This document shows positions 1 through 64,000 of a stretch of DNA of 64,000 nt, one piece after another. The translations under genes and the position numbers were made by a program. The notes beneath the pieces were generated by a model. The model was given only the letters and a program-made list of their open reading frames with translations, ran no database searches and was not told the origin of the DNA. The stretch lies in assembly GCF_002803515.1 (NCBI RefSeq), contig NZ_PHQX01000001.1:2852001-2916000 (forward strand). Reading direction: 5' to 3'. Source of the DNA: Stenotrophomonas lactitubi. GTDB lineage: Bacteria; Pseudomonadota; Gammaproteobacteria; Xanthomonadales; Xanthomonadaceae. The stretch's first letter is position 1. Every line of letters starts with the position of its first letter.

Positions 1-1
1 C

Positions 2-973
2 GCCTCACCGCTGGAAGGTGAGCCCACCGAGCGGCTGGGCGAGATCAGCAACTGGCTGCTGGAATGGAAGTGGGATGGCATCCGCCTGCAGCTGCTGCGG
101 CGCCAGGGTGAGGTGGCATTGTGGTCACGCGGCGAAGAACGGCTGGACGGTCGCTTCCCTGAGATCGAACAGGCCGCCGCATTGCTGCCCGATGGCTGCG
201 TGCTGGATGGAGAGCTGCTGGCATGGGACGACGCTGACAATCTTCCGCGCGCATTCACCGCGCTGCAGACCCGCATCCAGCGCCGCAAACCCGGCGCCGC
301 CACCCTGCGCAACACACCGGTGCGCGTGCTCGCCTACGATCTGCTTGAACGCGACGGTGAAGACCTGCGTGCGCTGCCACTGCAGCAACGTCGCGCGCAG
401 TTGGCCGAGGTGGTCGGCCTGCTCGGCGATCCGCGCATCCAGCTGTCGCCCGAGGTGACCGCCGTCGATTGGCAGCATGCCGCGCAGCTGCGCGAAGCAT
501 CGCGCGAGCGCGGCGTGGAAGGGCTGATGCTGAAGCGCCGCGATTCGATCTACCAGTCCGGGCGTCGCCGCGGCGACTGGTGGAAGTGGAAGGTCGAGCC
601 GCTCACCATCGATGCCGTACTGCTGTATGCACAGGCGGGTCATGGCCGGCGCAGCACGCTCTACACCGACTACACCTTCGGGGTCTGGGACGGCGACACG
701 CTGGTTCCGGTGGCCAAGGCCTATTCCGGTCTGGACGACAAGGAAATCCTCGCCCTTGATCGTTGGATCCGCGCGCATACCCGCGAGCGCTTCGGCCCGG
801 TACGCAGCGTCAGTGCCGAGCAGGTGTTCGAACTCGGCTTCGAAGCGGTAAACCGCAGCGCGCGCCACAAGTCCGGCATTGCCGTGCGCTTTCCACGCAT
901 CCTGCGCTGGCGCCACGACAAACCGGCTGCCGAAGCCGACCACCTCGCCCAGTTGCAGGCGCTGGCGCGATGA
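2..973 (+). CDS. ATP-dependent DNA ligase, C-terminal part (5' end outside window)
   Basis: Seals DNA nicks using ATP through a lysyl-AMP intermediate. About 323 codons are visible; the N-terminal DNA-binding domain lies beyond the left edge. The adenylation motif KWDG is present, with the lysine codon at 68-70, followed by GELLAWD, EGLMLKR and WWKWKVEP, which match nucleotidyltransferase motifs of the ligase family, and then an OB-fold-like C-terminus. Its TGA overlaps the ATG of the helicase gene (ATGA), so the two are translationally coupled. With the helicase and phosphoesterase it forms the known bacterial ligase-associated repair cluster, which usually also has a metallo-beta-lactamase-fold nuclease upstream; that gene would be outside this window. 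It is not the Ku-partner LigD polymerase fusion as far as can be seen. Confidence 0.93.
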   Translation, partial: ASPLEGEPTERLGEISNWLLEWKWDGIRLQLLRRQGEVALWSRGEERLDGRFPEIEQAAALLPDGCVLDGELLAWDDADNLPRAFTALQTRIQRRKPGAATLRNTPVRVLAYDLLERDGEDLRALPLQQRRAQLAEVVGLLGDPRIQLSPEVTAVDWQHAAQLREASRERGVEGLMLKRRDSIYQSGRRRGDWWKWKVEPLTIDAVLLYAQAGHGRRSTLYTDYTFGVWDGDTLVPVAKAYSGLDDKEILALDRWIRAHTRERFGPVRSVSAEQVFELGFEAVNRSARHKSGIAVRFPRILRWRHDKPAAEADHLAQLQALAR

Positions 974-3429
974 AGCGCAGTGAAGCGCTGCAGCGCCTGA
1001 AAGACTGGTTCGGCAGCCGCGGCTGGCGCCCCCTGCCCTTCCAGCGCGCGATGTGGCGACACTACCTGGCTGGCGAATCGGGCCTGCTGCACACCCCCAC
1101 CGGCAGCGGCAAGACCCTTGCCATGTTCGGCGGCCCCTTGCTGCAGGCGATGCTCGACCCGCCCCCCACACCGCGTCGTGCCAGCGCGGTACGCCCGCTG
1201 CAGGTGCTGTGGGTGACGCCGCTGCGTGCGCTGGCCAGCGATACCGCACGCGCGCTGCAGGCACCGATCGATGGCCTTGGCCTGGGCTGGCGCGTGGGGC
1301 TGCGCAGCGGCGATGCCAGCAACCGCGACAGGCGCCTGGCCCGCGAAGGTCGTATCGATGTACTGGTGACCACACCGGAGTCGCTGGCGCTGTTGCTCAG
1401 CTATCCCGACACCCTTGAGCGCATGCGCCAGCTGCGCTGCGTGGTGGTGGACGAATGGCACGAACTGCTGGGCAACAAGCGCGGCGTGCTGCTGCAGTTG
1501 AACCTGGCGCTGTTGCGTGAGGCAGCCCCCACGATGCAGCTGTGGGGGCTGTCGGCAACATTGGGCAACCTGCCGCAGGCACGCGACGTACTGCTGCCAC
1601 ACCGGCCCCAGGCACCGATCGTGGAGGGCGCACGGCAGCGGCCGGTGACGATACGCAGCCTGCTGCCCGAACCCGGCGAACGCTTTCCGTGGGCCGGGCA
1701 TCTAGGCCTTTCCCAGCTTCCGCGCGTGCTGGATGCAGTGTTCCGCGCGCGCAGCAGCCTGCTCTTCACCAACACACGTGCGCAGGCGGAACTGTGGCAC
1801 CAGGCCCTCGCAGCGGTGTGGCCGGAAGATGCCGGTACGCTCGCCCTGCACCACGGCTCATTGGATCCCACGCTGCGCCAGCAGGTTGAAGACGGACTGC
1901 GTGCCGGCACGCTGCGGTGCGTGGTGGCCACGTCCAGCCTGGATCTGGGCGTGGACTTTCCGGAAGTGGACCAGGTGCTGCAGCTGGGCAGCCCAAAGGG
2001 TGTGGCCCGCCTGCGCCAGCGGGCCGGGCGTGCGCGCCATCGGCCCGGTGCCAGTGGCGAAATACTGTGCATTCCCAGCAACGCGCTGGAACTGGCCGAG
2101 TACGCGGCTGCCCGACGCGCGCTGCATGACGGGGTGATCGAAGCACGACGTCCTCCCACCTTGTCGCTGGATGTATTAGCCCAGCACGCGGTCAGCCGCG
2201 CACTGGCTGGCGGCTTCGACGCCGATGCACTGCTGCAACAGGTTCGTGGCACGCATGCCTTCGCCGCGCTGGAAGACGCGCAATGGAATGCCGTGCTCGA
2301 TTTCATCGTGCAGGGCGGACGTGCGCTGTCCCGGTATCCGGAGTTCCACAAGGTGGTGCGCGATGCCGATGGCATCTACCGCATGCCCGATCGCCGCCAG
2401 GCGCTGCGCCATCGGCTGTCGATCGGCACCATCAGCAGCGACGGCAGCGTGCGCGTGCAGTTCCTGCGTGGCGGCAGCCTGGGCGCGGTGGAAGAGCAGT
2501 TCGCCAGCCGCCTGCGCCGGGGCGACCGCTTCCAGTTTGCAGGACGCCTGCTGGAGCTGGTGCAGCTGCGCGACATGACCGCGTTCGTGCGTGTGGCACG
2601 TGGCGGTGGTGATGGCGTGGTGCCGCGCTGGCAGGGCGGGCAGTTGCCGTTGTCGATGCCACTGGGGCGCGAACTGGAGAGGGTGCTGTCAGGCGCCGAC
2701 CAGAGCGTGGAGTCGCGCTGGCTTGCGCCGCTGCTGGCGTTGCAGTCGCAGCTGTCTGCGCCGCCATCGCCCGGCCACCTGCTGGTGGAAGACGTGCGCC
2801 GACGCGAGGGCCAGTTCCTGTTCGTCTATCCCTTTGCGGGCCGCCATGTGCACGAAGCGTTGGCCGCGCTGCTTGCCCTGCGCTGCACCCGGCAGCAGCG
2901 CAACAGCATCGGCTATGCGGTGAACGACCATGGTCTGGTGCTCGCGCCGGCAACGCCGGTGGAACTGCAGGAACAGGACTGGCGGGCGATGCTGGACGCT
3001 GCAGGTCTGCTGCCGGACCTGCGCGAAGCGGTGAACCTGGGCGAGCTGGCGCGCCGTCAGTTCCGCGGCATCGCACGCGTGTCGGGCCTGCTGGTGCCCA
3101 GCCTGCCAGGTGGCATGCCACGCTCGCTGCGCCAGCTGCAGGCCTCCGCCGGTCTGCTGCATGACGTGCTGCGCGAGCACGACCCGGAGCATCTGCTGTT
3201 GGCACTGGCCGAGCATGAAGTGCTGCACGACAGCTTGGATCTGCCCGGGCTGCAGCAGGTGCTGGCCGGCATCGCCACACGTTCGTTGTCGCTGCAGCAG
3301 CCATCGTCGCTGACCCCGTTGGCGTTTCCTCTGTGGGCCGAGCGCCTGCGTGGGCAGTTCAGCAATGAAGACTGGCGCACGCGCGTGCAGCGTGCCGCGC
3401 AACAGCTGGAGCGCCGCCATGGCCGCTGA
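970..3429 (+). CDS. lhr: Ligase-associated DEXH-box helicase (Lhr-type)
   Basis: An 819-residue superfamily 2 ATP-dependent 3'-5' helicase of the Lhr core type, expected to unwind DNA or RNA:DNA hybrids in repair. Walker A is HTPTGSGKT at about residues 41-49, Walker B is VVVDEWHE, motif III is SAT, and motif VI is QRAGRARHRPG, followed by the winged-helix and Lhr-core C-terminal region. The start is the ATG that overlaps the ligase stop; a longer upstream reading frame exists but would run deep into the ligase gene. The end overlaps the phosphoesterase start by 11 bases, so the three genes are one operon. Length agrees with the Lhr-core family (about 800-850 aa), not with long Lhr proteins (about 1500 aa). 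Confidence 0.93.
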   Translation: MKRSEALQRLKDWFGSRGWRPLPFQRAMWRHYLAGESGLLHTPTGSGKTLAMFGGPLLQAMLDPPPTPRRASAVRPLQVLWVTPLRALASDTARALQAPIDGLGLGWRVGLRSGDASNRDRRLAREGRIDVLVTTPESLALLLSYPDTLERMRQLRCVVVDEWHELLGNKRGVLLQLNLALLREAAPTMQLWGLSATLGNLPQARDVLLPHRPQAPIVEGARQRPVTIRSLLPEPGERFPWAGHLGLSQLPRVLDAVFRARSSLLFTNTRAQAELWHQALAAVWPEDAGTLALHHGSLDPTLRQQVEDGLRAGTLRCVVATSSLDLGVDFPEVDQVLQLGSPKGVARLRQRAGRARHRPGASGEILCIPSNALELAEYAAARRALHDGVIEARRPPTLSLDVLAQHAVSRALAGGFDADALLQQVRGTHAFAALEDAQWNAVLDFIVQGGRALSRYPEFHKVVRDADGIYRMPDRRQALRHRLSIGTISSDGSVRVQFLRGGSLGAVEEQFASRLRRGDRFQFAGRLLELVQLRDMTAFVRVARGGGDGVVPRWQGGQLPLSMPLGRELERVLSGADQSVESRWLAPLLALQSQLSAPPSPGHLLVEDVRRREGQFLFVYPFAGRHVHEALAALLALRCTRQQRNSIGYAVNDHGLVLAPATPVELQEQDWRAMLDAAGLLPDLREAVNLGELARRQFRGIARVSGLLVPSLPGGMPRSLRQLQASAGLLHDVLREHDPEHLLLALAEHEVLHDSLDLPGLQQVLAGIATRSLSLQQPSSLTPLAFPLWAERLRGQFSNEDWRTRVQRAAQQLERRHGR

Positions 3430-4060
3430 TCTGCCACTGCAGCTGGGCGGTGAGTCGATGCTGCTGCTGGGCGGTCGGGCGCTGCTGTGGCCGGCGCGTC
3501 GCACGTTGTTGATCGCCGACCTGCACCTGGGCAAGGCGGACGTATTCCGGCGTGCGGGAATCGCCTTGCCGGCCGGCGGTACCGGCAATGACCTGCAGCG
3601 CCTGCAGGACATGGTGACCCTGCACCAGTGCCAGCACCTATGGATCCTCGGCGACGTCCTGCATGGCCCGGCGCATCGCGCGGCCTGGTACCAGCAATGG
3701 CTCGGTTGGCGCGAGCAGCACGCTGCGCTGGACATCCACGTGGTGCGTGGCAATCACGATCGCGATCTGCCGAAGGCGGCGCTGCAGGTACAGATGCATG
3801 ACGACGCGCGCTTGGGGCCGTTCCTGTTGCGGCACGAGCCGCTGGCCGATGCCTCCGCGCACGTGCTGGCCGGCCATGTGCACCCGCAGGTTGCGTTGCC
3901 GGCGCTGCGTCGACGCTTTCCCGCGTTCTGGCTGCGCCAGGGCATCACCATCCTGCCAGCGTTCTCGGCATTCACCGCCGGTGTCGTGCCTGTACTGGCA
4001 CCGGGCGAACAGCTGCTCGCCTGTGTGGAAGACAGCGTGGTGCCGCTGCCGGTTCGCTGA
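3419..4060 (+). CDS. pdeM: Ligase-associated metallophosphoesterase (PdeM-like)
   Basis: A 213-residue calcineurin-like metallophosphoesterase. The metal-binding signature is complete: IADLHLGK near the N-terminus, ILGDVLHG, VRGNHDRD and LAGHVHPQ. It starts with an ATG inside the end of the helicase gene (11-base overlap) and is the third gene of the repair operon. In this family the protein is a DNA-repair-associated phosphodiesterase whose cellular substrate is not settled; the link to repair here rests on the operon context. No signal peptide is seen, so it acts in the cytoplasm. Confidence 0.9.
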   Translation: MAADLPLQLGGESMLLLGGRALLWPARRTLLIADLHLGKADVFRRAGIALPAGGTGNDLQRLQDMVTLHQCQHLWILGDVLHGPAHRAAWYQQWLGWREQHAALDIHVVRGNHDRDLPKAALQVQMHDDARLGPFLLRHEPLADASAHVLAGHVHPQVALPALRRRFPAFWLRQGITILPAFSAFTAGVVPVLAPGEQLLACVEDSVVPLPVR

Positions 4061-4093
4061 CTCGTTGAGGCCTGCGTCGAGGCCTGCCCTGCA

Positions 4094-4363
4094 TTACGAC
4101 GGGCGCGCGACGATCCCGGGCATCAGGCTGAAATCCGACACTTCCTCGTCAGCGTGGCGCGGCAGTGCCTGTATCGCCACCAGCATCTCGTGGGCGCAGG
4201 CGCGGATATGGTCGTGGCTTTCCGGTGATGCGTGGCTGATCAAACTGCCGACATGGAACTCGAACACATCTTCCAGTACGTCGGGCTGGTCCTCGTGCAG
4301 CATCCGCAGCAGACCGCGCAGCTTGCAGATTTCCGATTCCAGCTTCTCGACCGCGAACAACAT
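4094..4363 (-). CDS. Small conserved-looking protein of unknown function
   Basis: I do not recognise the family. The 89-residue product starts MLFAVEKLESEICKLRGLL. I chose this ATG because a strong ribosome binding site (GAGGAGG) sits 5 bases before it; the frame is open further upstream but those starts lack such a site. The protein is acidic, mostly helical in appearance, with a leucine- and glutamate-rich N-terminal half and several histidines (HVGSLISHASPESHDHIR). There is no signal peptide or membrane segment. It is convergent with the repair operon (33-base gap) and is followed on the opposite side by a 177-base spacer. A small regulatory or stress role is possible but not supported by any motif. 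Confidence 0.6.
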   Translation of the reverse strand: MLFAVEKLESEICKLRGLLRMLHEDQPDVLEDVFEFHVGSLISHASPESHDHIRACAHEMLVAIQALPRHADEEVSDFSLMPGIVARPS

Positions 4364-4540
4364 GGCGTCCTCCTCGTGCATCGTGCGGCACATCCGGGCC
4401 GCAGCAGGCAGCGACGGCGATGCCACCCGGGCCACGCGATGATCGATCACGAAAAGGAAAACGGGCGACGCGGCTGCCGCGTGCTCATCTCTTGTCGCAT
4501 ATACGGGGTGAGGTAATCGTTAATCGACGTGACGAAAGAT

Positions 4541-5809
4541 TCACGCGGTGGCCGGAATTGCCACGCTCTGTGCGGCCGAGGGCGCGGCGGCCAGCGCGTC
4601 GATGAATGCTGGATCGAGCGGCAACGCGCCCAGCCACCCGTGCTGGGTACCGCTGAGCACGCGCAGCATGTGCCCGCGCCCGCCAGGCAGTCGTCCCATC
4701 GGCCCCAGCAACACGTCACGGGCTTTCGCCCACGCATCACGATCGGACTGGAACAACGGCGTCAGCCAGCGGCTCCAGCGCTGATACACCGCCACGTGCG
4801 CACGCCGTTGCGCCTGATAGGCCTGTAATGCCGGTTCACCGCCACCATGGGTGCGCAACGCGTCGCGCAGTGCCAACGCATCCAGCAGCGCCATGTTCAC
4901 GCCCTGCCCCAGCTGCGGGCTCATCGCATGTGCTGCATCACCGACCAGTACCAGCCGGCCCTGATGCCAACGCTTCATCACGGCATCGCGGTACACCGCC
5001 CGCGCCAGTTGCCCAGCGTCCTGCAGATGGGTAAAGCGCGCGCCCGCCTGTGGCCACAGCGCATGCAGTTCTTCCAGCCAGGGCGCCATGCCGTCGCCCT
5101 GCCAGCGCTCGAAATCCGCGCGCGGCAGGCTCCAGAAGAAGCTCAGGCGAGGCGTATCGTCACCCGGCCGGGTACCCACCGGCAGCAGGCCGATCATCTT
5201 GCGCGCGGCGACGTAGCGCTGCCGCAGCTGCTGCATGTGCGGCCAGTCTTCGGCCGGCAACAGGCACCACAGCGCGCCCCACGGGTACACCCGGTCCAGC
5301 GCCGCGCCGCCGTCGATACCGTTGCGCAGCGTGGATGCAGCGCCGTCGGCGGCAACCACCAGATCGAACGGTCCATGCGTGCGGCCGTCGCTGTCGCGCA
5401 AGCACCCCTGCTGGTGGTCGACCTCGACGATGGTCGTACCGACGTGCAGTTCGCCGGCGCCTTCCCGCGCCTGGTCCAGCACCGAGAACAACGCGCCCCG
5501 CTGCATGCCCAGGCCATGCAGGCGCGCATCCAGGCCGTCATAGCCCATGTCCATCACCGCGCGCTCGCACGGGGTATCGCCATACAGCCGGCGCACCGGC
5601 ATGGCGTAGCCACGCACCGCATCGAGCAGGCCCATCTGCCACAGCACCTGCAGTCCGCTGGGTTGCAGCAGGAACCCCGCGCCCACCGGCCCTGGCGTCG
5701 GCACGCGTTCGAAGATCTCCACCTCGTGGCCATCACGGATGAGCAGGATGGCCAATGCCTGGCCAGCGGTGCCGTATCCAATTACGGCGATGCGCAGTCG
5801 TTCCGTCAT
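4541..5809 (-). CDS. FAD-dependent monooxygenase (PHBH/UbiH-like)
   Basis: A 422-residue flavoprotein hydroxylase. The N-terminal dinucleotide-binding fold is visible as IAVIGYGTAGQALAILL and a following acidic residue (EIFE), and the second FAD motif is GDAAHAMSPQLGQGVNMAL, typical of NAD(P)H-dependent aromatic or quinone hydroxylases. The start is the ATG before TERLRIAVIG; the frame remains open for about 100 codons upstream, but that part runs through the hairpin repeats of the intergenic region and is not protein-like. The substrate cannot be told from sequence. It stands alone, so no pathway is suggested by context. The C-terminus is alanine-rich and variable. Confidence 0.85.
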   Translation of the reverse strand: MTERLRIAVIGYGTAGQALAILLIRDGHEVEIFERVPTPGPVGAGFLLQPSGLQVLWQMGLLDAVRGYAMPVRRLYGDTPCERAVMDMGYDGLDARLHGLGMQRGALFSVLDQAREGAGELHVGTTIVEVDHQQGCLRDSDGRTHGPFDLVVAADGAASTLRNGIDGGAALDRVYPWGALWCLLPAEDWPHMQQLRQRYVAARKMIGLLPVGTRPGDDTPRLSFFWSLPRADFERWQGDGMAPWLEELHALWPQAGARFTHLQDAGQLARAVYRDAVMKRWHQGRLVLVGDAAHAMSPQLGQGVNMALLDALALRDALRTHGGGEPALQAYQAQRRAHVAVYQRWSRWLTPLFQSDRDAWAKARDVLLGPMGRLPGGRGHMLRVLSGTQHGWLGALPLDPAFIDALAAAPSAAQSVAIPATA

Positions 5810-5884
5810 GCCCGCATTGTGCCATCGGCGCAGGGGCGGTACATCGACCGCCTCCTCTTCCGAGCAGATTTGCATCGGGCTCCA

Positions 5885-5974
5885 CCACCACTGCCGGCTC
5901 TCCTGCGAATGTCCCCCGGCAGCCTCTGCGCGGCTGCCTCCTCCTTTACTTCGCAGGAGAGCCTGCAGTGGTGG
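5885..5974. repeat. Long-armed stem-loop, 40-nt loop family, copy 1
   Basis: Left arm 5885-5909 pairs with 5950-5974 (25 positions, one mismatch). The loop is 5910-5949, beginning TGTCCCCCGGC and ending GCCTCCTCCTTTAC, with its own inner hairpin GGCAGCC...GGCTGCC. The arms close onto the loop with GCGAA/TTCGC. The second copy lies 47 bases away in opposite orientation and shares the loop and closing bases but not the rest of the arms. Confidence 0.85.
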
Positions 5975-6021
5975 CGGCGCTCGGCTTTCATGGCCTCTGC
6001 TGGCGCGCGCGATTCCGCAAC

Positions 6022-6113
6022 GGGAGCGCCTGTCCTTGCGTGCGAAGTAAAGGAGGAGGCGATGGCCGCAGGCCGGCGCCGGGGGACATTCGCACGCAAG
6101 GACAGGCGCTCCC
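6022..6113. repeat. Long-armed stem-loop, 40-nt loop family, copy 2 (inverted)
   Basis: Left arm 6022-6046 pairs perfectly over 25 bp with 6089-6113. The loop 6047-6088 (42 nt), read on the minus strand, begins TGTCCCCCGGC and ends GCCTCCTCCTTTAC as in copy 1, while the inner hairpin has a different but again self-complementary sequence (GGCC tgc GGCC within GGCG...CGCC). Outside the GCGAA closing bases the arms have no resemblance to those of copy 1. Together with copy 1 this fills most of the gap 5810-6145 between the monooxygenase gene and the csp terminator. Confidence 0.85.
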
Positions 6114-6145
6114 ACAGCAAGGGCATCTTCACGTTCACGGCCCGC

Positions 6146-6174
6146 AAAAAAAAACCCCGCCGAAGCGGGGTTTT
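6146..6174 (-). terminator. Rho-independent terminator of csp
   Basis: On the minus strand, AAAACCCCGC-TTCG-GCGGGGTTTT is followed by a run of nine T. It lies 20 bases after the csp stop codon. Confidence 0.9.
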
Positions 6175-6193
6175 CAACGCACTATCGAGTGGA

Positions 6194-6400
6194 TCACTCG
6201 GCCGGAACGATGTTCGAGGCCTGGGCGCCCTTCGGGCCCTGGGTCACGTCGTAGGTGACCTTCTGGCCTTCCTGCAGACTGCGGAAGCCCTTGGAGTTGA
6301 TCGCGGAGAAGTGCGCGAAGACGTCGGCGCTGCCGTCCTCCGGCGAGATGAAGCCAAATCCCTTGGCGTCGTTGAACCACTTGACGGTACCGTTCGGCAT
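6194..6400 (-). CDS. csp: Cold-shock-type nucleic acid binding protein
   Basis: A 68-residue single cold-shock domain protein that binds single-stranded RNA and DNA and acts as an RNA chaperone. Both RNA-binding motifs are present: KGFGFI (RNP1) and DVFAHF (RNP2), preceded by the usual NGTVKWFND. The start ATG (MPNGTVKWF) fits the family length exactly; the frame extends upstream only through mtnP. It is transcribed alone: a promoter-like site lies 60-90 bases upstream and a strong terminator follows. Whether it is cold-inducible or constitutive cannot be judged; the 5' leader is short, about 50 bases, unlike the long leader of E. coli cspA. Confidence 0.95.
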
Positions 6401-6459
6401 GGTGATGCGTGACCTTATGCAATGAATGGGTGGTGTACGCTGAACCCGCGCACAAGCTG

Positions 6460-6488
6460 AGTATGCAAAGCTTGTTACGCGAAGACAA
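6460..6488 (-). promoter_or_regulatory. Probable promoter of csp
   Basis: On the minus strand TTGTCT (6488-6483), a 17-base spacer and CATACT (6465-6460) resemble a sigma-70 promoter (4 of 6 matches in each box). It would start transcription about 52 bases before the csp ATG. It abuts the mtnP stop codon. Confidence 0.4.
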
Positions 6489-7235
6489 TCACCCCCGCGC
6501 CAATTCGCCGACCAGTTCCGGAAGTCCGTTGCTGGCGGCCTGCACATTGGCCAGTACTTCGGCCATGGTGATTTCCTCGCCGTCACCGCACCCGGCGGCC
6601 CAGTTGGCAACGATCGCCAGGCAGGCGTAATCCAGCCCCAGCTCGCGTGCCAGCGCCGCTTCGGGCATGCCGGTCATGCCCACCAGGTCGCAACCATCGC
6701 GGCGCATACGCGCGATTTCAGCGATGGTTTCCAGTCGCGGGCCCTGCGTTGCGCCGTAGCAACCGCCATCGTGGACCTTCACGCCGGTCACCTTCGCCGC
6801 CGCCAGGATCTTGCTGCGCAGCATCGGCGTGTACGGATGGCCGAAGTCGACGTGCACCACGTCGGTGCCTTCTTCTTCGCAGATCGTGCTGATCCGACCC
6901 CAGGTGTAATCGATTACCTGATCCGGACAGGCCAGCACGCGCGGACCGAAATCGTCACCGATGCCGCCCACGGTATTCAGTGCCAACACCCGTTGCGCGC
7001 CGATCTGCTGCAGCGCGGCCAGGTTGGCGCGGTAGTTGATCTTGTGCGGCGGCAGCGAATGACCTTCACCGTGGCGCGCCAGGAAAGCCACGCGATGACC
7101 AAGCAATGTCCCGACCCGCACCGGGCCGGACGGCTGTCCGAAACGGGTCGAGACTTCGTGGGTCTGCACGTCGTCAAGCTTGGCCAGGTTGTAGACACCG
7201 GTGCCGCCAATCACGGCCAGGGCGATCTGTTGCAT
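6489..7235 (-). CDS. mtnP: S-methyl-5'-thioadenosine/thioinosine phosphorylase
   Basis: A 248-residue purine nucleoside phosphorylase of the MtnP family, which cleaves methylthio-nucleosides with phosphate in purine and methionine salvage. The phosphate-binding start IGGTGVYNL, the ARHGEGH segment and the [13 protein letters not shown] region that contacts the base and sugar are visible. In Pseudomonas and relatives the homologue prefers methylthioinosine; sequence alone does not settle which substrate is used here. The ATG at 7235 has GGAG 8 bases upstream; a GTG 9 bases further upstream overlaps that site and is unlikely. It follows hpt by 81 bases in the same direction, consistent with a purine-salvage operon. 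Confidence 0.88.
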
Positions 7236-7316
7236 GAAAAGCACTCCAGAGAAAAAAGAACGCCGGCACCCGAGGATGCCGGCGGCAGGAAACGCAGGCC
7301 GCAGGCGGCCGCGTTG

Positions 7317-7871
7317 TTATTCCTTCATCGCGTAGATGGCCGGCACGCAGCGCAGGGTTTCGTTGACGTCCATGCCGAAACCGAACACGTAGCGATCCGG
7401 CAGTTCGATGCCGGCGTAGTCGGCGGTGACGTCCGGCAGCGCGCGATCGTGCTTCTTCACGGTCATCGCGGCAATGCGCACGTCGGTCGCGCCCTGCTCC
7501 AGGCACCAGGTGCGCACGCCCTGCAGGGTGTAACCCTCGTCGAGGATGTCATCGACCAGCAGCACGCGGCGACCGAACAGCGCGGTGGCCGGCTTGTGCT
7601 TCCACACCAGGTCGCCACCGGTGGTCTCGCCGCGGTAACGGGTGGCGTGCAGGTAATCGAACTGCACGTCCTGGCCACGCGCGCCCAGTTCCAGTGCCAG
7701 CTGGCCTGCGAACGGCAGCGCACCATGCATGATCGACAGGAACAGCGGCACCTCGCCCTGGTAATCGCGCGCGATGGCGTCGGCGATGCCGGCAATGGCC
7801 TTGTCGATGGTGGGACGGTCGACCAGCAGGTCAGCTTGGGCCAGGGCCTGGGAAATGGTGAGGTTCGGCAT
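7317..7871 (-). CDS. hpt: Hypoxanthine-guanine phosphoribosyltransferase
   Basis: A 184-residue type I phosphoribosyltransferase converting hypoxanthine or guanine plus PRPP into IMP or GMP in the cytoplasm. The PRPP-binding motif is VLLVDDILDEGYTL, and the flexible-loop and base-binding segments (HATRYRGET, DYAGIELPDRYVFGFGMD) are in the usual order. Its ATG overlaps the nagZ stop by one base (TGATG on the minus strand), a clear sign of translational coupling. With mtnP downstream it makes a purine salvage unit; the linkage to nagZ is positional only. Confidence 0.95.
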   Translation of the reverse strand: MPNLTISQALAQADLLVDRPTIDKAIAGIADAIARDYQGEVPLFLSIMHGALPFAGQLALELGARGQDVQFDYLHATRYRGETTGGDLVWKHKPATALFGRRVLLVDDILDEGYTLQGVRTWCLEQGATDVRIAAMTVKKHDRALPDVTADYAGIELPDRYVFGFGMDVNETLRCVPAIYAMKE

Positions 7872-8878
7872 CAGACGGTTCTTCCAAGGGTTTGAAGCAG
7901 ACGGGATTGGGTGTCGCCATGGCGGGCATCGGCCAGCAGGCCATCCCAGCCAAGCGCGCCGCGGCCGAGCAGGCCCAGCAGCGCAGCGGTATTGAGGGAG
8001 CGTCCCTGCACCGCGTGCAGGGCTTCATCGACCAGTTCCGGGTGGCAGACCAGCACCACATCGCAGCCGGCATCCAGGTGCGCGTGCACGCGCGCCGGCA
8101 CGCCACCGGCGCTGTGCGAGGCGGCCATGCCGATGTCATCGGAGAACACCACGCCGCGGAAGCCGAGCTCGTCACGCAGAATCTGCTGGATCCAGCGCGG
8201 CGAGTAGCCAGCGGGTTCCGGCGCGACCTGCGGATAGATCACGTGCGCCATCATCACTGCATCGGCGCCGGCGGCGATACCGGCCGCGAACGGGACCAGA
8301 TCCTGTGCGCGCAGTTCATCCAGCGCACGCGGATCGATCGCGGTATCCACATGGGTGTCTTCCAGCACGGTGCCATGGCCGGGGAAATGCTTGAGGGTGG
8401 CGGCCATGCCGACCGCGTGCATGCCACGCACATAGGCGGCGGTGAACGCGGCCACGACCTGCGGGTCTTCACTGAAGGCACGGTTGCCGATGGCGCGATT
8501 GCCACGGCCAAGGTCGACCACCGGCGCGAAGCTCAGGTCCACGCCGCTGGCACGCACTTCACTGGCCATCAGCCAGGCGTGCTGCTCGGCAAGTGCCAGC
8601 GCAGCGTCGGGGTCCTTGGCGTACTGGACACCAATGTCCTGCAGCGGGGGCAGCTCGCTGAAGCCCTCACGGAAGCGCTGCACGCGCCCCCCTTCCTGGT
8701 CCACGCAGATCAACTGCGGGCGCGGTGCGGCAGCGCGGATTGCCGCCGACAGTTCGGTCACCTGCTGACGCGAAGCGAAGTTGCGCTTGAACAGCACCAC
8801 CCCGGCCACAGCATCGTGCTGCAGCCAGTCACGTTCCTGGGCGGTCAGTTCAGTGCCGGCAACGCCGATCAGCAGCAT
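7871..8878 (-). CDS. nagZ: Beta-N-acetylhexosaminidase (NagZ)
   Basis: A 335-residue glycoside hydrolase family 3 enzyme that removes GlcNAc from anhydromuropeptides during cytoplasmic peptidoglycan recycling. The signature KHFPGHGTVLEDTH contains the catalytic His/Asp loop, and FSDDIGM carries the nucleophilic aspartate; CVDQEGGRVQRFR is also typical. The start chosen is the ATG before LLIGVAGTE, which has GGAG 8 bases upstream. In many gammaproteobacteria NagZ products control AmpR-regulated beta-lactamase, so it could matter for L1/L2-type enzymes, but no such genes are in this window. It is the first gene of the nagZ-hpt-mtnP set. Confidence 0.95.
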   Translation of the reverse strand: MLLIGVAGTELTAQERDWLQHDAVAGVVLFKRNFASRQQVTELSAAIRAAAPRPQLICVDQEGGRVQRFREGFSELPPLQDIGVQYAKDPDAALALAEQHAWLMASEVRASGVDLSFAPVVDLGRGNRAIGNRAFSEDPQVVAAFTAAYVRGMHAVGMAATLKHFPGHGTVLEDTHVDTAIDPRALDELRAQDLVPFAAGIAAGADAVMMAHVIYPQVAPEPAGYSPRWIQQILRDELGFRGVVFSDDIGMAASHSAGGVPARVHAHLDAGCDVVLVCHPELVDEALHAVQGRSLNTAALLGLLGRGALGWDGLLADARHGDTQSRLLQTLGRTV

Positions 8879-8953
8879 GGTCGATCTCCACAACGGGCGC
8901 CCGCATGGCGCAGTGCCGCATTGTCGCAGAACCGGCCAACAGGCGCAGTGGTC

Positions 8954-9031
8954 AAAAAAGGGGACGGAGGGGATTAACGCGCAATCGACCCACTGGTGGC
9001 GAATACGACTTAATCCCCTCCGTCCCCTTTT
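8954..9031. repeat. GGGGACGGAGGGG repeat, palindromic copy
   Basis: AAAAGGGGACGGAGGGGATT at 8956 onward is the first part of a 22-base arm (8956-8977) that is perfectly repeated in inverse at 9010-9031, with a 32-base interior. Single copies of the same motif occur at 9777 and 59805. It sits between nagZ and the frnE-like gene and may act as a terminator for the latter. Confidence 0.8.
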
Positions 9032-9040
9032 GCGGTCCGG

Positions 9041-9748
9041 TCAGACCTTGCAGCCGTCCGCGCCGCAGGCGTCGCCGCTGTCATCCGGGGCACCCTGCGG
9101 GCCCTGCCCCGCCGCCTGCTCGGCGGCAATCTGGCGCAGCGCGTTGGCGAAGGCTTCCGGGGGCTGGGCTCCGGATACGGCCCAGCGGCCGTCGATGACG
9201 AAGGTGGGCACCGAGGAGATACCCAGGGCATGGGCCTGCGCCAGGCCCGCTTCCACTTCGGCCAGGCCACGATCGCCGGCCAGCATCTGCTGGATCTCAT
9301 CTGCGCCCAGACCACCTGCGGCGCCGGCCTCGACCAGCACCGCCGGGTCGGCCAGATTCCGCCCATGCTCGAAGTGGGCGCGGAACAGCGCCTCGCCGAC
9401 CGCCTCCTGCACGCCGTGCTGGCCCGCCAGCCACAGCAGGCGATGCGCCGGCAGCGTGGTTACCCGCACCTGGCCCTGGCCGAAGTCCATCGGCAGGCCT
9501 TCGGCCCGCGCAGTGGTCTGTGTCTGGCCAAGAATCTGCTCGGTGCGCTCGGCACCGCCGAACTTGCGTTCATAGGCCTCGCGCAGCGGCACCGGGGTGG
9601 CGTCCGCATCCGGATCGAGCTGGAACGGCTGCCAGTGGATCTCAAGTTCGGGCGCGTCGGCGCCCAGCAACTGCACACCCTGCTGGAAGCGATGCTTGCC
9701 GATCCAGCACCAGGGGCAGACCACGTCGGAGTAGATGTCGATTCTCAT
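9041..9748 (-). CDS. DsbA-family thiol oxidoreductase (FrnE-like)
   Basis: A 235-residue thioredoxin-fold protein with a helical insert. The active-site motif CPWC is near the N-terminus (VVCPWCWIGKHRF), and the cis-proline loop is SVPTFVIDG, as in FrnE/2-hydroxychromene isomerase-like members of the DsbA superfamily. There is no signal peptide, so it is cytoplasmic, unlike classical DsbA. FrnE proteins are linked to oxidative stress tolerance in other bacteria; that role is inferred here. The extra C-terminal tail has two further cysteines (CGADGCKV). The gene is flanked by GGGGACGGAGGG repeats on both sides and is not in an obvious operon. Confidence 0.88.
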   Translation of the reverse strand: MRIDIYSDVVCPWCWIGKHRFQQGVQLLGADAPELEIHWQPFQLDPDADATPVPLREAYERKFGGAERTEQILGQTQTTARAEGLPMDFGQGQVRVTTLPAHRLLWLAGQHGVQEAVGEALFRAHFEHGRNLADPAVLVEAGAAGGLGADEIQQMLAGDRGLAEVEAGLAQAHALGISSVPTFVIDGRWAVSGAQPPEAFANALRQIAAEQAAGQGPQGAPDDSGDACGADGCKV

Positions 9749-9776
9749 CCCTGCGACATGTGGCCTGCTCGCTCCG

Positions 9777-9810
9777 AAAAAAGGGGACGGAGGGAATCAA
9801 GTCGCATTCT
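9777..9810 (+). repeat. GGGGACGGAGGG repeat, single copy
   Basis: GAAAAAAGGGGACGGAGGGA followed by ATCAAGTCGC matches the repeats at 8954 and 59805. It lies 29 bases upstream of the frnE-like start, between that gene and the CYTH gene. Confidence 0.75.
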
Positions 9811-9840
9811 GCACGGCTGGGATCAAGATGCCCCTCTACT

Positions 9841-10326
9841 TCACCACTGTGAATAGGGATTATTGGCCAACGCCACGTTGTAGTAGCGCGCGTCGTCGGT
9901 CACCTCAGCGCCGATCCAGTCCGGCAGGTCGATCGCTTGATCAGCGCTGTCGAGCTCGACTTCGGCAACCACCAGGCCGGCGTTGTCGCCAAGGAACTCA
10001 TCTACTTCCCAGGTCAGGCCGGCGTACTCGACCAGATGCCGGCGCTTGTCGATCAGGCCGCCGACGCACAGCGCCAGCAGGTCGCGCGCATCCTGCACCG
10101 GGATCGGGTAGTCGAACTCCTGCCGGGTATGGCCCAGCGTTCGCGACTTCAGGTTCAGTGCGGCCTTCTCGCCTTCGATGCGGACCCGCACCGAGGCGTT
10201 CTGGGTGCCGCGGTCGAGCGCGCCCAGATCGTTGATATAGCCCTGCGCCATCGGAATGACCCGGTGCGCGGCGGTGCGCCACCCATCATGGGTGACGAGG
10301 AATTTGCGTTCGATTTCAATGCCCAT
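9841..10326 (-). CDS. CYTH domain protein
   Basis: A 161-residue stand-alone CYTH domain, a fold that binds triphosphorylated substrates in a tunnel of charged residues. The defining EIERKFLV motif is at the N-terminus, followed by alternating charged strands such as VRVRIEGEKAALNLKSR, EFDYPIP and WEVDEFLG. Family members are inorganic triphosphatases, thiamine triphosphatases or class IV adenylate cyclases; bacterial short forms are mostly triphosphatases, but the substrate is not known here. The ATG before GIEIERKF was chosen because it gives the usual family start. The gene is divergent from the secreted protein gene at 10421. Confidence 0.88.
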   Translation of the reverse strand: MGIEIERKFLVTHDGWRTAAHRVIPMAQGYINDLGALDRGTQNASVRVRIEGEKAALNLKSRTLGHTRQEFDYPIPVQDARDLLALCVGGLIDKRRHLVEYAGLTWEVDEFLGDNAGLVVAEVELDSADQAIDLPDWIGAEVTDDARYYNVALANNPYSQW

Positions 10327-10420
10327 CGGCACAGTATGCGGCTCACGCCAGACGCTGCCTATCGGCGCGGCGACAGGCACGACTACACTGCGCGGCCCTC
10401 AAACCAAGGAATGGTCGCGC

Positions 10421-11041
10421 ATGACACTTTCCCGTCGTCTTCGTCGCTGTCTTGCCCTGTCGGCACTGCTGCCGTGTGTGGCCGCCAATGCCGCATCAAC
10501 GGCGATGCCATCGCTGCAACAGGCACAGGCCGCGATGGACCGGATGTTCGATCAGGCCATTGCCGATCGCCCCGCCAGCGACAGCAGCCGCCTGGTCGCC
10601 GAGACCTTCCGGCCGCGCCTGCAGGCGCTGGACAGCTGCGCAGCCGCCGAGGCCGGCGACGCCGTCGACTGCATCGCCACCGCCAGTGCAGGCATCAATT
10701 CGCGACCGCAGCTGCTGCGGCTGGCCCTGGTGCGCGGCGTGTGGACCCTGCCTGACCAGCGCGATGTCCCGGTTCCGGCGCCGCCGAAGGATCGGGTGCA
10801 GGCCCTGCTGCGGGAACGGATCGCCGCACAGGCGCAGCAGCAGGCCGACCCCGCCCTGCGCGCACGCTACGAGCAGGCGGCCGGCGCCCTGCAGGTGCAG
10901 GACGTGAGGAGCTGCGACGTCGCCAGCGACAGGGCCGTCATCGAATGCACGGTGCGCGCGGGCGACGGCAACGAGCACGGCGAGCAGTCCATGGCCTTCG
11001 TGCGCGTGGACGGCCAGTGGCAGAACGCCCCGGCCGACTGA
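10421..11041 (+). CDS. Secreted protein of unknown function
   Basis: A 206-residue protein with an N-terminal signal peptide (basic MTLSRRLRR, hydrophobic CLALSALLPCVA, likely cleavage after ANA). The mature part is alanine- and glutamine-rich and probably helical, with paired cysteines (DSCAAA, VDCIATA, RSCDVAS, IECTVRAG) that could form disulfides in the periplasm. The C-terminal portion (AFVRVDGQWQ) resembles the last strand of small export-associated domains, but I cannot name a family. AAGGA lies 10 bases before the ATG. It is divergent from the CYTH gene and convergent with rlmD. Confidence 0.65.
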   Translation: MTLSRRLRRCLALSALLPCVAANAASTAMPSLQQAQAAMDRMFDQAIADRPASDSSRLVAETFRPRLQALDSCAAAEAGDAVDCIATASAGINSRPQLLRLALVRGVWTLPDQRDVPVPAPPKDRVQALLRERIAAQAQQQADPALRARYEQAAGALQVQDVRSCDVASDRAVIECTVRAGDGNEHGEQSMAFVRVDGQWQNAPAD

Positions 11042-11090
11042 GCGCGTTGCTTCCGCAGCAGGCGCCGGGCAGACCCCGGCGCTGCATTCA

Positions 11091-12425
11091 TCAACGCTTT
11101 TCGAACACCGCGATGCTTTCCACGTGCGCGGTATGCGGGAACATGTCCATCGCACCGGCGCTGACCAGGGTGAAGCCCTGTTCGTTGACCAGGTAGCCGG
11201 CATCGCGGGCCAGCGAGCCCGGATGGCAGCTGACATAGACGATGCGCTTGAACTGCTTCAACGGCAGCTGCTGCAGCACTTCGATGGCACCGGAACGCGG
11301 CGGATCCAGCAGCAGCTTGTCGAAGCCCTGGCGCATCCACGGCGTGCTGCGCTGGTCCTGGGTCAGGTCGGCGCTGTAGAACTGCGCGTTGGCCAGTCCG
11401 TTGCGCTCGGCGTTCTCGCGCGCACGCGCCACCAGCCCGGCATCGCCCTCCACGCCAACCACTTCACGCACCTTGCGCGCCAGCGGCAGGGTGAAGTTGC
11501 CCAGGCCGCAGAACAGGTCCAGCACGCGCTCGTCGGCACCCGGCTCAAGCAGGTCCAGCGCGTGCGCGATCATCTTCTCGTTGAGCTTGGCATTGACCTG
11601 GATGAAATCCAGCGGACGGAACGCCAGTTCGACATCCCACGGCGCCAGCCGGAACGACAGCGCCACGCCCTGCCCGTCCAGCGGCTGCACGGTGTCCACG
11701 CCACCCGACTGCAGGTAGATGACAAAGCCCTGCTGCTGGCCAAAGGCCGCCCAGGCAGCGCGATCAGCGTCACTCAGCGGCTGCAGGTGGCGCACGGTCA
11801 GCACCACGGCCTGGTCACCGGCGATGAACTCGATCTGCGGGATGTCGCGCTTGCCGTCCAGGGATTCGATGAAAGTCGACAGCACCTCCACCTTGGTGCC
11901 GATTTCCGGAATCACGGTCAGGCACTGCTGCAGGTCCGCGACGAAGCGCGGGTCCTGCTCGCGGAAGCCGACCAGGGTCTTGTCCTTCTTCTCGACCCGG
12001 CGCACCGAGAACCGGCCCTTGCGGCGGTAGCCCCAGCTGTCGCCGACCAGCGGCGGCAGCACGGTGCCCGGCTTCACATGGCCGATGCGCTCCAGGTTGT
12101 CCATCAGCACGCGCTGCTTGGCGACGATCTGCTGGTCTTCATCCAGGTGCTGCAGCACGCAGCCGGCGCAGGTGCCGAAATGCGGGCACTTGGGGGTGAC
12201 CCGCTGCGGCGAGGCCTGCAGCACCTGCACCGTGCGCGCCTCATCGAAGTGGCGGCTGCGGGCGGTCTGTTCGGCCATCACCACTTCGCCCGGCAGGGCG
12301 CCGCTGATGAAGGTGACCTTGCCGCCCTCGCCTTCACGGCGGGCAACACCGCGACCATCATGGCTGAGGTCGAGGATCTCGGTCTGGAAGGGAGTACGGT
12401 CGATGCGGGAGCGGGATCGGGCCAC
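11091..12425 (-). CDS. rlmD: 23S rRNA (uracil-1939-C5)-methyltransferase
   Basis: A 444-residue SAM-dependent methyltransferase of the RumA/RlmD type that methylates U1939 of 23S rRNA. It has an N-terminal TRAM domain, the iron-sulfur cysteine motif CPHFGTCAGC plus a downstream cysteine, the SAM-binding motif VLDLFCGLGNFTLPLA, the LDPPRSGA loop and the catalytic cysteine motif YVSCHPGSLARD. The GTG start giving VARSRSRIDRTPFQT fits the family N-terminus; a TTG seven codons further upstream is also possible, and neither has a good ribosome binding site. It is divergent from the REC-Hpt gene. Confidence 0.93.
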   Translation of the reverse strand: MARSRSRIDRTPFQTEILDLSHDGRGVARREGEGGKVTFISGALPGEVVMAEQTARSRHFDEARTVQVLQASPQRVTPKCPHFGTCAGCVLQHLDEDQQIVAKQRVLMDNLERIGHVKPGTVLPPLVGDSWGYRRKGRFSVRRVEKKDKTLVGFREQDPRFVADLQQCLTVIPEIGTKVEVLSTFIESLDGKRDIPQIEFIAGDQAVVLTVRHLQPLSDADRAAWAAFGQQQGFVIYLQSGGVDTVQPLDGQGVALSFRLAPWDVELAFRPLDFIQVNAKLNEKMIAHALDLLEPGADERVLDLFCGLGNFTLPLARKVREVVGVEGDAGLVARARENAERNGLANAQFYSADLTQDQRSTPWMRQGFDKLLLDPPRSGAIEVLQQLPLKQFKRIVYVSCHPGSLARDAGYLVNEQGFTLVSAGAMDMFPHTAHVESIAVFEKR

Positions 12426-12553
12426 GTGGCAACAGGCTGCGGGCAAAAGTGGGGCCGTATTGTCGCAGATCCTGACCGGCGGGGCCGCTGGCCGCTTGCG
12501 CCCGCCGCCGCCGTGCTTGATGATTGACCCCAGCTGACATGGAGGCAGCCCTG

Positions 12554-13276
12554 ATGCAGATGACCCCGCGGGCCAGTCGACCCCGCTTCCTGCTTGTCGA
12601 GGACGACATCATCAGCCGTGGTTTTTTCAAAGCGGCGTTGGAAACGTTACCAGCGGATGTGGACACCGCCGACTCACTGGCCAGCGCCCTGGCGCGCGCC
12701 GAGCCTGGTGCCCACGATCTGTGGCTGATCGACGTCAACCTGCCCGATGGCAATGGTGCCCAGCTGTTGCACCAGCTGCGCCGCTCGCACCCGGACACCC
12801 CGGCGCTGGCGCACACCGCCGACGGCGATGCCGCCATTCACGCACGCCTGCGCGAGGCTGGCTTCAGCGACACCCTGGTCAAGCCACTGGGCCGCGACCA
12901 GCTGCTGAAGGCCGTCCGTCGTGCGCTGGTCAACAGCCCCGCCGGTTCCACGGTGCCGCCAGCGGCGGTCGAGCTGGCGCTGGAGGACTGGGATGAAACC
13001 GCCGCTCTGGCCGCGCTCAATGGCCAGCGCAACCACCTGATCGCCCTGCGCGAACTGTTCCTGGCCGAACTGCCGGGCGTGCGCGACGCGGTCGAACAGG
13101 CCGTGGACCAGCACGACGAGCGCCAGCTGCGCAGCCAGCTGCACCGGTTGCAGGCCAGCTGCGGGTTCGTGGGTGCAGCGCGACTGGCACGCGCGGTGCG
13201 GCAGCTGCACCACACGCCCGAATCGGGGCAGGCACAGGCGGTGTTCCGCGCCGCCGTAGCGGCTCTGCTGCACTGA
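12554..13276 (+). CDS. Response regulator with REC and Hpt domains
   Basis: A 240-residue two-domain signalling protein. Residues about 10-130 are a receiver domain with the acidic pocket (VEDD), the phosphoacceptor aspartate in LIDVNLPDG and the conserved lysine in LVKPLG. After a proline/alanine linker, the C-terminal part is a histidine phosphotransfer domain with LHRLQASCGFVGA holding the phosphorylatable histidine. There is no DNA-binding or enzymatic output domain. The ATG at 12554 has GGAGG 8 bases upstream; earlier in-frame starts lack one. No kinase gene is adjacent, so it is an orphan phosphorelay intermediate. It ends just before the first composite repeat. Confidence 0.85.
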   Translation: MQMTPRASRPRFLLVEDDIISRGFFKAALETLPADVDTADSLASALARAEPGAHDLWLIDVNLPDGNGAQLLHQLRRSHPDTPALAHTADGDAAIHARLREAGFSDTLVKPLGRDQLLKAVRRALVNSPAGSTVPPAAVELALEDWDETAALAALNGQRNHLIALRELFLAELPGVRDAVEQAVDQHDERQLRSQLHRLQASCGFVGAARLARAVRQLHHTPESGQAQAVFRAAVAALLH

Positions 13277-13358
13277 GGGGTTCGGCCGGGCGGCGCCCGG
13301 CACCTGCAGAGGCAACAGCCGGAGCAACGGCAACAGCCAAAGCGGCTTCCTGCGGGAT

Positions 13359-13460
13359 GGCGGGGCACTGTGGGTTTGCGGGGCCGCCGTGAACCCATCC
13401 CTGGGGGCTTGGTCGCCGCATCCATGCGGCTCACACCCCGCAAACCCACAGTGCCCCGCC
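13359..13460 (+). repeat. 52-nt-loop stem-loop A1
   Basis: Arms 13359-13383 and 13436-13460 pair perfectly over 25 bp (GGCGGGGCACTG... with ...CAGTGCCCCGCC). Loop 13384-13435 is 52 nt and contains CCCATCCCTGGGG and the perfect inner hairpin GCCGCATCCATGCGGC. Confidence 0.9.
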
Positions 13461-13640
13461 TTCGACAGTTTCCCGGTGGCCGGTAGATCCACGCCATGCG
13501 TGGATGAATCTCCATCGAAATCGAATATTTCGAGAATTGAACGAAGAGCATCCACGCATGGCGTGGATCTACCGTGTCGACCAAGGTCGACACCTACCAG
13601 AGCCGAAAGCTGTTCCGACAGCTCGCGGACAATTGTCGAA

Positions 13641-13742
13641 GGCGGGGTGGGTCCGGTGGCAGGGGCGTGAGCCGCATGGATGCGGCGACCGAGCCTACAG
13701 GGACGTATTTACGGCGCCCCCTGCCACCGGACCCACTCCGCC
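13641..13742 (-). repeat. 52-nt-loop stem-loop A2 (inverted)
   Basis: Arms 13641-13665 and 13718-13742 pair over 25 positions with one mismatch. Loop 13666-13717 is 52 nt; read on the minus strand it aligns without gaps to the A1 loop, with the same inner hairpin GCCGCATCCATGCGGC but a changed first hairpin (TACGTCCCTGTA). Confidence 0.9.
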
Positions 13743-13825
13743 TACCCACGGATAGCCAGCTCTTGCCGTTGACGTTGCCGTTGATTCGGCAGGTGCAGGG
13801 CGCAGCCCTGCCGGGCACACCACCC

Positions 13826-14545
13826 TCACCGCCTGGGCGCGAGCTGCTCCAGCATCTCCCACGATTTCAGGCCGCGTGCGCCAAGGTGATGAGCCAGCAC
13901 CCGCCGCATCGGCAGGCGCAGGCTGGCCAGATCGGCGGCGTCCGGCTCGTCGTCAGCTGCCAGGGCCAGCAGTGCTGAACCCGTAGCCGCCGCGCGACGC
14001 TCGCCGCCACGCTCACTGAGCAGGCGCTGCGGCCCTTCCTGCGGGTCCAGCTCATAGCGCGCCGCCGGGTCGATCGGCTGGCCATCGCTGGCGGTCTCCA
14101 GATCGAAGCCCACGCCCAGCGCCGCCAGCAGCTCGCGTTCGAAACGACGCAGGGTCCAGGCCAGGCCGGCACCCACGGCCAGGCGCGCACGCGCTTCGCC
14201 GTAGGCCAGGTACAACTCCGGCAGCGGATCCTGGCGCGGCGCCAGGCGCAGGGTCAGTTCACTCAAATAGAACCCGGCCAGCATGGCCTGGCCGAGCAGG
14301 CGCGGCGCCACATCCAGCGCTTCAGCACCGCGCAGCTGGGCCAGTTCGCCACGCTGCAGCGCGCAGAAGCGGATCCACTGCAGGGGCTGCAGGGCCGCTC
14401 TCAGCACCTGGCCCTTGGCGGTGGAAACGCCGCGCGCGAGCAGGCCGATCCGGCCGTGCTCGGCGCTCAATACCTCGACCAGCAAGCTGGTCTCGCGATA
14501 GGCCCGCGCATGCAGCACGAAGCCGGTGTCGTCCTCGATCAGCAT
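13826..14545 (-). CDS. recO: DNA repair protein RecO
   Basis: A 239-residue recombination mediator that, with RecR, loads RecA onto SSB-coated single-stranded DNA in the RecFOR pathway. The N-terminal OB-fold ([31 protein letters not shown]) and the helical C-terminal half are typical. It is the last gene of the leftward lepA-lepB-DUF4845-rnc-era-recO block, 18 bases after era, which is the common order in gammaproteobacteria. The zinc-binding cysteines present in some RecO proteins are missing, as is usual for this group. Composite repeat A follows its stop codon. Confidence 0.95.
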
Positions 14546-14563
14546 CGAAGCGACCGTCGCGGC

Positions 14564-15460
14564 TTATTCGTAGCCGAAGGCCTTCAGCGCGGCCTCGTCA
14601 TCGGACCAGCCCTCACGCACGCGCACCCAGGTTTCCAGGAACACCTTGGCCCCGAACAGACGCTCCATCTGCAGGCGGGACTTGGCCCCGATCTCCTTCA
14701 GGCGGGTGCCGCCCTTGCCGATCACGATCGCCTTCTGGCCTTCGCGCTCGACCCAGATCACCGCACCGATGCGCAGCAGGTTGCCGTCCTCGGTGAAGCG
14801 CTCGATCTCCACCGTGGTGGCGTACGGCAGCTCTTCGCCCAACTGGCGCATCAGCTGTTCACGCACCAGTTCGCCCGCCAGGAAGCGCTGGCTGCGGTCG
14901 GTGATTTCGTCTTCGCCGAACATCGGCGGGGCTTCCGGCAACAGCGCCAGCACATCACGGACCAGGGCTTCCAGGCCGTTGCGCTTCTGCGCCGAAATCG
15001 GATGCACCGACGAGAAGTCACGGCCGGCGGTCACTTCCTGCAGGAACGGCAGCAGTGCGCCCTTGTCCTTCATGCGGTCGATCTTGTTGACCACCAGCAC
15101 CACCGGGATACCGGCGTCGCGCAGCACGTTGAAGGCCAGGCTGTCCTCTTCGTCCCAGCGTCCGGCTTCGATCACCAGCAGGCCGGCGTCGACGCCTTCC
15201 AGCGAACCGCGGGCGGCGCGGTTCATGACCCGGTTCATCGCCCGCTTCTGCACCTTGTGCAGACCAGGTGTATCGACCAGCACCAGCTGCCCTTCCGGGT
15301 AGGTGGCGATGCCCAGCAGGCGGTGACGGGTGGTCTGCGGCCGGTTGGACACGATGCTGACCTTGGCCCCGACCAACGCATTGGTCAGGGTCGATTTGCC
15401 CACGTTCGGGCGGCCGATGACGGCCACGCTGCCGCAATGATGGGGAGTTTGTTCGCTCAC
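14564..15460 (-). CDS. era: GTPase Era
   Basis: A 298-residue Ras-like GTPase with a C-terminal KH domain that binds 16S rRNA during 30S subunit assembly. G1 is [10 protein letters not shown]2 is in RPQTTRHR, G3 is DTPG and G4 is NKID; the KH domain follows with [13 protein letters not shown]. The gene starts with GTG, and this codon overlaps the rnc stop (GTGA), so translation is coupled to rnc. The rnc-era-recO order matches the conserved cluster linking rRNA processing and ribosome maturation. Confidence 0.97.
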
Positions 15461-16137
15461 TTGGAATCCAGTTGTTCAAGGACGGCCGCAGCCGCTTGTT
15501 GTTCGGCGATCCGCCGCGAGGAGCCTTCGCCCTCGGTGCTGGCGGCGGGGTCGGCTACGTTGCAGCGTACCCGGAAGTGTTTGGCGTGGTCGTCACCGGA
15601 TTCTGACACCAGTTCGTACTGAGGCAACGCCTTCTGTCGGCCCTGCAGCCATTCCTGCAGGCGGGTCTTGGGATCCTTCTCCGGTCGCCCGGTGGCCGGC
15701 AGCGCCTCCATCGAGGCGGCAAACCAGGGCAGGACCATCGCCCGGCAGGCTTCAAAGCCCACGTCCAGGTAGATCGCCGCGACCACGGCCTCGAATGCAT
15801 CGGCCAGGGTCGAGTCGCGGCGATGGCCGCCGGACTTCATTTCGCCAGGCCCCATCGTCAGCCGGTCGCCCAGCTGCAGGGTCCGCGCGATCACCGCCAG
15901 CGCACCCTCGCGCACCAGCTCGGCGCGGGCGCGGGTCATCGCGCCTTCGTCTGCCTTGGGCCAGCGCAGGTACAACGCCTCGGCGACCATCATGTTGACG
16001 ATGCTGTCGCCAAGGAATTCCAGCCGCTCGTTATGCGGCGCGCCGGCACTGCGATGGGTCAGCGCCTGCTTGAGCAGGTCTGGATCGCGGAAGGCATGAC
16101 CGATCAGGTCTTCACGTTGGAAAGATTTATTCGGCAC
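15457..16137 (-). CDS. rnc: Ribonuclease III
   Basis: A 226-residue double-stranded-RNA endonuclease that processes rRNA precursors and structured mRNAs. The catalytic signature [10 protein letters not shown] is at about residues 36-45, the second acidic cluster is [13 protein letters not shown], and the C-terminal half is a double-stranded-RNA binding domain. It starts with GTG, inside the last codons of the DUF4845 gene (11-base overlap), and its stop overlaps era. The long palindromic repeats elsewhere in this window would be natural substrates if transcribed; that is only an inference. Confidence 0.97.
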
Positions 16138-16510
16138 CGCTACGGGTCAGGTCCTGGGAAGAATCGAATTTGCCAACCACGTCCAGGTTGCCGACCAGCG
16201 GGCGGCGCACTTCGTAGTTGACCTTGAGGGTCCAGCCATTGTCGCGACGGTCGAACTTGACGTTGGCCGGCTTCACATTGTCCGAGTAGTTGATGTACAG
16301 CCGCTTGAAGAACAGGTCCTGGATGTTGGCCGGCGCCATGCTGCCGATACCGGGTTCCTTGGCCAGGCTCTTCATCGCCGAGCGCACCGCGTAATACTCC
16401 TGGTACATCGGGAACAGCTTCATGCCGACGTAGAGGAAGAAGCCAACCACGATCAGGACTACCAGGAACGAAGTCAGGGTCATCCCGCGCTGCGTGTTCA
16501 TCGTCTTCAT
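16127..16510 (-). CDS. DUF4845 membrane-anchored protein
   Basis: A 127-residue protein with one N-terminal membrane segment ([20 protein letters not shown]) and a periplasmic or cytoplasmic soluble part. It belongs to the family found between lepB and rnc in beta- and gammaproteobacteria; its function is not established. The N-terminus ([15 protein letters not shown]) is pilin-like, recalling a type IV prepilin leader without the downstream E5. GGGAG lies 6 bases upstream of the ATG. The stop overlaps the rnc start. Confidence 0.85.
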
Positions 16511-16544
16511 TGCGTTCTCCCCAGATACGCGAGTGGATGTGAAG

Positions 16545-17339
16545 TCAGTTGATGCTCGAGCCGATCCGCGACGGTTCGAAGCCGTCCTTGCAGAACCAGC
16601 CCTGGCAGTTCAGCCAGATCAGGAATGCCTTGCCACGCAGGTTCTCTTCCGGCAGCAGGCCCCAGAAACGGCCGTCGTCGCTGTTGTCACGATTGTCGCC
16701 CATCACCAGGTACTTGCCAGCCGGCACGGTCCACTGGCCCTGGCCACGCGGATAGTCGGTCTCCAGCACGGTGTGGGTGCGGCCCGGCAGGTGCTCGACC
16801 AGCAGGTTGGCGCCCTCGCCCTGGCCCTTGTGGCCGGCGTAGATGCCCTTGTTGTCGTACTTCAGCGGCTCGCCGTTGAGGATCACGCCGTCGCCTTCGA
16901 ACACCACGGTGTCACCCGGCACGCCGATCACGCGCTTGATGAAGTTCTCGCCCTTGGCCGGGTCGTTGTCGCCATGGCCGGGGAAGTGGAACACCACCAC
17001 GTCACCGCGGGCCGGATCGCCGACCGGCACGAAGCGGGTATTGGTGATCGGCAGGCGCAGGCCATAGGAGAACTTGTTGACCAGGATGAAATCGCCGATC
17101 AGCAGGTTCGGCATCATCGAGCTGGACGGGATCTTGTACGGCTCGGCGATGAAGCTGCGCACGATCAGCACGATCGCCAGCACCGGGAAGAACGCACGCG
17201 AGTAGTCCACCAGCACCGGCTCGGTGTCGAGCAGGCCGGCGCGCTGGGCGCGACGCTTGGCCAGGTACAGCTTGTCGGCCAGCAGGATCAGGCCGGAGGC
17301 CAGGGTCAGCACGACCAGGAGGATCTCAAACAGTTTCAT
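16545..17339 (-). CDS. lepB: Signal peptidase I
   Basis: A 264-residue inner-membrane serine protease that cleaves signal peptides of secreted proteins. Two N-terminal membrane segments are followed by the nucleophile in PSSSMMPNL, the general-base lysine in FIKRVIGVPGD and box E MGDNRDNSDDGRFWG. It follows lepA by 54 bases, the widely conserved lepA-lepB arrangement. The C-terminus has a CQGWFCKDGF cysteine pair. Start ATG at 17339 gives the family-typical MKLFEILL. Confidence 0.97.
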   Translation of the reverse strand: MKLFEILLVVLTLASGLILLADKLYLAKRRAQRAGLLDTEPVLVDYSRAFFPVLAIVLIVRSFIAEPYKIPSSSMMPNLLIGDFILVNKFSYGLRLPITNTRFVPVGDPARGDVVVFHFPGHGDNDPAKGENFIKRVIGVPGDTVVFEGDGVILNGEPLKYDNKGIYAGHKGQGEGANLLVEHLPGRTHTVLETDYPRGQGQWTVPAGKYLVMGDNRDNSDDGRFWGLLPEENLRGKAFLIWLNCQGWFCKDGFEPSRIGSSIN

Positions 17340-17393
17340 TCAGGGTCCTTTGCAACGTCACCGGACGATCGGCCCGAAGGCCGGTTTCGGGGC

Positions 17394-19202
17394 TTATTTG
17401 TTGTCCATCTGCAGCACGGCCAGGAAGGCTTCCTGCGGAATTTCCACGCGGCCGACCTGCTTCATGCGCTTCTTGCCTTCCTTCTGCTTTTCCAGAAGCT
17501 TCTTCTTGCGCGAAACGTCGCCACCATAGCACTTGGCCAGAACGTTCTTGCGCATGGCCTTGACCGTGGTGCGCGAGATGATCTGCGAGCCGACGGCGGC
17601 CTGGATGGCGACGTCGAACTGCTGGCGCGGGATCAGGTCCTTCATCTTCTCGCACAGCTCGCGACCACGACGATCGGCATGGCTGCGGTGCACGATCAGC
17701 GAAAGCGCATCGACCTTGTCACCATTGATCAGCACGTCCACGCGCACGAACGGGCCGGCATCGAAACGCACGAAGTGGTAGTCCAGCGAGGCATAGCCAC
17801 GGCTGACCGACTTCAGCTTGTCGAAGAAGTCCAGCACCACTTCGGCCATCGGCAGCTCGTAGCTGATCTGCACCTGGCTGCCCAGGTAGTTGATGCCGAT
17901 CTGGCTGCCGCGCTTTTCTTCGCACAGCTTGATGATGTTGCCGATGTACTCCTCGGGGGTGAGCACGTTGGCGCGGATGATCGGCTCGCGGATCTCCTGC
18001 ACATGGTTCAACGGCGGCAGCTTGGCCGGGTTGTCCATGTTGATGATCGTGCCGTCGGTCTTCAGGACTTCATACACCACCGTCGGCGCGGTGCTGATCA
18101 GGTCCAGGTTGTATTCGCGTTCCAGGCGTTCCTGCACGATTTCCATGTGCAGCATGCCGAGGAAGCCGCAGCGGAAACCGAAGCCCATCGCTTCGGAGCT
18201 TTCCGGCTCGAAGCGCAGCGCGGCATCATTCAGGCGCAGCTTGTCCAGCGCTTCGCGCAGGTCAGGGTAATCCTCGGCATCGACCGGGAACAGGCCGGCG
18301 AACACGCGCGGCTGCATTTCCTGGAAGCCCGGCAGCGGCTTCGGCGCCGGATCGGCAGCGAGGGTGAGGGTGTCACCGACGGGTGCGCCATGCACGTCCT
18401 TGATGCTGGCAGTGACCCAGCCCACTTCGCCCGCACGCAGTGCCGGCAGCACCTTGCGCTTCGGGGTGAACACACCGACGTTGTCGACCTGGTGGTTGCG
18501 GCCGGTGGACATCACCTGCAGCTTGTCGCCGGCCTTGATCTCGCCCTGCATCACGCGCACCAGCGAGACCACGCCCAGGTAGTTGTCGAACCACGAGTCG
18601 ATGATCAGCGCCTGCAGCTTGTCGGTATCACGCGGCACCGGCGCCGGAATGCGATGCACGATCGCTTCCAGCACGTCGACCACGTTCAGGCCGGTCTTGG
18701 CACTGACCGGGACTGCGTCGCTGGCATCGATGCCGATCACGGCCTCGATCTCGGCCTTGGCACGCTCGATATCGGCGGTGGGCAGGTCGATCTTGTTGAT
18801 CACCGGCACCACTTCCAGCCCCTGCTCCACCGCGGTGTAGCAGTTGGCCACCGACTGCGCCTCCACACCCTGCGCTGCATCGACCACCAGCAGCGCGCCC
18901 TCGCAGGCGGCCAGCGAGCGGCTGACTTCATAGGAGAAGTCGACGTGGCCGGGGGTGTCGATGAAGTTCAGATGGTAGGTCTGGCCGTCCTTCGCCACGT
19001 ACGGCAGCGACACCGACTGCGCCTTGATCGTGATGCCACGCTCGCGCTCGATCGGGTTGGAGTCGAGCACCTGCGCTTCCATCTCGCGGGCCTGGAGGCC
19101 GCCACAGAGCTGGATGATGCGGTCGGCCAGCGTGGACTTGCCGTGGTCGACGTGGGCGATGATGGAGAAGTTGCGGATGTTCCGCATCGAATCAGAGGAC
19201 AT
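17394..19202 (-). CDS. lepA: Elongation factor 4 (LepA)
   Basis: A 602-residue translational GTPase associated with ribosome biogenesis and back-translocation. The G domain has AHVDHGKST (G1), DTPGHVDF (G3) and NKIDLP (G4), followed by the EF-G-like domains and the LepA-specific C-terminal domain ending VLQMDNK. Two starts are possible: the ATG giving [13 protein letters not shown] and an ATG five codons later; neither has a strong ribosome binding site. It heads the lepA-to-recO block; upstream lies the mucD terminator region. Confidence 0.97.
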
Positions 19203-19305
19203 AGAGAGGTGGCGGCGGCGCGCGGCGTCGTCAGGGTAACGGTCGATTATCGCACGCCCGGAGGGTGGCCGCGTGGTTGGCCTGGCCGGACCGCCCCCGG
19301 AATGG

Positions 19306-19333
19306 CCGAAGCCCCGCCGGGGCGGGGCTTCGG
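19306..19333 (-). terminator. Probable terminator after mucD
   Basis: CCGAAGCCCCGCC-GG-GGCGGGGCTTCGG is a perfect 13-bp hairpin 40 bases after the mucD stop. There is no clear T run on the minus strand, so it may act with the adjacent hairpin GGCCGCC-ATGAA-GGCGGCC or only attenuate read-through into lepA. Confidence 0.6.
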
Positions 19334-19372
19334 GGATACCACAAGGGCCGCCATGAAGGCGGCCATCCGTTG

Positions 19373-20911
19373 TTACGGGCCGGCCTTGACCGCCACAAAG
19401 GCGCTGTTGCCGCTGCCGGTACGGACCAGCAGCATGACCACGTCGCCCTTCTTGTACCCGGACAGTGCACGGTTCAGGCTTTCCACGCTGCCGACCGGGG
19501 TGCTTGCCACCTGCAGGATCACCATGCCGCCGGACAGGCCGGCATCACGGGCGCCTTCGCCCTTCACTGCGGTGATGCGGACACCTTCGCCCGCCTCAAG
19601 ACCCAGCTGCTTGCGCTGCGGCGCGGTCAGATCGGCAACCTCCAGCCCCAGCAGGGCATTGGCACCGGTCTGCGGAGCGGCCGTGTCATTGCCTGCGGAC
19701 AGGCTGCGGGCATTGCCCTGCGCATCCTCGGCCAAAGCGGTCAGGGTCGCGCTCAGGTCACGCGGCTTGCCGTCGCGGATCACGCCCAGGGTGACGCGGC
19801 TGCCCGGCGCCATCGCACCGATCAGCGGCGGCAGGTCAGACCAGCTGTTGACCGGCGCACCGTTCACCGTGCGGATGACGTCTCCGATCTTGACCCCGGC
19901 CTTGGCCGCAGCGCTGTCCGGCACGATCTGGTTGACCAGCGCGCCGCGGCTGTCGGGCAGGCCCATCGCCTGTGCCTTCAGGCCGTCGATTTCCTGGACC
20001 ACCGCGCCGAGCTGGCCACGGGTGACCTTGCCGGTCTTCTTGATCTGCTCGACCGCGCTCATCGCCAGGTCGATCGGGATCGCGAAGCTGATACCCATGT
20101 AGCCACCCGAGGCCGAGAAGATCTGCGAATTGATGCCGACCACTTCACCGCGGGTGTTCAGCAGCGGGCCGCCGGAATTGCCCTGGTTGATCGCCACGTC
20201 GGTCTGGATGAACGGCACATAGCGCTGGTCCGGCCCACCGGTGTTGCGGCCGAGGGCACTGACCACGCCGGCGGTAACCGAGTGGTCCAGCCCGAACGGC
20301 GAGCCGATCGCGACAACCCACTGACCGGGCTTCAGGCTGTTGGAATCACCCACGCGCACGGTCGGCAGGTTCTTGCCGTCGATCTTCAGCAGGGCCACGT
20401 CGTACTGCTGGTCGCTGCCGACCACCTTGGCGGTGAACTCGCGACGATCGCCGAGCTTGACCTTCACTTCACTGGCGTCGGCGACCACGTGGTAATTGGT
20501 CAGCACGTAGCCGTCAGGCGAAATGATGAAGCCCGAGCCCATGCCGCGGCCCTTGATGCTGGGTCCACCGTCCTGGCCACCGGGCCCCTGCCCCGGCATC
20601 GGGAAATCCGGGCCGAAGAAGCGGCGGAAGAACTCGGGCATCTCGTCATCACCCGGGCCCATGCCGCCCCGTGCCTGGCGGTTGCTGCGGACGATGGTGG
20701 TGTCGACGTTGACCACACCGGGGCCGACCTGTTCCACCAGATTGGTGAAATCAGGCAGACCGCTGACCAACGGTTGCGCCGGTGCGCGGGGCGCCGCAGC
20801 AGCGGCTGCGGCCTGCGGCTGGGCGGCAGGCGCCGCCGGTTGGGCGCAGGCCACCAGCGGCAGGGTCAGGGCGAACAGGCCAATGGCATGTGTGCGCAGT
20901 CGGGGAGTCAT
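19373..20911 (-). CDS. mucD: DegP/MucD-type periplasmic serine protease
   Basis: A 512-residue HtrA-family protease/chaperone for misfolded envelope proteins. The catalytic triad is visible as NYHVVAD (His), YDVALLKID (Asp) and GNSGGPL (Ser), followed by two PDZ domains. The N-terminus [10 protein letters not shown] resembles a lipobox, so it may be a lipoprotein rather than a free periplasmic enzyme. GGAGG lies 10 bases before the ATG. It is the third gene of rpoE-rseA-mucD, the standard arrangement in which the protease serves the sigma-E envelope stress response. Confidence 0.95.
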
Positions 20912-20987
20912 CGGACGGCAACCTCCGGGTCGGATGGAAAGGGAAAGAAGCGCCCCGCCGACGGCGGGGCGTGGGACGGCACCCGGC

Positions 20988-21863
20988 TCAGTCGCGCGGG
21001 CGCTGCGACGCCGGCAGGTCGTCCTGCAGGCGTGGCTCGAATGGATAGAACGCGGCGCCACCGGCATGGGCCGGGAAGCTGGCATTGAGAGCGCCACCGG
21101 CGGCGGGCGCCAGGCTGGAACGCGGCCACGGCCGTGCCTGCAAGCTGCCGACCTCGCCAAATGGCAGGTTGCGCGCGCTACTGGCGGGCACGGTCGGGGT
21201 CAGCGGCGCCTGGCTGGCGACCGCGCGCAGCGGTGCGTCATCGCGCTGGGCCACGCGTGCGGCCTGCTGGCTGCGGGTGGCGCTGGCGCGGCGCGCGTCC
21301 TGGCGACGGCTGGCCGCTGCCATGGCCACCGCCGGCACGCTGGCCACGGCCATCGCGGCAGTGTCCACCGACGCCTCGGTGACAGCCGCAGGCTGCCCGG
21401 ATGCCGGCGGCAACTGCGCCTGGCTGGCGATCACCTGCGGTGCGGAGACATCGACGGGCGGCGCCTCCTGCAGCTTTTCGCGCCCTACGAACAGCGCCAC
21501 GGCGGCAACCGAAGCCGCCAGTGCGCCGCCACCCCAGGCACGCCAACCACTGCGGCGGGCCTGACGCTTCGGCTCGGCCTGCGGCGTAGGCTCGGCGGCG
21601 ATGGCGGCAGCCACGGCGGCACTGAAACCGGCCGGTGCCAGCAGTGACGCCTGCCCACGCATGACGTCACCCAGCAGCTGCCAGCGTTCCTGGCAGCCAG
21701 CCAGTTCCGGATCATGTTCCATGCGGCGCACCAGGAAGCGCGCCTCGTCTGCCCCCAGCTCACCGTCGACCAGCGCCGACAACTGCTGGCGATGGCGTTC
21801 GTCCAGGCGTTGCCCGGCGGGAGACTGGTGGTTGTGCGATTCGTTGTTCGGAATGCGGGTCAT
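20988..21863 (-). CDS. rseA: Sigma-E anti-sigma factor (RseA/MucA-like)
   Basis: A 291-residue single-pass membrane protein. The N-terminal cytoplasmic domain (LSALVDGELGADEARFLVRRM) is the anti-sigma fold that binds RpoE; a membrane segment follows (GGGALAASVAAVALFV), then a long alanine-, proline- and arginine-rich periplasmic part of low complexity. The periplasmic part shows little resemblance to MucA, as is usual in Xanthomonadaceae. The ATG overlaps the rpoE stop (ATGA), so sigma and anti-sigma are made in a coupled way. Confidence 0.9.
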   Translation of the reverse strand: MTRIPNNESHNHQSPAGQRLDERHRQQLSALVDGELGADEARFLVRRMEHDPELAGCQERWQLLGDVMRGQASLLAPAGFSAAVAAAIAAEPTPQAEPKRQARRSGWRAWGGGALAASVAAVALFVGREKLQEAPPVDVSAPQVIASQAQLPPASGQPAAVTEASVDTAAMAVASVPAVAMAAASRRQDARRASATRSQQAARVAQRDDAPLRAVASQAPLTPTVPASSARNLPFGEVGSLQARPWPRSSLAPAAGGALNASFPAHAGGAAFYPFEPRLQDDLPASQRPRD

Positions 21864-22480
21864 ATACGGCTCTTCTCGCGGGTGGCGCTGCCGATGTCCA
21901 ACAGCGGCCGGAGTTCGGTGTCGATCGCCTCGCGCGCCCGGAAGATCCGTGAACGCACGGTGCCGATCGGGCACCCCATCTTCTGCGCGATTTCCTCGTA
22001 GCTCAGGCCTTCCACCTCGCGCAGGGTGATCGCTGACCGGAGTTCTTCCGGCAGCGCATTGACGGCCTTCATCACCGTCTGTTCCAGTTCCTGGCGCATC
22101 AACTCGCGCTCGGGCGTGTCGGTGTCGCGCAGGCGTGTTCCGCTGTCGAACTGCTCGGCGTCACCGATGTCGATGTCATCGGTCGGCGGGCGGCGATTGT
22201 GCGAAGCCAGATGATTTTTGGCGGTATTCACGGCGATCCGATGCAACCAGGTTGAGAACTGGGCGTCGCCACGGAAGCTTCCAATCGCACGGTAAGCACG
22301 GATGAAAGTGTCCTGGGCCACGTCCTGACATTCACTCCAGTCGGCGATGTAGCGACCGACCAGGGCCACGACCCGATGCTGGTACTTGCGCACCAGGACA
22401 TCGAAGGCGGCACTCTCGCCGTGCTGCACGCGCCGGACCAGTTCCAGATCCAGCTCCTGTGGTGTATCAACATCGGCCAT
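21860..22480 (-). CDS. rpoE: RNA polymerase sigma-E factor
   Basis: A 206-residue ECF sigma factor controlling envelope stress genes. Region 2 is FDVLVRKYQHRVVALVGRY and QDVAQDTFIRAYRAI; region 4 is ALPEELRSAITLREVEGLSYEEIAQKMG. The ATG at 22480 is preferred over a GTG four codons upstream because it gives the family start (MADVDTPQELDLELV) and because AGGAG lies 11 bases upstream. A sigma-E-type promoter lies about 40 bases upstream, so the operon probably activates itself. It heads rpoE-rseA-mucD. Confidence 0.97.
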   Translation of the reverse strand: MADVDTPQELDLELVRRVQHGESAAFDVLVRKYQHRVVALVGRYIADWSECQDVAQDTFIRAYRAIGSFRGDAQFSTWLHRIAVNTAKNHLASHNRRPPTDDIDIGDAEQFDSGTRLRDTDTPERELMRQELEQTVMKAVNALPEELRSAITLREVEGLSYEEIAQKMGCPIGTVRSRIFRAREAIDTELRPLLDIGSATREKSRI

Positions 22481-22520
22481 GAGGGGCCGCACTCCTGTCA
22501 GCCCAACCGACGTCGGGCAA

Positions 22521-22548
22521 TGAGACTGCCAATCCCGGGAAAAGTTCA
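22521..22548 (-). promoter_or_regulatory. Sigma-E-type promoter of rpoE
   Basis: On the minus strand TGAACTT (22548-22542), a 16-base spacer and TCTCA (22525-22521) closely match the ECF sigma-E consensus GGAACTT-N16/17-TCTGA. Transcription would start about 34 bases before the rpoE ATG. Confidence 0.7.
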
Positions 22549-22715
22549 GTCGCCGATCACCTGGCGCCGCACCAGCTTTTAACCACCGTTCCGTTAACGT
22601 TCCGGTCCAAGGCCTGCGATCCGGGGCGCCACACCCCTGCTATTGGGATTTGACGCGGGGGAAACAACCTCTGGATCATAGCCCCCTTCTCCATACACAA
22701 CCGGATGGAACGTCC

Positions 22716-24779
22716 ATGCTCTCAAGCTTCGATGGTCTCCGCTTCAGCCACTGGCACCCCGAGATCCGCGACGATGGCGTGGTGGTCCTCTCCCTTGATC
22801 GTCAGGACAGCAGTGTCAACGCAATGTCGCAGGATGTCCTGCTGGAGCTGGGCGATCTGCTTGAGCGCATCGCCATGGACCCGCCCAAGGGCGTGGTGAT
22901 CCAGTCGATCAAGAAGGCAGGCTTCATCGCCGGCGCCGACCTGAAGGAATTCCAGGAATTCGATCGCCGCGGCACCGTCAACGATGCCATCCGCCGTGGC
23001 CAGTCGACCTACCAGAAGCTGGCCGAACTGCCCTGCCCGACCGTGGCCGCCATCCATGGCCATTGCCTGGGCGGCGGCACCGAGCTGGCCCTGGCCTGCC
23101 GCTACCGCGTCGCGTCCAATGACAGCTCCACCCGCATCGGGCTGCCGGAAACCCAGCTGGGCATCTTCCCGGGCTGGGGTGGCAGCGCGCGCCTGCCGCA
23201 GCTGGTGGGCGCGCCCGCTGCGATGGACATGATGCTGACCGGACGCACGCTGTCGGCCTCGGCCGCACGCGGCATCGGCCTGGTCGACAAGGTGGTGGCA
23301 CCGGCCGTAGTACTCGACACTGCCGTGGCGCTGGCCTTGTCCGGCACCACCCGCCCGTTCAAGCAGCGCGCGACGGCGTGGGCGACCAATACCTGGCTTG
23401 CACGCCAGCTGCTGGCGCCGCAGATGGTCAAGCAGGTTGCGCGCAAGGCGAAGAAGGACCAGTACCCGGCGCCGTATGCGTTGATCAGCACCTGGCAGCG
23501 CAGCGGCGGCAAGCCGGTGCAGGCACGCCTGGACGCCGAACGACGCGCGGTGGTGAAGCTGGCCAGCACGCCGACCGCACGCAACCTGATCCGCATCTTC
23601 TTCCTCACCGAACGCCTGAAGGGCCTGGGTGGTGGTGATTCCGGCATCCGCCACGTGCACGTGGTCGGTGCCGGCGTGATGGGCGGTGACATCGCAGCGT
23701 GGGCGGCCTACAAGGGCTTCGACGTGACCCTGCAGGACCGCGAGCAGCGCTTCATCGACCCTGCCATGGAACGCGCGCAGGCACTGTTTGCCAAGAAGGT
23801 GCGCGACGAGAGCAAGCGCCCGGCCGTAGCCGCGCGCCTGCGTGCGGACCTGGAAGGCAACGGCGTGGCGCAGGCCGATCTGGTGATCGAGGCGATCATC
23901 GAGAACCCGGAAGCCAAGCGTGCGCTGTACCAGACGCTGGAGCCGAAGATGAAGCTCGACGCGTTGCTGACCACCAACACTTCGTCGATTCCGCTGGTGG
24001 AACTGCGCGATCACATCCAGCGTCCGGCGCAGTTCGCCGGCCTGCATTACTTCAACCCGGTGGCACAGATGCCGCTGGTGGAGATCATCCATCACGACGG
24101 CATGGCCGCTGAGACCGAGCGTCGCCTGGCCGCCTTCTGCAAGGCGCTGGGCAAGTTCCCGGTGCCGGTGGCCGGCACCCCCGGCTTCCTGGTCAACCGC
24201 GTGCTGTTCCCGTACATGCTGGAAGCCGCTACCGCGTATGCCGAAGGCATTCCGGGGCCGGTGATCGACAAGGCGGCGGTGAAGTTCGGCATGCCGATGG
24301 GCCCGATCGAACTGATCGACACCGTGGGCCTGGACGTGGCCGCTGGCGTGGGCAAGGAACTGGCACCGTTCCTGGGCCTGCAGATTCCGGCGGCGCTGCA
24401 GACGGTGGAACCGGACAAGCGCGGCAAGAAGGATGGCCAGGGCATCTACACGTGGGAAAACGGCCGGGCCAAGAAGCCGGACGTGGCGCGCGACTATCAG
24501 GCGCCTGCCGATCTGGAAGATCGCTTGATCCTGCCGCTGTTGAACGAGGCAGTCGCGTGCCTGCACGAGGGCGTGGTCGCCGACGCGGACCTGCTGGATG
24601 CGGGCGTGATCTTCGGTACCGGTTTCGCACCGTTCCGCGGCGGTCCGATCCAGCACATCCGTGCAGTCGGTGCCGATGCACTGGTGGAACGCCTGAAGGC
24701 GTTGCAGCAGCGTCACGGCGACCGTTTCGCACCGCGCCCAGGCTGGAACAACCCGCTCCTGCGCGAACCGGTGGTTTGA
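22716..24779 (+). CDS. Fatty acid oxidation fusion: enoyl-CoA hydratase / 3-hydroxyacyl-CoA dehydrogenase
   Basis: A 687-residue FadB/FadJ-type protein of beta-oxidation. The N-terminal crotonase domain carries HGHCLGGGTELALACRY and GLPETQLGIFPGWGG, which hold the two catalytic glutamates. From about residue 310 the Rossmann domain has VVGAGVMGGDIAAWAA, and HYFNPVAQMPLVE contains the dehydrogenase catalytic histidine; the C-terminal dehydrogenase dimerisation domain follows. Its thiolase partner (FadA) is not adjacent. Start: ATG before LSSFDGLRF with GGA 8 bases upstream. It is divergent from rpoE, and composite repeat B follows it. It could be fadB or fadJ; length fits FadJ slightly better. 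Confidence 0.92.
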   Translation: MLSSFDGLRFSHWHPEIRDDGVVVLSLDRQDSSVNAMSQDVLLELGDLLERIAMDPPKGVVIQSIKKAGFIAGADLKEFQEFDRRGTVNDAIRRGQSTYQKLAELPCPTVAAIHGHCLGGGTELALACRYRVASNDSSTRIGLPETQLGIFPGWGGSARLPQLVGAPAAMDMMLTGRTLSASAARGIGLVDKVVAPAVVLDTAVALALSGTTRPFKQRATAWATNTWLARQLLAPQMVKQVARKAKKDQYPAPYALISTWQRSGGKPVQARLDAERRAVVKLASTPTARNLIRIFFLTERLKGLGGGDSGIRHVHVVGAGVMGGDIAAWAAYKGFDVTLQDREQRFIDPAMERAQALFAKKVRDESKRPAVAARLRADLEGNGVAQADLVIEAIIENPEAKRALYQTLEPKMKLDALLTTNTSSIPLVELRDHIQRPAQFAGLHYFNPVAQMPLVEIIHHDGMAAETERRLAAFCKALGKFPVPVAGTPGFLVNRVLFPYMLEAATAYAEGIPGPVIDKAAVKFGMPMGPIELIDTVGLDVAAGVGKELAPFLGLQIPAALQTVEPDKRGKKDGQGIYTWENGRAKKPDVARDYQAPADLEDRLILPLLNEAVACLHEGVVADADLLDAGVIFGTGFAPFRGGPIQHIRAVGADALVERLKALQQRHGDRFAPRPGWNNPLLREPVV

Positions 24780-24875
24780 TCGGCCGGGCCTGCGGCCCGG
24801 CACCCGCAGAGGCAACAACAACAGCTACAGCAAAAGCCAGGGCCGAAGCGGCTCTGGCTTTTCTGTTTGTTGGGC

Positions 24876-24973
24876 GGGGCGGTGTGGGTTGGCAGGACAC
24901 GCCGTAAACCCATCCATGGGGGCTCGATGGCGCCATCCATGGCGCCAACGGTCCTGCCAACCCACACCGCCCC
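24876..24973 (+). repeat. 52-nt-loop stem-loop B1
   Basis: Arms 24876-24898 and 24951-24973 pair perfectly over 23 bp. Loop 24899-24950 is 52 nt, with inner hairpins CCCATCCATGGG and TGGCGCCATCCATGGCGCCA. Confidence 0.9.
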
Positions 24974-25147
24974 ACCCCTGACAGTTTCCCGGTGACGGTT
25001 CGTGAACTGCGATTGATGGTAGACGTCGACCTTGGTCGACACGCTTGATCCACGCCATGCGTGGATGCGAGCGAAGCGACCAGCGTTTGATTTTGATTTT
25101 CTTTTTTCTTCTCCGTGGCTGGACGGCACACGGAAACTGTCAGAGGT

Positions 25148-25245
25148 CGGGCGGGTGGGTTGCGCAGGGGCGTGAGCCGCATGGATGCGGCGCCCGAGCT
25201 TACAGGGACGTACTTGCAGCGCCCCCTGCGCAACCCACCCGCCCG
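25148..25245 (-). repeat. 52-nt-loop stem-loop B2 (inverted)
   Basis: Arms 25148-25170 and 25223-25245 pair perfectly over 23 bp. Loop 25171-25222 is 52 nt; on the minus strand it is closest to the A2 loop, with inner hairpin GCCGCATCCATGCGGC. Confidence 0.9.
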
Positions 25246-25402
25246 GCCAAGCGCGGCTTCTGCTTTTGCCTTCAGCGACCAACCAACAGCCACGAGGGGC
25301 TGCGCCGTTGGCTGGAACAACCTGTTACCCGAACGGGGAATGTCACCGTCACGACAGCATGCGATGCTGACCGCCTTGATCCCTGCCAGCGAGAACGCCC
25401 GC

Positions 25403-26266
25403 ATGACCACCATCATCGCCCCGCGCGTACACGACATCGGCGGCCTGGAAGTGCGCCGTGCAGTGCCCACCCTGCAGGCCCGCAGCATCGGTTCGTTCGT
25501 GTTCGTCGACCAGATGGGCCCGGCACTCATGCACCCCGGTACGGCCATCGACGTGCGCCCGCATCCGCATATCGGCCTGGCCACCGTCACCTATCTGTGG
25601 TCGGGCGCCATCGGCCACCGCGACACGCTGGGTTCGGACCAGGTGATCCGCCCCGGCGACGTCAACTGGATGACCGCCGGCCGTGGCATCGCCCATTCCG
25701 AGCGCACGCCACAACTGGACCGCGACCATGACAACCCGATCCACGGCATGCAGACCTGGGTAGCGTTGCCGAAGTCGCATGAGGAAATCGAACCGGCGTT
25801 CTACCACCATGCGGCTGCCACCCTGCCCGAGCAGCGTCGCAACGGCGCCTGGCTGCGGGTGATCGCCGGACGCGCCTACGGCGAGGAGTCGCCGGTCAAG
25901 GTGTTCGCCGATACGCTCAACGTGGCGATCGACCTCGACCCGGATGCAGAGATCGACATCGATGATGGTCACCGCGAGCGTGCGCTGTACATCCTCGAGG
26001 GCGAAGCGCAGCTGGATGGCGTGGACATTCCGGCCCAGCACCTGGTGATTCCCGAAGCCGGGGCGCGCGGCCGCCTGCGCGCGAAGACGCCGGTGAAGGC
26101 GATGCTGTTCGGTGGCGAGCCGCTGGATGGCCCGCGCCATCTGTGGTGGAACTTCGTTTCCAGTTCGAAGGAACGTATCGAGCAGGCCAAGCACGACTGG
26201 GAAGCCGGGCGTTTCGGCACCATTCCCGGCGACGACAAGGAATTCATTCCCCTGCCCGAGCATTGA
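25403..26266 (+). CDS. Pirin family protein (first of two)
   Basis: A 287-residue bicupin. The iron-binding motif RPHPHIGLATVTYL and the second metal segment GRGIAHSE are intact, as in bacterial pirins; some of these are quercetin dioxygenases and others regulate pyruvate metabolism, and the reaction here is not known. The ATG before TTIIAPRVHDIGG was chosen on family resemblance; another ATG lies 13 codons upstream. It is separated from aqpZ by 121 bases containing a Clp-type site. The second pirin at 27847 is only distantly similar, so this is not a recent duplication. Confidence 0.9.
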   Translation: MTTIIAPRVHDIGGLEVRRAVPTLQARSIGSFVFVDQMGPALMHPGTAIDVRPHPHIGLATVTYLWSGAIGHRDTLGSDQVIRPGDVNWMTAGRGIAHSERTPQLDRDHDNPIHGMQTWVALPKSHEEIEPAFYHHAAATLPEQRRNGAWLRVIAGRAYGEESPVKVFADTLNVAIDLDPDAEIDIDDGHRERALYILEGEAQLDGVDIPAQHLVIPEAGARGRLRAKTPVKAMLFGGEPLDGPRHLWWNFVSSSKERIEQAKHDWEAGRFGTIPGDDKEFIPLPEH

Positions 26267-26344
26267 GCATCGCGTGTTGCACACATCCGAGGGTGTATCC
26301 CTGCACCCGGCGTTGACGCTACAGTCACCCGCTGATCACTGAAA

Positions 26345-26360
26345 TGTGACATAAATCACA
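26345..26360. promoter_or_regulatory. Clp/CRP-type binding site before aqpZ
   Basis: TGTGACATAAATCACA is a perfect TGTGA-N6-TCACA palindrome. In Xanthomonadaceae this is the site of Clp, a CRP homologue that responds to cyclic di-GMP. It ends 27 bases before the aqpZ ATG, so a bound protein would lie at or after the promoter and may repress, unless the promoter is unusual. Confidence 0.75.
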
Positions 26361-26387
26361 CTTTCGACCGTCAAAGGAGTGCAACAC

Positions 26388-27107
26388 ATGAGCATGGGTA
26401 AACGCTTGTCCGCCGAGTTCCTCGGCACGTTCTGGCTGGTTCTGGGTGGCTGTGGCAGTGCTGTGCTGGCCGCCAAGTTCGGTGGCGACGGCAATCCGCT
26501 GGGTATCGGTTTCCTCGGCGTGGCGCTGGCCTTCGGCCTGACCGTGGTGACCGGCGCCTACGCGTTCGGCCATATCTCCGGTGCGCACTTCAATCCGGCG
26601 GTCAGCGTGGGCCTGTGGGCCGGCGGCCGCTTCCCGACCAAGGATCTGCTGCCCTACATCATCGCCCAGGTGGCCGGCGGCCTGCTGGCCGGCTTCATCC
26701 TGCTGCAGATCGCCTCCGGTGCCAGCGGCTTCGCCATTGATGGCAGCCAGGCGGGTGCGTTCGCCAGCAACGGCTATGGTGCGCTGTCGCCCGGTGGCTA
26801 CAGCGTGGCGGCCGCGTTCCTGTGCGAAGTGGTACTCACGGCAGTGTTCCTGATCGTGATCATGGGCGCGACCCATGGCAAGGCGCCGGCAGGTTTCGCG
26901 CCGCTGGCCATCGGCCTGGCCCTGACCCTGATCCACCTGATCAGCATTCCGGTCACCAATACGTCGGTGAACCCGGCCCGCTCCACGGCGGTGGCCTTCT
27001 TCGCCGGCAGCGGCGCAACCGGCCAGCTGTGGCTGTTCTGGGTCGCCCCGCTGCTGGGCGGTGCGATCGGCGGCATCATCTACAAGTGGATCGGCAACGA
27101 CCGCTGA
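26388..27107 (+). CDS. aqpZ: Aquaporin Z
   Basis: A 239-residue inner-membrane water channel with six membrane segments. Both pore motifs are present: GAHFNPAVS and SVNPARS. The selectivity-filter context matches AqpZ rather than glycerol facilitators. The ATG at 26388 has AAAGGAG 8 bases upstream; a GTG three codons earlier and an ATG two codons later are less well placed. A Clp/CRP-type palindrome lies just upstream, pointing to control by the DSF/c-di-GMP or carbon-related circuit. Confidence 0.95.
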
Positions 27108-27303
27108 GCCGTGACCGTGCCATTGCGGCCGACCTTCGGCCGCAATGGTTACGGATGTAACCGCGATTTGTGCGATCGCTCACGTTCCGTTAAGGTCTGG
27201 TCATCCGCCCGTGCTTTCGCCGGGCAGGACGGCATCCGGGGATGGAATGCCTCGGCCGCCGGTGACACCGGCGGTGCCAACGACACGCCACCTTGGGGGA
27301 TGC

Positions 27304-27762
27304 ATGAAGTTCGCGCCTGTTGTTTTGTCGAGCCTGCTGTTCGTTGCGGCGTCTGCCTGCGCGCAGGCCCCGGTCGAATGCCCTTCGTTGCCCGCCAGCA
27401 GCGGCCTGCAATGGCAGCAGCAGGTACAGTCCGGTTTCCTGATCTGCCGTGCGGCCACCGGCGACGGTCGCGAAGTGCTGAGCCTGATGCTCAGCCAGCG
27501 CGATCCGGGCATTCCCCTGACCCGCTCGCTGCGCCAGGAAAAGGGCAGCTTTGCCGGTGAATCGATGTACTGGTACCAGCCGGATCTGGGTGGCCAGCAG
27601 CCACCGGGTTATGCCGAACGCCGCATCAGCGTGGTCAAGCTGGACAAGGGTCGCTACGCGCAGATCGCGCTGTATCCCGACAGCTCCCAGGAACTGGGCA
27701 CACTGCAGCAGCTTGCGCAGGGCATGAACCTGACGCCCTCTGCCGTGGCCGACGGCCGCTGA
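27304..27762 (+). CDS. Exported protein of unknown function
   Basis: A 152-residue protein with a signal peptide (MKFAPVVLSSLLFVAASACAQA). The cysteine in ASACAQA could be a lipoprotein site, although the residue three before it is alanine, so simple cleavage after AQA is as likely. The mature part has CPSLPASSGLQWQ and CRAATGDGREVLSLMLS, with two cysteines that may form a disulfide, and no recognised domain. It follows aqpZ by 196 bases and is convergent with the second pirin gene. GGGGGA lies close upstream of the ATG. Confidence 0.65.
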   Translation: MKFAPVVLSSLLFVAASACAQAPVECPSLPASSGLQWQQQVQSGFLICRAATGDGREVLSLMLSQRDPGIPLTRSLRQEKGSFAGESMYWYQPDLGGQQPPGYAERRISVVKLDKGRYAQIALYPDSSQELGTLQQLAQGMNLTPSAVADGR

Positions 27763-27846
27763 GAGGCTGCGGGGATGACTGCATTGCAGCGTCCCCGCAG
27801 GATCCGGCACACCGGGCATCCGCCGGGCGTGGCCCGGCGCTGCCCG

Positions 27847-28698
27847 TCAGAATCTGCCTTCCTGGAAATCAACGAAGGCCTGCATCAGTTCTTCGCGGGT
27901 GTTCATCACGAACGGGCCGTGGCGCATCACCGGCTCGCGCAGCGGGCGACCCGCCACCAGGATCAACCGCGCACCGTCGCTACCTGCCGAAAGATGCAGC
28001 TGCTCGCCGCCGCCCAGCACCGCCAGTTCCTGCCGCGCCACGTCGCGCGCTGCATCCTGCTCGCCCACCGTCAGCCCGCCTTCGAACACGTAGACGAACG
28101 CGTTGTGGCCTTCCGGCAGCGCATAGGTCCAGGCGCGGTCGGCGGCCAGTTCGATATCCAGATACAGCGGATCGGTGGCGGGCTGCGCGATCGGGCCCGC
28201 CGTGCCCTCGACCGTGCCGGCGATCACCTTGACCTGCACGCCTTCGGCCGGCCGCACCACCGGAATCTTTTCGGGAGCGAATTCCTGGTACTTCGGCGCG
28301 GTCATCTTGTCGCGCGCCGGCAGGTTCACCCACAACTGGAAGCCGCGCATCTGCCCGCTTTCCTGCTCGGGCATCTCCGAATGCACCAGGCCACGGCCGG
28401 CGGTCATCCACTGCACGCTGCCCGGGGTCAGCAGGCCTTCGTTGCCGTGATTGTCGCGATGCCGCATGCGGCCATCGAGCATGTAGGTGACTGTCTCGAA
28501 ACCACGATGCGGATGCTCGGGGAAACCGGCGATGTAGTCCTCGGCACGATCGGTGCCGAACTCATCGAGCAGCAGGAACGGATCGAGGTCGGGCAGCGAC
28601 GGACCGCCGATGACCCGGGTCAGGCGAACACCGGCACCGTCGGAGGTGGGCATGCCACGGATGGTGCGCAGGACGCGGACCGGCTCGGGAAGGCTCAT
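27847..28698 (-). CDS. Pirin family protein (second of two)
   Basis: A 283-residue bicupin with the pirin metal motif FPEHPHRGFETVTYM and GRGLVHSEMP. The C-terminal cupin is longer and less conserved, as in YhaK/YhhW-type pirins. AGGAG lies 6 bases before the ATG. Its substrate is unknown; YhhW is a quercetinase. It is transcribed away from cstA (269-base divergent gap) and convergent with the exported protein gene. Confidence 0.9.
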   Translation of the reverse strand: MSLPEPVRVLRTIRGMPTSDGAGVRLTRVIGGPSLPDLDPFLLLDEFGTDRAEDYIAGFPEHPHRGFETVTYMLDGRMRHRDNHGNEGLLTPGSVQWMTAGRGLVHSEMPEQESGQMRGFQLWVNLPARDKMTAPKYQEFAPEKIPVVRPAEGVQVKVIAGTVEGTAGPIAQPATDPLYLDIELAADRAWTYALPEGHNAFVYVFEGGLTVGEQDAARDVARQELAVLGGGEQLHLSAGSDGARLILVAGRPLREPVMRHGPFVMNTREELMQAFVDFQEGRF

Positions 28699-28967
28699 GG
28701 TGACTCCTGTTGGATGGATGCCAGTAAAAATGGACGCTGCGGCGCGCAACGCCAATGGATGCCGTCGCAACCGATTGTTCCATCCCTGGTGTTCGCCGCA
28801 TGTCATGTCCGCACGCCGGCACCGCCTGCGTTGTGGGCAGCGAGGGAACATCGCCACCTGCCACCCCCATGTACGACCAAAGTACTACCGCAGAATGGTC
28901 CCGTGCACATTGACCCTGCCAGGGGCACGCGGGACTCTTTGCCTGTCTTTCCGGGAGAGAGCACCTC

Positions 28968-31049
28968 ATGAAAGGTTTTTCCAAAATAGGCTGGGCGGCC
29001 CTCGCCCTGCTCGGCGCGTTCTGCCTGGGTACGGTGGCGCTGCGGCGCGGTGAGCACATCAACGCGTTGTGGATCGTGGTGGCGGCGGTATCGCTGTACC
29101 TGGTCGCCTATCGCTTCTACAGCCTGTTCATCGCTGACAAGGTGATGCAGCTCGATCCGACCCGGGCCACCCCGGCGGTGATCAACAACGATGGCCTGGA
29201 TTACGTGCCGACCAACAAGCACGTGCTGTTCGGCCACCACTTTGCCGCCATTGCCGGTGCCGGCCCGCTGGTCGGCCCGGTGCTGGCCGCACAAATGGGC
29301 TACCTGCCCGGCCTGCTGTGGCTGGTGGTCGGCGTGGTGCTGGCCGGCGCTGTGCAGGACTTCATGGTCCTGTTCCTGTCCAGCCGCCGCAACGGCCGCT
29401 CACTGGGTGACCTGGTGCGCGAGGAAATGGGCCAGGTGCCCGGCACCATCGCGTTGTTCGGTGCCTTCCTGATCATGATCATCATCCTGGCCGTGCTGGC
29501 GATGGTGGTGGTCAAGGCGCTGGCGGAAAGCCCGTGGGGCATGTTCACGGTGATCGCCACGATGCCCATCGCGATCCTGATGGGCGTCTACATGCGCTAC
29601 ATCCGGCCAGGCAAGATCGGTGAGATCTCGGTGGTGGGCCTGGTGCTGCTGCTCGCCGCGATCTGGTTCGGCGGCAAGGTGGCAGCAGACCCGACCTGGG
29701 GCCCGGCCTTCACCTTCACCGGCACCCAGATCACCTGGATGCTGATCGGCTACGGTTTCGTCGCCTCGGTGCTGCCGGTGTGGCTGCTGCTGGCACCCCG
29801 CGACTACCTGTCGACCTTCCTGAAGATCGGCACGATCATCGCGCTGGCCATCGGCATCCTGGTGGTGATGCCGGAACTGAAGATGCCGGCACTGACCCAG
29901 TTCGCTGCCAGCGGCGACGGCCCGGTGTGGAAGGGCGGCATGTTCCCGTTCCTGTTCATCACCATCGCCTGCGGCGCGGTGTCGGGCTTCCATGCACTGA
30001 TTTCTTCGGGTACCACACCGAAGCTGTTGGCCAATGAAGCGCACATGCGCTACATCGGCTACGGCGGCATGTTGATGGAATCGTTCGTGGCCGTGATGGC
30101 ACTGGTGGCCGCTTCGATCATCGATCCGGGCATCTACTTCGCGATGAACAGCCCGGCAGCCGTGATCGGTGCCGATGCAGCGTCCGCCGCGCACTACATC
30201 ACCAATACCTGGGGCTTCACCATCACTCCCGAACAGCTGACGGCCACGGCCGCAGCGATCGGTGAGCCGACCATCCTGCACCGTGCCGGTGGTGCGCCCA
30301 CCCTGGCGGTGGGCATCGCGCAGATCCTGCATGAGGCGATCCCCAGCAGCAGCGACGCGATGATGGCGTTCTGGTACCACTTCGCCATTCTGTTCGAAGC
30401 ACTGTTCATCCTCACCGCTGTGGATGCGGGCACCCGTGCCGGTCGCTTCATGCTGCAGGACCTGCTCGGCAACTTCATTCCTGCACTGAAGAAGACCGAA
30501 TCGTGGACCGCCAACATCATCGGTACGGCCGGCTGCGTGGCGCTGTGGGGCTACCTGCTGTACACCGGCGTGGTCGATCCGTTCGGCGGCATCCAGACGT
30601 TGTGGCCGTTGTTCGGCATCTCCAACCAGATGCTGGCGGGCATCGCGCTGATGCTGGGTACGGTGGTGCTGTTCAAGATGAAGCGCGACCGCTACGCGTG
30701 GGTCACTGCGGTGCCTGCGGTGTGGCTGCTGATCTGCACCACCTACGCCGGCTTCATCAAGATCTTCGACAGCAATCCGGCGCAGGGCTTCCTGGCCCAG
30801 GCACACAAGTTCCAGGACGCCCTGGCCAGCGGCACCATCACCGCACCGGCAAAGTCGGTCGCACAGATGCAGCAGATCGTGGTCAACGCCTATGTCAACA
30901 CCGGCTTGACTGCGCTGTTCCTGCTGGTGGTGGCGTCGGTGCTGGTGTATTCGATCAAGACGATCGTGGCGGCGCGCCGCAATCCGCAGCGCAGCGACCG
31001 CGAGACCCCGTACGTGGCCCTCAAGCCGCATGAAATGGTGGACCTGTAA
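28968..31049 (+). CDS. cstA: Carbon starvation protein CstA
   Basis: A 693-residue inner-membrane transporter of the CstA/BtsT family with about 16-18 hydrophobic segments, for pyruvate or peptides. Family segments seen include [41 protein letters not shown] and the [19 protein letters not shown] loop. The N-terminal region ([21 protein letters not shown]) is typical. GGGAGAGAG precedes the ATG. Its stop overlaps the start of the YbdD-like gene (TAATG), the conserved partner. BtsT is a pyruvate/H+ symporter; which substrate this protein uses is not decided by sequence. Confidence 0.93.
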
Positions 31050-31273
31050 TGAGTACGCAACTGGTTCCGGTGGGGCAGTACCAGGCGCATCGCCGCCTAT
31101 GGCGACGCCTGGTGCAGACGGCGCGGCTGTGCTGCGGCATTCCCGACTACGACAACTATGTGCGGCATGTGCGGGAGAAGCATCCGGACCGCGAGCCGAT
31201 GGACTACAAGACGTTCTTCCGCGAGCGGCAGGAAGCGCGGTATGGCGGCCGCAACGGTGGTCGCTGCTGTTGA
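31049..31273 (+). CDS. YbdD/YjiX family small protein
   Basis: A 74-residue DUF466 protein always found with CstA or BtsT. The conserved core [20 protein letters not shown] and the following [16 protein letters not shown] are present. It is thought to assist the transporter, but its mechanism is not known. The ATG shares a base with the cstA stop (TAATG), so the two are co-translated. The double-cysteine end (GGRCC) is common in the family. Confidence 0.92.
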
Positions 31274-31373
31274 AGTGTGAAGTGGGTGCCGGGCTTGCAG
31301 CCCGGCGCCCGCAGAAGCGACGGCAACTGCAACTGCAACGGCCGAAGCGTCGGCTCTGGGTTTCTGTTTGGTT

Positions 31374-31477
31374 GGCGGGGCGGTGTGGGCTTGCAGGACA
31401 CGCCGTAAACCCGTCCATGGGGGCTCGATGGCGCCATCCATGGCGCCAACGGTCCTGCAAGCCCACACCGCCCCGCC
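31374..31477 (+). repeat. 52-nt-loop stem-loop C1
   Basis: Arms 31374-31399 and 31452-31477 pair perfectly over 26 bp. Loop 31400-31451 is 52 nt and differs from the B1 loop at only one position. Confidence 0.9.
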
Positions 31478-31511
31478 TTTGACAGATTTCCGGTGACGGC
31501 GCGAAACATCT

Positions 31512-31551
31512 GGGGTCGGATCCGTTTTCCTTGGAAAACGGATCCGACCCC
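31512..31551. repeat. GGGGTCGGATCC palindrome in composite C
   Basis: GGGGTCGGATCCGTTTTCC (31512-31530) is perfectly inverted at 31533-31551 with a 2-base gap and is followed by TTCTTTGTT, so it could work as a terminator. A near-identical palindrome occurs in composite D. Confidence 0.85.
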
Positions 31552-31625
31552 TTCTTTGTTCATGGAGACCGATGGAATTCATCCAGGGATGGGATGGATC
31601 CAGCAGATCGCGGAAAACTGTCGGA

Positions 31626-31727
31626 GGCGGGGTGGGTCCGGTTGCGGGGGTGTCCGCGGCATGGATGCCGCGGCCAAGCCCCCAGGGATGGGTTTACGGC
31701 GTCCCCCGCAACCGGACCCACCCCGCC
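31626..31727 (-). repeat. 52-nt-loop stem-loop C2 (inverted)
   Basis: Arms 31626-31650 and 31703-31727 pair perfectly over 25 bp. Loop 31651-31702 is 52 nt; on the minus strand it has inner hairpins CCCATCCCTGGG and CCGCGGCATCCATGCCGCGG. Confidence 0.9.
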
Positions 31728-31822
31728 ATCCCACGGTATGCCCGCTGTTGCTGTTGCTGTATGAGGTTGCCTGCCAGCGGCCGGCACTACCGCGGGTGCC
31801 GGGCGCCGCCCGGCTGGACTAC

Positions 31823-33079
31823 TCAGCCGTTGGCCATCCACTTCAGGATCAGCCCGGTCACGTATGCCAGTCCGGTACCGGTGGCATAACCGACTGTGCC
31901 GAGCAGCACGCCCACCGGCGCCAGCGTCGGATGGAACGCTGCTGCCACCACCGGTGCCGACGCTGCCGCACCGATGTTGCCCTGCGAACCAATCGCGAAG
32001 AAGAACAGCGGCGCGCGCACCAGCTTGGCAACGATCCACAGCACCAGCACGTGGGTGGCCATCCAGATCGCACCGAGCAGGAACAACCACGGACGATCCA
32101 GCAGCGAGAGCAGGTTCATCTGCATGCCGATGCAGGCGATCAGGAAGTACAGGAACACGGTGCCCAGACGCGAAGCACCGGCGGCTTCCAGCCGTCGTGC
32201 ACGGGTGAAGCTGAGGGTCAGGCCCATCGCAGTGGACAGCAGGATCACCCAGACGAACTGGCTGTCGAGGCTGAACTGGCTGGCCCAGCTGACATTGGCC
32301 TTGAACCAGCCGGACAACGGTGCGGCGATGGCATGGGCCAGGCCGACGCCGCCCAGTGCGACGCCGACAATCACCATCAGGTCGGTCATGCTGGGGATGC
32401 GTGCGTTCTGCGCGTCGTAGGCGCTGATGCGCGCCTTCATCTCATCGATGGCGCGTGTGTCGGCCCCGTTGCGGGCATCGATCTGCTGCGCGCGGTTGGC
32501 CATGAACAGCAGGATCGCCATCCACAGGCTGGCGCAGGCCACGTCGACCACGGCGAACTGGCCGAAGGTGGTGGCATCGGTGCCGAACACTTCGCGCATG
32601 GCAACCATGTTGGCGCCACCGCCGATCCAGCTGCCGGCCAATGCGGCCATCCCGGCCCAGGTGTCACCGGCCACGGTTTCCGGGTGGATCAGTTTCATCA
32701 CCTGGAAGGAGACGATGGCACCGAGCATGATGCCGGCGGTGCCGGCGCAGAACACCAGCAGCAGCTTCGGGCCGAGCTTGGCGATGCCTTTCAGGTCGAT
32801 CGACAGGGTCAGCAGGACCAATGCCGCCGGCAGCAGCACGTCACGTGCGACCGGGTTGTACAACGAGGTGTTGTGGCCATCGATGACACCGGCGGTGTTG
32901 TAGATGGCGGGGATGAAATAGCACAGCAGCAGTGCGGGTACCCAGGCGAAGATCTTCTTCAGCAAGGGCGTTGGGCCACTGGCAGCCCAGAAGATCAGGG
33001 CGAGGGTGGCGGCAATCAGACCAAGGCCAACGATGTCGTTGCTGATCAGGGCAGTAGCGGTAGCGGGTTCGGTCGGCAT
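31823..33079 (-). CDS. DUF819 family membrane protein
   Basis: A 418-residue polytopic inner-membrane protein with about 11-12 hydrophobic segments. Conserved features of the family are GSWIGGGANMVAMREVFG, a duplicated architecture and GSQGNIGAAASAPVVAA near the C-terminus. The family is related to transporters of the YjcL type, but no substrate is known. AGAGG lies 4 bases before the ATG. A terminator-like hairpin sits in the 5' leader at 33105-33133, which may attenuate transcription. The gene is convergent with composite C. Confidence 0.88.
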   Translation of the reverse strand: MPTEPATATALISNDIVGLGLIAATLALIFWAASGPTPLLKKIFAWVPALLLCYFIPAIYNTAGVIDGHNTSLYNPVARDVLLPAALVLLTLSIDLKGIAKLGPKLLLVFCAGTAGIMLGAIVSFQVMKLIHPETVAGDTWAGMAALAGSWIGGGANMVAMREVFGTDATTFGQFAVVDVACASLWMAILLFMANRAQQIDARNGADTRAIDEMKARISAYDAQNARIPSMTDLMVIVGVALGGVGLAHAIAAPLSGWFKANVSWASQFSLDSQFVWVILLSTAMGLTLSFTRARRLEAAGASRLGTVFLYFLIACIGMQMNLLSLLDRPWLFLLGAIWMATHVLVLWIVAKLVRAPLFFFAIGSQGNIGAAASAPVVAAAFHPTLAPVGVLLGTVGYATGTGLAYVTGLILKWMANG

Positions 33080-33104
33080 GGGATCCTCTGTCGATCGAAA
33101 GAGC

Positions 33105-33133
33105 GGAAAAGAAAAGCGCCGCATAAGCGGCGC
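33105..33133 (-). terminator. Terminator-like hairpin in the DUF819 leader
   Basis: On the minus strand GCGCCGC-TTAT-GCGGCGC (33133-33116) is followed by TTTTCTTTTCC. It lies 37 bases upstream of the DUF819 ATG. No minus-strand gene ends here, so it cannot serve an upstream gene and may act as an attenuator. Confidence 0.55.
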
Positions 33134-33235
33134 GGGTCGAAATTAACATAGTCTTCACGCAGGGTCATGCTGCGCTGCTTGCGGCAACGCGCGGGCCTGC
33201 CGAGAATCGCAGCATTCCCTTCTGGAGCCTGCCCC

Positions 33236-33625
33236 ATGCAACTCGGCGCTTTTTCAGTCAGCCTGGCGGTGAAGGACCTGGCCACCTCGCGTGCGTTCTA
33301 TGAGGCGCTCGGGTTCTCGGTAACCGGTGGTGATGCGGCGCAGAACTGGCTGGTACTGCGCAACAACGGCATCGTGGTCGGCCTGTTCCAGGGCATGTTC
33401 GAGGGCAACCTGCTGACCTTCAATCCCGGCTGGGACCAGCACAAGCAGGAACTGGCCTCCTTCCAGGACATACGTGAGATACAGGCCGAACTGGATACCA
33501 AGGGCATTGAACTGGCGCTCCGCACCGATCCTGATGGCCAGGGCACGGGCTACCTGCAGCTGGCTGATCCCGACGGCAATGTGATCCTGATCGACCAGCA
33601 TGTGGCGCGGCCGACGGCGCGGTGA
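33236..33625 (+). CDS. VOC/glyoxalase-fold protein
   Basis: A 129-residue protein with the paired beta-alpha-beta-beta-beta units of the vicinal oxygen chelate superfamily: [21 protein letters not shown] in the first half and [17 protein letters not shown] in the second. Members include lactoylglutathione lyase, dioxygenases and antibiotic-binding proteins; the reaction here is unknown. GGAG lies 8 bases before the ATG. It is divergent from the DUF819 gene and convergent with the sensor kinase gene, with two GTAG-type hairpins after its stop. Confidence 0.85.
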
Positions 33626-33636
33626 CGCGGCCAGCG

Positions 33637-33706
33637 TGCCAACCAAGGTTGGCACCTACCAGAACGCACGCGGCCATTGCCTGGTAGGCGTCGACCTCGG
33701 TCGACG
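33637..33706. repeat. Inverted pair of GTAG (SMAG-type) hairpins
   Basis: TGCCAACCAAGGTTGGCACC ending CTAC (33637-33659, GTAG-headed on the minus strand) and GTAGGCGTCGACCTCGGTCG (33684-33706) form a head-out pair, as described for SMAG elements of S. maltophilia. It lies between convergent genes. Confidence 0.75.
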
Positions 33707-33712
33707 GACAGG

Positions 33713-35011
33713 TCAGCCTGGCCGCGATGTACCAAAGTCGAGCGAGGCCAGGGTGCCGCGCGGCTCACAGGGCTGCAGCTGCAGGGTCCAGCCCAGGTGT
33801 TCGCACAGCCGCGCGATCAGTTCCAGGCCGATGCCGCCGCGGTCACCACGCTCCCCGCGTGCCATCCGCGCATGGATCGCAGCGATCTCTTCCGGACTCA
33901 TGCCATGGCCGGGGTCCTGCAGGGTCAACACCGCTGCCGAGGTCAGGCGCAGCTCGATATGACCGCGCCCGCTGTTCTCGATGGCATTGCGCAGCAGGTT
34001 GCCGATCGCTGCCTGCACCACGGCCAAGGGTGCAACGATGTCCACCGGCGCAGCCTGGATGCCGATGCTCAGGTCCTTGTCGCCCAGCAGATGGCGATGG
34101 TCGTCGACTATCTCCGGCAGCAGCTGGTCCAGGGCGATGCGCTCGGCGCGGCTGGCCAGACGTGCGGGATCACGCGCCAGCACCAGCAACAACTCGATCA
34201 GCTGCTCGACGCCCTGCGCGGTACGCAGTACGCGCTGCATCTGCTGGCGTGCGCGCTCGGGCAGGCCCGGCTGTTCCAGGGCCAGCTCGGCGGCACCGGT
34301 CATCACCGCGATCGGCGTGCGCAGTTCATGGCTCGCGGTGCTGATGAACACCCGCTCACGCTCGACGAACTGCTCGTTGCGATCAAGGTAATCGTTCAGC
34401 GCATCGGCAATGGTATGCAGCTCGGAACTGCCTCGCGGGTCGACGTGGATGCGCTGGCCCTGCACGCCAGGCCGCAGTGCACCGATGTGCTGGGCCAGCA
34501 GGCTCAACGGGCGCACCATGCGCTCCATGCCGAACGAGGCCATCAACACGGTGACGAAGATCATGATGATGCCGGCGAGCATCACCCAGCGTGTGGCGAA
34601 CTGTTCCAGGTCGTGGAAATCGGAGATGTCCAGGGCCAGCGCAACCCGTCCCATCGAACCGGTATCGCGCACCATCACCGCCGTCTCGCGCTCGCCGATC
34701 ATCACCCCGTCATGCAACCCCGGATGCAGGGTGCGCAGGCTGGCGGGCATGTTGGCTTCGTTGAAGCGGAACAGGCTGAGCGTGTCCGAGTCCTGCCAGC
34801 GATAGTGCGGCTCGTGCTCGGTGTGATCGACAATGCTGTCCAGTTCCGAATTGAGCAGCGCGCGCCACGCGGCATGCTCGGCGTGTTCGTGCACGTAGTT
34901 GCCCACGCTGAACACTGCCAGCGAGATCAACGCCAGGTAGCCCAGCAGCCACCACACCACCCGCCGGTACAGCGGGCCCGGTTTACGCGCCATCGTCATC
35001 GTTCCGTGCAT
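33713..35011 (-). CDS. Sensor histidine kinase (ColS-like)
   Basis: A 432-residue membrane kinase. Two membrane segments (VVWWLLGYLALISLAVFSVG and WVMLAGIIMIFVTVLMASFG) frame a short periplasmic sensor region rich in histidine, glutamate and aspartate (HTEHEPHYRW), then HAMP, the phosphorylation motif SHELRTPIAVM and an ATPase domain with LLRNAIENS and GIGLELIARLCEHLG. The start overlaps the regulator gene by 29 bases; two further ATGs lie 4 and 6 codons later. The acidic/histidine-rich sensor and the neighbouring lipid A genes resemble ColS, which senses zinc or iron; the identity is inferred. Confidence 0.85.
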   Translation of the reverse strand: MHGTMTMARKPGPLYRRVVWWLLGYLALISLAVFSVGNYVHEHAEHAAWRALLNSELDSIVDHTEHEPHYRWQDSDTLSLFRFNEANMPASLRTLHPGLHDGVMIGERETAVMVRDTGSMGRVALALDISDFHDLEQFATRWVMLAGIIMIFVTVLMASFGMERMVRPLSLLAQHIGALRPGVQGQRIHVDPRGSSELHTIADALNDYLDRNEQFVERERVFISTASHELRTPIAVMTGAAELALEQPGLPERARQQMQRVLRTAQGVEQLIELLLVLARDPARLASRAERIALDQLLPEIVDDHRHLLGDKDLSIGIQAAPVDIVAPLAVVQAAIGNLLRNAIENSGRGHIELRLTSAAVLTLQDPGHGMSPEEIAAIHARMARGERGDRGGIGLELIARLCEHLGWTLQLQPCEPRGTLASLDFGTSRPG

Positions 35012-35693
35012 CGGCGCCTGCAGTAGACGCCAGCCGGTAGCCGACCCGCGGCAGGGTATGGATCAGCTTGTCGGCAAACGGACCGTCCACGCTGCGCCGC
35101 AGCTCGTACACATGCGAGCGCAGCAGGTCGCCATCCGGCGGCTCATCACCCCACAGGGCGAACTCCAGCTGCTGCCGGGTCACCGCACCCGGGCTGGCCC
35201 GCATCAGCACTTCCAGCAGCTTGCGGCAGGCCGGGTACAGGTGCAGCACCTGGCCGGCACGCTGCGCCTCCAGGGTCGCCAGGTCCAGCACCAGGTCGCC
35301 CACCTGCAGGCGCTTGCGCGGATTGCGGCCCTGCGCGCGCAGCAGCAGCGCCTCCAGGCGCACTTCCAGTTCCGGCAGAGCGAATGGTTTGGTCAGGTAG
35401 TCATCCGCGCCGGCACGGAAGCCCGCGATCTTGTCCGGCAGTTCATCGCGCGCGGTCAGCATGATCACCGGCACTTCCGAGGCGTGCTCGGAACGCAGCC
35501 GGCGCAGCACCTCCGGGCCCTCCATGCGCGGCAGCATCCAGTCCAGGATCACCGCGTCGTACGGGTGGCTGCCGGCCAGGTGCAGGCCGGTGATGCCATC
35601 CGGGGCAACGTCCAGCACATGCCCGCGCGACTCGAAGTAGTCGAACAGGTTGGCCACCAGCTGGCGGTTGTCCTCGATCACCAACAGGCGCAT
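34983..35693 (-). CDS. OmpR-type response regulator (ColR-like)
   Basis: A 236-residue DNA-binding regulator. The receiver domain (LLVIEDNRQLVANLFDYFES, phosphoacceptor in VILDWMLPRMEG, KPF at about 102-104) is followed by a winged-helix domain (RQQLEFALWGDEPPDGDLLR, HTLPRVGYRL). The N-terminus is very close to ColR proteins. It overlaps the kinase gene and is divergent from the ArnT-like gene, which it probably controls together with the PAP2 and EptA genes. In Pseudomonas ColRS regulates eptA and arn genes; the same role is inferred here from position. Confidence 0.88.
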   Translation of the reverse strand: MRLLVIEDNRQLVANLFDYFESRGHVLDVAPDGITGLHLAGSHPYDAVILDWMLPRMEGPEVLRRLRSEHASEVPVIMLTARDELPDKIAGFRAGADDYLTKPFALPELEVRLEALLLRAQGRNPRKRLQVGDLVLDLATLEAQRAGQVLHLYPACRKLLEVLMRASPGAVTRQQLEFALWGDEPPDGDLLRSHVYELRRSVDGPFADKLIHTLPRVGYRLASTAGADARNDDDGA

Positions 35694-35825
35694 GCACGAA
35701 ACATCCACGGGAAGTGCCACCATGGTAGCGCCGCGGATGTCGGAATGCGGTCGCCTTGGCGGCGGCTCTGACGGCTTTCCCACGTGCCCCTCATCAGAAT
35801 GGCCGTTTTGCTGCCGGAGCCCCCC

Positions 35826-37529
35826 GTGCCCGTTGCCCTGCCCCGCCGCTGGCACCTTCCCCTGCTGTGGCTGCTGATCGTGATGGCGTTGGCTGCCGGT
35901 CTTGGCATGCGCCAGCCGCAGCCACCGGACGAGCCACGGTTCGTACTGGCCGCGCGGGCCATGGTGGAGAGCGGCGAGTGGCTGCTGCCGCACCGGGGCA
36001 GTGAGCTGTACGCCGAAAAGCCGCCGGTGTTCATGTGGCTGCAGGCCGCTGCCCATCAGGTGGTCGGCAGCTGGCAGTGGTCGTTCCTGCTGCCGTCGCT
36101 GCTGGCCGCGCTGCTCAGTCTGTGGCTGGTTTCGGACCTGGCGCGCCGACTGTGGTCGCCACGCCATTCGCTGTACGCACTTGGCGCACTGTTCTGCACC
36201 CTGCAGTTCGGCCTGATGGCCAAGCGCGCGCAGATCGACATGGTGCTGGTGGGCATGACCACGCTGGCCCTGTGGGGCCTGCTGCGCCACCTCTGCGAGC
36301 GCCGCAACCTGCCGGCGCTGTGGCTGGCCGGCTTCGCCGCTGGCGTCGGCACGGTGACCAAGGGTGTGGGCTTCCTGCCGCTGCTGATGGTGCTGCCCTG
36401 GTTCGGCTGGTGGCTGTACCAACGCCGTCGCGGCCAGCAGGTGGACGGCCCCCACCCCGCCAGCCTGCTGTGGCTGGTTCCGGCCTTCCTGCTGGGCACG
36501 GCGGTATGGCTGGCGCCGCTGGGCTGGGCGCTGCTGCATGAACCCAGTGCATCGTTGCAGTCGTACGCACACGAACTGCTGTTCAAGCAGACCGGCACCC
36601 GCTATGCCAACGCCTGGCATCATCGCCAGCCGGTCTGGTATTACCTGCAGGTGATCGCCACCCTGTGGCTGCCCGGCGCCCTGCTGCTGCCGCTGATGAT
36701 CAAGCCGTGGTGGCGTCGCCTGCGTCGCGGTGACCAGCGCCAATGGCTGCTGCTGGGCTGGGCCGCGCTGGTCCTGCTGTTCTTCACTGCCAGCCCCGGC
36801 AAGCGTGAGGTGTATGTGCTGCCGATGTTGCCGGCGATGGCACTGGCAGTTGCACCGTTGCTGCCCGGCCTGCTGCGTCGCCTGTGCGTGCGCCGCTACC
36901 TGTTCGGCTACAGCCTGCTGCTGATGCTGGCTACCGGCGCGCTTGGCGTGATGATGCTGACCGACAGCCCCTGGGCGCAGGCGCAGCTGGCACGGCGGGC
37001 GATGCCCGACACGTTGCTGCCCGTATTCGGCGATGGCCTGCTGACCTTCGCCATCGCCGTGGCGACGCTGGCGGTATGGCTGCGGGTACGACGCGCGGCC
37101 ACACTCGTACTGCTCACCCACGGCCTGTTGTGGATGCTGTACGGACTGGTGCTGATACCGGCGCTGGACCCCTACGCCTCGGCGTCGGCGGTGATGCGCC
37201 GGGTGGGCACGCGGATCGGCCCCGATGCGGAACTTGCGCTGGTGGCCTGGCGCGAACAGAACCTGCTGCAGGCCGACCGGCCGGTACGTGAGTTCGGTTT
37301 CAAGCGGCCGTGGGCGGAGCAGTGGCACGACGCTGGCCCATGGTTGGCCGAGGCCCCGGACAAGCGCTGGTTGCTGGTGCTGGACAAGGCGATGAGCCCC
37401 TGTGTCGATCCGGCCCAGGTCATCGAGATCGGTGTTGCAAACCGTAATCGTTGGCAGTTGCTTCCGGGTACTGCGTGGGACCCGGCGTGCCACGCCGAAC
37501 GCGCCGGCGCCAACGACGATGAAGACTGA
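35826..37529 (+). CDS. ArnT-like glycosyltransferase (GT39/PMT superfamily)
   Basis: A 567-residue membrane glycosyltransferase with about 12 hydrophobic segments. The first periplasmic loop DEPRFVLAARAMVESGEW and the following LYAEKPPVFMWLQA match the ArnT/PMT catalytic loop; ArnT moves 4-amino-4-deoxy-arabinose onto lipid A. The synthesis genes (arnBCAD) are not nearby, so the donor sugar could differ. I prefer the GTG at 35826, with GGAG 6 bases upstream; an ATG at 35799 and a GTG at 35784 are alternatives. The gene is divergent from the ColR-like gene and upstream of PAP2 and eptA. Confidence 0.8.
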   Translation: MPVALPRRWHLPLLWLLIVMALAAGLGMRQPQPPDEPRFVLAARAMVESGEWLLPHRGSELYAEKPPVFMWLQAAAHQVVGSWQWSFLLPSLLAALLSLWLVSDLARRLWSPRHSLYALGALFCTLQFGLMAKRAQIDMVLVGMTTLALWGLLRHLCERRNLPALWLAGFAAGVGTVTKGVGFLPLLMVLPWFGWWLYQRRRGQQVDGPHPASLLWLVPAFLLGTAVWLAPLGWALLHEPSASLQSYAHELLFKQTGTRYANAWHHRQPVWYYLQVIATLWLPGALLLPLMIKPWWRRLRRGDQRQWLLLGWAALVLLFFTASPGKREVYVLPMLPAMALAVAPLLPGLLRRLCVRRYLFGYSLLLMLATGALGVMMLTDSPWAQAQLARRAMPDTLLPVFGDGLLTFAIAVATLAVWLRVRRAATLVLLTHGLLWMLYGLVLIPALDPYASASAVMRRVGTRIGPDAELALVAWREQNLLQADRPVREFGFKRPWAEQWHDAGPWLAEAPDKRWLLVLDKAMSPCVDPAQVIEIGVANRNRWQLLPGTAWDPACHAERAGANDDED

Positions 37530-37641
37530 ACGACGATTCGCGCCGGGTGCGTATTAACCCGGCGCAAACGCATGTACGACCCTTCTCCGACATGCCAGTG
37601 ACGAGCATGGCCGCGGATTCCCGTAACGGCCCCTTCCCTGC

Positions 37642-38394
37642 ATGCCCGCTCGTCCTCTTGCCCCGGCAGTCTCCTTCGCGCCATCGCTGTTGGCGTCGCG
37701 TTTTGCCGTTACCCATCTTTGGCTGCCCTCTGTCATCGGCATTGCGGTGTTCACCCTGCTGATGGGCTTCGGTGGCGACCAGTGGCTGGCCGACCATCTG
37801 TTCCGCCTGGAGGGCGGTCAATGGGCCCTGCAGAACAGCTGGCTGACCCGTTCGGTAGTGCATAAAGGCGGCAAATGGTTGAGCACCGCTGCGGCCTTGG
37901 TGGTGATGCTGCTGTGCTTCCACCACTGGCGTCGTGGTCGTGATCGCACGCTGCGCTGGGCGCTGCTGTATGTGGTGATTGCCATGGCTCTGGGTACGGG
38001 CGCGATTTCCCTGCTGAAGTCGCTGGTGCCGATGGACTGCCCGTGGGATCTGCTGCGCTATGGCGGACACGAACCGTTCGTCGGCCTTTTCAGCAACCGC
38101 CCGACCGGCATGGCCGCCCGCGCCTGTTTCCCCGCCGGCCACGCAAGCGCGGGATACGCGTGGCTGTGCCTGTATTTCTTCGCTCTGCTGTGGCGACCGT
38201 CGTGGCGCCGGGCCGGGCTGTGGATCGGCCTCGGCAGTGGCCTGGTGTTCGGCATCGGTCAGCAGCTTCGTGGCGCCCATTTCCTTTCGCATGACGTTGC
38301 TACCGCGTTGATATGTTGGCTGCTGTCGCTGGGCCTGTACCTGATGGTCCGCCGCCAGTTGGACCGCTCGACCCGCCAGGAGGCGATTGCATGA
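37642..38394 (+). CDS. PAP2-family membrane phosphatase
   Basis: A 250-residue integral membrane acid phosphatase. The three motifs are KSLVPMDCPWDL (a variant of KxxxxxxRP), CFPAGHASAGYAW (PSGH-like) and RGAHFLSHDVATAL (SRxxxxxHxxxD-like), set among six membrane segments. Relatives include LpxE, LpxT and undecaprenyl-diphosphate phosphatases. Directly ahead of eptA with an ATGA overlap, it probably removes or transfers lipid A phosphate, making a site for phosphoethanolamine. The first motif lacks the usual arginine-proline pair, which is worth noting. Confidence 0.83.
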   Translation: MPARPLAPAVSFAPSLLASRFAVTHLWLPSVIGIAVFTLLMGFGGDQWLADHLFRLEGGQWALQNSWLTRSVVHKGGKWLSTAAALVVMLLCFHHWRRGRDRTLRWALLYVVIAMALGTGAISLLKSLVPMDCPWDLLRYGGHEPFVGLFSNRPTGMAARACFPAGHASAGYAWLCLYFFALLWRPSWRRAGLWIGLGSGLVFGIGQQLRGAHFLSHDVATALICWLLSLGLYLMVRRQLDRSTRQEAIA

Positions 38395-40040
38395 ACGCAT
38401 CGGTCCAACGTTCCTTCCGGTTGCCGACACTGGCCAGCATCCGCGCATGGCGGCCACAGCTGTCCACCGAAGCGCTGATCATTCTCACCAGCCTGTTCTT
38501 CGCTGTGGCCGGCAATGGCCTGTTCTGGCACAGCGCCATGGCCAGCCATCCGGGCAGCCTGCGCTATGCGCTTTCGCTGCTGTTGCTGCTGCTGGGTGCA
38601 CACGGCGTGCTGCTGGGCATCCTGGTGTGGCGCTGGAATGCCAAGGTGGTGATCAGCGTACTGCTGCTGGTCACCGCGTTCGCCGCGCACTACATGAGCC
38701 GTTACCACATCTATCTGGATGCGGACATGCTGCGCAACGTGCTGGCCACCGACCCGAAGGAAAGCCGCGAACTGATGACGGTGTCGCTGCTGTGGCCGGT
38801 ACTGCTGCTGGCCGCGCTGCCGATGGTGGTGCTGTGGCGCGTTGAACTGCGCCGCCGCAGTTGGGGCCGCAGCCTGCTGTGGCGCATCGGCTTCCTGCTG
38901 GTGGCTGCGGCCACCGCACTCGGTGGCGCGCTCGTTTCATTCCAGGATGTATCGGCCCTGATGCGCAACCAGCGCGAAGTGCGCTACCTGGCAACGCCCG
39001 CCAATGTGCTGCTGGGGCTGCCGCGTGCGCTGCGCGGCGACAACCCGGTGCAACGCGCGCCGAAGTTGCCGATCGGTACCGATGCCAAGGCGACCCCGCG
39101 CGCACCGACCAGCAAGCCACGTCTGCTGGTGATCGTGATGGGCGAAACGGTACGCGCGCAGAACTGGGGCTTGAATGGCGGCCGCAATACCACGCCGGAG
39201 CTGGCCCAGGCGGCAGTGGTCAATTTCCCGGACATGCACTCATGCGGCACCAGCACGGAGGTTTCGTTGCCGTGCCTGTTCTCGCCATGGGGACGCCACG
39301 AGTACGACGAAAAGAAGATCCGCGCGCACCAATCGCTGCTGCATGTACTGAACCGCGCGGGCATCGCACCGCTGTGGCGCGACAACCAGTCCGGCTGCAA
39401 GGGCGTATGCGAGGGCCTGGACTTCCAGTCGCTGTCGGATGCAACCACGCCGGGGCTGTGTGCCGATGGCCGTTGCATGGACGAGATCCTGCTGCAGGAT
39501 CTGGCCACCCAGGTACGTGCGCGCCCGGGTGACCGGGTGGTGGTGATGCACCAGCTGGGCAACCATGGCCCGGCCTATTTCGAGCGCTACCCGCCCGCCT
39601 TCCGCCGCTTCACCCCGACCTGCGATACCCGCGACATCGGCCGCTGCACGCGCGAAGAAATCACCAACAGCTACGACAACGCCGTGCTGTACACCGACCA
39701 CTTCCTGAGCAAGACCATCGGCACGCTGCAGGGCCTGCAGGATTACGACACGGCGATGATCTACCTGTCCGACCACGGTGAATCGCTGGGCGAAAAGGGT
39801 CTGTACCTGCACGGCGTGCCATACGCGATCGCACCGGCCGAGCAGACCCGGGTACCGATGACGATGTGGTTCTCACCGGGCTTTGCCAGCAGCCGTGGGT
39901 TGGACCTGCAGTGCGTGCGCAAGCGCTCGGCCAGCTACACCGACCACGACAACCTGTTCCCGTCGGTGCTGGGGCTGATGCAGGTGAAGACCTCGCTGTA
40001 CGAGCGTGATCGCGACCTGTTCGCCGGCTGCGAGAGTTAG
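38391..40040 (+). CDS. eptA: Phosphoethanolamine transferase (EptA/MCR type)
   Basis: A 549-residue inner-membrane enzyme that adds phosphoethanolamine to lipid A, lowering negative charge and polymyxin binding. Five N-terminal membrane segments precede the periplasmic sulfatase-like domain with MGETVRAQNWGLNG, the catalytic threonine in SCGTSTEVSLPC, NHGPAYFERYP and YLSDHGESLGE. Several cysteine pairs are present as in EptA/MCR. The ATG overlaps the PAP2 stop, and AGGAGG lies 7 bases upstream. It is chromosomal, has the base composition of its neighbours and shows no sign of recent transfer. Composite repeat D follows its stop. Confidence 0.93.
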   Translation: MNASVQRSFRLPTLASIRAWRPQLSTEALIILTSLFFAVAGNGLFWHSAMASHPGSLRYALSLLLLLLGAHGVLLGILVWRWNAKVVISVLLLVTAFAAHYMSRYHIYLDADMLRNVLATDPKESRELMTVSLLWPVLLLAALPMVVLWRVELRRRSWGRSLLWRIGFLLVAAATALGGALVSFQDVSALMRNQREVRYLATPANVLLGLPRALRGDNPVQRAPKLPIGTDAKATPRAPTSKPRLLVIVMGETVRAQNWGLNGGRNTTPELAQAAVVNFPDMHSCGTSTEVSLPCLFSPWGRHEYDEKKIRAHQSLLHVLNRAGIAPLWRDNQSGCKGVCEGLDFQSLSDATTPGLCADGRCMDEILLQDLATQVRARPGDRVVVMHQLGNHGPAYFERYPPAFRRFTPTCDTRDIGRCTREEITNSYDNAVLYTDHFLSKTIGTLQGLQDYDTAMIYLSDHGESLGEKGLYLHGVPYAIAPAEQTRVPMTMWFSPGFASSRGLDLQCVRKRSASYTDHDNLFPSVLGLMQVKTSLYERDRDLFAGCES

Positions 40041-40132
40041 GGTTTGAAGGCAGGGCTGCGCCCTGCACCCGCAGAGGCCTTCAGGCAACGGCAACGGCCG
40101 AAGCAACAGCAGAAGCGGGTTTGCTGTGGGTT

Positions 40133-40234
40133 GGCGGGGTGGGTCCGGTGGCGGGAGACGCCGTAAACCCGTCCATGGGGGCTTGGCCGCGGCATCCATG
40201 CCGCGGACACTCCCGCCACCGGACCCACCCCGCC
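40133..40234 (+). repeat. 52-nt-loop stem-loop D1
   Basis: Arms 40133-40157 and 40210-40234 pair perfectly over 25 bp. Loop 40158-40209 is 52 nt, with inner hairpins around CCCGTCCATGGG and CCGCGGCATCCATGCCGCGG. Confidence 0.9.
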
Positions 40235-40270
40235 TTCGACAGTTGGCCGCAATCTGTCAGGCCATCTCTC

Positions 40271-40311
40271 GGGGTCAGATCCGTTTTCCGGAGGAAAACG
40301 GATCTGACCCC
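40271..40311. repeat. GGGGTCAGATCC palindrome in composite D
   Basis: GGGGTCAGATCCGTTTTCC (40271-40289) is perfectly inverted at 40293-40311 with a 3-base gap and followed by GTTTTTATT, giving a good terminator shape. It differs from the copy in composite C by one compensated base pair. Confidence 0.85.
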
Positions 40312-40385
40312 GTTTTTATTGTCGATACCTGACAGATGTGTCGACCAAGGTCGACACCCACCAACAGCCGCGGAGATCTGTCAGA

Positions 40386-40487
40386 GGTGGGGCGGTGTCG
40401 GAGTGCGGGGTGTCAGCCGCATGGATGCGGCTGCCAAGCCCCCATGGATGGGTTTACGGCGTCCCCGCAGTCCGACACCGCCCCGCC
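40386..40487 (-). repeat. 52-nt-loop stem-loop D2 (inverted)
   Basis: Arms 40386-40410 and 40463-40487 pair over 25 positions with two mismatches. Loop 40411-40462 is 52 nt; on the minus strand it has CCCATCCATGGG and the 8-bp inner hairpin AGCCGCATCCATGCGGCT. Confidence 0.9.
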
Positions 40488-40628
40488 ATCCCACGGAATG
40501 CGGCTTTGGCTTTGGCTTTTGATCTGGCCTCTGCGGGTGCAGGGCGCAGCCCTGCCGACCTTTGCCACTTGCGGTAGCAAGCCCTGCCCACTAGCCTTCG
40601 GCGGTCGTTCACCACCCAAGGATCGCCC

Positions 40629-42599
40629 GTGAAACACCGTCATCTCCTGCTGGCCGCGGCAATCGCCGCCGCTACGCTGGCCCTGGCCGCCTGCAAGAAG
40701 GAAGCTGCCCCAGGCACCGATACCGCCAGCAGCAGCGCACCGGCCGGCGAAACCGCTGACCAGTTCGTGGCCCGCATCAATGCCGAATTCAAGGCGGCCT
40801 ACCCGGAGATGACCTCAGCCCAGTGGCTGTCCTCCACCTACATCAACGGTGATTCAGAGCGCATCGCGGCCAAGGCCAACGAGCGTTCCCTGACCCAGCT
40901 CAACAGCTGGATCGAGCAGGCCGGCAAGTTCGACGGCAAGCCGATGAGCGAGGACAGCAAGCGCGCGATCCACCTGCTGAAACTGATGTCGTCGATGCCG
41001 GCACCGCGCGACCCGGCCAAGCTGGCCGAACTGACCCAGATCGCCACCCGCATGGAAGGCAGCTACGGCGCAGGCAAGTACTGCACCGACGCCAACGATC
41101 CGAACTCCTGCCGCCAGCTGGGCGAGCTGGAGCAGGTGCTGGCGCGCAGCCGCGACTATGACCAGCAGCTCGATGCCTGGCAGGGCTGGCACAGCACCAC
41201 CAAGAGCATGCGCGGTGACTACCAGAAGTTCGTCGGCCTGGTGAATGAAGGTGCCAAGGGCATGGGCTTCACCGATGCCGGGCAGATGTGGCGCAGTGGC
41301 TATGACATGCCGCCGGAGCAGATCGGCCCGGAAACCGATCGCCTGTGGGAACAGGTCAAGCCGATGTACGAGCAGCTGCACTGCTATGCGCGCGGCAAGC
41401 TGGACAAGACCTATGGCAAGGACAAGGCCGAGGTGGGCAACGGCCTGATCGCCGCGCACCTGATGGGCAACATGTGGCAGCAGGACTGGTCCAACCTGTG
41501 GGACCAGCTGGAACCGTACCCGGGCGCCGGCAGCCTGGACATCACCGCGGCGCTGGAAAAGCAGTACCAGACCAACCTGAGCGCGGCGCTGGCCAAGGCC
41601 GGCAAGGATGCGAACGTGGCCGCGCAGTACAAGGCACAGCGCGAAGCCGAACTGCGCACGGCCAAGCAGATGACCGAGCGTGCGCAGGACTTCTACGTGT
41701 CGCTGGGCATGCCGTCGTTGCCGCAGTCGTACTGGGACAAGACCCAGTTCATCAAGCCCGACGACCGCGACGTGGTCTGCCACGCCAGTGCCTGGGACAT
41801 GAACATGGAAGGCGACGTGCGCACCAAGATGTGCATCAAGCCCAACGAAGAGAACTTCACCACCATCTACCACGAGCTGGGCCACATCTATTACGACCTG
41901 GCCTACAACCCGCTGCCGCCGCTGTTCCAGGGCGGTGCCAACGATGGCTTCCATGAAGCGATCGGCGACACCATCGTGCTGGCGATGACGCCGAAGTACC
42001 TCAGCTCGATCGGGCTGGTCGACGCGCCGACCGAGAGCCGCGAAGCGGTCATCAACAACCAGATGCGCATGGCGCTGTCGGGCGTGTCGTTCCTGCCGTT
42101 CGGGCTGATGATCGACCGCTGGCGCTGGGGCGTGTTCGATGGTTCGATCACCGCAGACAACTACAACAAGGCCTGGTGGGACCTGAAGGCCAAGTACCAG
42201 GGCGTGGCACCGGCCACCACCCGTGGCGAAGAGTTCTTTGATCCGGGCGCCAAGTACCACGTGCCGGGCAACACCCCGTACACCCGCTACTTCCTGGCGC
42301 GCATCCTGCAGTTCCAGTTCTACAAGGGCCTGTGCGATGCCTCCGGCTTCAAGGGCCCGCTGCACGAGTGCACCTTCTACGGCAACAAGGAAGCCGGCCA
42401 GAAGTACTGGGCGATGCTGAGCAAGGGCGCCAGCCAGCCGTGGCAGGCCACGCTGAAGGAACTGACCGGCTCGGACAAGCTCGATGCCGGCCCGATGATC
42501 GAGTACTTCAGCCCGGTCAACGCCTGGTTGAAGCAGCAGAACGAAGGCCAGATGTGCGGTTGGCAGGCCAACGCGGCTCCGGCAGCGGCGGCGAAATGA
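40629..42599 (+). CDS. M2 family zinc dipeptidyl carboxypeptidase (ACE-like)
   Basis: A 656-residue lipoprotein peptidase homologous to angiotensin-converting enzyme. The N-terminus (MKHRHLLLAAAIAAATLALA followed by ACKKE) ends in a lipobox cysteine, so it should be anchored in the outer or inner membrane facing the periplasm. The zinc site is TTIYHELGHIYYDLAY with the third ligand in GFHEAIGDT, and the C-terminal active-site residues (ARILQFQFYKGLC) are present. It starts with GTG, with AAGGA about 8 bases upstream. Bacterial M2 enzymes are common in Xanthomonadaceae; the physiological peptide is unknown. A terminator follows. Confidence 0.93.
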   Translation: MKHRHLLLAAAIAAATLALAACKKEAAPGTDTASSSAPAGETADQFVARINAEFKAAYPEMTSAQWLSSTYINGDSERIAAKANERSLTQLNSWIEQAGKFDGKPMSEDSKRAIHLLKLMSSMPAPRDPAKLAELTQIATRMEGSYGAGKYCTDANDPNSCRQLGELEQVLARSRDYDQQLDAWQGWHSTTKSMRGDYQKFVGLVNEGAKGMGFTDAGQMWRSGYDMPPEQIGPETDRLWEQVKPMYEQLHCYARGKLDKTYGKDKAEVGNGLIAAHLMGNMWQQDWSNLWDQLEPYPGAGSLDITAALEKQYQTNLSAALAKAGKDANVAAQYKAQREAELRTAKQMTERAQDFYVSLGMPSLPQSYWDKTQFIKPDDRDVVCHASAWDMNMEGDVRTKMCIKPNEENFTTIYHELGHIYYDLAYNPLPPLFQGGANDGFHEAIGDTIVLAMTPKYLSSIGLVDAPTESREAVINNQMRMALSGVSFLPFGLMIDRWRWGVFDGSITADNYNKAWWDLKAKYQGVAPATTRGEEFFDPGAKYHVPGNTPYTRYFLARILQFQFYKGLCDASGFKGPLHECTFYGNKEAGQKYWAMLSKGASQPWQATLKELTGSDKLDAGPMIEYFSPVNAWLKQQNEGQMCGWQANAAPAAAAK

Positions 42600-42602
42600 A
42601 AG

Positions 42603-42634
42603 AAGGGGCGGGTCCGCGAGGATCCGCCCCTTTT
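42603..42634 (+). terminator. Terminator after the M2 peptidase
   Basis: AAGGGGCGGGTCC-GCGA-GGATCCGCCCCTT followed by TT forms a 13-bp hairpin with one G-T pair and a short T run, 4 bases after the stop codon. Confidence 0.8.
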
Positions 42635-42640
42635 GATCCG

Positions 42641-42709
42641 GTAGCGCCGGGCCATGCCCGGCGACTTTTCATCACACCGCTGCGCTCGCCGGGCATGGCC
42701 CGGCGCTAC
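42641..42709. repeat. Inverted pair of GTAG (SMAG-type) hairpins
   Basis: GTAGCGCCGGGCCATGCCCG (42641-42663) and its inverse ending CCCGGCGCTAC (42687-42709) are separated by 23 bases. This is the paired layout of SMAG/REP elements and lies between convergent genes. Confidence 0.85.
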
Positions 42710-42721
42710 CCGCGATGACGA

Positions 42722-43114
42722 TCAGTTGCTCTTCTTCGCCGCCAGCTGCGCGGCCAGGGCGGCCTTGAATTCCTCGAAGGTCTGACCCTTCTCGTTGGCT
42801 TCGGCCTGCGCTGCATCGCGCAGCGCATCCGAATAGATCAAGCGCACCGGCGTGCCCTGCCGTTCGTGCAGTTCACCGGCCTGCATGATCAGCGCCAGCA
42901 CCTGCGCCGCACTTTCGCTCTGGCCGGCAATGCGGCCATCCATGCCCAGCACCCATTCGCCATCGCGACGGACGACGCCGGCCAGCAGCGTGCGCTGGCT
43001 GTCGCGCAGTTCGGCGTGCGGCTCGACGGGCGAGGCAGTGGCGGCGGCCTTGTTGGCAGCCTGCTGTTCCTGGCGACGGCGCTGGTCGCGGCGGGATTTA
43101 GAAGAGGTCGACAT
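42722..43114 (-). CDS. Conserved-looking protein of unknown function
   Basis: A 130-residue cytoplasmic protein that I do not recognise. The N-terminus is very basic (MSTSSKSRRDQRRRQEQQAA), followed by an alanine-rich linker and a compact part (LLAGVVRRDGEWVLGMDGRI, VRLIYSDALRDAAQAEANEK) ending in AAKKSN. The basic arm suggests nucleic-acid or ribosome contact, but that is a guess. The ATG at 43114 was chosen because residues upstream are not protein-like; no strong ribosome binding site is seen for any start. It lies 17 bases from the following stop of the siderophore-interacting gene upstream. Confidence 0.6.
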   Translation of the reverse strand: MSTSSKSRRDQRRRQEQQAANKAAATASPVEPHAELRDSQRTLLAGVVRRDGEWVLGMDGRIAGQSESAAQVLALIMQAGELHERQGTPVRLIYSDALRDAAQAEANEKGQTFEEFKAALAAQLAAKKSN

Positions 43115-43191
43115 CAGTGGGGCTTGCATTGCGGGGGCGCAAGGATAACCCACGCCCCCTGCATGCTGGTTCACACCGCTACGGCATCCAC

Positions 43192-44088
43192 TCAGTCCAG
43201 CACCCGCCCCTGCCGCCAGTAGCCCATGAAAGTGATCGCGCGGCGATCCAGGCCGCAGTCCTTCACCAGATACCGGCGGATCGCCATCACCGCGCCGGCC
43301 TCGCCCGCCACCCAGGCATACATCGCGCCGTCCGCACTGGCATCAGCCTGCTCCCACAGGATCTGCGCGTCGACGTCGATCTCGTCCAGTTCTGCGCCCT
43401 CGGCCACGGCCGAGGCCGCCGCCAGCCGCGCCTGCACGGCCTGCAGCAACCGCTGCCCATGAACCTCCTGCTCGCGCGGCAACCACACCAGTTCGGCCGT
43501 GGCCGGTGCCTTCAATGGCACCGCATCGCCCGCCTGGGCGATCTCCAGCAGGGCCAGCGTGCGCGGCGGATCGGCCAGCCCGGCCAGTTCCTCGAGGATG
43601 CCGGCCACTGCCGGCAATGCCGTCTCATCGGCCACCAGCAGCACCTGGCCGACCCCGGCTGGCGGCTTCCATTCCCAGCCTTCGCTGCTGTCCGCGCAGT
43701 CGGCGTCAGGGGCCAGCAGCACCACGCGGTCGCCCGGCCGTGCGTGCGTGGCCCAGCGCGAGGCCGGTCCGGTCTCGCCATGCAGCACGAAGTCGACGTC
43801 GACCTCGCAGTCGCCGGCGCGCAGTTGGCGGATGGTAAAGGTGCGCATCGGCGGCCGCGCGTCATCGGGCAGTGCCCGGTAACGGGCGTACCAGTCTTCG
43901 CCGCTGGGCACGTCCGGCGCATCCTGGCCGGGCAAGGGGAAGAACACCTTGATGCGTTGGTCCGGGCCTTCGGTCTTCATGCGCGCTACGTCGGCGCCGG
44001 TGAACACCATGCGGTCCAGGGAAGGAGAAAGAACGCGGCGCTCCTTCAGCGCCACCTCGAACAGGCGGTAGGTCTGCTGCGCAGCCAT
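43192..44088 (-). CDS. Siderophore-interacting protein (FAD-dependent ferric reductase type)
   Basis: A 298-residue cytoplasmic flavoprotein of the SIP/ViuB family, which reduces ferric siderophores to release iron. The FAD-binding N-terminal part has RTFTIRQLRAGDCEVDVDFVLHG, close to the family motif, followed by ARPGDRVVLLAP; the C-terminal NAD(P)H domain has LLVADETALPAVAGILEEL and a WVAGEAGAVMAIRRYL helix. GAGG lies 7 bases before the ATG. No siderophore receptor or Fur box is visible next to it. Confidence 0.9.
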   Translation of the reverse strand: MAAQQTYRLFEVALKERRVLSPSLDRMVFTGADVARMKTEGPDQRIKVFFPLPGQDAPDVPSGEDWYARYRALPDDARPPMRTFTIRQLRAGDCEVDVDFVLHGETGPASRWATHARPGDRVVLLAPDADCADSSEGWEWKPPAGVGQVLLVADETALPAVAGILEELAGLADPPRTLALLEIAQAGDAVPLKAPATAELVWLPREQEVHGQRLLQAVQARLAAASAVAEGAELDEIDVDAQILWEQADASADGAMYAWVAGEAGAVMAIRRYLVKDCGLDRRAITFMGYWRQGRVLD

Positions 44089-44229
44089 GCGGGTACCTCA
44101 TACGGCGACATCGGAATGGCTGGCTGTCGTGCATCCACGAACCGGCTCGCTGGAAACCCCAGCCTAATCCCTGCCCGCGGCGCCGCAACGGGCCCGCGCG
44201 TGATGGCGCACCCTACCCCTGCGCGACGC

Positions 44230-45456
44230 TCAAAGCGCCGTGCCGGCTGCCTCTGCTGCGCGCTCGCGCTGATGTTCCCAATACCAGAACACGAAGCCGG
44301 CCGCGAAGAAGGCCGCCTGTCCCAGTGCCAGATGCAGCGGGCTGTCGTGCAGCAGTGGCGATACCACGCCGGCCACCACGGTGCTGATCATCAGCTGCAC
44401 GAAGGCCTGCAGCGACGAGGCCAGGCCGCGCTGCTGCGGATACATGTCCAGCACTGCCAGCGCCAGGATCGGGAAGATCAGCGCCATGCCCATGCCGCCG
44501 AGGAAGATCGGCATCACCGCCCACGGCAGCGCGAACTGCGGCGCCAGGCTGACGTAGCCGATGTTCAACACGGCAGAGACCGCACACAAGGTAAAGCCCA
44601 GGGCCACCTGCCGCGTCGGTGTGCTGTGCCCGGCCATGCGCCCGGACAGGAACGAACCGGTGGTCATGCCGCCGATGGTGGGAATGAACAGCCAGGCAAA
44701 GCCGCCTTCACCCAGATGCAGGTGCTGCATCACGATGGCCGGCGCCGAGGAGATGTACAGGAAGATGCCGCCGAAGCCGATGCTGCCGGCCAGCGCCAGG
44801 CGCAGGAAACGCGGGTTGAAACCGATGCGCACGTAGTCGCGCATCAACGTGCGTGGCGACAGTGCGACCCGTGCCTCCGCCGGATGGGTTTCCGGCAGGA
44901 AGCGCGCGGTGGCCGCCAGCAGCACCAGCGCGAATACCACCAGGAACCAGAAGATCAGCGGCCAGCCGGCACCGCTGAGCAGGATCCAGCCGCCGATGAT
45001 CGGCGCGATGGCCGGGGCGATACCGAACAGCATCGACACCTGGCTCATCAGCCGCTGCGCGTCGTGGCCGTGGTACAGATCGCGGATCACCGCGCGGCCG
45101 ACGATCATGCCGACACCGGCAGACAGGCCCTGCAGTGCGCGGAACGCCAGCAGCGTGGTCAGGTCGGTGGACAACGCACAGCCAACCGAGGCACCGACGA
45201 AGATCACCAGGCCGCCGAGGATCACCCGCTTGCGTCCCCACGCATCGGACAGCGGGCCGTGGGCCAGGCTCATCAGGCCGTAGAACAGCAGGTAGACGCT
45301 GATGGTCTGCTGCACCGCCACCTCGTCCACCGCCAGGCGCTGGGCCAGCTGCGGAAACGCAGGAAAGATGGTGTCGATCGAGAACGGACCGAACATGGCC
45401 AGGCCAGCGAGCAACAGGGCCATGCGGCGGGTGGAAGGAGCAACAGCGGCGGTCAT
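44230..45456 (-). CDS. Bcr/CflA-type drug exporter (MFS)
   Basis: A 408-residue major facilitator with 12 membrane segments. The motif A loop between helices 2 and 3 is GPLSDAWGRKRVILGG, and the N-terminal FGPFSIDTIFPAFPQLA is typical of Bcr/CflA exporters, which expel bicyclomycin, chloramphenicol or sulfonamides. The substrate cannot be set from sequence. The ATG before TAAVAPSTRRMA is preferred; the frame is open for about 77 codons upstream. It is divergent from the glycine riboswitch promoter. Confidence 0.88.
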   Translation of the reverse strand: MTAAVAPSTRRMALLLAGLAMFGPFSIDTIFPAFPQLAQRLAVDEVAVQQTISVYLLFYGLMSLAHGPLSDAWGRKRVILGGLVIFVGASVGCALSTDLTTLLAFRALQGLSAGVGMIVGRAVIRDLYHGHDAQRLMSQVSMLFGIAPAIAPIIGGWILLSGAGWPLIFWFLVVFALVLLAATARFLPETHPAEARVALSPRTLMRDYVRIGFNPRFLRLALAGSIGFGGIFLYISSAPAIVMQHLHLGEGGFAWLFIPTIGGMTTGSFLSGRMAGHSTPTRQVALGFTLCAVSAVLNIGYVSLAPQFALPWAVMPIFLGGMGMALIFPILALAVLDMYPQQRGLASSLQAFVQLMISTVVAGVVSPLLHDSPLHLALGQAAFFAAGFVFWYWEHQRERAAEAAGTAL

Positions 45457-45668
45457 CGGGCAAGCGTCCGGCAGGGCCATGCGTGACACGCACGGCGGGC
45501 GCCGATCCCCTGCAGCAGGGACGGCGCCAGATGAATACGAGAATCCGACCATCATAGGTGGGGAATGCGTGCGACGCCATGCACGGGTGCACAGAACGCA
45601 CGCCCGGGCCATCGGCCATTCAGGCCTGTGAGGCCGCTCCGGGCCACCGTCGGGCACCGGCAAGAGGC

Positions 45669-45674
45669 TATAAT
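45669..45674 (+). promoter_or_regulatory. -10 box of the gcvP riboswitch promoter
   Basis: TATAAT is a perfect sigma-70 -10 box 12 bases before the first riboswitch aptamer. The -35 region (around ACCGTC, 45646-45651) is weak. Confidence 0.65.
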
Positions 45675-45685
45675 CGGCGGGCAAC

Positions 45686-45855
45686 ACGGTGGGAGAAGCA
45701 GGTCACCGCTGCCGAAGGCGCAACGCCCGTAATCGCTCAGGCCCGATACCACCCGTAACAGAACTCTGGAGAGACCGGTTCGATCCGGCGCCGAAGGGGC
45801 ACGAAGCTGCGGTTTTCCGCGCTTTTAAACTCTCAGGCAAAAGGACAGAGGGGCG
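45686..45855 (+). ncRNA. Tandem glycine riboswitch upstream of gcvP
   Basis: Two glycine aptamers in series. The first has GGTGGGAGAAGC, CTGCCGAAGGCGCAACGCC and AATCGCTCAGGCCCGATACC. The second has CTCTGGAGAGACCGG, GCGCCGAAGGGGCACGAAGC and AAACTCTCAGGCAAAAGGAC then AGAGGGG. The paired GCCGAAGG and CTCAGGC cores are diagnostic of the class. The following segment CCGCCGACCGGCGG may form the expression hairpin, 44 bases before the gcvP ATG, pointing to control of translation or termination. In this class glycine turns on the degradation pathway. Confidence 0.92.
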
Positions 45856-45919
45856 CCCGCAGACCGCCGACCGGCGGCTTGTGCCCGTGCGTGTGCCCTT
45901 TCCTGACGGATCCTTCGCC

Positions 45920-48787
<2,868 letters not shown>

Positions 48788-48809
48788 GCCTTCGCGGTAT
48801 CGGTAGAAG

Positions 48810-48840
48810 AACGGCCCGCGCAAGCGGGCCGTTTTCCTTT
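48810..48840 (+). terminator. Terminator after gcvP
   Basis: AACGGCCCGC-GCAA-GCGGGCCGTT followed by TTCCTTT, 23 bases after the stop codon. Confidence 0.88.
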
Positions 48841-48843
48841 CCA

Positions 48844-48866
48844 GTAGATCCACGCCATGCGTGGAT
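48844..48866 (+). repeat. Single GTAG (SMAG-type) hairpin
   Basis: GTAG followed by ATCCACGCCATGCGTGGAT. The same hairpin sequence occurs within composites A and B. Confidence 0.75.
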
Positions 48867-48875
48867 GCTCTGCCA

Positions 48876-49286
48876 TCACGGGTCGGGCACCTGCCCCAGG
48901 CTCAACTGCCACGACACGCCGAAGCGGTCCTGCACCCAGCCATAGCGGCTGCTGAACTCGTAGTCGCCCACCGGCATCAGCCAATGCCCGCCGTCGCCCA
49001 GCACGCGCGCGGCACGTTCGAACGATTCGGCACCCGCACATTCCACGAACAGCGACATTGAGGGCGTGAACGTGAAGTCGTGCACATCCAGGCTGTCGAA
49101 GCACAGGTAGTGGGTGCCGCCGAGCAGGAAAATGGCCTGGCGGACCTGGCCGGGCACGCCCGCGCCCGCCGCGTCAGGGTGGCGCTGCAGGGCCAGCAGG
49201 CGGAATTCGGCGAAGGCTTCGGCGTACAGGGCCAGCGCTGCTTCGGCCTGGCCGGTGAACATCAGGAAGGGACGGCTGCGCAGCAT
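48876..49286 (-). CDS. PhnB-like VOC-fold protein
   Basis: A 136-residue protein of the PhnB/3-demethylubiquinone-methyltransferase-like group of the vicinal oxygen chelate superfamily. LMFTGQAEAALALYAEAFAE and the terminal MPVGDYEFSSRYGWVQDRFG followed by VSWQL are characteristic. The reaction is unknown; the name inherited from ubiquinone methylation is misleading. GGGAG lies 6 bases before the ATG. It is convergent with gcvP and followed upstream by a GTAG hairpin pair. Confidence 0.87.
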   Translation of the reverse strand: MLRSRPFLMFTGQAEAALALYAEAFAEFRLLALQRHPDAAGAGVPGQVRQAIFLLGGTHYLCFDSLDVHDFTFTPSMSLFVECAGAESFERAARVLGDGGHWLMPVGDYEFSSRYGWVQDRFGVSWQLSLGQVPDP

Positions 49287-49355
49287 GCGGTGCTCCCGTT
49301 CGTCGGGCCGGTATGGCCCACGCGATCAGCATCGCACGCGGGATGTATGCCTTCT

Positions 49356-49421
49356 GTAGAGCCGAGCCCATGCTCGGCTGACGTCTGCCCGAACAGCAGC
49401 CGACCGTAGGGTCGGCTCTAC
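49356..49421. repeat. Inverted pair of GTAG (SMAG-type) hairpins
   Basis: GTAGAGCCGAGCCCATGCTC with GGCT (49356-49379) and AGCCGACCGTAGGGTCGGCT with CTAC (49398-49421). The two hairpins have different stems but the same GTAG ends facing outward. Confidence 0.8.
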
Positions 49422-49424
49422 AGA

Positions 49425-50795
49425 TCAAGCCTCGCGCATGCGCCGGGCAATGGCGCTGCTGGCCGCGATGGCCGCCGTCAGCGCCACCATCGACAGGAAC
49501 TGCAGGCGCGTATGCGCCTCACTCAGCAACAGGCCGAAGATCAACGCAAGGATGCCCAGCGCGCACACGGTCAGCCACGGGAAGCCGGCCATGCGGAACG
49601 GCAGGCGCGTGCCCAGGCGGTCGGCGCGACGGCGCAGCACCAGCTGCGAAACCAGCGACAGGGTCCACACCAGCAGACAGGTGGAACCGACGATGTTCAG
49701 CAGTACCGGCAACACCTTGTCCGGGAACAGCAGTTCCATGATGGTGGCAGCGAAGCCGAACAGGACGCTGGCCAGCACCGCGATCACCGGCACCTGGCGC
49801 GGATCGGTCCAGCCCAGCACGGCCGGTGCTTCGCGGCGTTGCGCCAGCGAATACATCATGCGCGAGGCGCCGTAGAGATTGGCATTGAGCGCCGACAGCA
49901 GGGCGATCACCGCGATCAGGGTGATGGCCGTGGCCGCACCCGGAATATTGGCGACATCGAGAACCGCGGCGAACGGCGATTTCAACGCTTCGCTGGTCCA
50001 CGGCACCACGGCGATGATCACGCTCAGCGAACCGATGTAGAACACCAGGATGCGCCAGGCCACGGTGCGGATGGCACGGGCGATGCTGCGCTCGGGGTCT
50101 TCGGTTTCCGCCGCCGCAACGGCCACGATCTCGGTGCCGCCGAAGGCGAACACCACCACCAGCAGCGCCGCACCGATACCGGCCAGGCCCTTCGGTGCGA
50201 AGCCACCGTGCTCGGTGAAGTTGCTCAGGCCCGGCGAGGCCACCTGCGGCAGCCAGCCCATCAGCAGCGCCACGCCAACGGCGATGAAGGCCAGGATCGC
50301 CGCCACCTTGAGGATGGCGAACCAGAACTCGAATTCGCCGAAGTTCTTCACCCCGAGCAGGTTGATCGCGGTGAAGAACAGCATGAATGCCAGTGCCGCC
50401 ATCGGTACCGGCACCACCGGCCAGACCGTGGCCAGCAACCCGGCCGCGCCCACCGCCTCGGCGGCGATGACGATGACCAGCTGCACCCACCACAACCAGC
50501 CCACGGTGGCACCCGCGGTGGCGCCCATGGCATCGGCTGCATACACCGAGAACGCACCGCTGGTCGGCTTGGCGGCGGCCATTTCGCCCAGTGCGTTCAT
50601 CACGATGATCACCAGCGCGCCGGCCACCAGGTAGGACACCAGCACCGCCGGGCCGGCCGCCTGCACGCCCACGCCGGAGCCGAGGAACAGGCCGGCGCCG
50701 ATGGCGCTGCCCAGCCCCATCATGATCAGCTGGCGTGGCTTGAGCGAATGGCCGAGGCGGGAGGGCGAAGCGGTCTGATCGGGGGTGGCGGGCAT
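49425..50795 (-). CDS. Amino acid permease (APC superfamily)
   Basis: A 456-residue transporter with 12 membrane segments. The N-terminal LKPRQLIMMGLGSAIGAGLF is the consensus amphipathic start of the amino acid transporter family, and FAFGGTEIVAVAAAETEDPE in the middle matches the GABA/aromatic permease branch. The substrate is not certain. The ATG giving MPATPDQTASPSRL is chosen; a GTG 22 codons upstream is possible but the extra residues are low-complexity. It is convergent with the SMAG pair and follows the AraC gene on the same strand by 81 bases. Confidence 0.88.
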   Translation of the reverse strand: MPATPDQTASPSRLGHSLKPRQLIMMGLGSAIGAGLFLGSGVGVQAAGPAVLVSYLVAGALVIIVMNALGEMAAAKPTSGAFSVYAADAMGATAGATVGWLWWVQLVIVIAAEAVGAAGLLATVWPVVPVPMAALAFMLFFTAINLLGVKNFGEFEFWFAILKVAAILAFIAVGVALLMGWLPQVASPGLSNFTEHGGFAPKGLAGIGAALLVVVFAFGGTEIVAVAAAETEDPERSIARAIRTVAWRILVFYIGSLSVIIAVVPWTSEALKSPFAAVLDVANIPGAATAITLIAVIALLSALNANLYGASRMMYSLAQRREAPAVLGWTDPRQVPVIAVLASVLFGFAATIMELLFPDKVLPVLLNIVGSTCLLVWTLSLVSQLVLRRRADRLGTRLPFRMAGFPWLTVCALGILALIFGLLLSEAHTRLQFLSMVALTAAIAASSAIARRMREA

Positions 50796-50876
50796 CGGCA
50801 GGGCTGGCGGCGGCGACAAGGGCGACACCTTACCGTGTCCTGCCGCCGCGGGGATAGGCACAGCGCAGCAGGGAAC

Positions 50877-51599
50877 TCAGGCCGGTAGCTGCTCGCCGAC
50901 ATTCCCACCAATACGGGCGCGGTAGGCGCGCGGCGAGAAACCGGTTTCAGCCTTGAACTTGCGGGTGAACGCGCTCTGGTCGCTGAAACCGCAGGCCTGG
51001 CCGATGCAGGCGATGCTCTCGTTGCCGTGCAGCAGGTGCATGGCCATCTGGATCCGCAGCCGGGTCAGCACCTGCTGCGGGGTCATCTGGAACACCTTGC
51101 GGAAGCTGCGCTCCAGCTTGGACAACGAGAATCCGGTGATGTCCAGCAGGGTCTGCATCCGCACGTTCTCGGCGTAGTGCGTATTGAGATGGGCCAGGGC
51201 CAGCCGCAGCTGCTCGTACTGGGTGCCCAGGCTGTCCTTCTGGCCGAGGTCGCGGGAGATGCCGATCAGCCCTTCGACCTGCCCGTCGACCACCAGCGGT
51301 CGCTTGCAGGTCAGGCACCAGCCCGGCTCGCGGTTGGCGAACAGGTGCAGTTCCATCAGGTTCTCGATCACCTCGCCGGACAGCACGCGGGCATCCTGGT
51401 CGACATAGTCCGCGCTCAGGCCGGTGGGGTAGATCTCGGCCGCGGTGCGTCCGATCACGTCCTTGCGCGCACGCAGGCCCAGCCGTCGCAGCATGGTCTG
51501 GTTGACGTAGGTGTAGCGGCCCTGGCGGTCCTTCATGAAGAACAGCACGTCCGGAATGGCGTCGAACAGGGCTTCGATGTCGGCGGGTTCGACTCGCAT
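50877..51599 (-). CDS. AraC-family regulator with PAS sensor
   Basis: A 240-residue transcription factor. The N-terminal PAS domain (ALFDAIPDVLFFMKDRQGRY, VIGRTAAEIYP) could bind a small ligand or flavin; the C-terminal domain has the two helix-turn-helix units of AraC proteins (LLDITGFSLSKLERSFRKVF and IACIGQACGFSDQSAFTRKF). It contains CLTCKRP, a close cysteine pair, which might sense oxidation. It is divergent from katE across 117 bases, suggesting it controls the catalase or itself. Confidence 0.87.
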   Translation of the reverse strand: MRVEPADIEALFDAIPDVLFFMKDRQGRYTYVNQTMLRRLGLRARKDVIGRTAAEIYPTGLSADYVDQDARVLSGEVIENLMELHLFANREPGWCLTCKRPLVVDGQVEGLIGISRDLGQKDSLGTQYEQLRLALAHLNTHYAENVRMQTLLDITGFSLSKLERSFRKVFQMTPQQVLTRLRIQMAMHLLHGNESIACIGQACGFSDQSAFTRKFKAETGFSPRAYRARIGGNVGEQLPA

Positions 51600-51716
51600 G
51601 CGGCAAGCATACCCGAGGCGCCGATTTGTCTGCGCGTTCACTCCCACGGGACCGTGCATTAACACCGACGGCGCCAGTGTCTGGGGTCTGCCCCTACCCG
51701 CTCCAGGAGATCCTCC

Positions 51717-53813
51717 ATGGCCGCCAGCAAGCCGACCGGCAAGCGCGCTCCCGCCACTCCCTCCGCCGACCGTGACAGCCGCGGCCAGGGCGATGAACTG
51801 CATCAACTGGCGGGAGGAGAACATCCGGTACTGACCAGCAACCAGGGCATCCCGGTCGCCGACAACCAGAATTCCCTGCGCCAGGGGCCGCGTGGACCGA
51901 CCCTGCTGGAAGACTTCCTGCTGCGCGAGAAGATCACCCACTTCGACCACGAGCGCATTCCCGAGCGCATCGTCCACGCGCGCGGCTCGGCTGCCCATGG
52001 CTTCTTCGAACTGACCAAGTCGCTGGGCAAAGTGACGCGGGCGAAGATCCTCACCGAGGTCGGGGTGAAGACGCCGGTGTTCACCCGTTTCTCCACCGTC
52101 GCCGGCGGCGCCGGCTCGGTCGACACCCCGCGCGACGTGCGCGGCTTCGCGGTGAAGTTCTACACGAAGGAAGGCAACTGGGATCTGGTCGGCAACAACA
52201 TCCCGGTGTTCTTCATCCAGGACGCGATCAAGTTCCCCGACCTGATCCATGCGGTGAAGATGGAACCGGACCGCGCGTTCCCGCAGGCGGCCAGCGCGCA
52301 CGACACATTCTGGGATTTCGTCTCGCTGATGCCCGAGTCGATGCACATGATCATGTGGGCGATGAGCGACCGCACGATCCCACGCTCGCTGCGCACCATC
52401 GAAGGTTTCGGCATCCACAGCTTCCGCCTGCTGGATGAAGAAGGGAACTCCACCTTCGTCAAGTTCCACTGGCGCCCGAAGCTGGGTCTGCAGTCCACGA
52501 TCTGGGACGAGGCGCTGAAACTGCAGGCAGCCGACAACGATTTCCATCGCCGCGACCTGTTCGAGGCGATCCAGCGCGGCGACTTCCCCGAGTGGGAGCT
52601 GGCGGTGCAGTTGTTCAGCGAAGAACAGGCCGACGGCTTCCCGTTCGATCATCTGGACCCCACCAAGATCATCCCCGAGTCGCTGGTACCGCTGCAGGTG
52701 ATCGGACGCATGGTGCTGGACCGCTGGCCGGACAACTTCTTCGCCGAGACCGAGCAGGTTGCGTTCTGCCCGGCCAACGTGCCGCCCGGCATCGACTTCA
52801 GCAACGACCCGCTGCTGCAGGGACGGCTGTTCTCCTATCTGGATACTCAGCTGATCCGCCTGGGCGGGCCGAACTTCAACCAGATCCCGATCAACGCACC
52901 GAAGTGCCCGTTCGCCAACCACCAGCGCGATGGCCACATGCAGATGCAGGTGCCGAAGGGACGCGTGGCTTACGACCCGAGCTCGCTGCAGGAGGACAGC
53001 CCGCGCGAAACACCCGCAGGTTTCCGCAGCCACGCCAGCGCCGATGACGGGCGCAAGGGTCGCACCCGTGCGGAGAGCTTTGCCGACCACTACAGCCAGG
53101 CACGGATGTTCTTCCGCAGCCTGGAAAAACCGGAGCAGGCGCACCTGGCCTCGGCGCTGGTGTTCGAGCTGTCGAAGGTGGAAACCGAGAAGGTGCGCGT
53201 GCGCACCGTCAGCCATCTGCGCAACATCGACGAGGGACTGGCCAAGCGCGTGGCCGACGGACTGGCCCTGCGCACCCTGCCCGACCCGGCACCGACCGCA
53301 ACCCCCGCGCAGGACCTGCCCGCCGCACCCGAAGTACGCGTGATCGGCCGCAACAAGTCAGTGCTGCAGGGGCGCTGCATCGGCATCCTGTTTGACGAAG
53401 GTTCCGATGCACGGGTGATCGCCAACCTGCGCAAAGCCGCTGAAAAGGCCGGCGCCAGCGTCAAGCTCGTCGCACCGAAAGTCGGTGGCGCCACGCTCAG
53501 CGACGGCAAGCTGCAGGCCGCTGATGGACAGCTGGCCGGTACCCCGTCGGTGGTGTTCGATGCGGTGGCCGTGGTGCTGAGTGCCGATGCTGGCAAGGCG
53601 TTGGCCAAGGAAGCGGCGGCCGTAGGCTTCGTCAGCGACGCCTGGGCGCATCTCAAAGCGATCGCCAGTGACGAAGGTGCACAGGCCCTGCTGAAGGCAG
53701 CGCGCGTCGGCAACGATGCAGGCACCGTCGAGGCCGAAGACAGCAAGGCCTTCCTCACCGCTGCCGCCACCCGCCAGTGGGCGCGCGAGCCGAAGCTGCG
53801 CCTGCTGGCCTGA
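51717..53813 (+). CDS. katE: Large-subunit catalase (HPII type)
   Basis: A 698-residue clade 2 heme catalase that breaks down hydrogen peroxide. The catalytic histidine is in [14 protein letters not shown], the distal asparagine in [11 protein letters not shown] and the heme-ligand tyrosine in [12 protein letters not shown]. The C-terminal 150 residues form the flavodoxin-like domain of the HPII group ([20 protein letters not shown]). AGGAG lies 7 bases before the ATG. It is divergent from the AraC/PAS regulator and followed at 21 bases by a small stress-associated gene. Confidence 0.96.
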
Positions 53814-53834
53814 TCATCCGACAGGAGAATGCTC

Positions 53835-54044
53835 ATGCCCCGTGGTGACAAATCCGCCTATACCGACAAGCAGAAACGCCAGGCCGAGCATATCGAAGCG
53901 AGTGAGCGCGAACGTGGTGCCAGCGAAGGCACCGCCGAGCACATCGCCTGGGCCACCGTGAACAAGCAGGATGGTGGCGGCAAGCGCAGCGGCAGCGCGC
54001 GCAGGAGCACGAAGAAGACGGCACCTGCCCACGCCAGCAGTTAA
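53835..54044 (+). CDS. Small basic protein of the plasmid-stabilization/stress type
   Basis: A 69-residue basic protein starting MPRGDKSAYTDKQKRQAEHI with AWATVNKQDGGGKRSGS, a conserved sequence often annotated as plasmid stabilization protein; the real role is not established. ACAGGAG lies 7 bases before the ATG at 53835; an ATG at 53829 is too close to it. It follows katE on the same transcript, so it probably belongs to the peroxide or stationary-phase response. It overlaps the end of the convergent hydrolase gene by 4 bases. Confidence 0.8.
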   Translation: MPRGDKSAYTDKQKRQAEHIEASERERGASEGTAEHIAWATVNKQDGGGKRSGSARRSTKKTAPAHASS

Positions 54045-54784
54045 GCCGCAGTCGGCAGCGCCCTCACCCAACCGGCCACCACAGCGGCGGCCGGTTCGGC
54101 ACAGGCCTGCAGCAGCAGATGCGGCCCTTCCAGTGCAACGTGCCGCGCATGCGGCAACAGCGCCTGCAGTTCGGCCACACTCGGCGGCCACAGCAACCGG
54201 TCCTGACGCGCCTGCAGGCACAGCGTCGGCACCATGATCTGCGGCAGCAGTGCGCGTACGTCCACCCGCAGGGTTGCTGCGGCGCGCTGCCGCAGCGTGG
54301 CGGCCGGGATCTGCGCCAACGCATCGCGCAGCATCGACAGGTGCTCGCGGGTGCGCCATCGCCCCAGCAGCAGGCGTGCCAGCAACGCTGCGGGAGGCAT
54401 CGGCCAGGCCGGCGACAGCAGTGCCGCGCCGGCTGCCGGCAATGGCACGGGCCGATGTGCGAAGGTCGCGGCCAGTACCACTCCGCGCAGCCCGCGCGGA
54501 TGCCGCATTGCGAGTTCAACCGCCAACGGGCCCGAGAAGGACTCGGCAAGCAGTACGAATGGTCCATGTGGCAACCGTGGCCACAGCCCCTCGGCAAGCG
54601 CGGCGTAATCTTGGGCTCCCTGTGCAGGCAGTGCGATGGCCTGCGTTGTCAGCCCATGAGCCTGCAGCGCGGACAGGAACGAGGTCGACATCCTGCCGGT
54701 GCCATCCAGGCCTGGCAGCATCAGTACGTGCAGCGGCGCAGCCGACGCATCGCCGCACTCCTTCTCCTCGTTTCCGGTTTCCAT
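54041..54784 (-). CDS. Alpha/beta hydrolase
   Basis: A 247-residue alpha/beta-hydrolase-fold protein. The nucleophile elbow is LLAESFSGPLAVE (AESFSG), the acid is in QARQDRLLWP and the histidine is in EGPHLLLQA; the oxyanion strand is MLPGLDGTG. Substrate unknown. A very good ribosome binding site (AAAGGAGG) precedes the ATG, fixing the start. It is convergent with the katE operon (4-base tail overlap) and divergent from the exported protein gene at 54925. Confidence 0.87.
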   Translation of the reverse strand: METGNEEKECGDASAAPLHVLMLPGLDGTGRMSTSFLSALQAHGLTTQAIALPAQGAQDYAALAEGLWPRLPHGPFVLLAESFSGPLAVELAMRHPRGLRGVVLAATFAHRPVPLPAAGAALLSPAWPMPPAALLARLLLGRWRTREHLSMLRDALAQIPAATLRQRAAATLRVDVRALLPQIMVPTLCLQARQDRLLWPPSVAELQALLPHARHVALEGPHLLLQACAEPAAAVVAGWVRALPTAA

Positions 54785-54924
54785 GGCACCTCCTTTGCTG
54801 GCAAGCATCGCCCGGATCGGCACGCCGCGGAAGCTCCTGTTCTGCGCTTCTTCCGCTGCGTCGGCCAAGGTTGCGCGATACTGCCGGCTTCGCCGCAGGA
54901 TGCGGCTACCAGGGAGAACCGTTG

Positions 54925-55464
54925 ATGCGATGGACCTACGCACTGGCCATGATGGCCCTGATGCTGCCACTGACCACCTTTGCCGGCGATGGCTGGATAG
55001 ATGGCGACGGCAAGGCGCTGCCGCAGACCGATGCCATGAAGTCCAAGGATGGATTTGCGGCATCACTGCTGGTCACCTCCGACGCCGATTGGCGGGCCAA
55101 GTGGGACACCCCAGCGGACACCACGCCGAACTTCACCGAGGCCAGCGACGTGCAGCTGGGCGGAGAGTTGTTCGTGCTGACGTTCCTGTCCAACCCGCAA
55201 CTGGGCGAGGATGGCGCAGCCAAGGTCCACTGCGACGTGCGCATGCTGCGCCCGGACGGCAGCACCAGCGCGGATGAGCGCGATGTTCCCTGCTTCACCG
55301 CCCGTCTGCCGGGTCCACCCACCTTGTTGTACATGACCAACGTGCAGCTGAAATTCGTCGCCGAACCCGGCGATCCGAAAGGTACGTGGACTGCGCAGGT
55401 GGTGGTCAAGGATCTGCTGCGGGGTGTGAGCCTGCCGCTGCAGGCCCACTTCGAGGTCCGTTGA
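54925..55464 (+). CDS. Exported protein of unknown function
   Basis: A 179-residue protein with a clear signal peptide (MRWTYALAMMALMLPLTTFA). The mature part starts GDGWIDGDGKALPQTDAMKS and looks like a single beta-rich domain with segments FVLTFLSNPQLGEDG and FTARLPGPPTLLYMTNVQLK. Two cysteines could pair in the periplasm. I do not recognise the family. GGGAG lies 9 bases before the ATG. A second small membrane protein gene follows 14 bases after the stop, so the two are probably one transcript. Confidence 0.72.
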   Translation: MRWTYALAMMALMLPLTTFAGDGWIDGDGKALPQTDAMKSKDGFAASLLVTSDADWRAKWDTPADTTPNFTEASDVQLGGELFVLTFLSNPQLGEDGAAKVHCDVRMLRPDGSTSADERDVPCFTARLPGPPTLLYMTNVQLKFVAEPGDPKGTWTAQVVVKDLLRGVSLPLQAHFEVR

Positions 55465-55478
55465 AAGGAGGCCTGCGG

Positions 55479-55769
55479 ATGAAGATGCGACGATTGTTCA
55501 GCTGGACCGGCCTTGCGCTGTGCGTGGCCTACCTGCTGTTTACCGCGTGGCTGGTTCACGGCGCACAGTCGGATGCGGACCCGAAGGGTACCTACATCCT
55601 GATGGCGCTGCCCATCACCTTGCAGTCTGCCGCGCTTGATGCCATCGGCGCAGGCGGCCTGCTGTACGGCAAGCCCTGGTCGACCGCGTATGCGGTGCTG
55701 GTGCCACCAACACTACTGTTCCTGTACGCGGCCGGTTGGTGGATCGAACGCTCGGCGCGCGGGCGCTGA
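55479..55769 (+). CDS. Small membrane protein of unknown function
   Basis: A 96-residue protein with three hydrophobic stretches (WTGLALCVAYLLFTAWLV, ILMALPITLQSAALDAIG and AYAVLVPPTLLFLYAAGWWI). AAAGGAGG lies 7 bases before the ATG. It is co-transcribed with the exported protein gene, so both may act at the envelope. No family recognised. Confidence 0.72.
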   Translation: MKMRRLFSWTGLALCVAYLLFTAWLVHGAQSDADPKGTYILMALPITLQSAALDAIGAGGLLYGKPWSTAYAVLVPPTLLFLYAAGWWIERSARGR

Positions 55770-55852
55770 CGGCACTCAACCGTTGCGTGCATCGACGCCC
55801 TGCATGCGGCCATCGCATGCAGGGCGTCATCCAACATCCAACTACGGACTGC

Positions 55853-57979
55853 TTACGCCGCGCGCGCAGACACGGCAGGCTTGCGCACACCCTGTTCCAG
55901 CTGGAACACCGACACCGACGTGGTCAGTGCATGCGCCTGCTCTTCCAGCGCGCGGCTGGCAGCAGTGGCTTCTTCCACCAGGGCCGCGTTCTGCTGGGTC
56001 ACCTGGTCCATCTGCACCACCACCTGGTTGACCTGCTCGATGCCAGCCGCCTGTTCCTTGCTGGCGGCGGCGATGTCGCTCATCAGCAAGGTGGTACGCG
56101 AACTGGCCTGCGCCACGCGCGCAATGGCAGCTTCGGACTGCACGGTCACCGCCAGGCCGCTCTGCACCTTGGCGGCGGCGTCCTCGATCAATTCCTTGAT
56201 CTCCTTGGCAGCCACGCCCGCACGCTGTGCCAACGTACGCACTTCGCTGGCGACCACCGCGAAGCCGCGGCCCTGTTCACCGGCGCGCGCCGCTTCCACC
56301 GCGGCATTCAACGCCAGGATGTTGGTCTGGAAGGCAATGCCATCGATCACCGTGGAGATTTCCGAGATGCGCGCGGAAGACTGATCGATCTCGCCCATCA
56401 CCGTGGCCATCTGTGCCATGGCCTGCTCGGTCTCGCGCACGGCAACGCCGGCCGCGTGCGCTTCGCTGTCGGCCTGACGTGCCAGCTCGGCGTTCTGGCG
56501 CACGGTCGAGGTCAGCTCTTCCATCGAGGCGGCGGCCTCTTCCAGATTCGCGGCCTGTTGTTCGGTACGGCGCGACAGATCGTTGTTGCCGGCGGCCAGT
56601 TCCTGTGCCGCGTTGTTGATGCTGTCGGCCGCTACCTGGATGCCGCGCACGATACCGGTCAGCTGCGTGGTGGTGGTATTGGCATCGTCGCGCATGCGCG
56701 CGAAAACACCTTCGTAGTCGCCTTCCATGCGCGCGGTGAGGTTGCCATGCGAGATCGCGCGCAGCACGTCGGAGACATCGGCGATGCTGGCCTGCGAACT
56801 GGCCATCATGCCGTTGAGGTGGTTCACCATCGCCTGGAACTGGTACTGGAATGCCGCGGCGTCGCCACGCATGCTGAAATCGCCGGCGCGCGCGGCACGG
56901 GCCAGTTCATCGATCTGCGCGTTGATCGCCATCAGGCTCTGCTTGACCGCCGCCAGGGTGCGGGTCAGCGTGCCCTTCTCGCCCGGGTACTCGGGCAGAT
57001 CGCGGCTGAGATCGCCGATCGCATAGCGCTGCATCACCTCGGCCATCAGCAGCTGCACCTGCACGTGCGATTCGACCAGGTGATTGGTGGCCTGCACCAT
57101 GCGGCCGAAGTCGCCGGGGAAGGCGCTGGCATCCATCCGGTAACGGATCGCACCGGCTTCATGCTGCTCGGCCATCTGCAGCTGGGCGCCGATCGCCGCC
57201 TGCACACTCTGGCGCACGCTGGCCATGGCCTCGCCGAGCTGGGTCAGCTCGTCACGACCGCCAAGGCGGAATTCCTGGTCCAGTTCGCCCTTCGACAGGC
57301 GCTCGGCCAACTGCACCGCACGTGCCAGCGGGCCGGTCATGCTGCGACCGATCAACACCGACGCGGCGATGCCGACCAGCAGGGCCACGCCGCCCAGCGC
57401 CAGCAGCTGCAGCAGGCTGCGTTCGCCTAGGCGGATCGCCTCGGCAGCGGCCTCACGGCTTTCCTTTTCCTCATACGCCACGCCATCGGCCAGGGCCTTG
57501 TTCCAGCCATTGGCCGCTTCCTGCACCGGCCCCAGGGTCAGCGCCACGGCAGCGGGGAAATCGCCCTGCTCCATCAGTTCGCTGGTCTGCTTGTTGAGCG
57601 GACGCGCGAGCGCACGCTTGGCGGCGATGGTCTCGCCGATCACCTTGCCCTCGGCATCGCCGGGCAGGGCCTGGTAGGCAGTCCAGCTGGCCTCGTAGCG
57701 CTTGACCAGATCGGCGATGCGCTGCTCGTCTTTGGCGCGGTCTTCGCCCTGGCGGATCAGCATCTCGCGTCGCACGACCATCATCTGGTTGTTGGCATCG
57801 AGCATCTCCGACAGCAGCCGTACCTTGGCTACGCCAACCTCGACCACCTGCTCCATCGCGCGCTTCTGCACGGTGGTGGCGGTAGCGCCGGTGGCCACTA
57901 CGGCGGCAACCAGCAGCAACAACAGGCCAAAGCCAAGCCCAAGACGCCAGGCAACCCTGACGTTCCTCAAGTAGTTCAT
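55853..57979 (-). CDS. Methyl-accepting chemotaxis protein
   Basis: A 708-residue chemoreceptor. An N-terminal membrane segment ([20 protein letters not shown]), a helical periplasmic sensor of the four-helix-bundle type, a second membrane segment ([20 protein letters not shown]), HAMP, a second HAMP-like region and the signalling domain with the conserved hairpin [20 protein letters not shown]. The C-terminal tail lacks the NWETF-type CheR docking pentapeptide. It stands alone, without che genes nearby, and is divergent from the L,D-transpeptidase gene. Confidence 0.93.
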
Positions 57980-58219
57980 GGGGTGAATCCAAAACGGGGG
58001 GGATGCGCCCATATCGGCCTGCCTGTCGGGAATCTTGATCGTCCCCCATGCGCCTGCGTCGGAAGCCGTTCACCTTGGTGAGGTGCGGTCCTCCGCTTCC
58101 GCGGTGGGTCTTTGGCGTGGCGATGCGCTCCCGCTGCTCATGCCGGCATCAGTTCCTTTTCACGGCGGCTACGCAGCGTTTGCAGGCAGGGTGGAGGCGT
58201 TATCTGTTTGGAGACGCCC

Positions 58220-59179
58220 ATGCCCGTATGCCGCCCCGCCCTGCTTGCCCTGTCGCTGCTGATCTCGCCCGCCTTCGCACAGTCCACGCCACCTGCGGGC
58301 CTGCCAGCGCCGATTGCCGAAAAAGCCGGTCCTGACACGGCGGCACGCTCGCCCCTGCATGCGCAGGTCCTGCTGGACCGTGCGAATTTCTCTCCGGGCG
58401 AGATCGATGGCGAAGTGGGCAGCAATCAACGCCGTGCGGTGTCCGGTTTCCAGGCTGCGCACGGGCTGACCGTCAGCGGTGAACTGGACGACGCCACCTG
58501 GAAGGCCCTGCAGGCCGATTCGGCTGGTCCGCTGGCAAGCTACACGCTGACCGCCGAAGACGTGGCCGGCCCCTTTGTCGCCATCCCGAAGAAGCCGGCC
58601 GAACAGGCCAAACTGAAATCCCTTGGCTTCAGCAGTGTCGAAGAATCACTGGGCGAACGTTTCCATGCCGCCCCGGAGCTGCTGAAGGCCCTCAATCCCG
58701 GCGTGGATCTGAGCAAGGCCGGCAATCGCATCCAGGTGCCCAACATTGCGCCTGCCGCTTTGCCCAAGGCGGCCAAGCTGGTGGTCGACAAATCCGACTC
58801 CACCCTCCAACTGCTGGACGTGCAGGGCAAGGTGATCGCGCAGGTACCGGTGTCGTCAGGCAGCGAGCACGACCCGCTGCCGATCGGGGAGTGGAAGATC
58901 CTCGGCGTGTACCCGGATCCGCCATTCCACTACAACCCGAAGCTGTTCTGGGACGCGAAGAAGGGCGATCGCAAAGCCACGATTCCGCCCGGCCCGAACA
59001 ATCCGGTCGGCCGGGTCTGGATCGACCTGTCCAAGCCGCATTACGGCCTGCACGGCACGCCGGTACCCGGCCACGTCGGCAAGACCGAATCGCACGGCTG
59101 CGTGCGCATGACCAACTGGGATGCGCTGCGCGTGGCCGCGGCGGTGGATACGTCGGTAGTCGTGGTGATGCAGGAGTAA
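58220..59179 (+). CDS. L,D-transpeptidase with peptidoglycan-binding domain
   Basis: A 319-residue exported enzyme that makes L,D crosslinks in peptidoglycan or attaches proteins to it. A signal peptide (ALLALSLLISPAFAQS) precedes a peptidoglycan-binding domain (VLLDRANFSPGEIDGEVGSN) and a YkuD catalytic domain with HGTPVPGH and the cysteine motif SHGCVRMTNWDAL. GGAG lies 7 bases before the ATG. The M23 peptidase gene begins 4 bases after its stop, so the two probably act together in cell-wall remodelling. Confidence 0.92.
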   Translation: MPVCRPALLALSLLISPAFAQSTPPAGLPAPIAEKAGPDTAARSPLHAQVLLDRANFSPGEIDGEVGSNQRRAVSGFQAAHGLTVSGELDDATWKALQADSAGPLASYTLTAEDVAGPFVAIPKKPAEQAKLKSLGFSSVEESLGERFHAAPELLKALNPGVDLSKAGNRIQVPNIAPAALPKAAKLVVDKSDSTLQLLDVQGKVIAQVPVSSGSEHDPLPIGEWKILGVYPDPPFHYNPKLFWDAKKGDRKATIPPGPNNPVGRVWIDLSKPHYGLHGTPVPGHVGKTESHGCVRMTNWDALRVAAAVDTSVVVVMQE

Positions 59180-59183
59180 GCCG

Positions 59184-59828
59184 ATGCGACTCGCGCAACT
59201 GATCGTGCTGGGACTGGTGATGGGCGTGGCCGCCGGGTGGTGGCTGCAGCGCGATGGCGAGCCCTCCGATGGCGCGGCTGTCCACCCTCCTGCAGTGGTT
59301 GCGGCGGACCACGCACCTGCCGTACCCGCGGAGCAGGCAGCGACGGCAATCGCTGCACCCGCCCCAGCAGCAACCGGCGACACACCCTCCGGTCTGCTGC
59401 TGCCGGTACAGGGCATTGCGCCGTCGCAACTGCAGGACACCTTCACCGACGCACGCAGCGAAGGCCGTGTGCACGATGCCATCGACATCATGGCCGCTGC
59501 CGGCACGCCGGTGCTGGCCGTGGCCGATGGCCATGTCGAGAAACTGTTCGACAGCAAACGCGGCGGCCTGACGATCTACCAGTTCGAACCCAGCGGCCGC
59601 TGGTGCTACTACTACGCACACCTGCAGCGCTACGCCGACGGCCTGGCCGAGAAGCAGACCATCAAGCGCGGCGATGTGATCGGCTACGTCGGCAGCACCG
59701 GCAACGCCAACCCTGAAGCTCCACACCTGCATTTCGAAGTGCACGCGCTGGGACCGGAAAAACAGTGGTGGAAGGGCGAATCGCTCAATCCCTATCCGCT
59801 GCTGAAAAAAGGGGACGGAGGGGATTAA
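59184..59828 (+). CDS. M23 family peptidase, C-terminus ending in a repeat
   Basis: A 214-residue membrane-anchored or exported LytM-type endopeptidase. An N-terminal hydrophobic segment (LIVLGLVMGVAAGWWL) is followed by a proline-alanine linker and the peptidase domain with zinc motifs GRVHDAIDI (HxxxD) and HLHFEV. CAGGAG lies 8 bases before the ATG. The last residues KKGDGGD and the TAA come from a GGGGACGGAGGGG repeat copy, so the original C-terminus was probably replaced when the repeat inserted. It follows the L,D-transpeptidase gene directly. Confidence 0.88.
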   Translation: MRLAQLIVLGLVMGVAAGWWLQRDGEPSDGAAVHPPAVVAADHAPAVPAEQAATAIAAPAPAATGDTPSGLLLPVQGIAPSQLQDTFTDARSEGRVHDAIDIMAAAGTPVLAVADGHVEKLFDSKRGGLTIYQFEPSGRWCYYYAHLQRYADGLAEKQTIKRGDVIGYVGSTGNANPEAPHLHFEVHALGPEKQWWKGESLNPYPLLKKGDGGD

Positions 59829-59833
59829 GTCGT
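59805..59833 (+). repeat. GGGGACGGAGGGG repeat at the end of the M23 gene
   Basis: AAAAAAGGGGACGGAGGGGA followed by TTAAGTCG matches the copies at 8954 and 9777. It supplies the final seven codons and the stop of the M23 gene. Confidence 0.8.
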
Positions 59834-59858
59834 AACCCGCACGGTTTGTCCGGGGCGT

Positions 59859-60515
59859 CTATACAGCGCGTGGCCCCTTCCTGCGCAGCGCGATGGTGAA
59901 GATCACCAGTGCGATACCTGGAATCAGCAGCAACAGCGCCACCAGTTTCCAGAAGAAGAATGGCCACAGCCAGATGTAATCCAGGTCGGTCAGCTTCAGA
60001 AGATCCAGCGGCGGTTGCAGCTCGACGGTTGCCGGCCTGCCGACCAGCGCCGGCTCCACCTCCAGCACGGTTACCCGCAGCCAGGAGCGGCCACGGGGCA
60101 ATGCGTCACCGCGGCCATAGCCGAAGTACGCGGCGGTGAAACCCGCCGTTTCAACGGTTTCCACCCGGCGCACGACATCCGTCGCGGGCGGGCCTGATCG
60201 CACGCTTGCGCGGAAGTCCGCGTGCTCGTTGGGCGTATCGACGCGCAGCAGCACGTCGGGGTCGAGGGCCGGGTCGGCAGCGTTGGGCGGGTAGCGCAGC
60301 CGCAACCGCAGGCGATCATCGATGAAGCGGTAGACCGTGATCTCCGCGCTCGCACCGGGGCTCAGCACCAGTGGCAGGGTCTGCGTGCGTGAGGCCAGGT
60401 GGTTGGCCACAGCGCCCACCGCCAGCACCACACAAGCGGCTGCCCACAGGCCCCAGAACACCCACAGGGTGATCCGCAGCACCCTGGTCCCTTTTACGCT
60501 GACATCGTCGGTCAT
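59859..60515 (-). CDS. Membrane protein of unknown function
   Basis: A 218-residue protein with a membrane segment near the N-terminus (WVFWGLWAAACVVLAVGAVA) and another near the C-terminus (FFFWKLVALLLLIPGIALVI), framing a beta-rich periplasmic domain. That architecture resembles small envelope proteins with DUF3592-like domains, but no confident family match is visible. The ATG at 60515 was chosen because AGGGAAG lies about 10 bases upstream and the residues before it are not protein-like. It is convergent with the M23 gene and lies downstream of the purA terminator. Confidence 0.7.
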   Translation of the reverse strand: MTDDVSVKGTRVLRITLWVFWGLWAAACVVLAVGAVANHLASRTQTLPLVLSPGASAEITVYRFIDDRLRLRLRYPPNAADPALDPDVLLRVDTPNEHADFRASVRSGPPATDVVRRVETVETAGFTAAYFGYGRGDALPRGRSWLRVTVLEVEPALVGRPATVELQPPLDLLKLTDLDYIWLWPFFFWKLVALLLLIPGIALVIFTIALRRKGPRAV

Positions 60516-60553
60516 CGGTCCGCTTCCCTGCTGGCACTGCGTACACACTAACG

Positions 60554-60582
60554 AAAAAGCCCCGCTTTCGCGGGGCTTTTCC
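60554..60582. terminator. Bidirectional terminator after purA
   Basis: AAAAAGCCCCGC-TTTC-GCGGGGCTTTTCC. Positioned just after the purA stop on the minus strand, it has T runs in both directions and can serve purA and protect the unknown membrane gene. Confidence 0.9.
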
Positions 60583-60603
60583 TTCACGTCAGCGTGCGGT
60601 CGC

Positions 60604-62103
<1,500 letters not shown>

Positions 62104-62129
62104 TCACCGGCCGGTCAGGCGCCTCCCCG

Positions 62130-62176
62130 GTAGTGCCGGCCGCTGGCCGGCAATGCCAACCAAGGTTGGCATCTAC
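62130..62176. repeat. Adjacent inverted pair of GTAG (SMAG-type) hairpins
   Basis: GTAGTGCCGGCCGCTGGCCG with GCA (62130-62152) and ATGCCAACCAAGGTTGGCAT with CTAC (62153-62176), back to back without spacer. Confidence 0.85.
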
Positions 62177-62207
62177 CAGAGCCAGACGCAGGCGGCCGTG
62201 CCGGGCC

Positions 62208-62393
62208 TCAGTGCCGCACCCACCACAGCAGGCTCAGCCCGGCCAGCAGGACCAGGCCACCGAAGCTGCGCAGGGCCGGGCTGGGCAGGTCCAGCAGGCG
62301 TTCGGCCATGCGCTTCCAGGCCACGGGGGCCGCGAACAGCAACAGGCCTTCCAGCACCGCGACCAGGCAGACGGCGGCGAACAGATCTTTCAT
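62208..62393 (-). CDS. DUF2065 (YjeT-like) inner-membrane protein
   Basis: A 61-residue protein with two membrane segments (LFAAVCLVAVLEGLLLFAAP and FGGLVLLAGLSLLWWV). It is the YjeT family always found between hflC and purA in gammaproteobacteria; its function is not known. GGAG lies 8 bases before the ATG. The stop is 32 bases from the SMAG pair. Confidence 0.85.
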   Translation of the reverse strand: MKDLFAAVCLVAVLEGLLLFAAPVAWKRMAERLLDLPSPALRSFGGLVLLAGLSLLWWVRH

Positions 62394-62460
62394 GGGGGAA
62401 CTCCGGAAAAGCACGGGGCCCGGCGTATGGCCGGGCCCCGTGAGGTACTGCCGTGCGGTC

Positions 62461-63324
62461 TCAGCGATCGTTCTTGAGGTACTGCAGGAACGGGTCGTTC
62501 TTGTCCAGCACGATCACGCCGTTGCCGTCGGTCATCGAGCCGCGATAGGCCTCGAGGCTGCGGTAGAACGCGTAGAACGACGGGTCAGCCGAACCAGCCT
62601 TGCCGTAGATCCGCGCGGCCTCGGCATCGCCTTCACCACGCAGGCGCTGGGCATCGCGTTCGGCTTCTGCGATCAGCACGGTGCTGTCACGGTCGGCCTG
62701 GGCGCGGATGGTCAGCGACTGCTCCTCGCCTTCGGCGCGCAGCTTGGCGGCTTCCTGCTTGCGCTGGGCGCGCATGCGCTCGTACACGTCATTGATCACC
62801 TGGCTGTCGGTCGGCAGATCCACCTGCTTGATGCGCAGGTCGATCATCTGCATGCCCAGACCGGCAACGGCTTCGTTGATCCCCTTCAGCTGCTCGGCGA
62901 TCAGCTCGCTGCGGTCGCCGGAGACCAGCTGCTGCAGGGTGCGCGAGTTGATCTGGTTGCGCAGCGAGTCGGTGATGATCGGTGCCAGGCGGGCGTTGGC
63001 GATACGCGGATCGCCACCGGTGGCACGGAAGTAATCACCCACGTTGGAGATGTAACCGATGGCGAAGAAGTCGACGCTGACGTCCTTCTGCTCGGCGGTG
63101 AAGTAACGTGCCGGCGCGGTGTCCAGCACCTGGAAGCGGCGGTCGAACACCCGCACCGTTTCCACCACCGGCAGCTTGAAGTGCAGGCCCGGCTTGATGT
63201 CCGAACGCACCACCTTGCCCAGGTTCAGGACCATGGCGGTCTGGTCCTCACGGACCACGTACACCGAGCCCAGCAGGCCCAGCAGCACCGCTACGACAAC
63301 GGCGATCCACATTGAATTTCTCAT
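62461..63324 (-). CDS. hflC: HflC, modulator of FtsH
   Basis: A 287-residue SPFH/band-7 protein that, with HflK, forms the periplasmic ring around the FtsH protease. An N-terminal anchor (MWIAVVVAVLLGLLGSVYVV) precedes the SPFH core (FDRRFQVLDTAPARYFTAEQ) and a helical C-terminal half with MRAQRKQEAAKLRAEGEEQ. The ATG overlaps the hflK stop (ATGA). Order hflK-hflC-yjeT-purA is conserved. Confidence 0.96.
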   Translation of the reverse strand: MRNSMWIAVVVAVLLGLLGSVYVVREDQTAMVLNLGKVVRSDIKPGLHFKLPVVETVRVFDRRFQVLDTAPARYFTAEQKDVSVDFFAIGYISNVGDYFRATGGDPRIANARLAPIITDSLRNQINSRTLQQLVSGDRSELIAEQLKGINEAVAGLGMQMIDLRIKQVDLPTDSQVINDVYERMRAQRKQEAAKLRAEGEEQSLTIRAQADRDSTVLIAEAERDAQRLRGEGDAEAARIYGKAGSADPSFYAFYRSLEAYRGSMTDGNGVIVLDKNDPFLQYLKNDR

Positions 63325-64000
63325 CGGCTGCCCTCCTCACGGCCGCTCGAACGCCCGGTCGGGCGGCCCACCGGCCGGCCCGGATCACGGGAAGCTTCCA
63401 CTGCCGTGGTACCCGGCAGCGACGGCATCACCACGTCCGGGTTCGGTACCGGCGCCTGTGCCGAGGTGCTGGCACGGGTATCGCCGGTCATCGGCACGTA
63501 GATCAGCTGACGGCCATCGCCGCCAATGACCTTGCGGTTCTCGCTCAACACCTGCTGCACCGTTTCCAGCCACAGGCGCTTGCGGGTGACTTCCGGTGCA
63601 TCCTTGTACTGGGCCTGCAGCAGGCTGAAGCGCTGGCCATCACCCTCGGCCTTGGACACCACGGCCTGCTTGTAGCCTTCGGCGGTGGTACGGGCACGCG
63701 AGGACTGGCCACGCGCTTCAGGCACGACCTTGGCCGCATAGGCCTGGGCTTCGTTGATCAGGCGCTCCTTGACCTGCTGGGCACCGTTGACCTCGTCGAA
63801 GGCCGGCTTGACCTCCTCCGGCGGACGGGCGTCCTGCAGGGTCAGGCCGGTCACGGTCAGACCGGTCTTGAAGGCAGTCAGCAATGTCTGCAGGCGCTCT
63901 TCAGCGGCCACGGCCAGCGGGCCACGGTTGTTCAGCACGGCGTTGAGGTCGGCGCGGCCGACTTCCTCGCGCACTGCGCTCTGCGCCGACTGTTCCAGCA
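63321..64000 (-). CDS. hflK: HflK, modulator of FtsH (5' end outside window)
   Basis: About 226 C-terminal residues of the HflK SPFH protein are visible; the gene continues past the right edge. The segment LLTAFKTGLTVTGLTLQDAR and the long helical part (VPEARGQSSRARTTAEGYKQ, VTRKRLWLETVQQVLSENRK) are typical of HflK. The C-terminus is glycine/proline/arginine-rich (PTGRSSGREEGSR). It overlaps hflC by 4 bases. With hflC it restrains the FtsH protease at the membrane. Confidence 0.95.
   Translation of the reverse strand, partial: LEQSAQSAVREEVGRADLNAVLNNRGPLAVAAEERLQTLLTAFKTGLTVTGLTLQDARPPEEVKPAFDEVNGAQQVKERLINEAQAYAAKVVPEARGQSSRARTTAEGYKQAVVSKAEGDGQRFSLLQAQYKDAPEVTRKRLWLETVQQVLSENRKVIGGDGRQLIYVPMTGDTRASTSAQAPVPNPDVVMPSLPGTTAVEASRDPGRPVGRPTGRSSGREEGSR

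Follow-up and report, generated by a model that had tools for sequence, protein, structure and literature searches.

REPINs follow a rule of inverted pairs in fixed orientation. Their building blocks differ in scale from the other repeats considered here: REPs are described as 20–40 bp long (PMC3733652), and the Yersinia palindromic sequences YPAL/RU-2 measure ~168 bp, are flanked by duplications of 3–26 bp and have their targets at dyad symmetry, according to a review (PMC2229807), with 2–144 copies per Yersinia species listed elsewhere (PMC2847712). Among regulatory RNAs, CsrB, RsmY and RsmZ are described as small RNAs with several CsrA-binding loops, and Xanthomonas is reported to be without CsrB/CsrC homologues (PMC7286519).

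The window, a stretch of 64,000 nt from contig NZ_PHQX01000001.1 of Stenotrophomonas lactitubi, contains repeats that can be compared with each of these systems (Table 1). The initial annotation had listed eight stem-loops in four inverted pairs, each with a 52-nt loop that aligns without gaps and is closed by self-complementary arms of 23–26 bp. All of this was borne out: 8/8 copies were located, 194 of 197 arm positions are paired (25/25, 24/25, 23/23, 23/23, 26/26, 25/25, 25/25 and 23/25 in copies 1–8, respectively), the loop is 52 nt long in 8/8 copies, and the eight heads align gap-free, with length differences confined to the arms. On the strand named in that annotation, whose loops read CATCC, the first copy of each pair lies in plus and the second in minus orientation; its complement is called the GGA strand here. 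Like REP/SMAG elements and REPINs, the repeats are intergenic and palindromic and form inverted pairs in a single orientation. They differ in having a conserved core of ~105 nt with a conserved junction, compared with the 20–40 bp published for REPs (PMC3733652). The spacer of pair 1 itself holds a REP pair, which we take to be SMAG-like. The GGGGTCRGATCCGTTTTCC hairpins between paired copies are a further repeat, seen too in the gaps of other species.

Table 1. Features of the window, with positions counted from its first nucleotide; for stem-loops the strand given is the GGA strand.
Feature	Position	Strand	Head	CANGGANG loops	Remarks
Stem-loop copy 1	13359..13460	-	13384-13435	13419-13426, 13396-13403	
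Stem-loop copy 2	13641..13742	+	13666-13717	13675-13682, 13698-13705	
Stem-loop copy 3	24876..24973	-	24899-24950	24934-24941, 24911-24918	
Stem-loop copy 4	25148..25245	+	25171-25222	25180-25187, 25203-25210	
Stem-loop copy 5	31374..31477	-	31400-31451	31435-31442, 31412-31419	
Stem-loop copy 6	31626..31727	+	31651-31702	31660-31667, 31683-31690	
Stem-loop copy 7	40133..40234	-	40158-40209	40193-40200, 40170-40177	
Stem-loop copy 8	40386..40487	+	40411-40462	40420-40427, 40443-40450	
Pair 1 spacer	13487..13568				SMAG-like REP pair, 13487-13505 and 13550-13568; then GTCGACCAAGGTCGAC palindrome, 13576-13591
Pair 3 spacer	31512..31551				GGGGTCGGATCCG...CGGATCCGACCCC hairpin, a GGGGTCRGATCCGTTTTCC hairpin between paired copies
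GGGGTCRGATCCGTTTTCC hairpin between paired copies	40271-40311				
Outer GC hairpin GGCAGGGCTGCGCCCTGCACC adjoining pair 4	40049..40069	+			Inverted counterpart, 40536-40556
Glycine riboswitch RF00504	45756-45858	+			62.5 bits; called 968-aa ORF at 45881-48787

A covariance model built from the eight window copies (R1) gave at least 149 matches in the same genome (149 of the best 150 of 2,462 first-look candidates), so the eight stem-loops are not a product of chance. At least 162 elements were counted there, comprising 61 pairs (<1 kb apart) and 40 unpaired copies; the count rests on 80 sources (the window plus 79 loci) searched for partners, with three doubtful, low-scoring matches excluded (L046, L047 and L085; 27–33 bits). 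Relative orientation is identical in 61/61 close pairs, the GGA strands pointing outward, as the fixed-orientation rule of REPINs would have it. Across 26 genomes of the genus, this one included, R1 matched in 20, with 1 to at least 150 matches each, and had none in 6; near-identical arms occur in named Stenotrophomonas records among the matches listed. At other loci, Stenotrophomonas loci included, 22 of 31 close neighbours are inverted, with 21 of the 22 facing the same way, and the other nine lie on one strand, four of them in one array. One locus (L349 of G567, positions 376–1286) carries five heads in tandem on one strand with a period of 227–229 nt, where inverted pairs are the usual arrangement. 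In a pattern search, 76/124 copies of this genome had a GC hairpin of GCAGGGCTGCGCCCTGC type no more than 150 nt away on their outer side and 0/124 had one on their inner side, so the basic unit in the genus may be a hairpin, a CAACGGC-rich spacer and the stem-loop.

Comparison of orthologous gaps, which the initial annotation had suggested as a presence/absence check, covered two of the four window sites, and at both the head is present in some loci and absent in others: a head was recognized by pattern in 7 of 26 loci compared at the site of pair 3 and in 7 of 24 at that of pair 4. In these counts three loci (L258, L260 and L261) end too early for a judgement, some of the more distant loci, with identity as low as 72%, may be non-orthologous, and degenerate copies escape the head pattern, as seen by eye in L264. 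The variants include unchanged arms around a different head, different arms, a broken or lost partner, and a gap of quite another kind. Additional sequence is inserted inside head hairpins at L263, L259, L121, L204 and, in the window's own genome, at C1:1423656. Since the inserts of L259, L121 and L204 begin alike with CTTGCTCGTGTGCGC, a second element seems to target head hairpins.

The constant loop length had been read as a sign of selection, or of a copying process, acting on the structure. What is conserved is a folded head rather than a length: the loop is exactly 52 nt in 114/114 copies kept from this genome and 50–54 nt class-wide (108 kept), where keeping a copy meant that it fitted the head pattern and an arm criterion, which left out 10/124 own and 24/132 class-wide elements. 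These nucleotides fold into a head built on a three-way junction and bearing two small hairpins; read on the GGA strand from the stem, it has the order Y, G, T, hairpin A, C, R, A, hairpin B, G, T, stem; hairpin B comprises GCC, three variable base pairs, a six-base loop, the bulge TTYAC and GGC. The Y–R junction pair is T–A in 68 and C–G in 46 of the 114 own copies, with zero exceptions. Covariation was scored in an alignment of 29 rows, namely window copy 1 and 28 of 121 loci chosen for diversity and for at least 9/10 outer pairs, a preselection that touched the outer stem and left the head helices free. Cells are paired in 92.2% of cases, compared with 64.3% in shuffled and at most 42.4% in slid alignments, and the covariation score is 0.718, compared with 0.201 and at most 0.130, respectively. 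Two of the five measures are weak: pairs changing on both sides number 20/24 versus 17.3 in shuffles, 9/500 of which reach 20, and further pair types number 52 versus 47.6, a value of 52 being reached by 44/500 shuffles. By helix, both-sided changes affect 8/8 pairs of hairpin A and the junction and 2/3 of the upper stem of hairpin B; the lower stem of B is invariant.

The mismatches tolerated in the arms indicate which strand folds, as a G·U pair accepted on the selected folded strand is seen as A·C on its complement. Over 84 clusters of arms sharing at most 75% identity, mismatches on the CATCC strand are A·C in 69 cases versus G·T in 7, with 43 clusters showing A·C and 4 showing G·T (p 3e-9); Y·Y mismatches number 50 versus 8 for R·R. 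The GGA strand is thus the one kept folded, and the excess of A·C is a conservative result because the arm finder favoured G·T on the CATCC strand. Strand-biased deamination is an alternative source of this excess and would likewise mark the GGA strand as exposed. Together, covariation and strand-specific wobble support a structured nucleic acid, where the earlier guess was a structured RNA.

On this same GGA strand, CANGGANG occurs within the hairpin loops with great regularity: in hairpin A of 122/124, hairpin B of 122/124 and both hairpins of 121/124 copies of the genome, a set that came from the covariance model and not from the head pattern, against 7 occurrences altogether on the opposite strand of the same copies. 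The window holds 64 occurrences on both strands, 16 of them inside the eight elements. The two GGA are spaced 20 nt apart in 121/121 own copies. Class-wide, 29/29 rows keep the GGA of hairpin A unchanged despite differing stems, the search pattern having covered hairpin B only; the loop of hairpin B varies at its two N, which alone proves little because the pattern permitted change at those places only. Both (A/U)CANGGANG(U/A) and RUACARGGAUGU are given as CsrA/RsmE motifs in the published account (PMC6692469). The match of the head's two GGA-strand hairpins to the CsrA/RsmA site suggests dispersed putative landing pads, and in this respect the initial annotation's guess of a protein target is supported, with CsrA/RsmA as the candidate. 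The likeness to CsrB, RsmY and RsmZ lies in the GGA hairpins, here predicted to serve CsrA/RsmA; the difference is that the present module has two sites, stands on a long stem and is dispersed.

We propose, with a probability of roughly 0.58, that these stem-loops belong to a family of palindromic, non-autonomous repeats of intergenic DNA that spans the Gammaproteobacteria and includes YPAL and Ysr224, and that their GGA-strand RNA is a candidate two-site CsrA/RsmA pad. One CsrA dimer can bridge two sites at a spacing of ~20 nt. In the proposed scheme the element, a non-autonomous repeat, would spread into the ends of genes; its functional form would be the GGA-strand RNA, in which a long, freely varying stem carries the conserved three-way-junction head and the two CANGGANG hairpin loops, 20 nt apart, could present a rigid pad for one dimer of CsrA/RsmA. 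Read-through of the intergenic region would yield RNA carrying such a pad. Acting in cis, bound CsrA could protect, mark or tune read-through 3′ ends; in trans, many copies could compete for CsrA and titrate it. Within a pair, a transcript from either side would run through the CATCC copy first and the GGA copy second, giving one pad per direction.

If CsrA binds, element-rich genomes would offer good sites by the hundred beyond the 5′ leaders where they are usually found. It would then become directly testable what titrates CsrA/RsmA in the Xanthomonas group, as CsrB/CsrC homologues are reported to be missing from Xanthomonas (PMC7286519). That a mobile family has scattered pads, up to hundreds of them, through gammaproteobacterial genomes, and that in some lineages these act as a distributed genomic sponge which determines the CsrA pool, is a tentative and rather doubtful extension; were it true, the pool would shift with gain and loss of elements, for example in relatives of Xanthomonas.

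Turning to wider distribution, a covariance model of the head built on the GGA strand (R2) matched 75/369 gammaproteobacterial genomes, representing 66/271 genera. In a phylum sample of 398 genomes, for which the class make-up is not given, all 32 matched genomes were Gammaproteobacteria, and in the window's own family 11/60 genomes matched, with 1 to at least 82 matches each. DNA-pattern matches in named records, among those listed, include Rheinheimera, Marinobacter, Microbulbifer, Methylotuvimicrobium, Idiomarina, Xanthomonas euroxanthea, Sodalis and Yersinia similis, and the head pattern matches two IMG/VR contigs. The window's own pair or copy gave zero matches in 72,556 plasmid and 50,697 phage records (blastn, E 1e-5), a search that would miss heads with other arms. 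CsrA (PF02599) was matched in 313/369 genomes of the class; as the head is present in 75/369, and in 11/60 of the family, the element is no core part of the Csr system, and its scattered distribution points to an element that is dispensable and probably mobile. By cross-counts made by eye, CsrA was matched in 70/75 element-bearing versus 243/294 other genomes (p 0.019), and in 61/62 versus 219/252 (p 0.006) among genomes with ≥90% completeness and ≤5% contamination. A CsrA match was absent in 5/75 element-bearing genomes, one of them 98% complete (G220).

Some of these observations would also fit a reading purely at the DNA level, in which the elements are mobile hairpins of REPIN type, an HUH/Y1 RAYT-like transposase reads the loops and head, inverted pairs are the mobile unit with unpaired copies as remnants, and the match to CsrA sites is coincidental. 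The single relative orientation of close pairs in this genome, the prevalence of inverted neighbours facing the same way elsewhere, and the spread from none to at least 150 R1 matches per genome within the genus are what such an element would produce; G·T is tolerated in single-stranded DNA too, and Y1_Tnp was matched in 61/75 element-bearing versus 180/294 other genomes (p 0.001). Like that of CsrA, this association may be due to genome size and kinship. However, no Y1_Tnp match was found in 14/75 element-bearing genomes, including the well-filled, at least 97% complete G263, G340, G098 and G371, a difference from RAYT-linked REPINs, and the commonest neighbouring ORF family lies within 600 nt of just 5/199 loci (element-spanning ORFs excluded). 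We regard the DNA-level reading as unlikely. An autonomous partner gene was rejected as a candidate, no family standing beside more than 5 of the 199 loci, which are not independent of one another.

The Y. similis genome has 83 R2 matches, the best 30 of which were sampled (L363–L392), 29 with full flanks and 25 with both end words. CANGGANG is present in both loops of 29/29 copies with full flanks, and the end words lie 157 nt apart in 25/25, or ~165 nt including shared ends. Direct duplications of 7–22 nt flank 13/25 copies, compared with 2.4% of shuffled flank pairs; the copies are often found at terminator-like hairpins, and at several of them, for example L366, L374, L375 and L379, the whole hairpin is duplicated. 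By gene calls from ORF length, and in small numbers, the GGA strand follows tandem genes in 10 cases versus 3, with one further case involving an overlapping ORF. These copies support a non-autonomous element that inserts at hairpins, and with it the earlier guesses of hairpin-specific transposition and of a non-autonomous mobile element.

Variable-length duplications at terminator-like hairpins are unusual for DDE or HUH transposases, which hints at another insertion chemistry; to our knowledge, no described HUH enzyme produces target duplications that vary in length, a further point against the DNA-level reading. A retro-mobile element, whose structured RNA a cellular reverse transcriptase would turn into DNA at terminators, would leave such variable duplications, including those of whole hairpins, and the enzyme or a chaperone may then grip the CsrA-like loops; the RNA-like character of the folded strand agrees with this. 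We nevertheless consider this origin improbable, given that no gene family recurs beside the elements in more than 5/199 loci and that the duplications are known from the Yersinia copies and not from the window's genus.

Within the proposed family of CsrA/RsmA-type pads, the head-bearing copies of Y. similis are very probably YPAL, an identity that rests on length, flanks and copy number: their length, variable duplications and hairpin sites agree with the lengths, duplications and dyad sites given in the YPAL review (PMC2229807), and 83 matches fall inside the listed range of 2–144 copies (PMC2847712). The window copies differ from YPAL in their ~105-nt core, as opposed to ~167 bp, their inverted pairs and their unrelated arms. 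The element is real, widespread and related to known YPAL, and the consulted portions of the YPAL accounts do not mention CsrA-type loops in the head; none of the papers searched contains both CsrA and YPAL. The conserved part of the Rfam family Ysr224 (RF02770) also aligns with the window head, at 33.9 bits (E 6e-6) and so below its gathering score of 70, and 0/229 class genomes had a Ysr224 match above that score. The Ysr224 model describes the opposite, CATCC strand, so the RNA observed in Yersinia may come from there. The initial annotation's statement that it knew of no named family is not entirely accurate, in view of the alignment with Ysr224 and the very probable link to YPAL. A single class-wide family would unite the repeat of Yersinia, a so far orphan family of Rfam and the unnamed repeats of Stenotrophomonas type under a clear fold with a testable protein partner.

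The genomic setting of the elements was assessed with genes called by a codon-usage script rather than from annotation, 19 of the 61 pairs being without enough flank. Element-bearing gaps are convergent in 29/84 and divergent in 7/84 cases, compared with 3/55 and 23/55 of element-free gaps of at least 120 nt. Beside pairs, elements mostly start 38–141 nt after the facing gene, with 2/53 further away. Such placement is what one would expect of a plain 3′-end element, a bidirectional terminator or mRNA-protecting hairpin of which only the structure matters, but this alternative has little probability in our view, as it leaves the invariant GGA loops, their 20-nt spacing and the conserved junction unexplained, a U run after the stem is absent in 8/8 window copies, and at one compared site (L297) the element, judged by eye, sits beyond an ordinary terminator. 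A gene-sense 3′-UTR element is not supported in this genome either, because unpaired copies between tandem genes show zero sense preference (11 versus 10).

Several named RNA families were also considered for the stem-loops. The ‘skipping-rope’ RNA was rejected with zero Rfam support, and the single paper listed for it proved unrelated. With E values up to 5, Rfam gave 36 matches in 40000–40620, mostly to microRNA families, which were discounted as sub-threshold matches of the generic hairpin kind; the best by bits was mir-3156 (37.1 bits versus a gathering score of 76). At gathering scores, the window contains no Rfam family for the stem-loops and a single match, the glycine riboswitch, which lies directly upstream of the called ORF.
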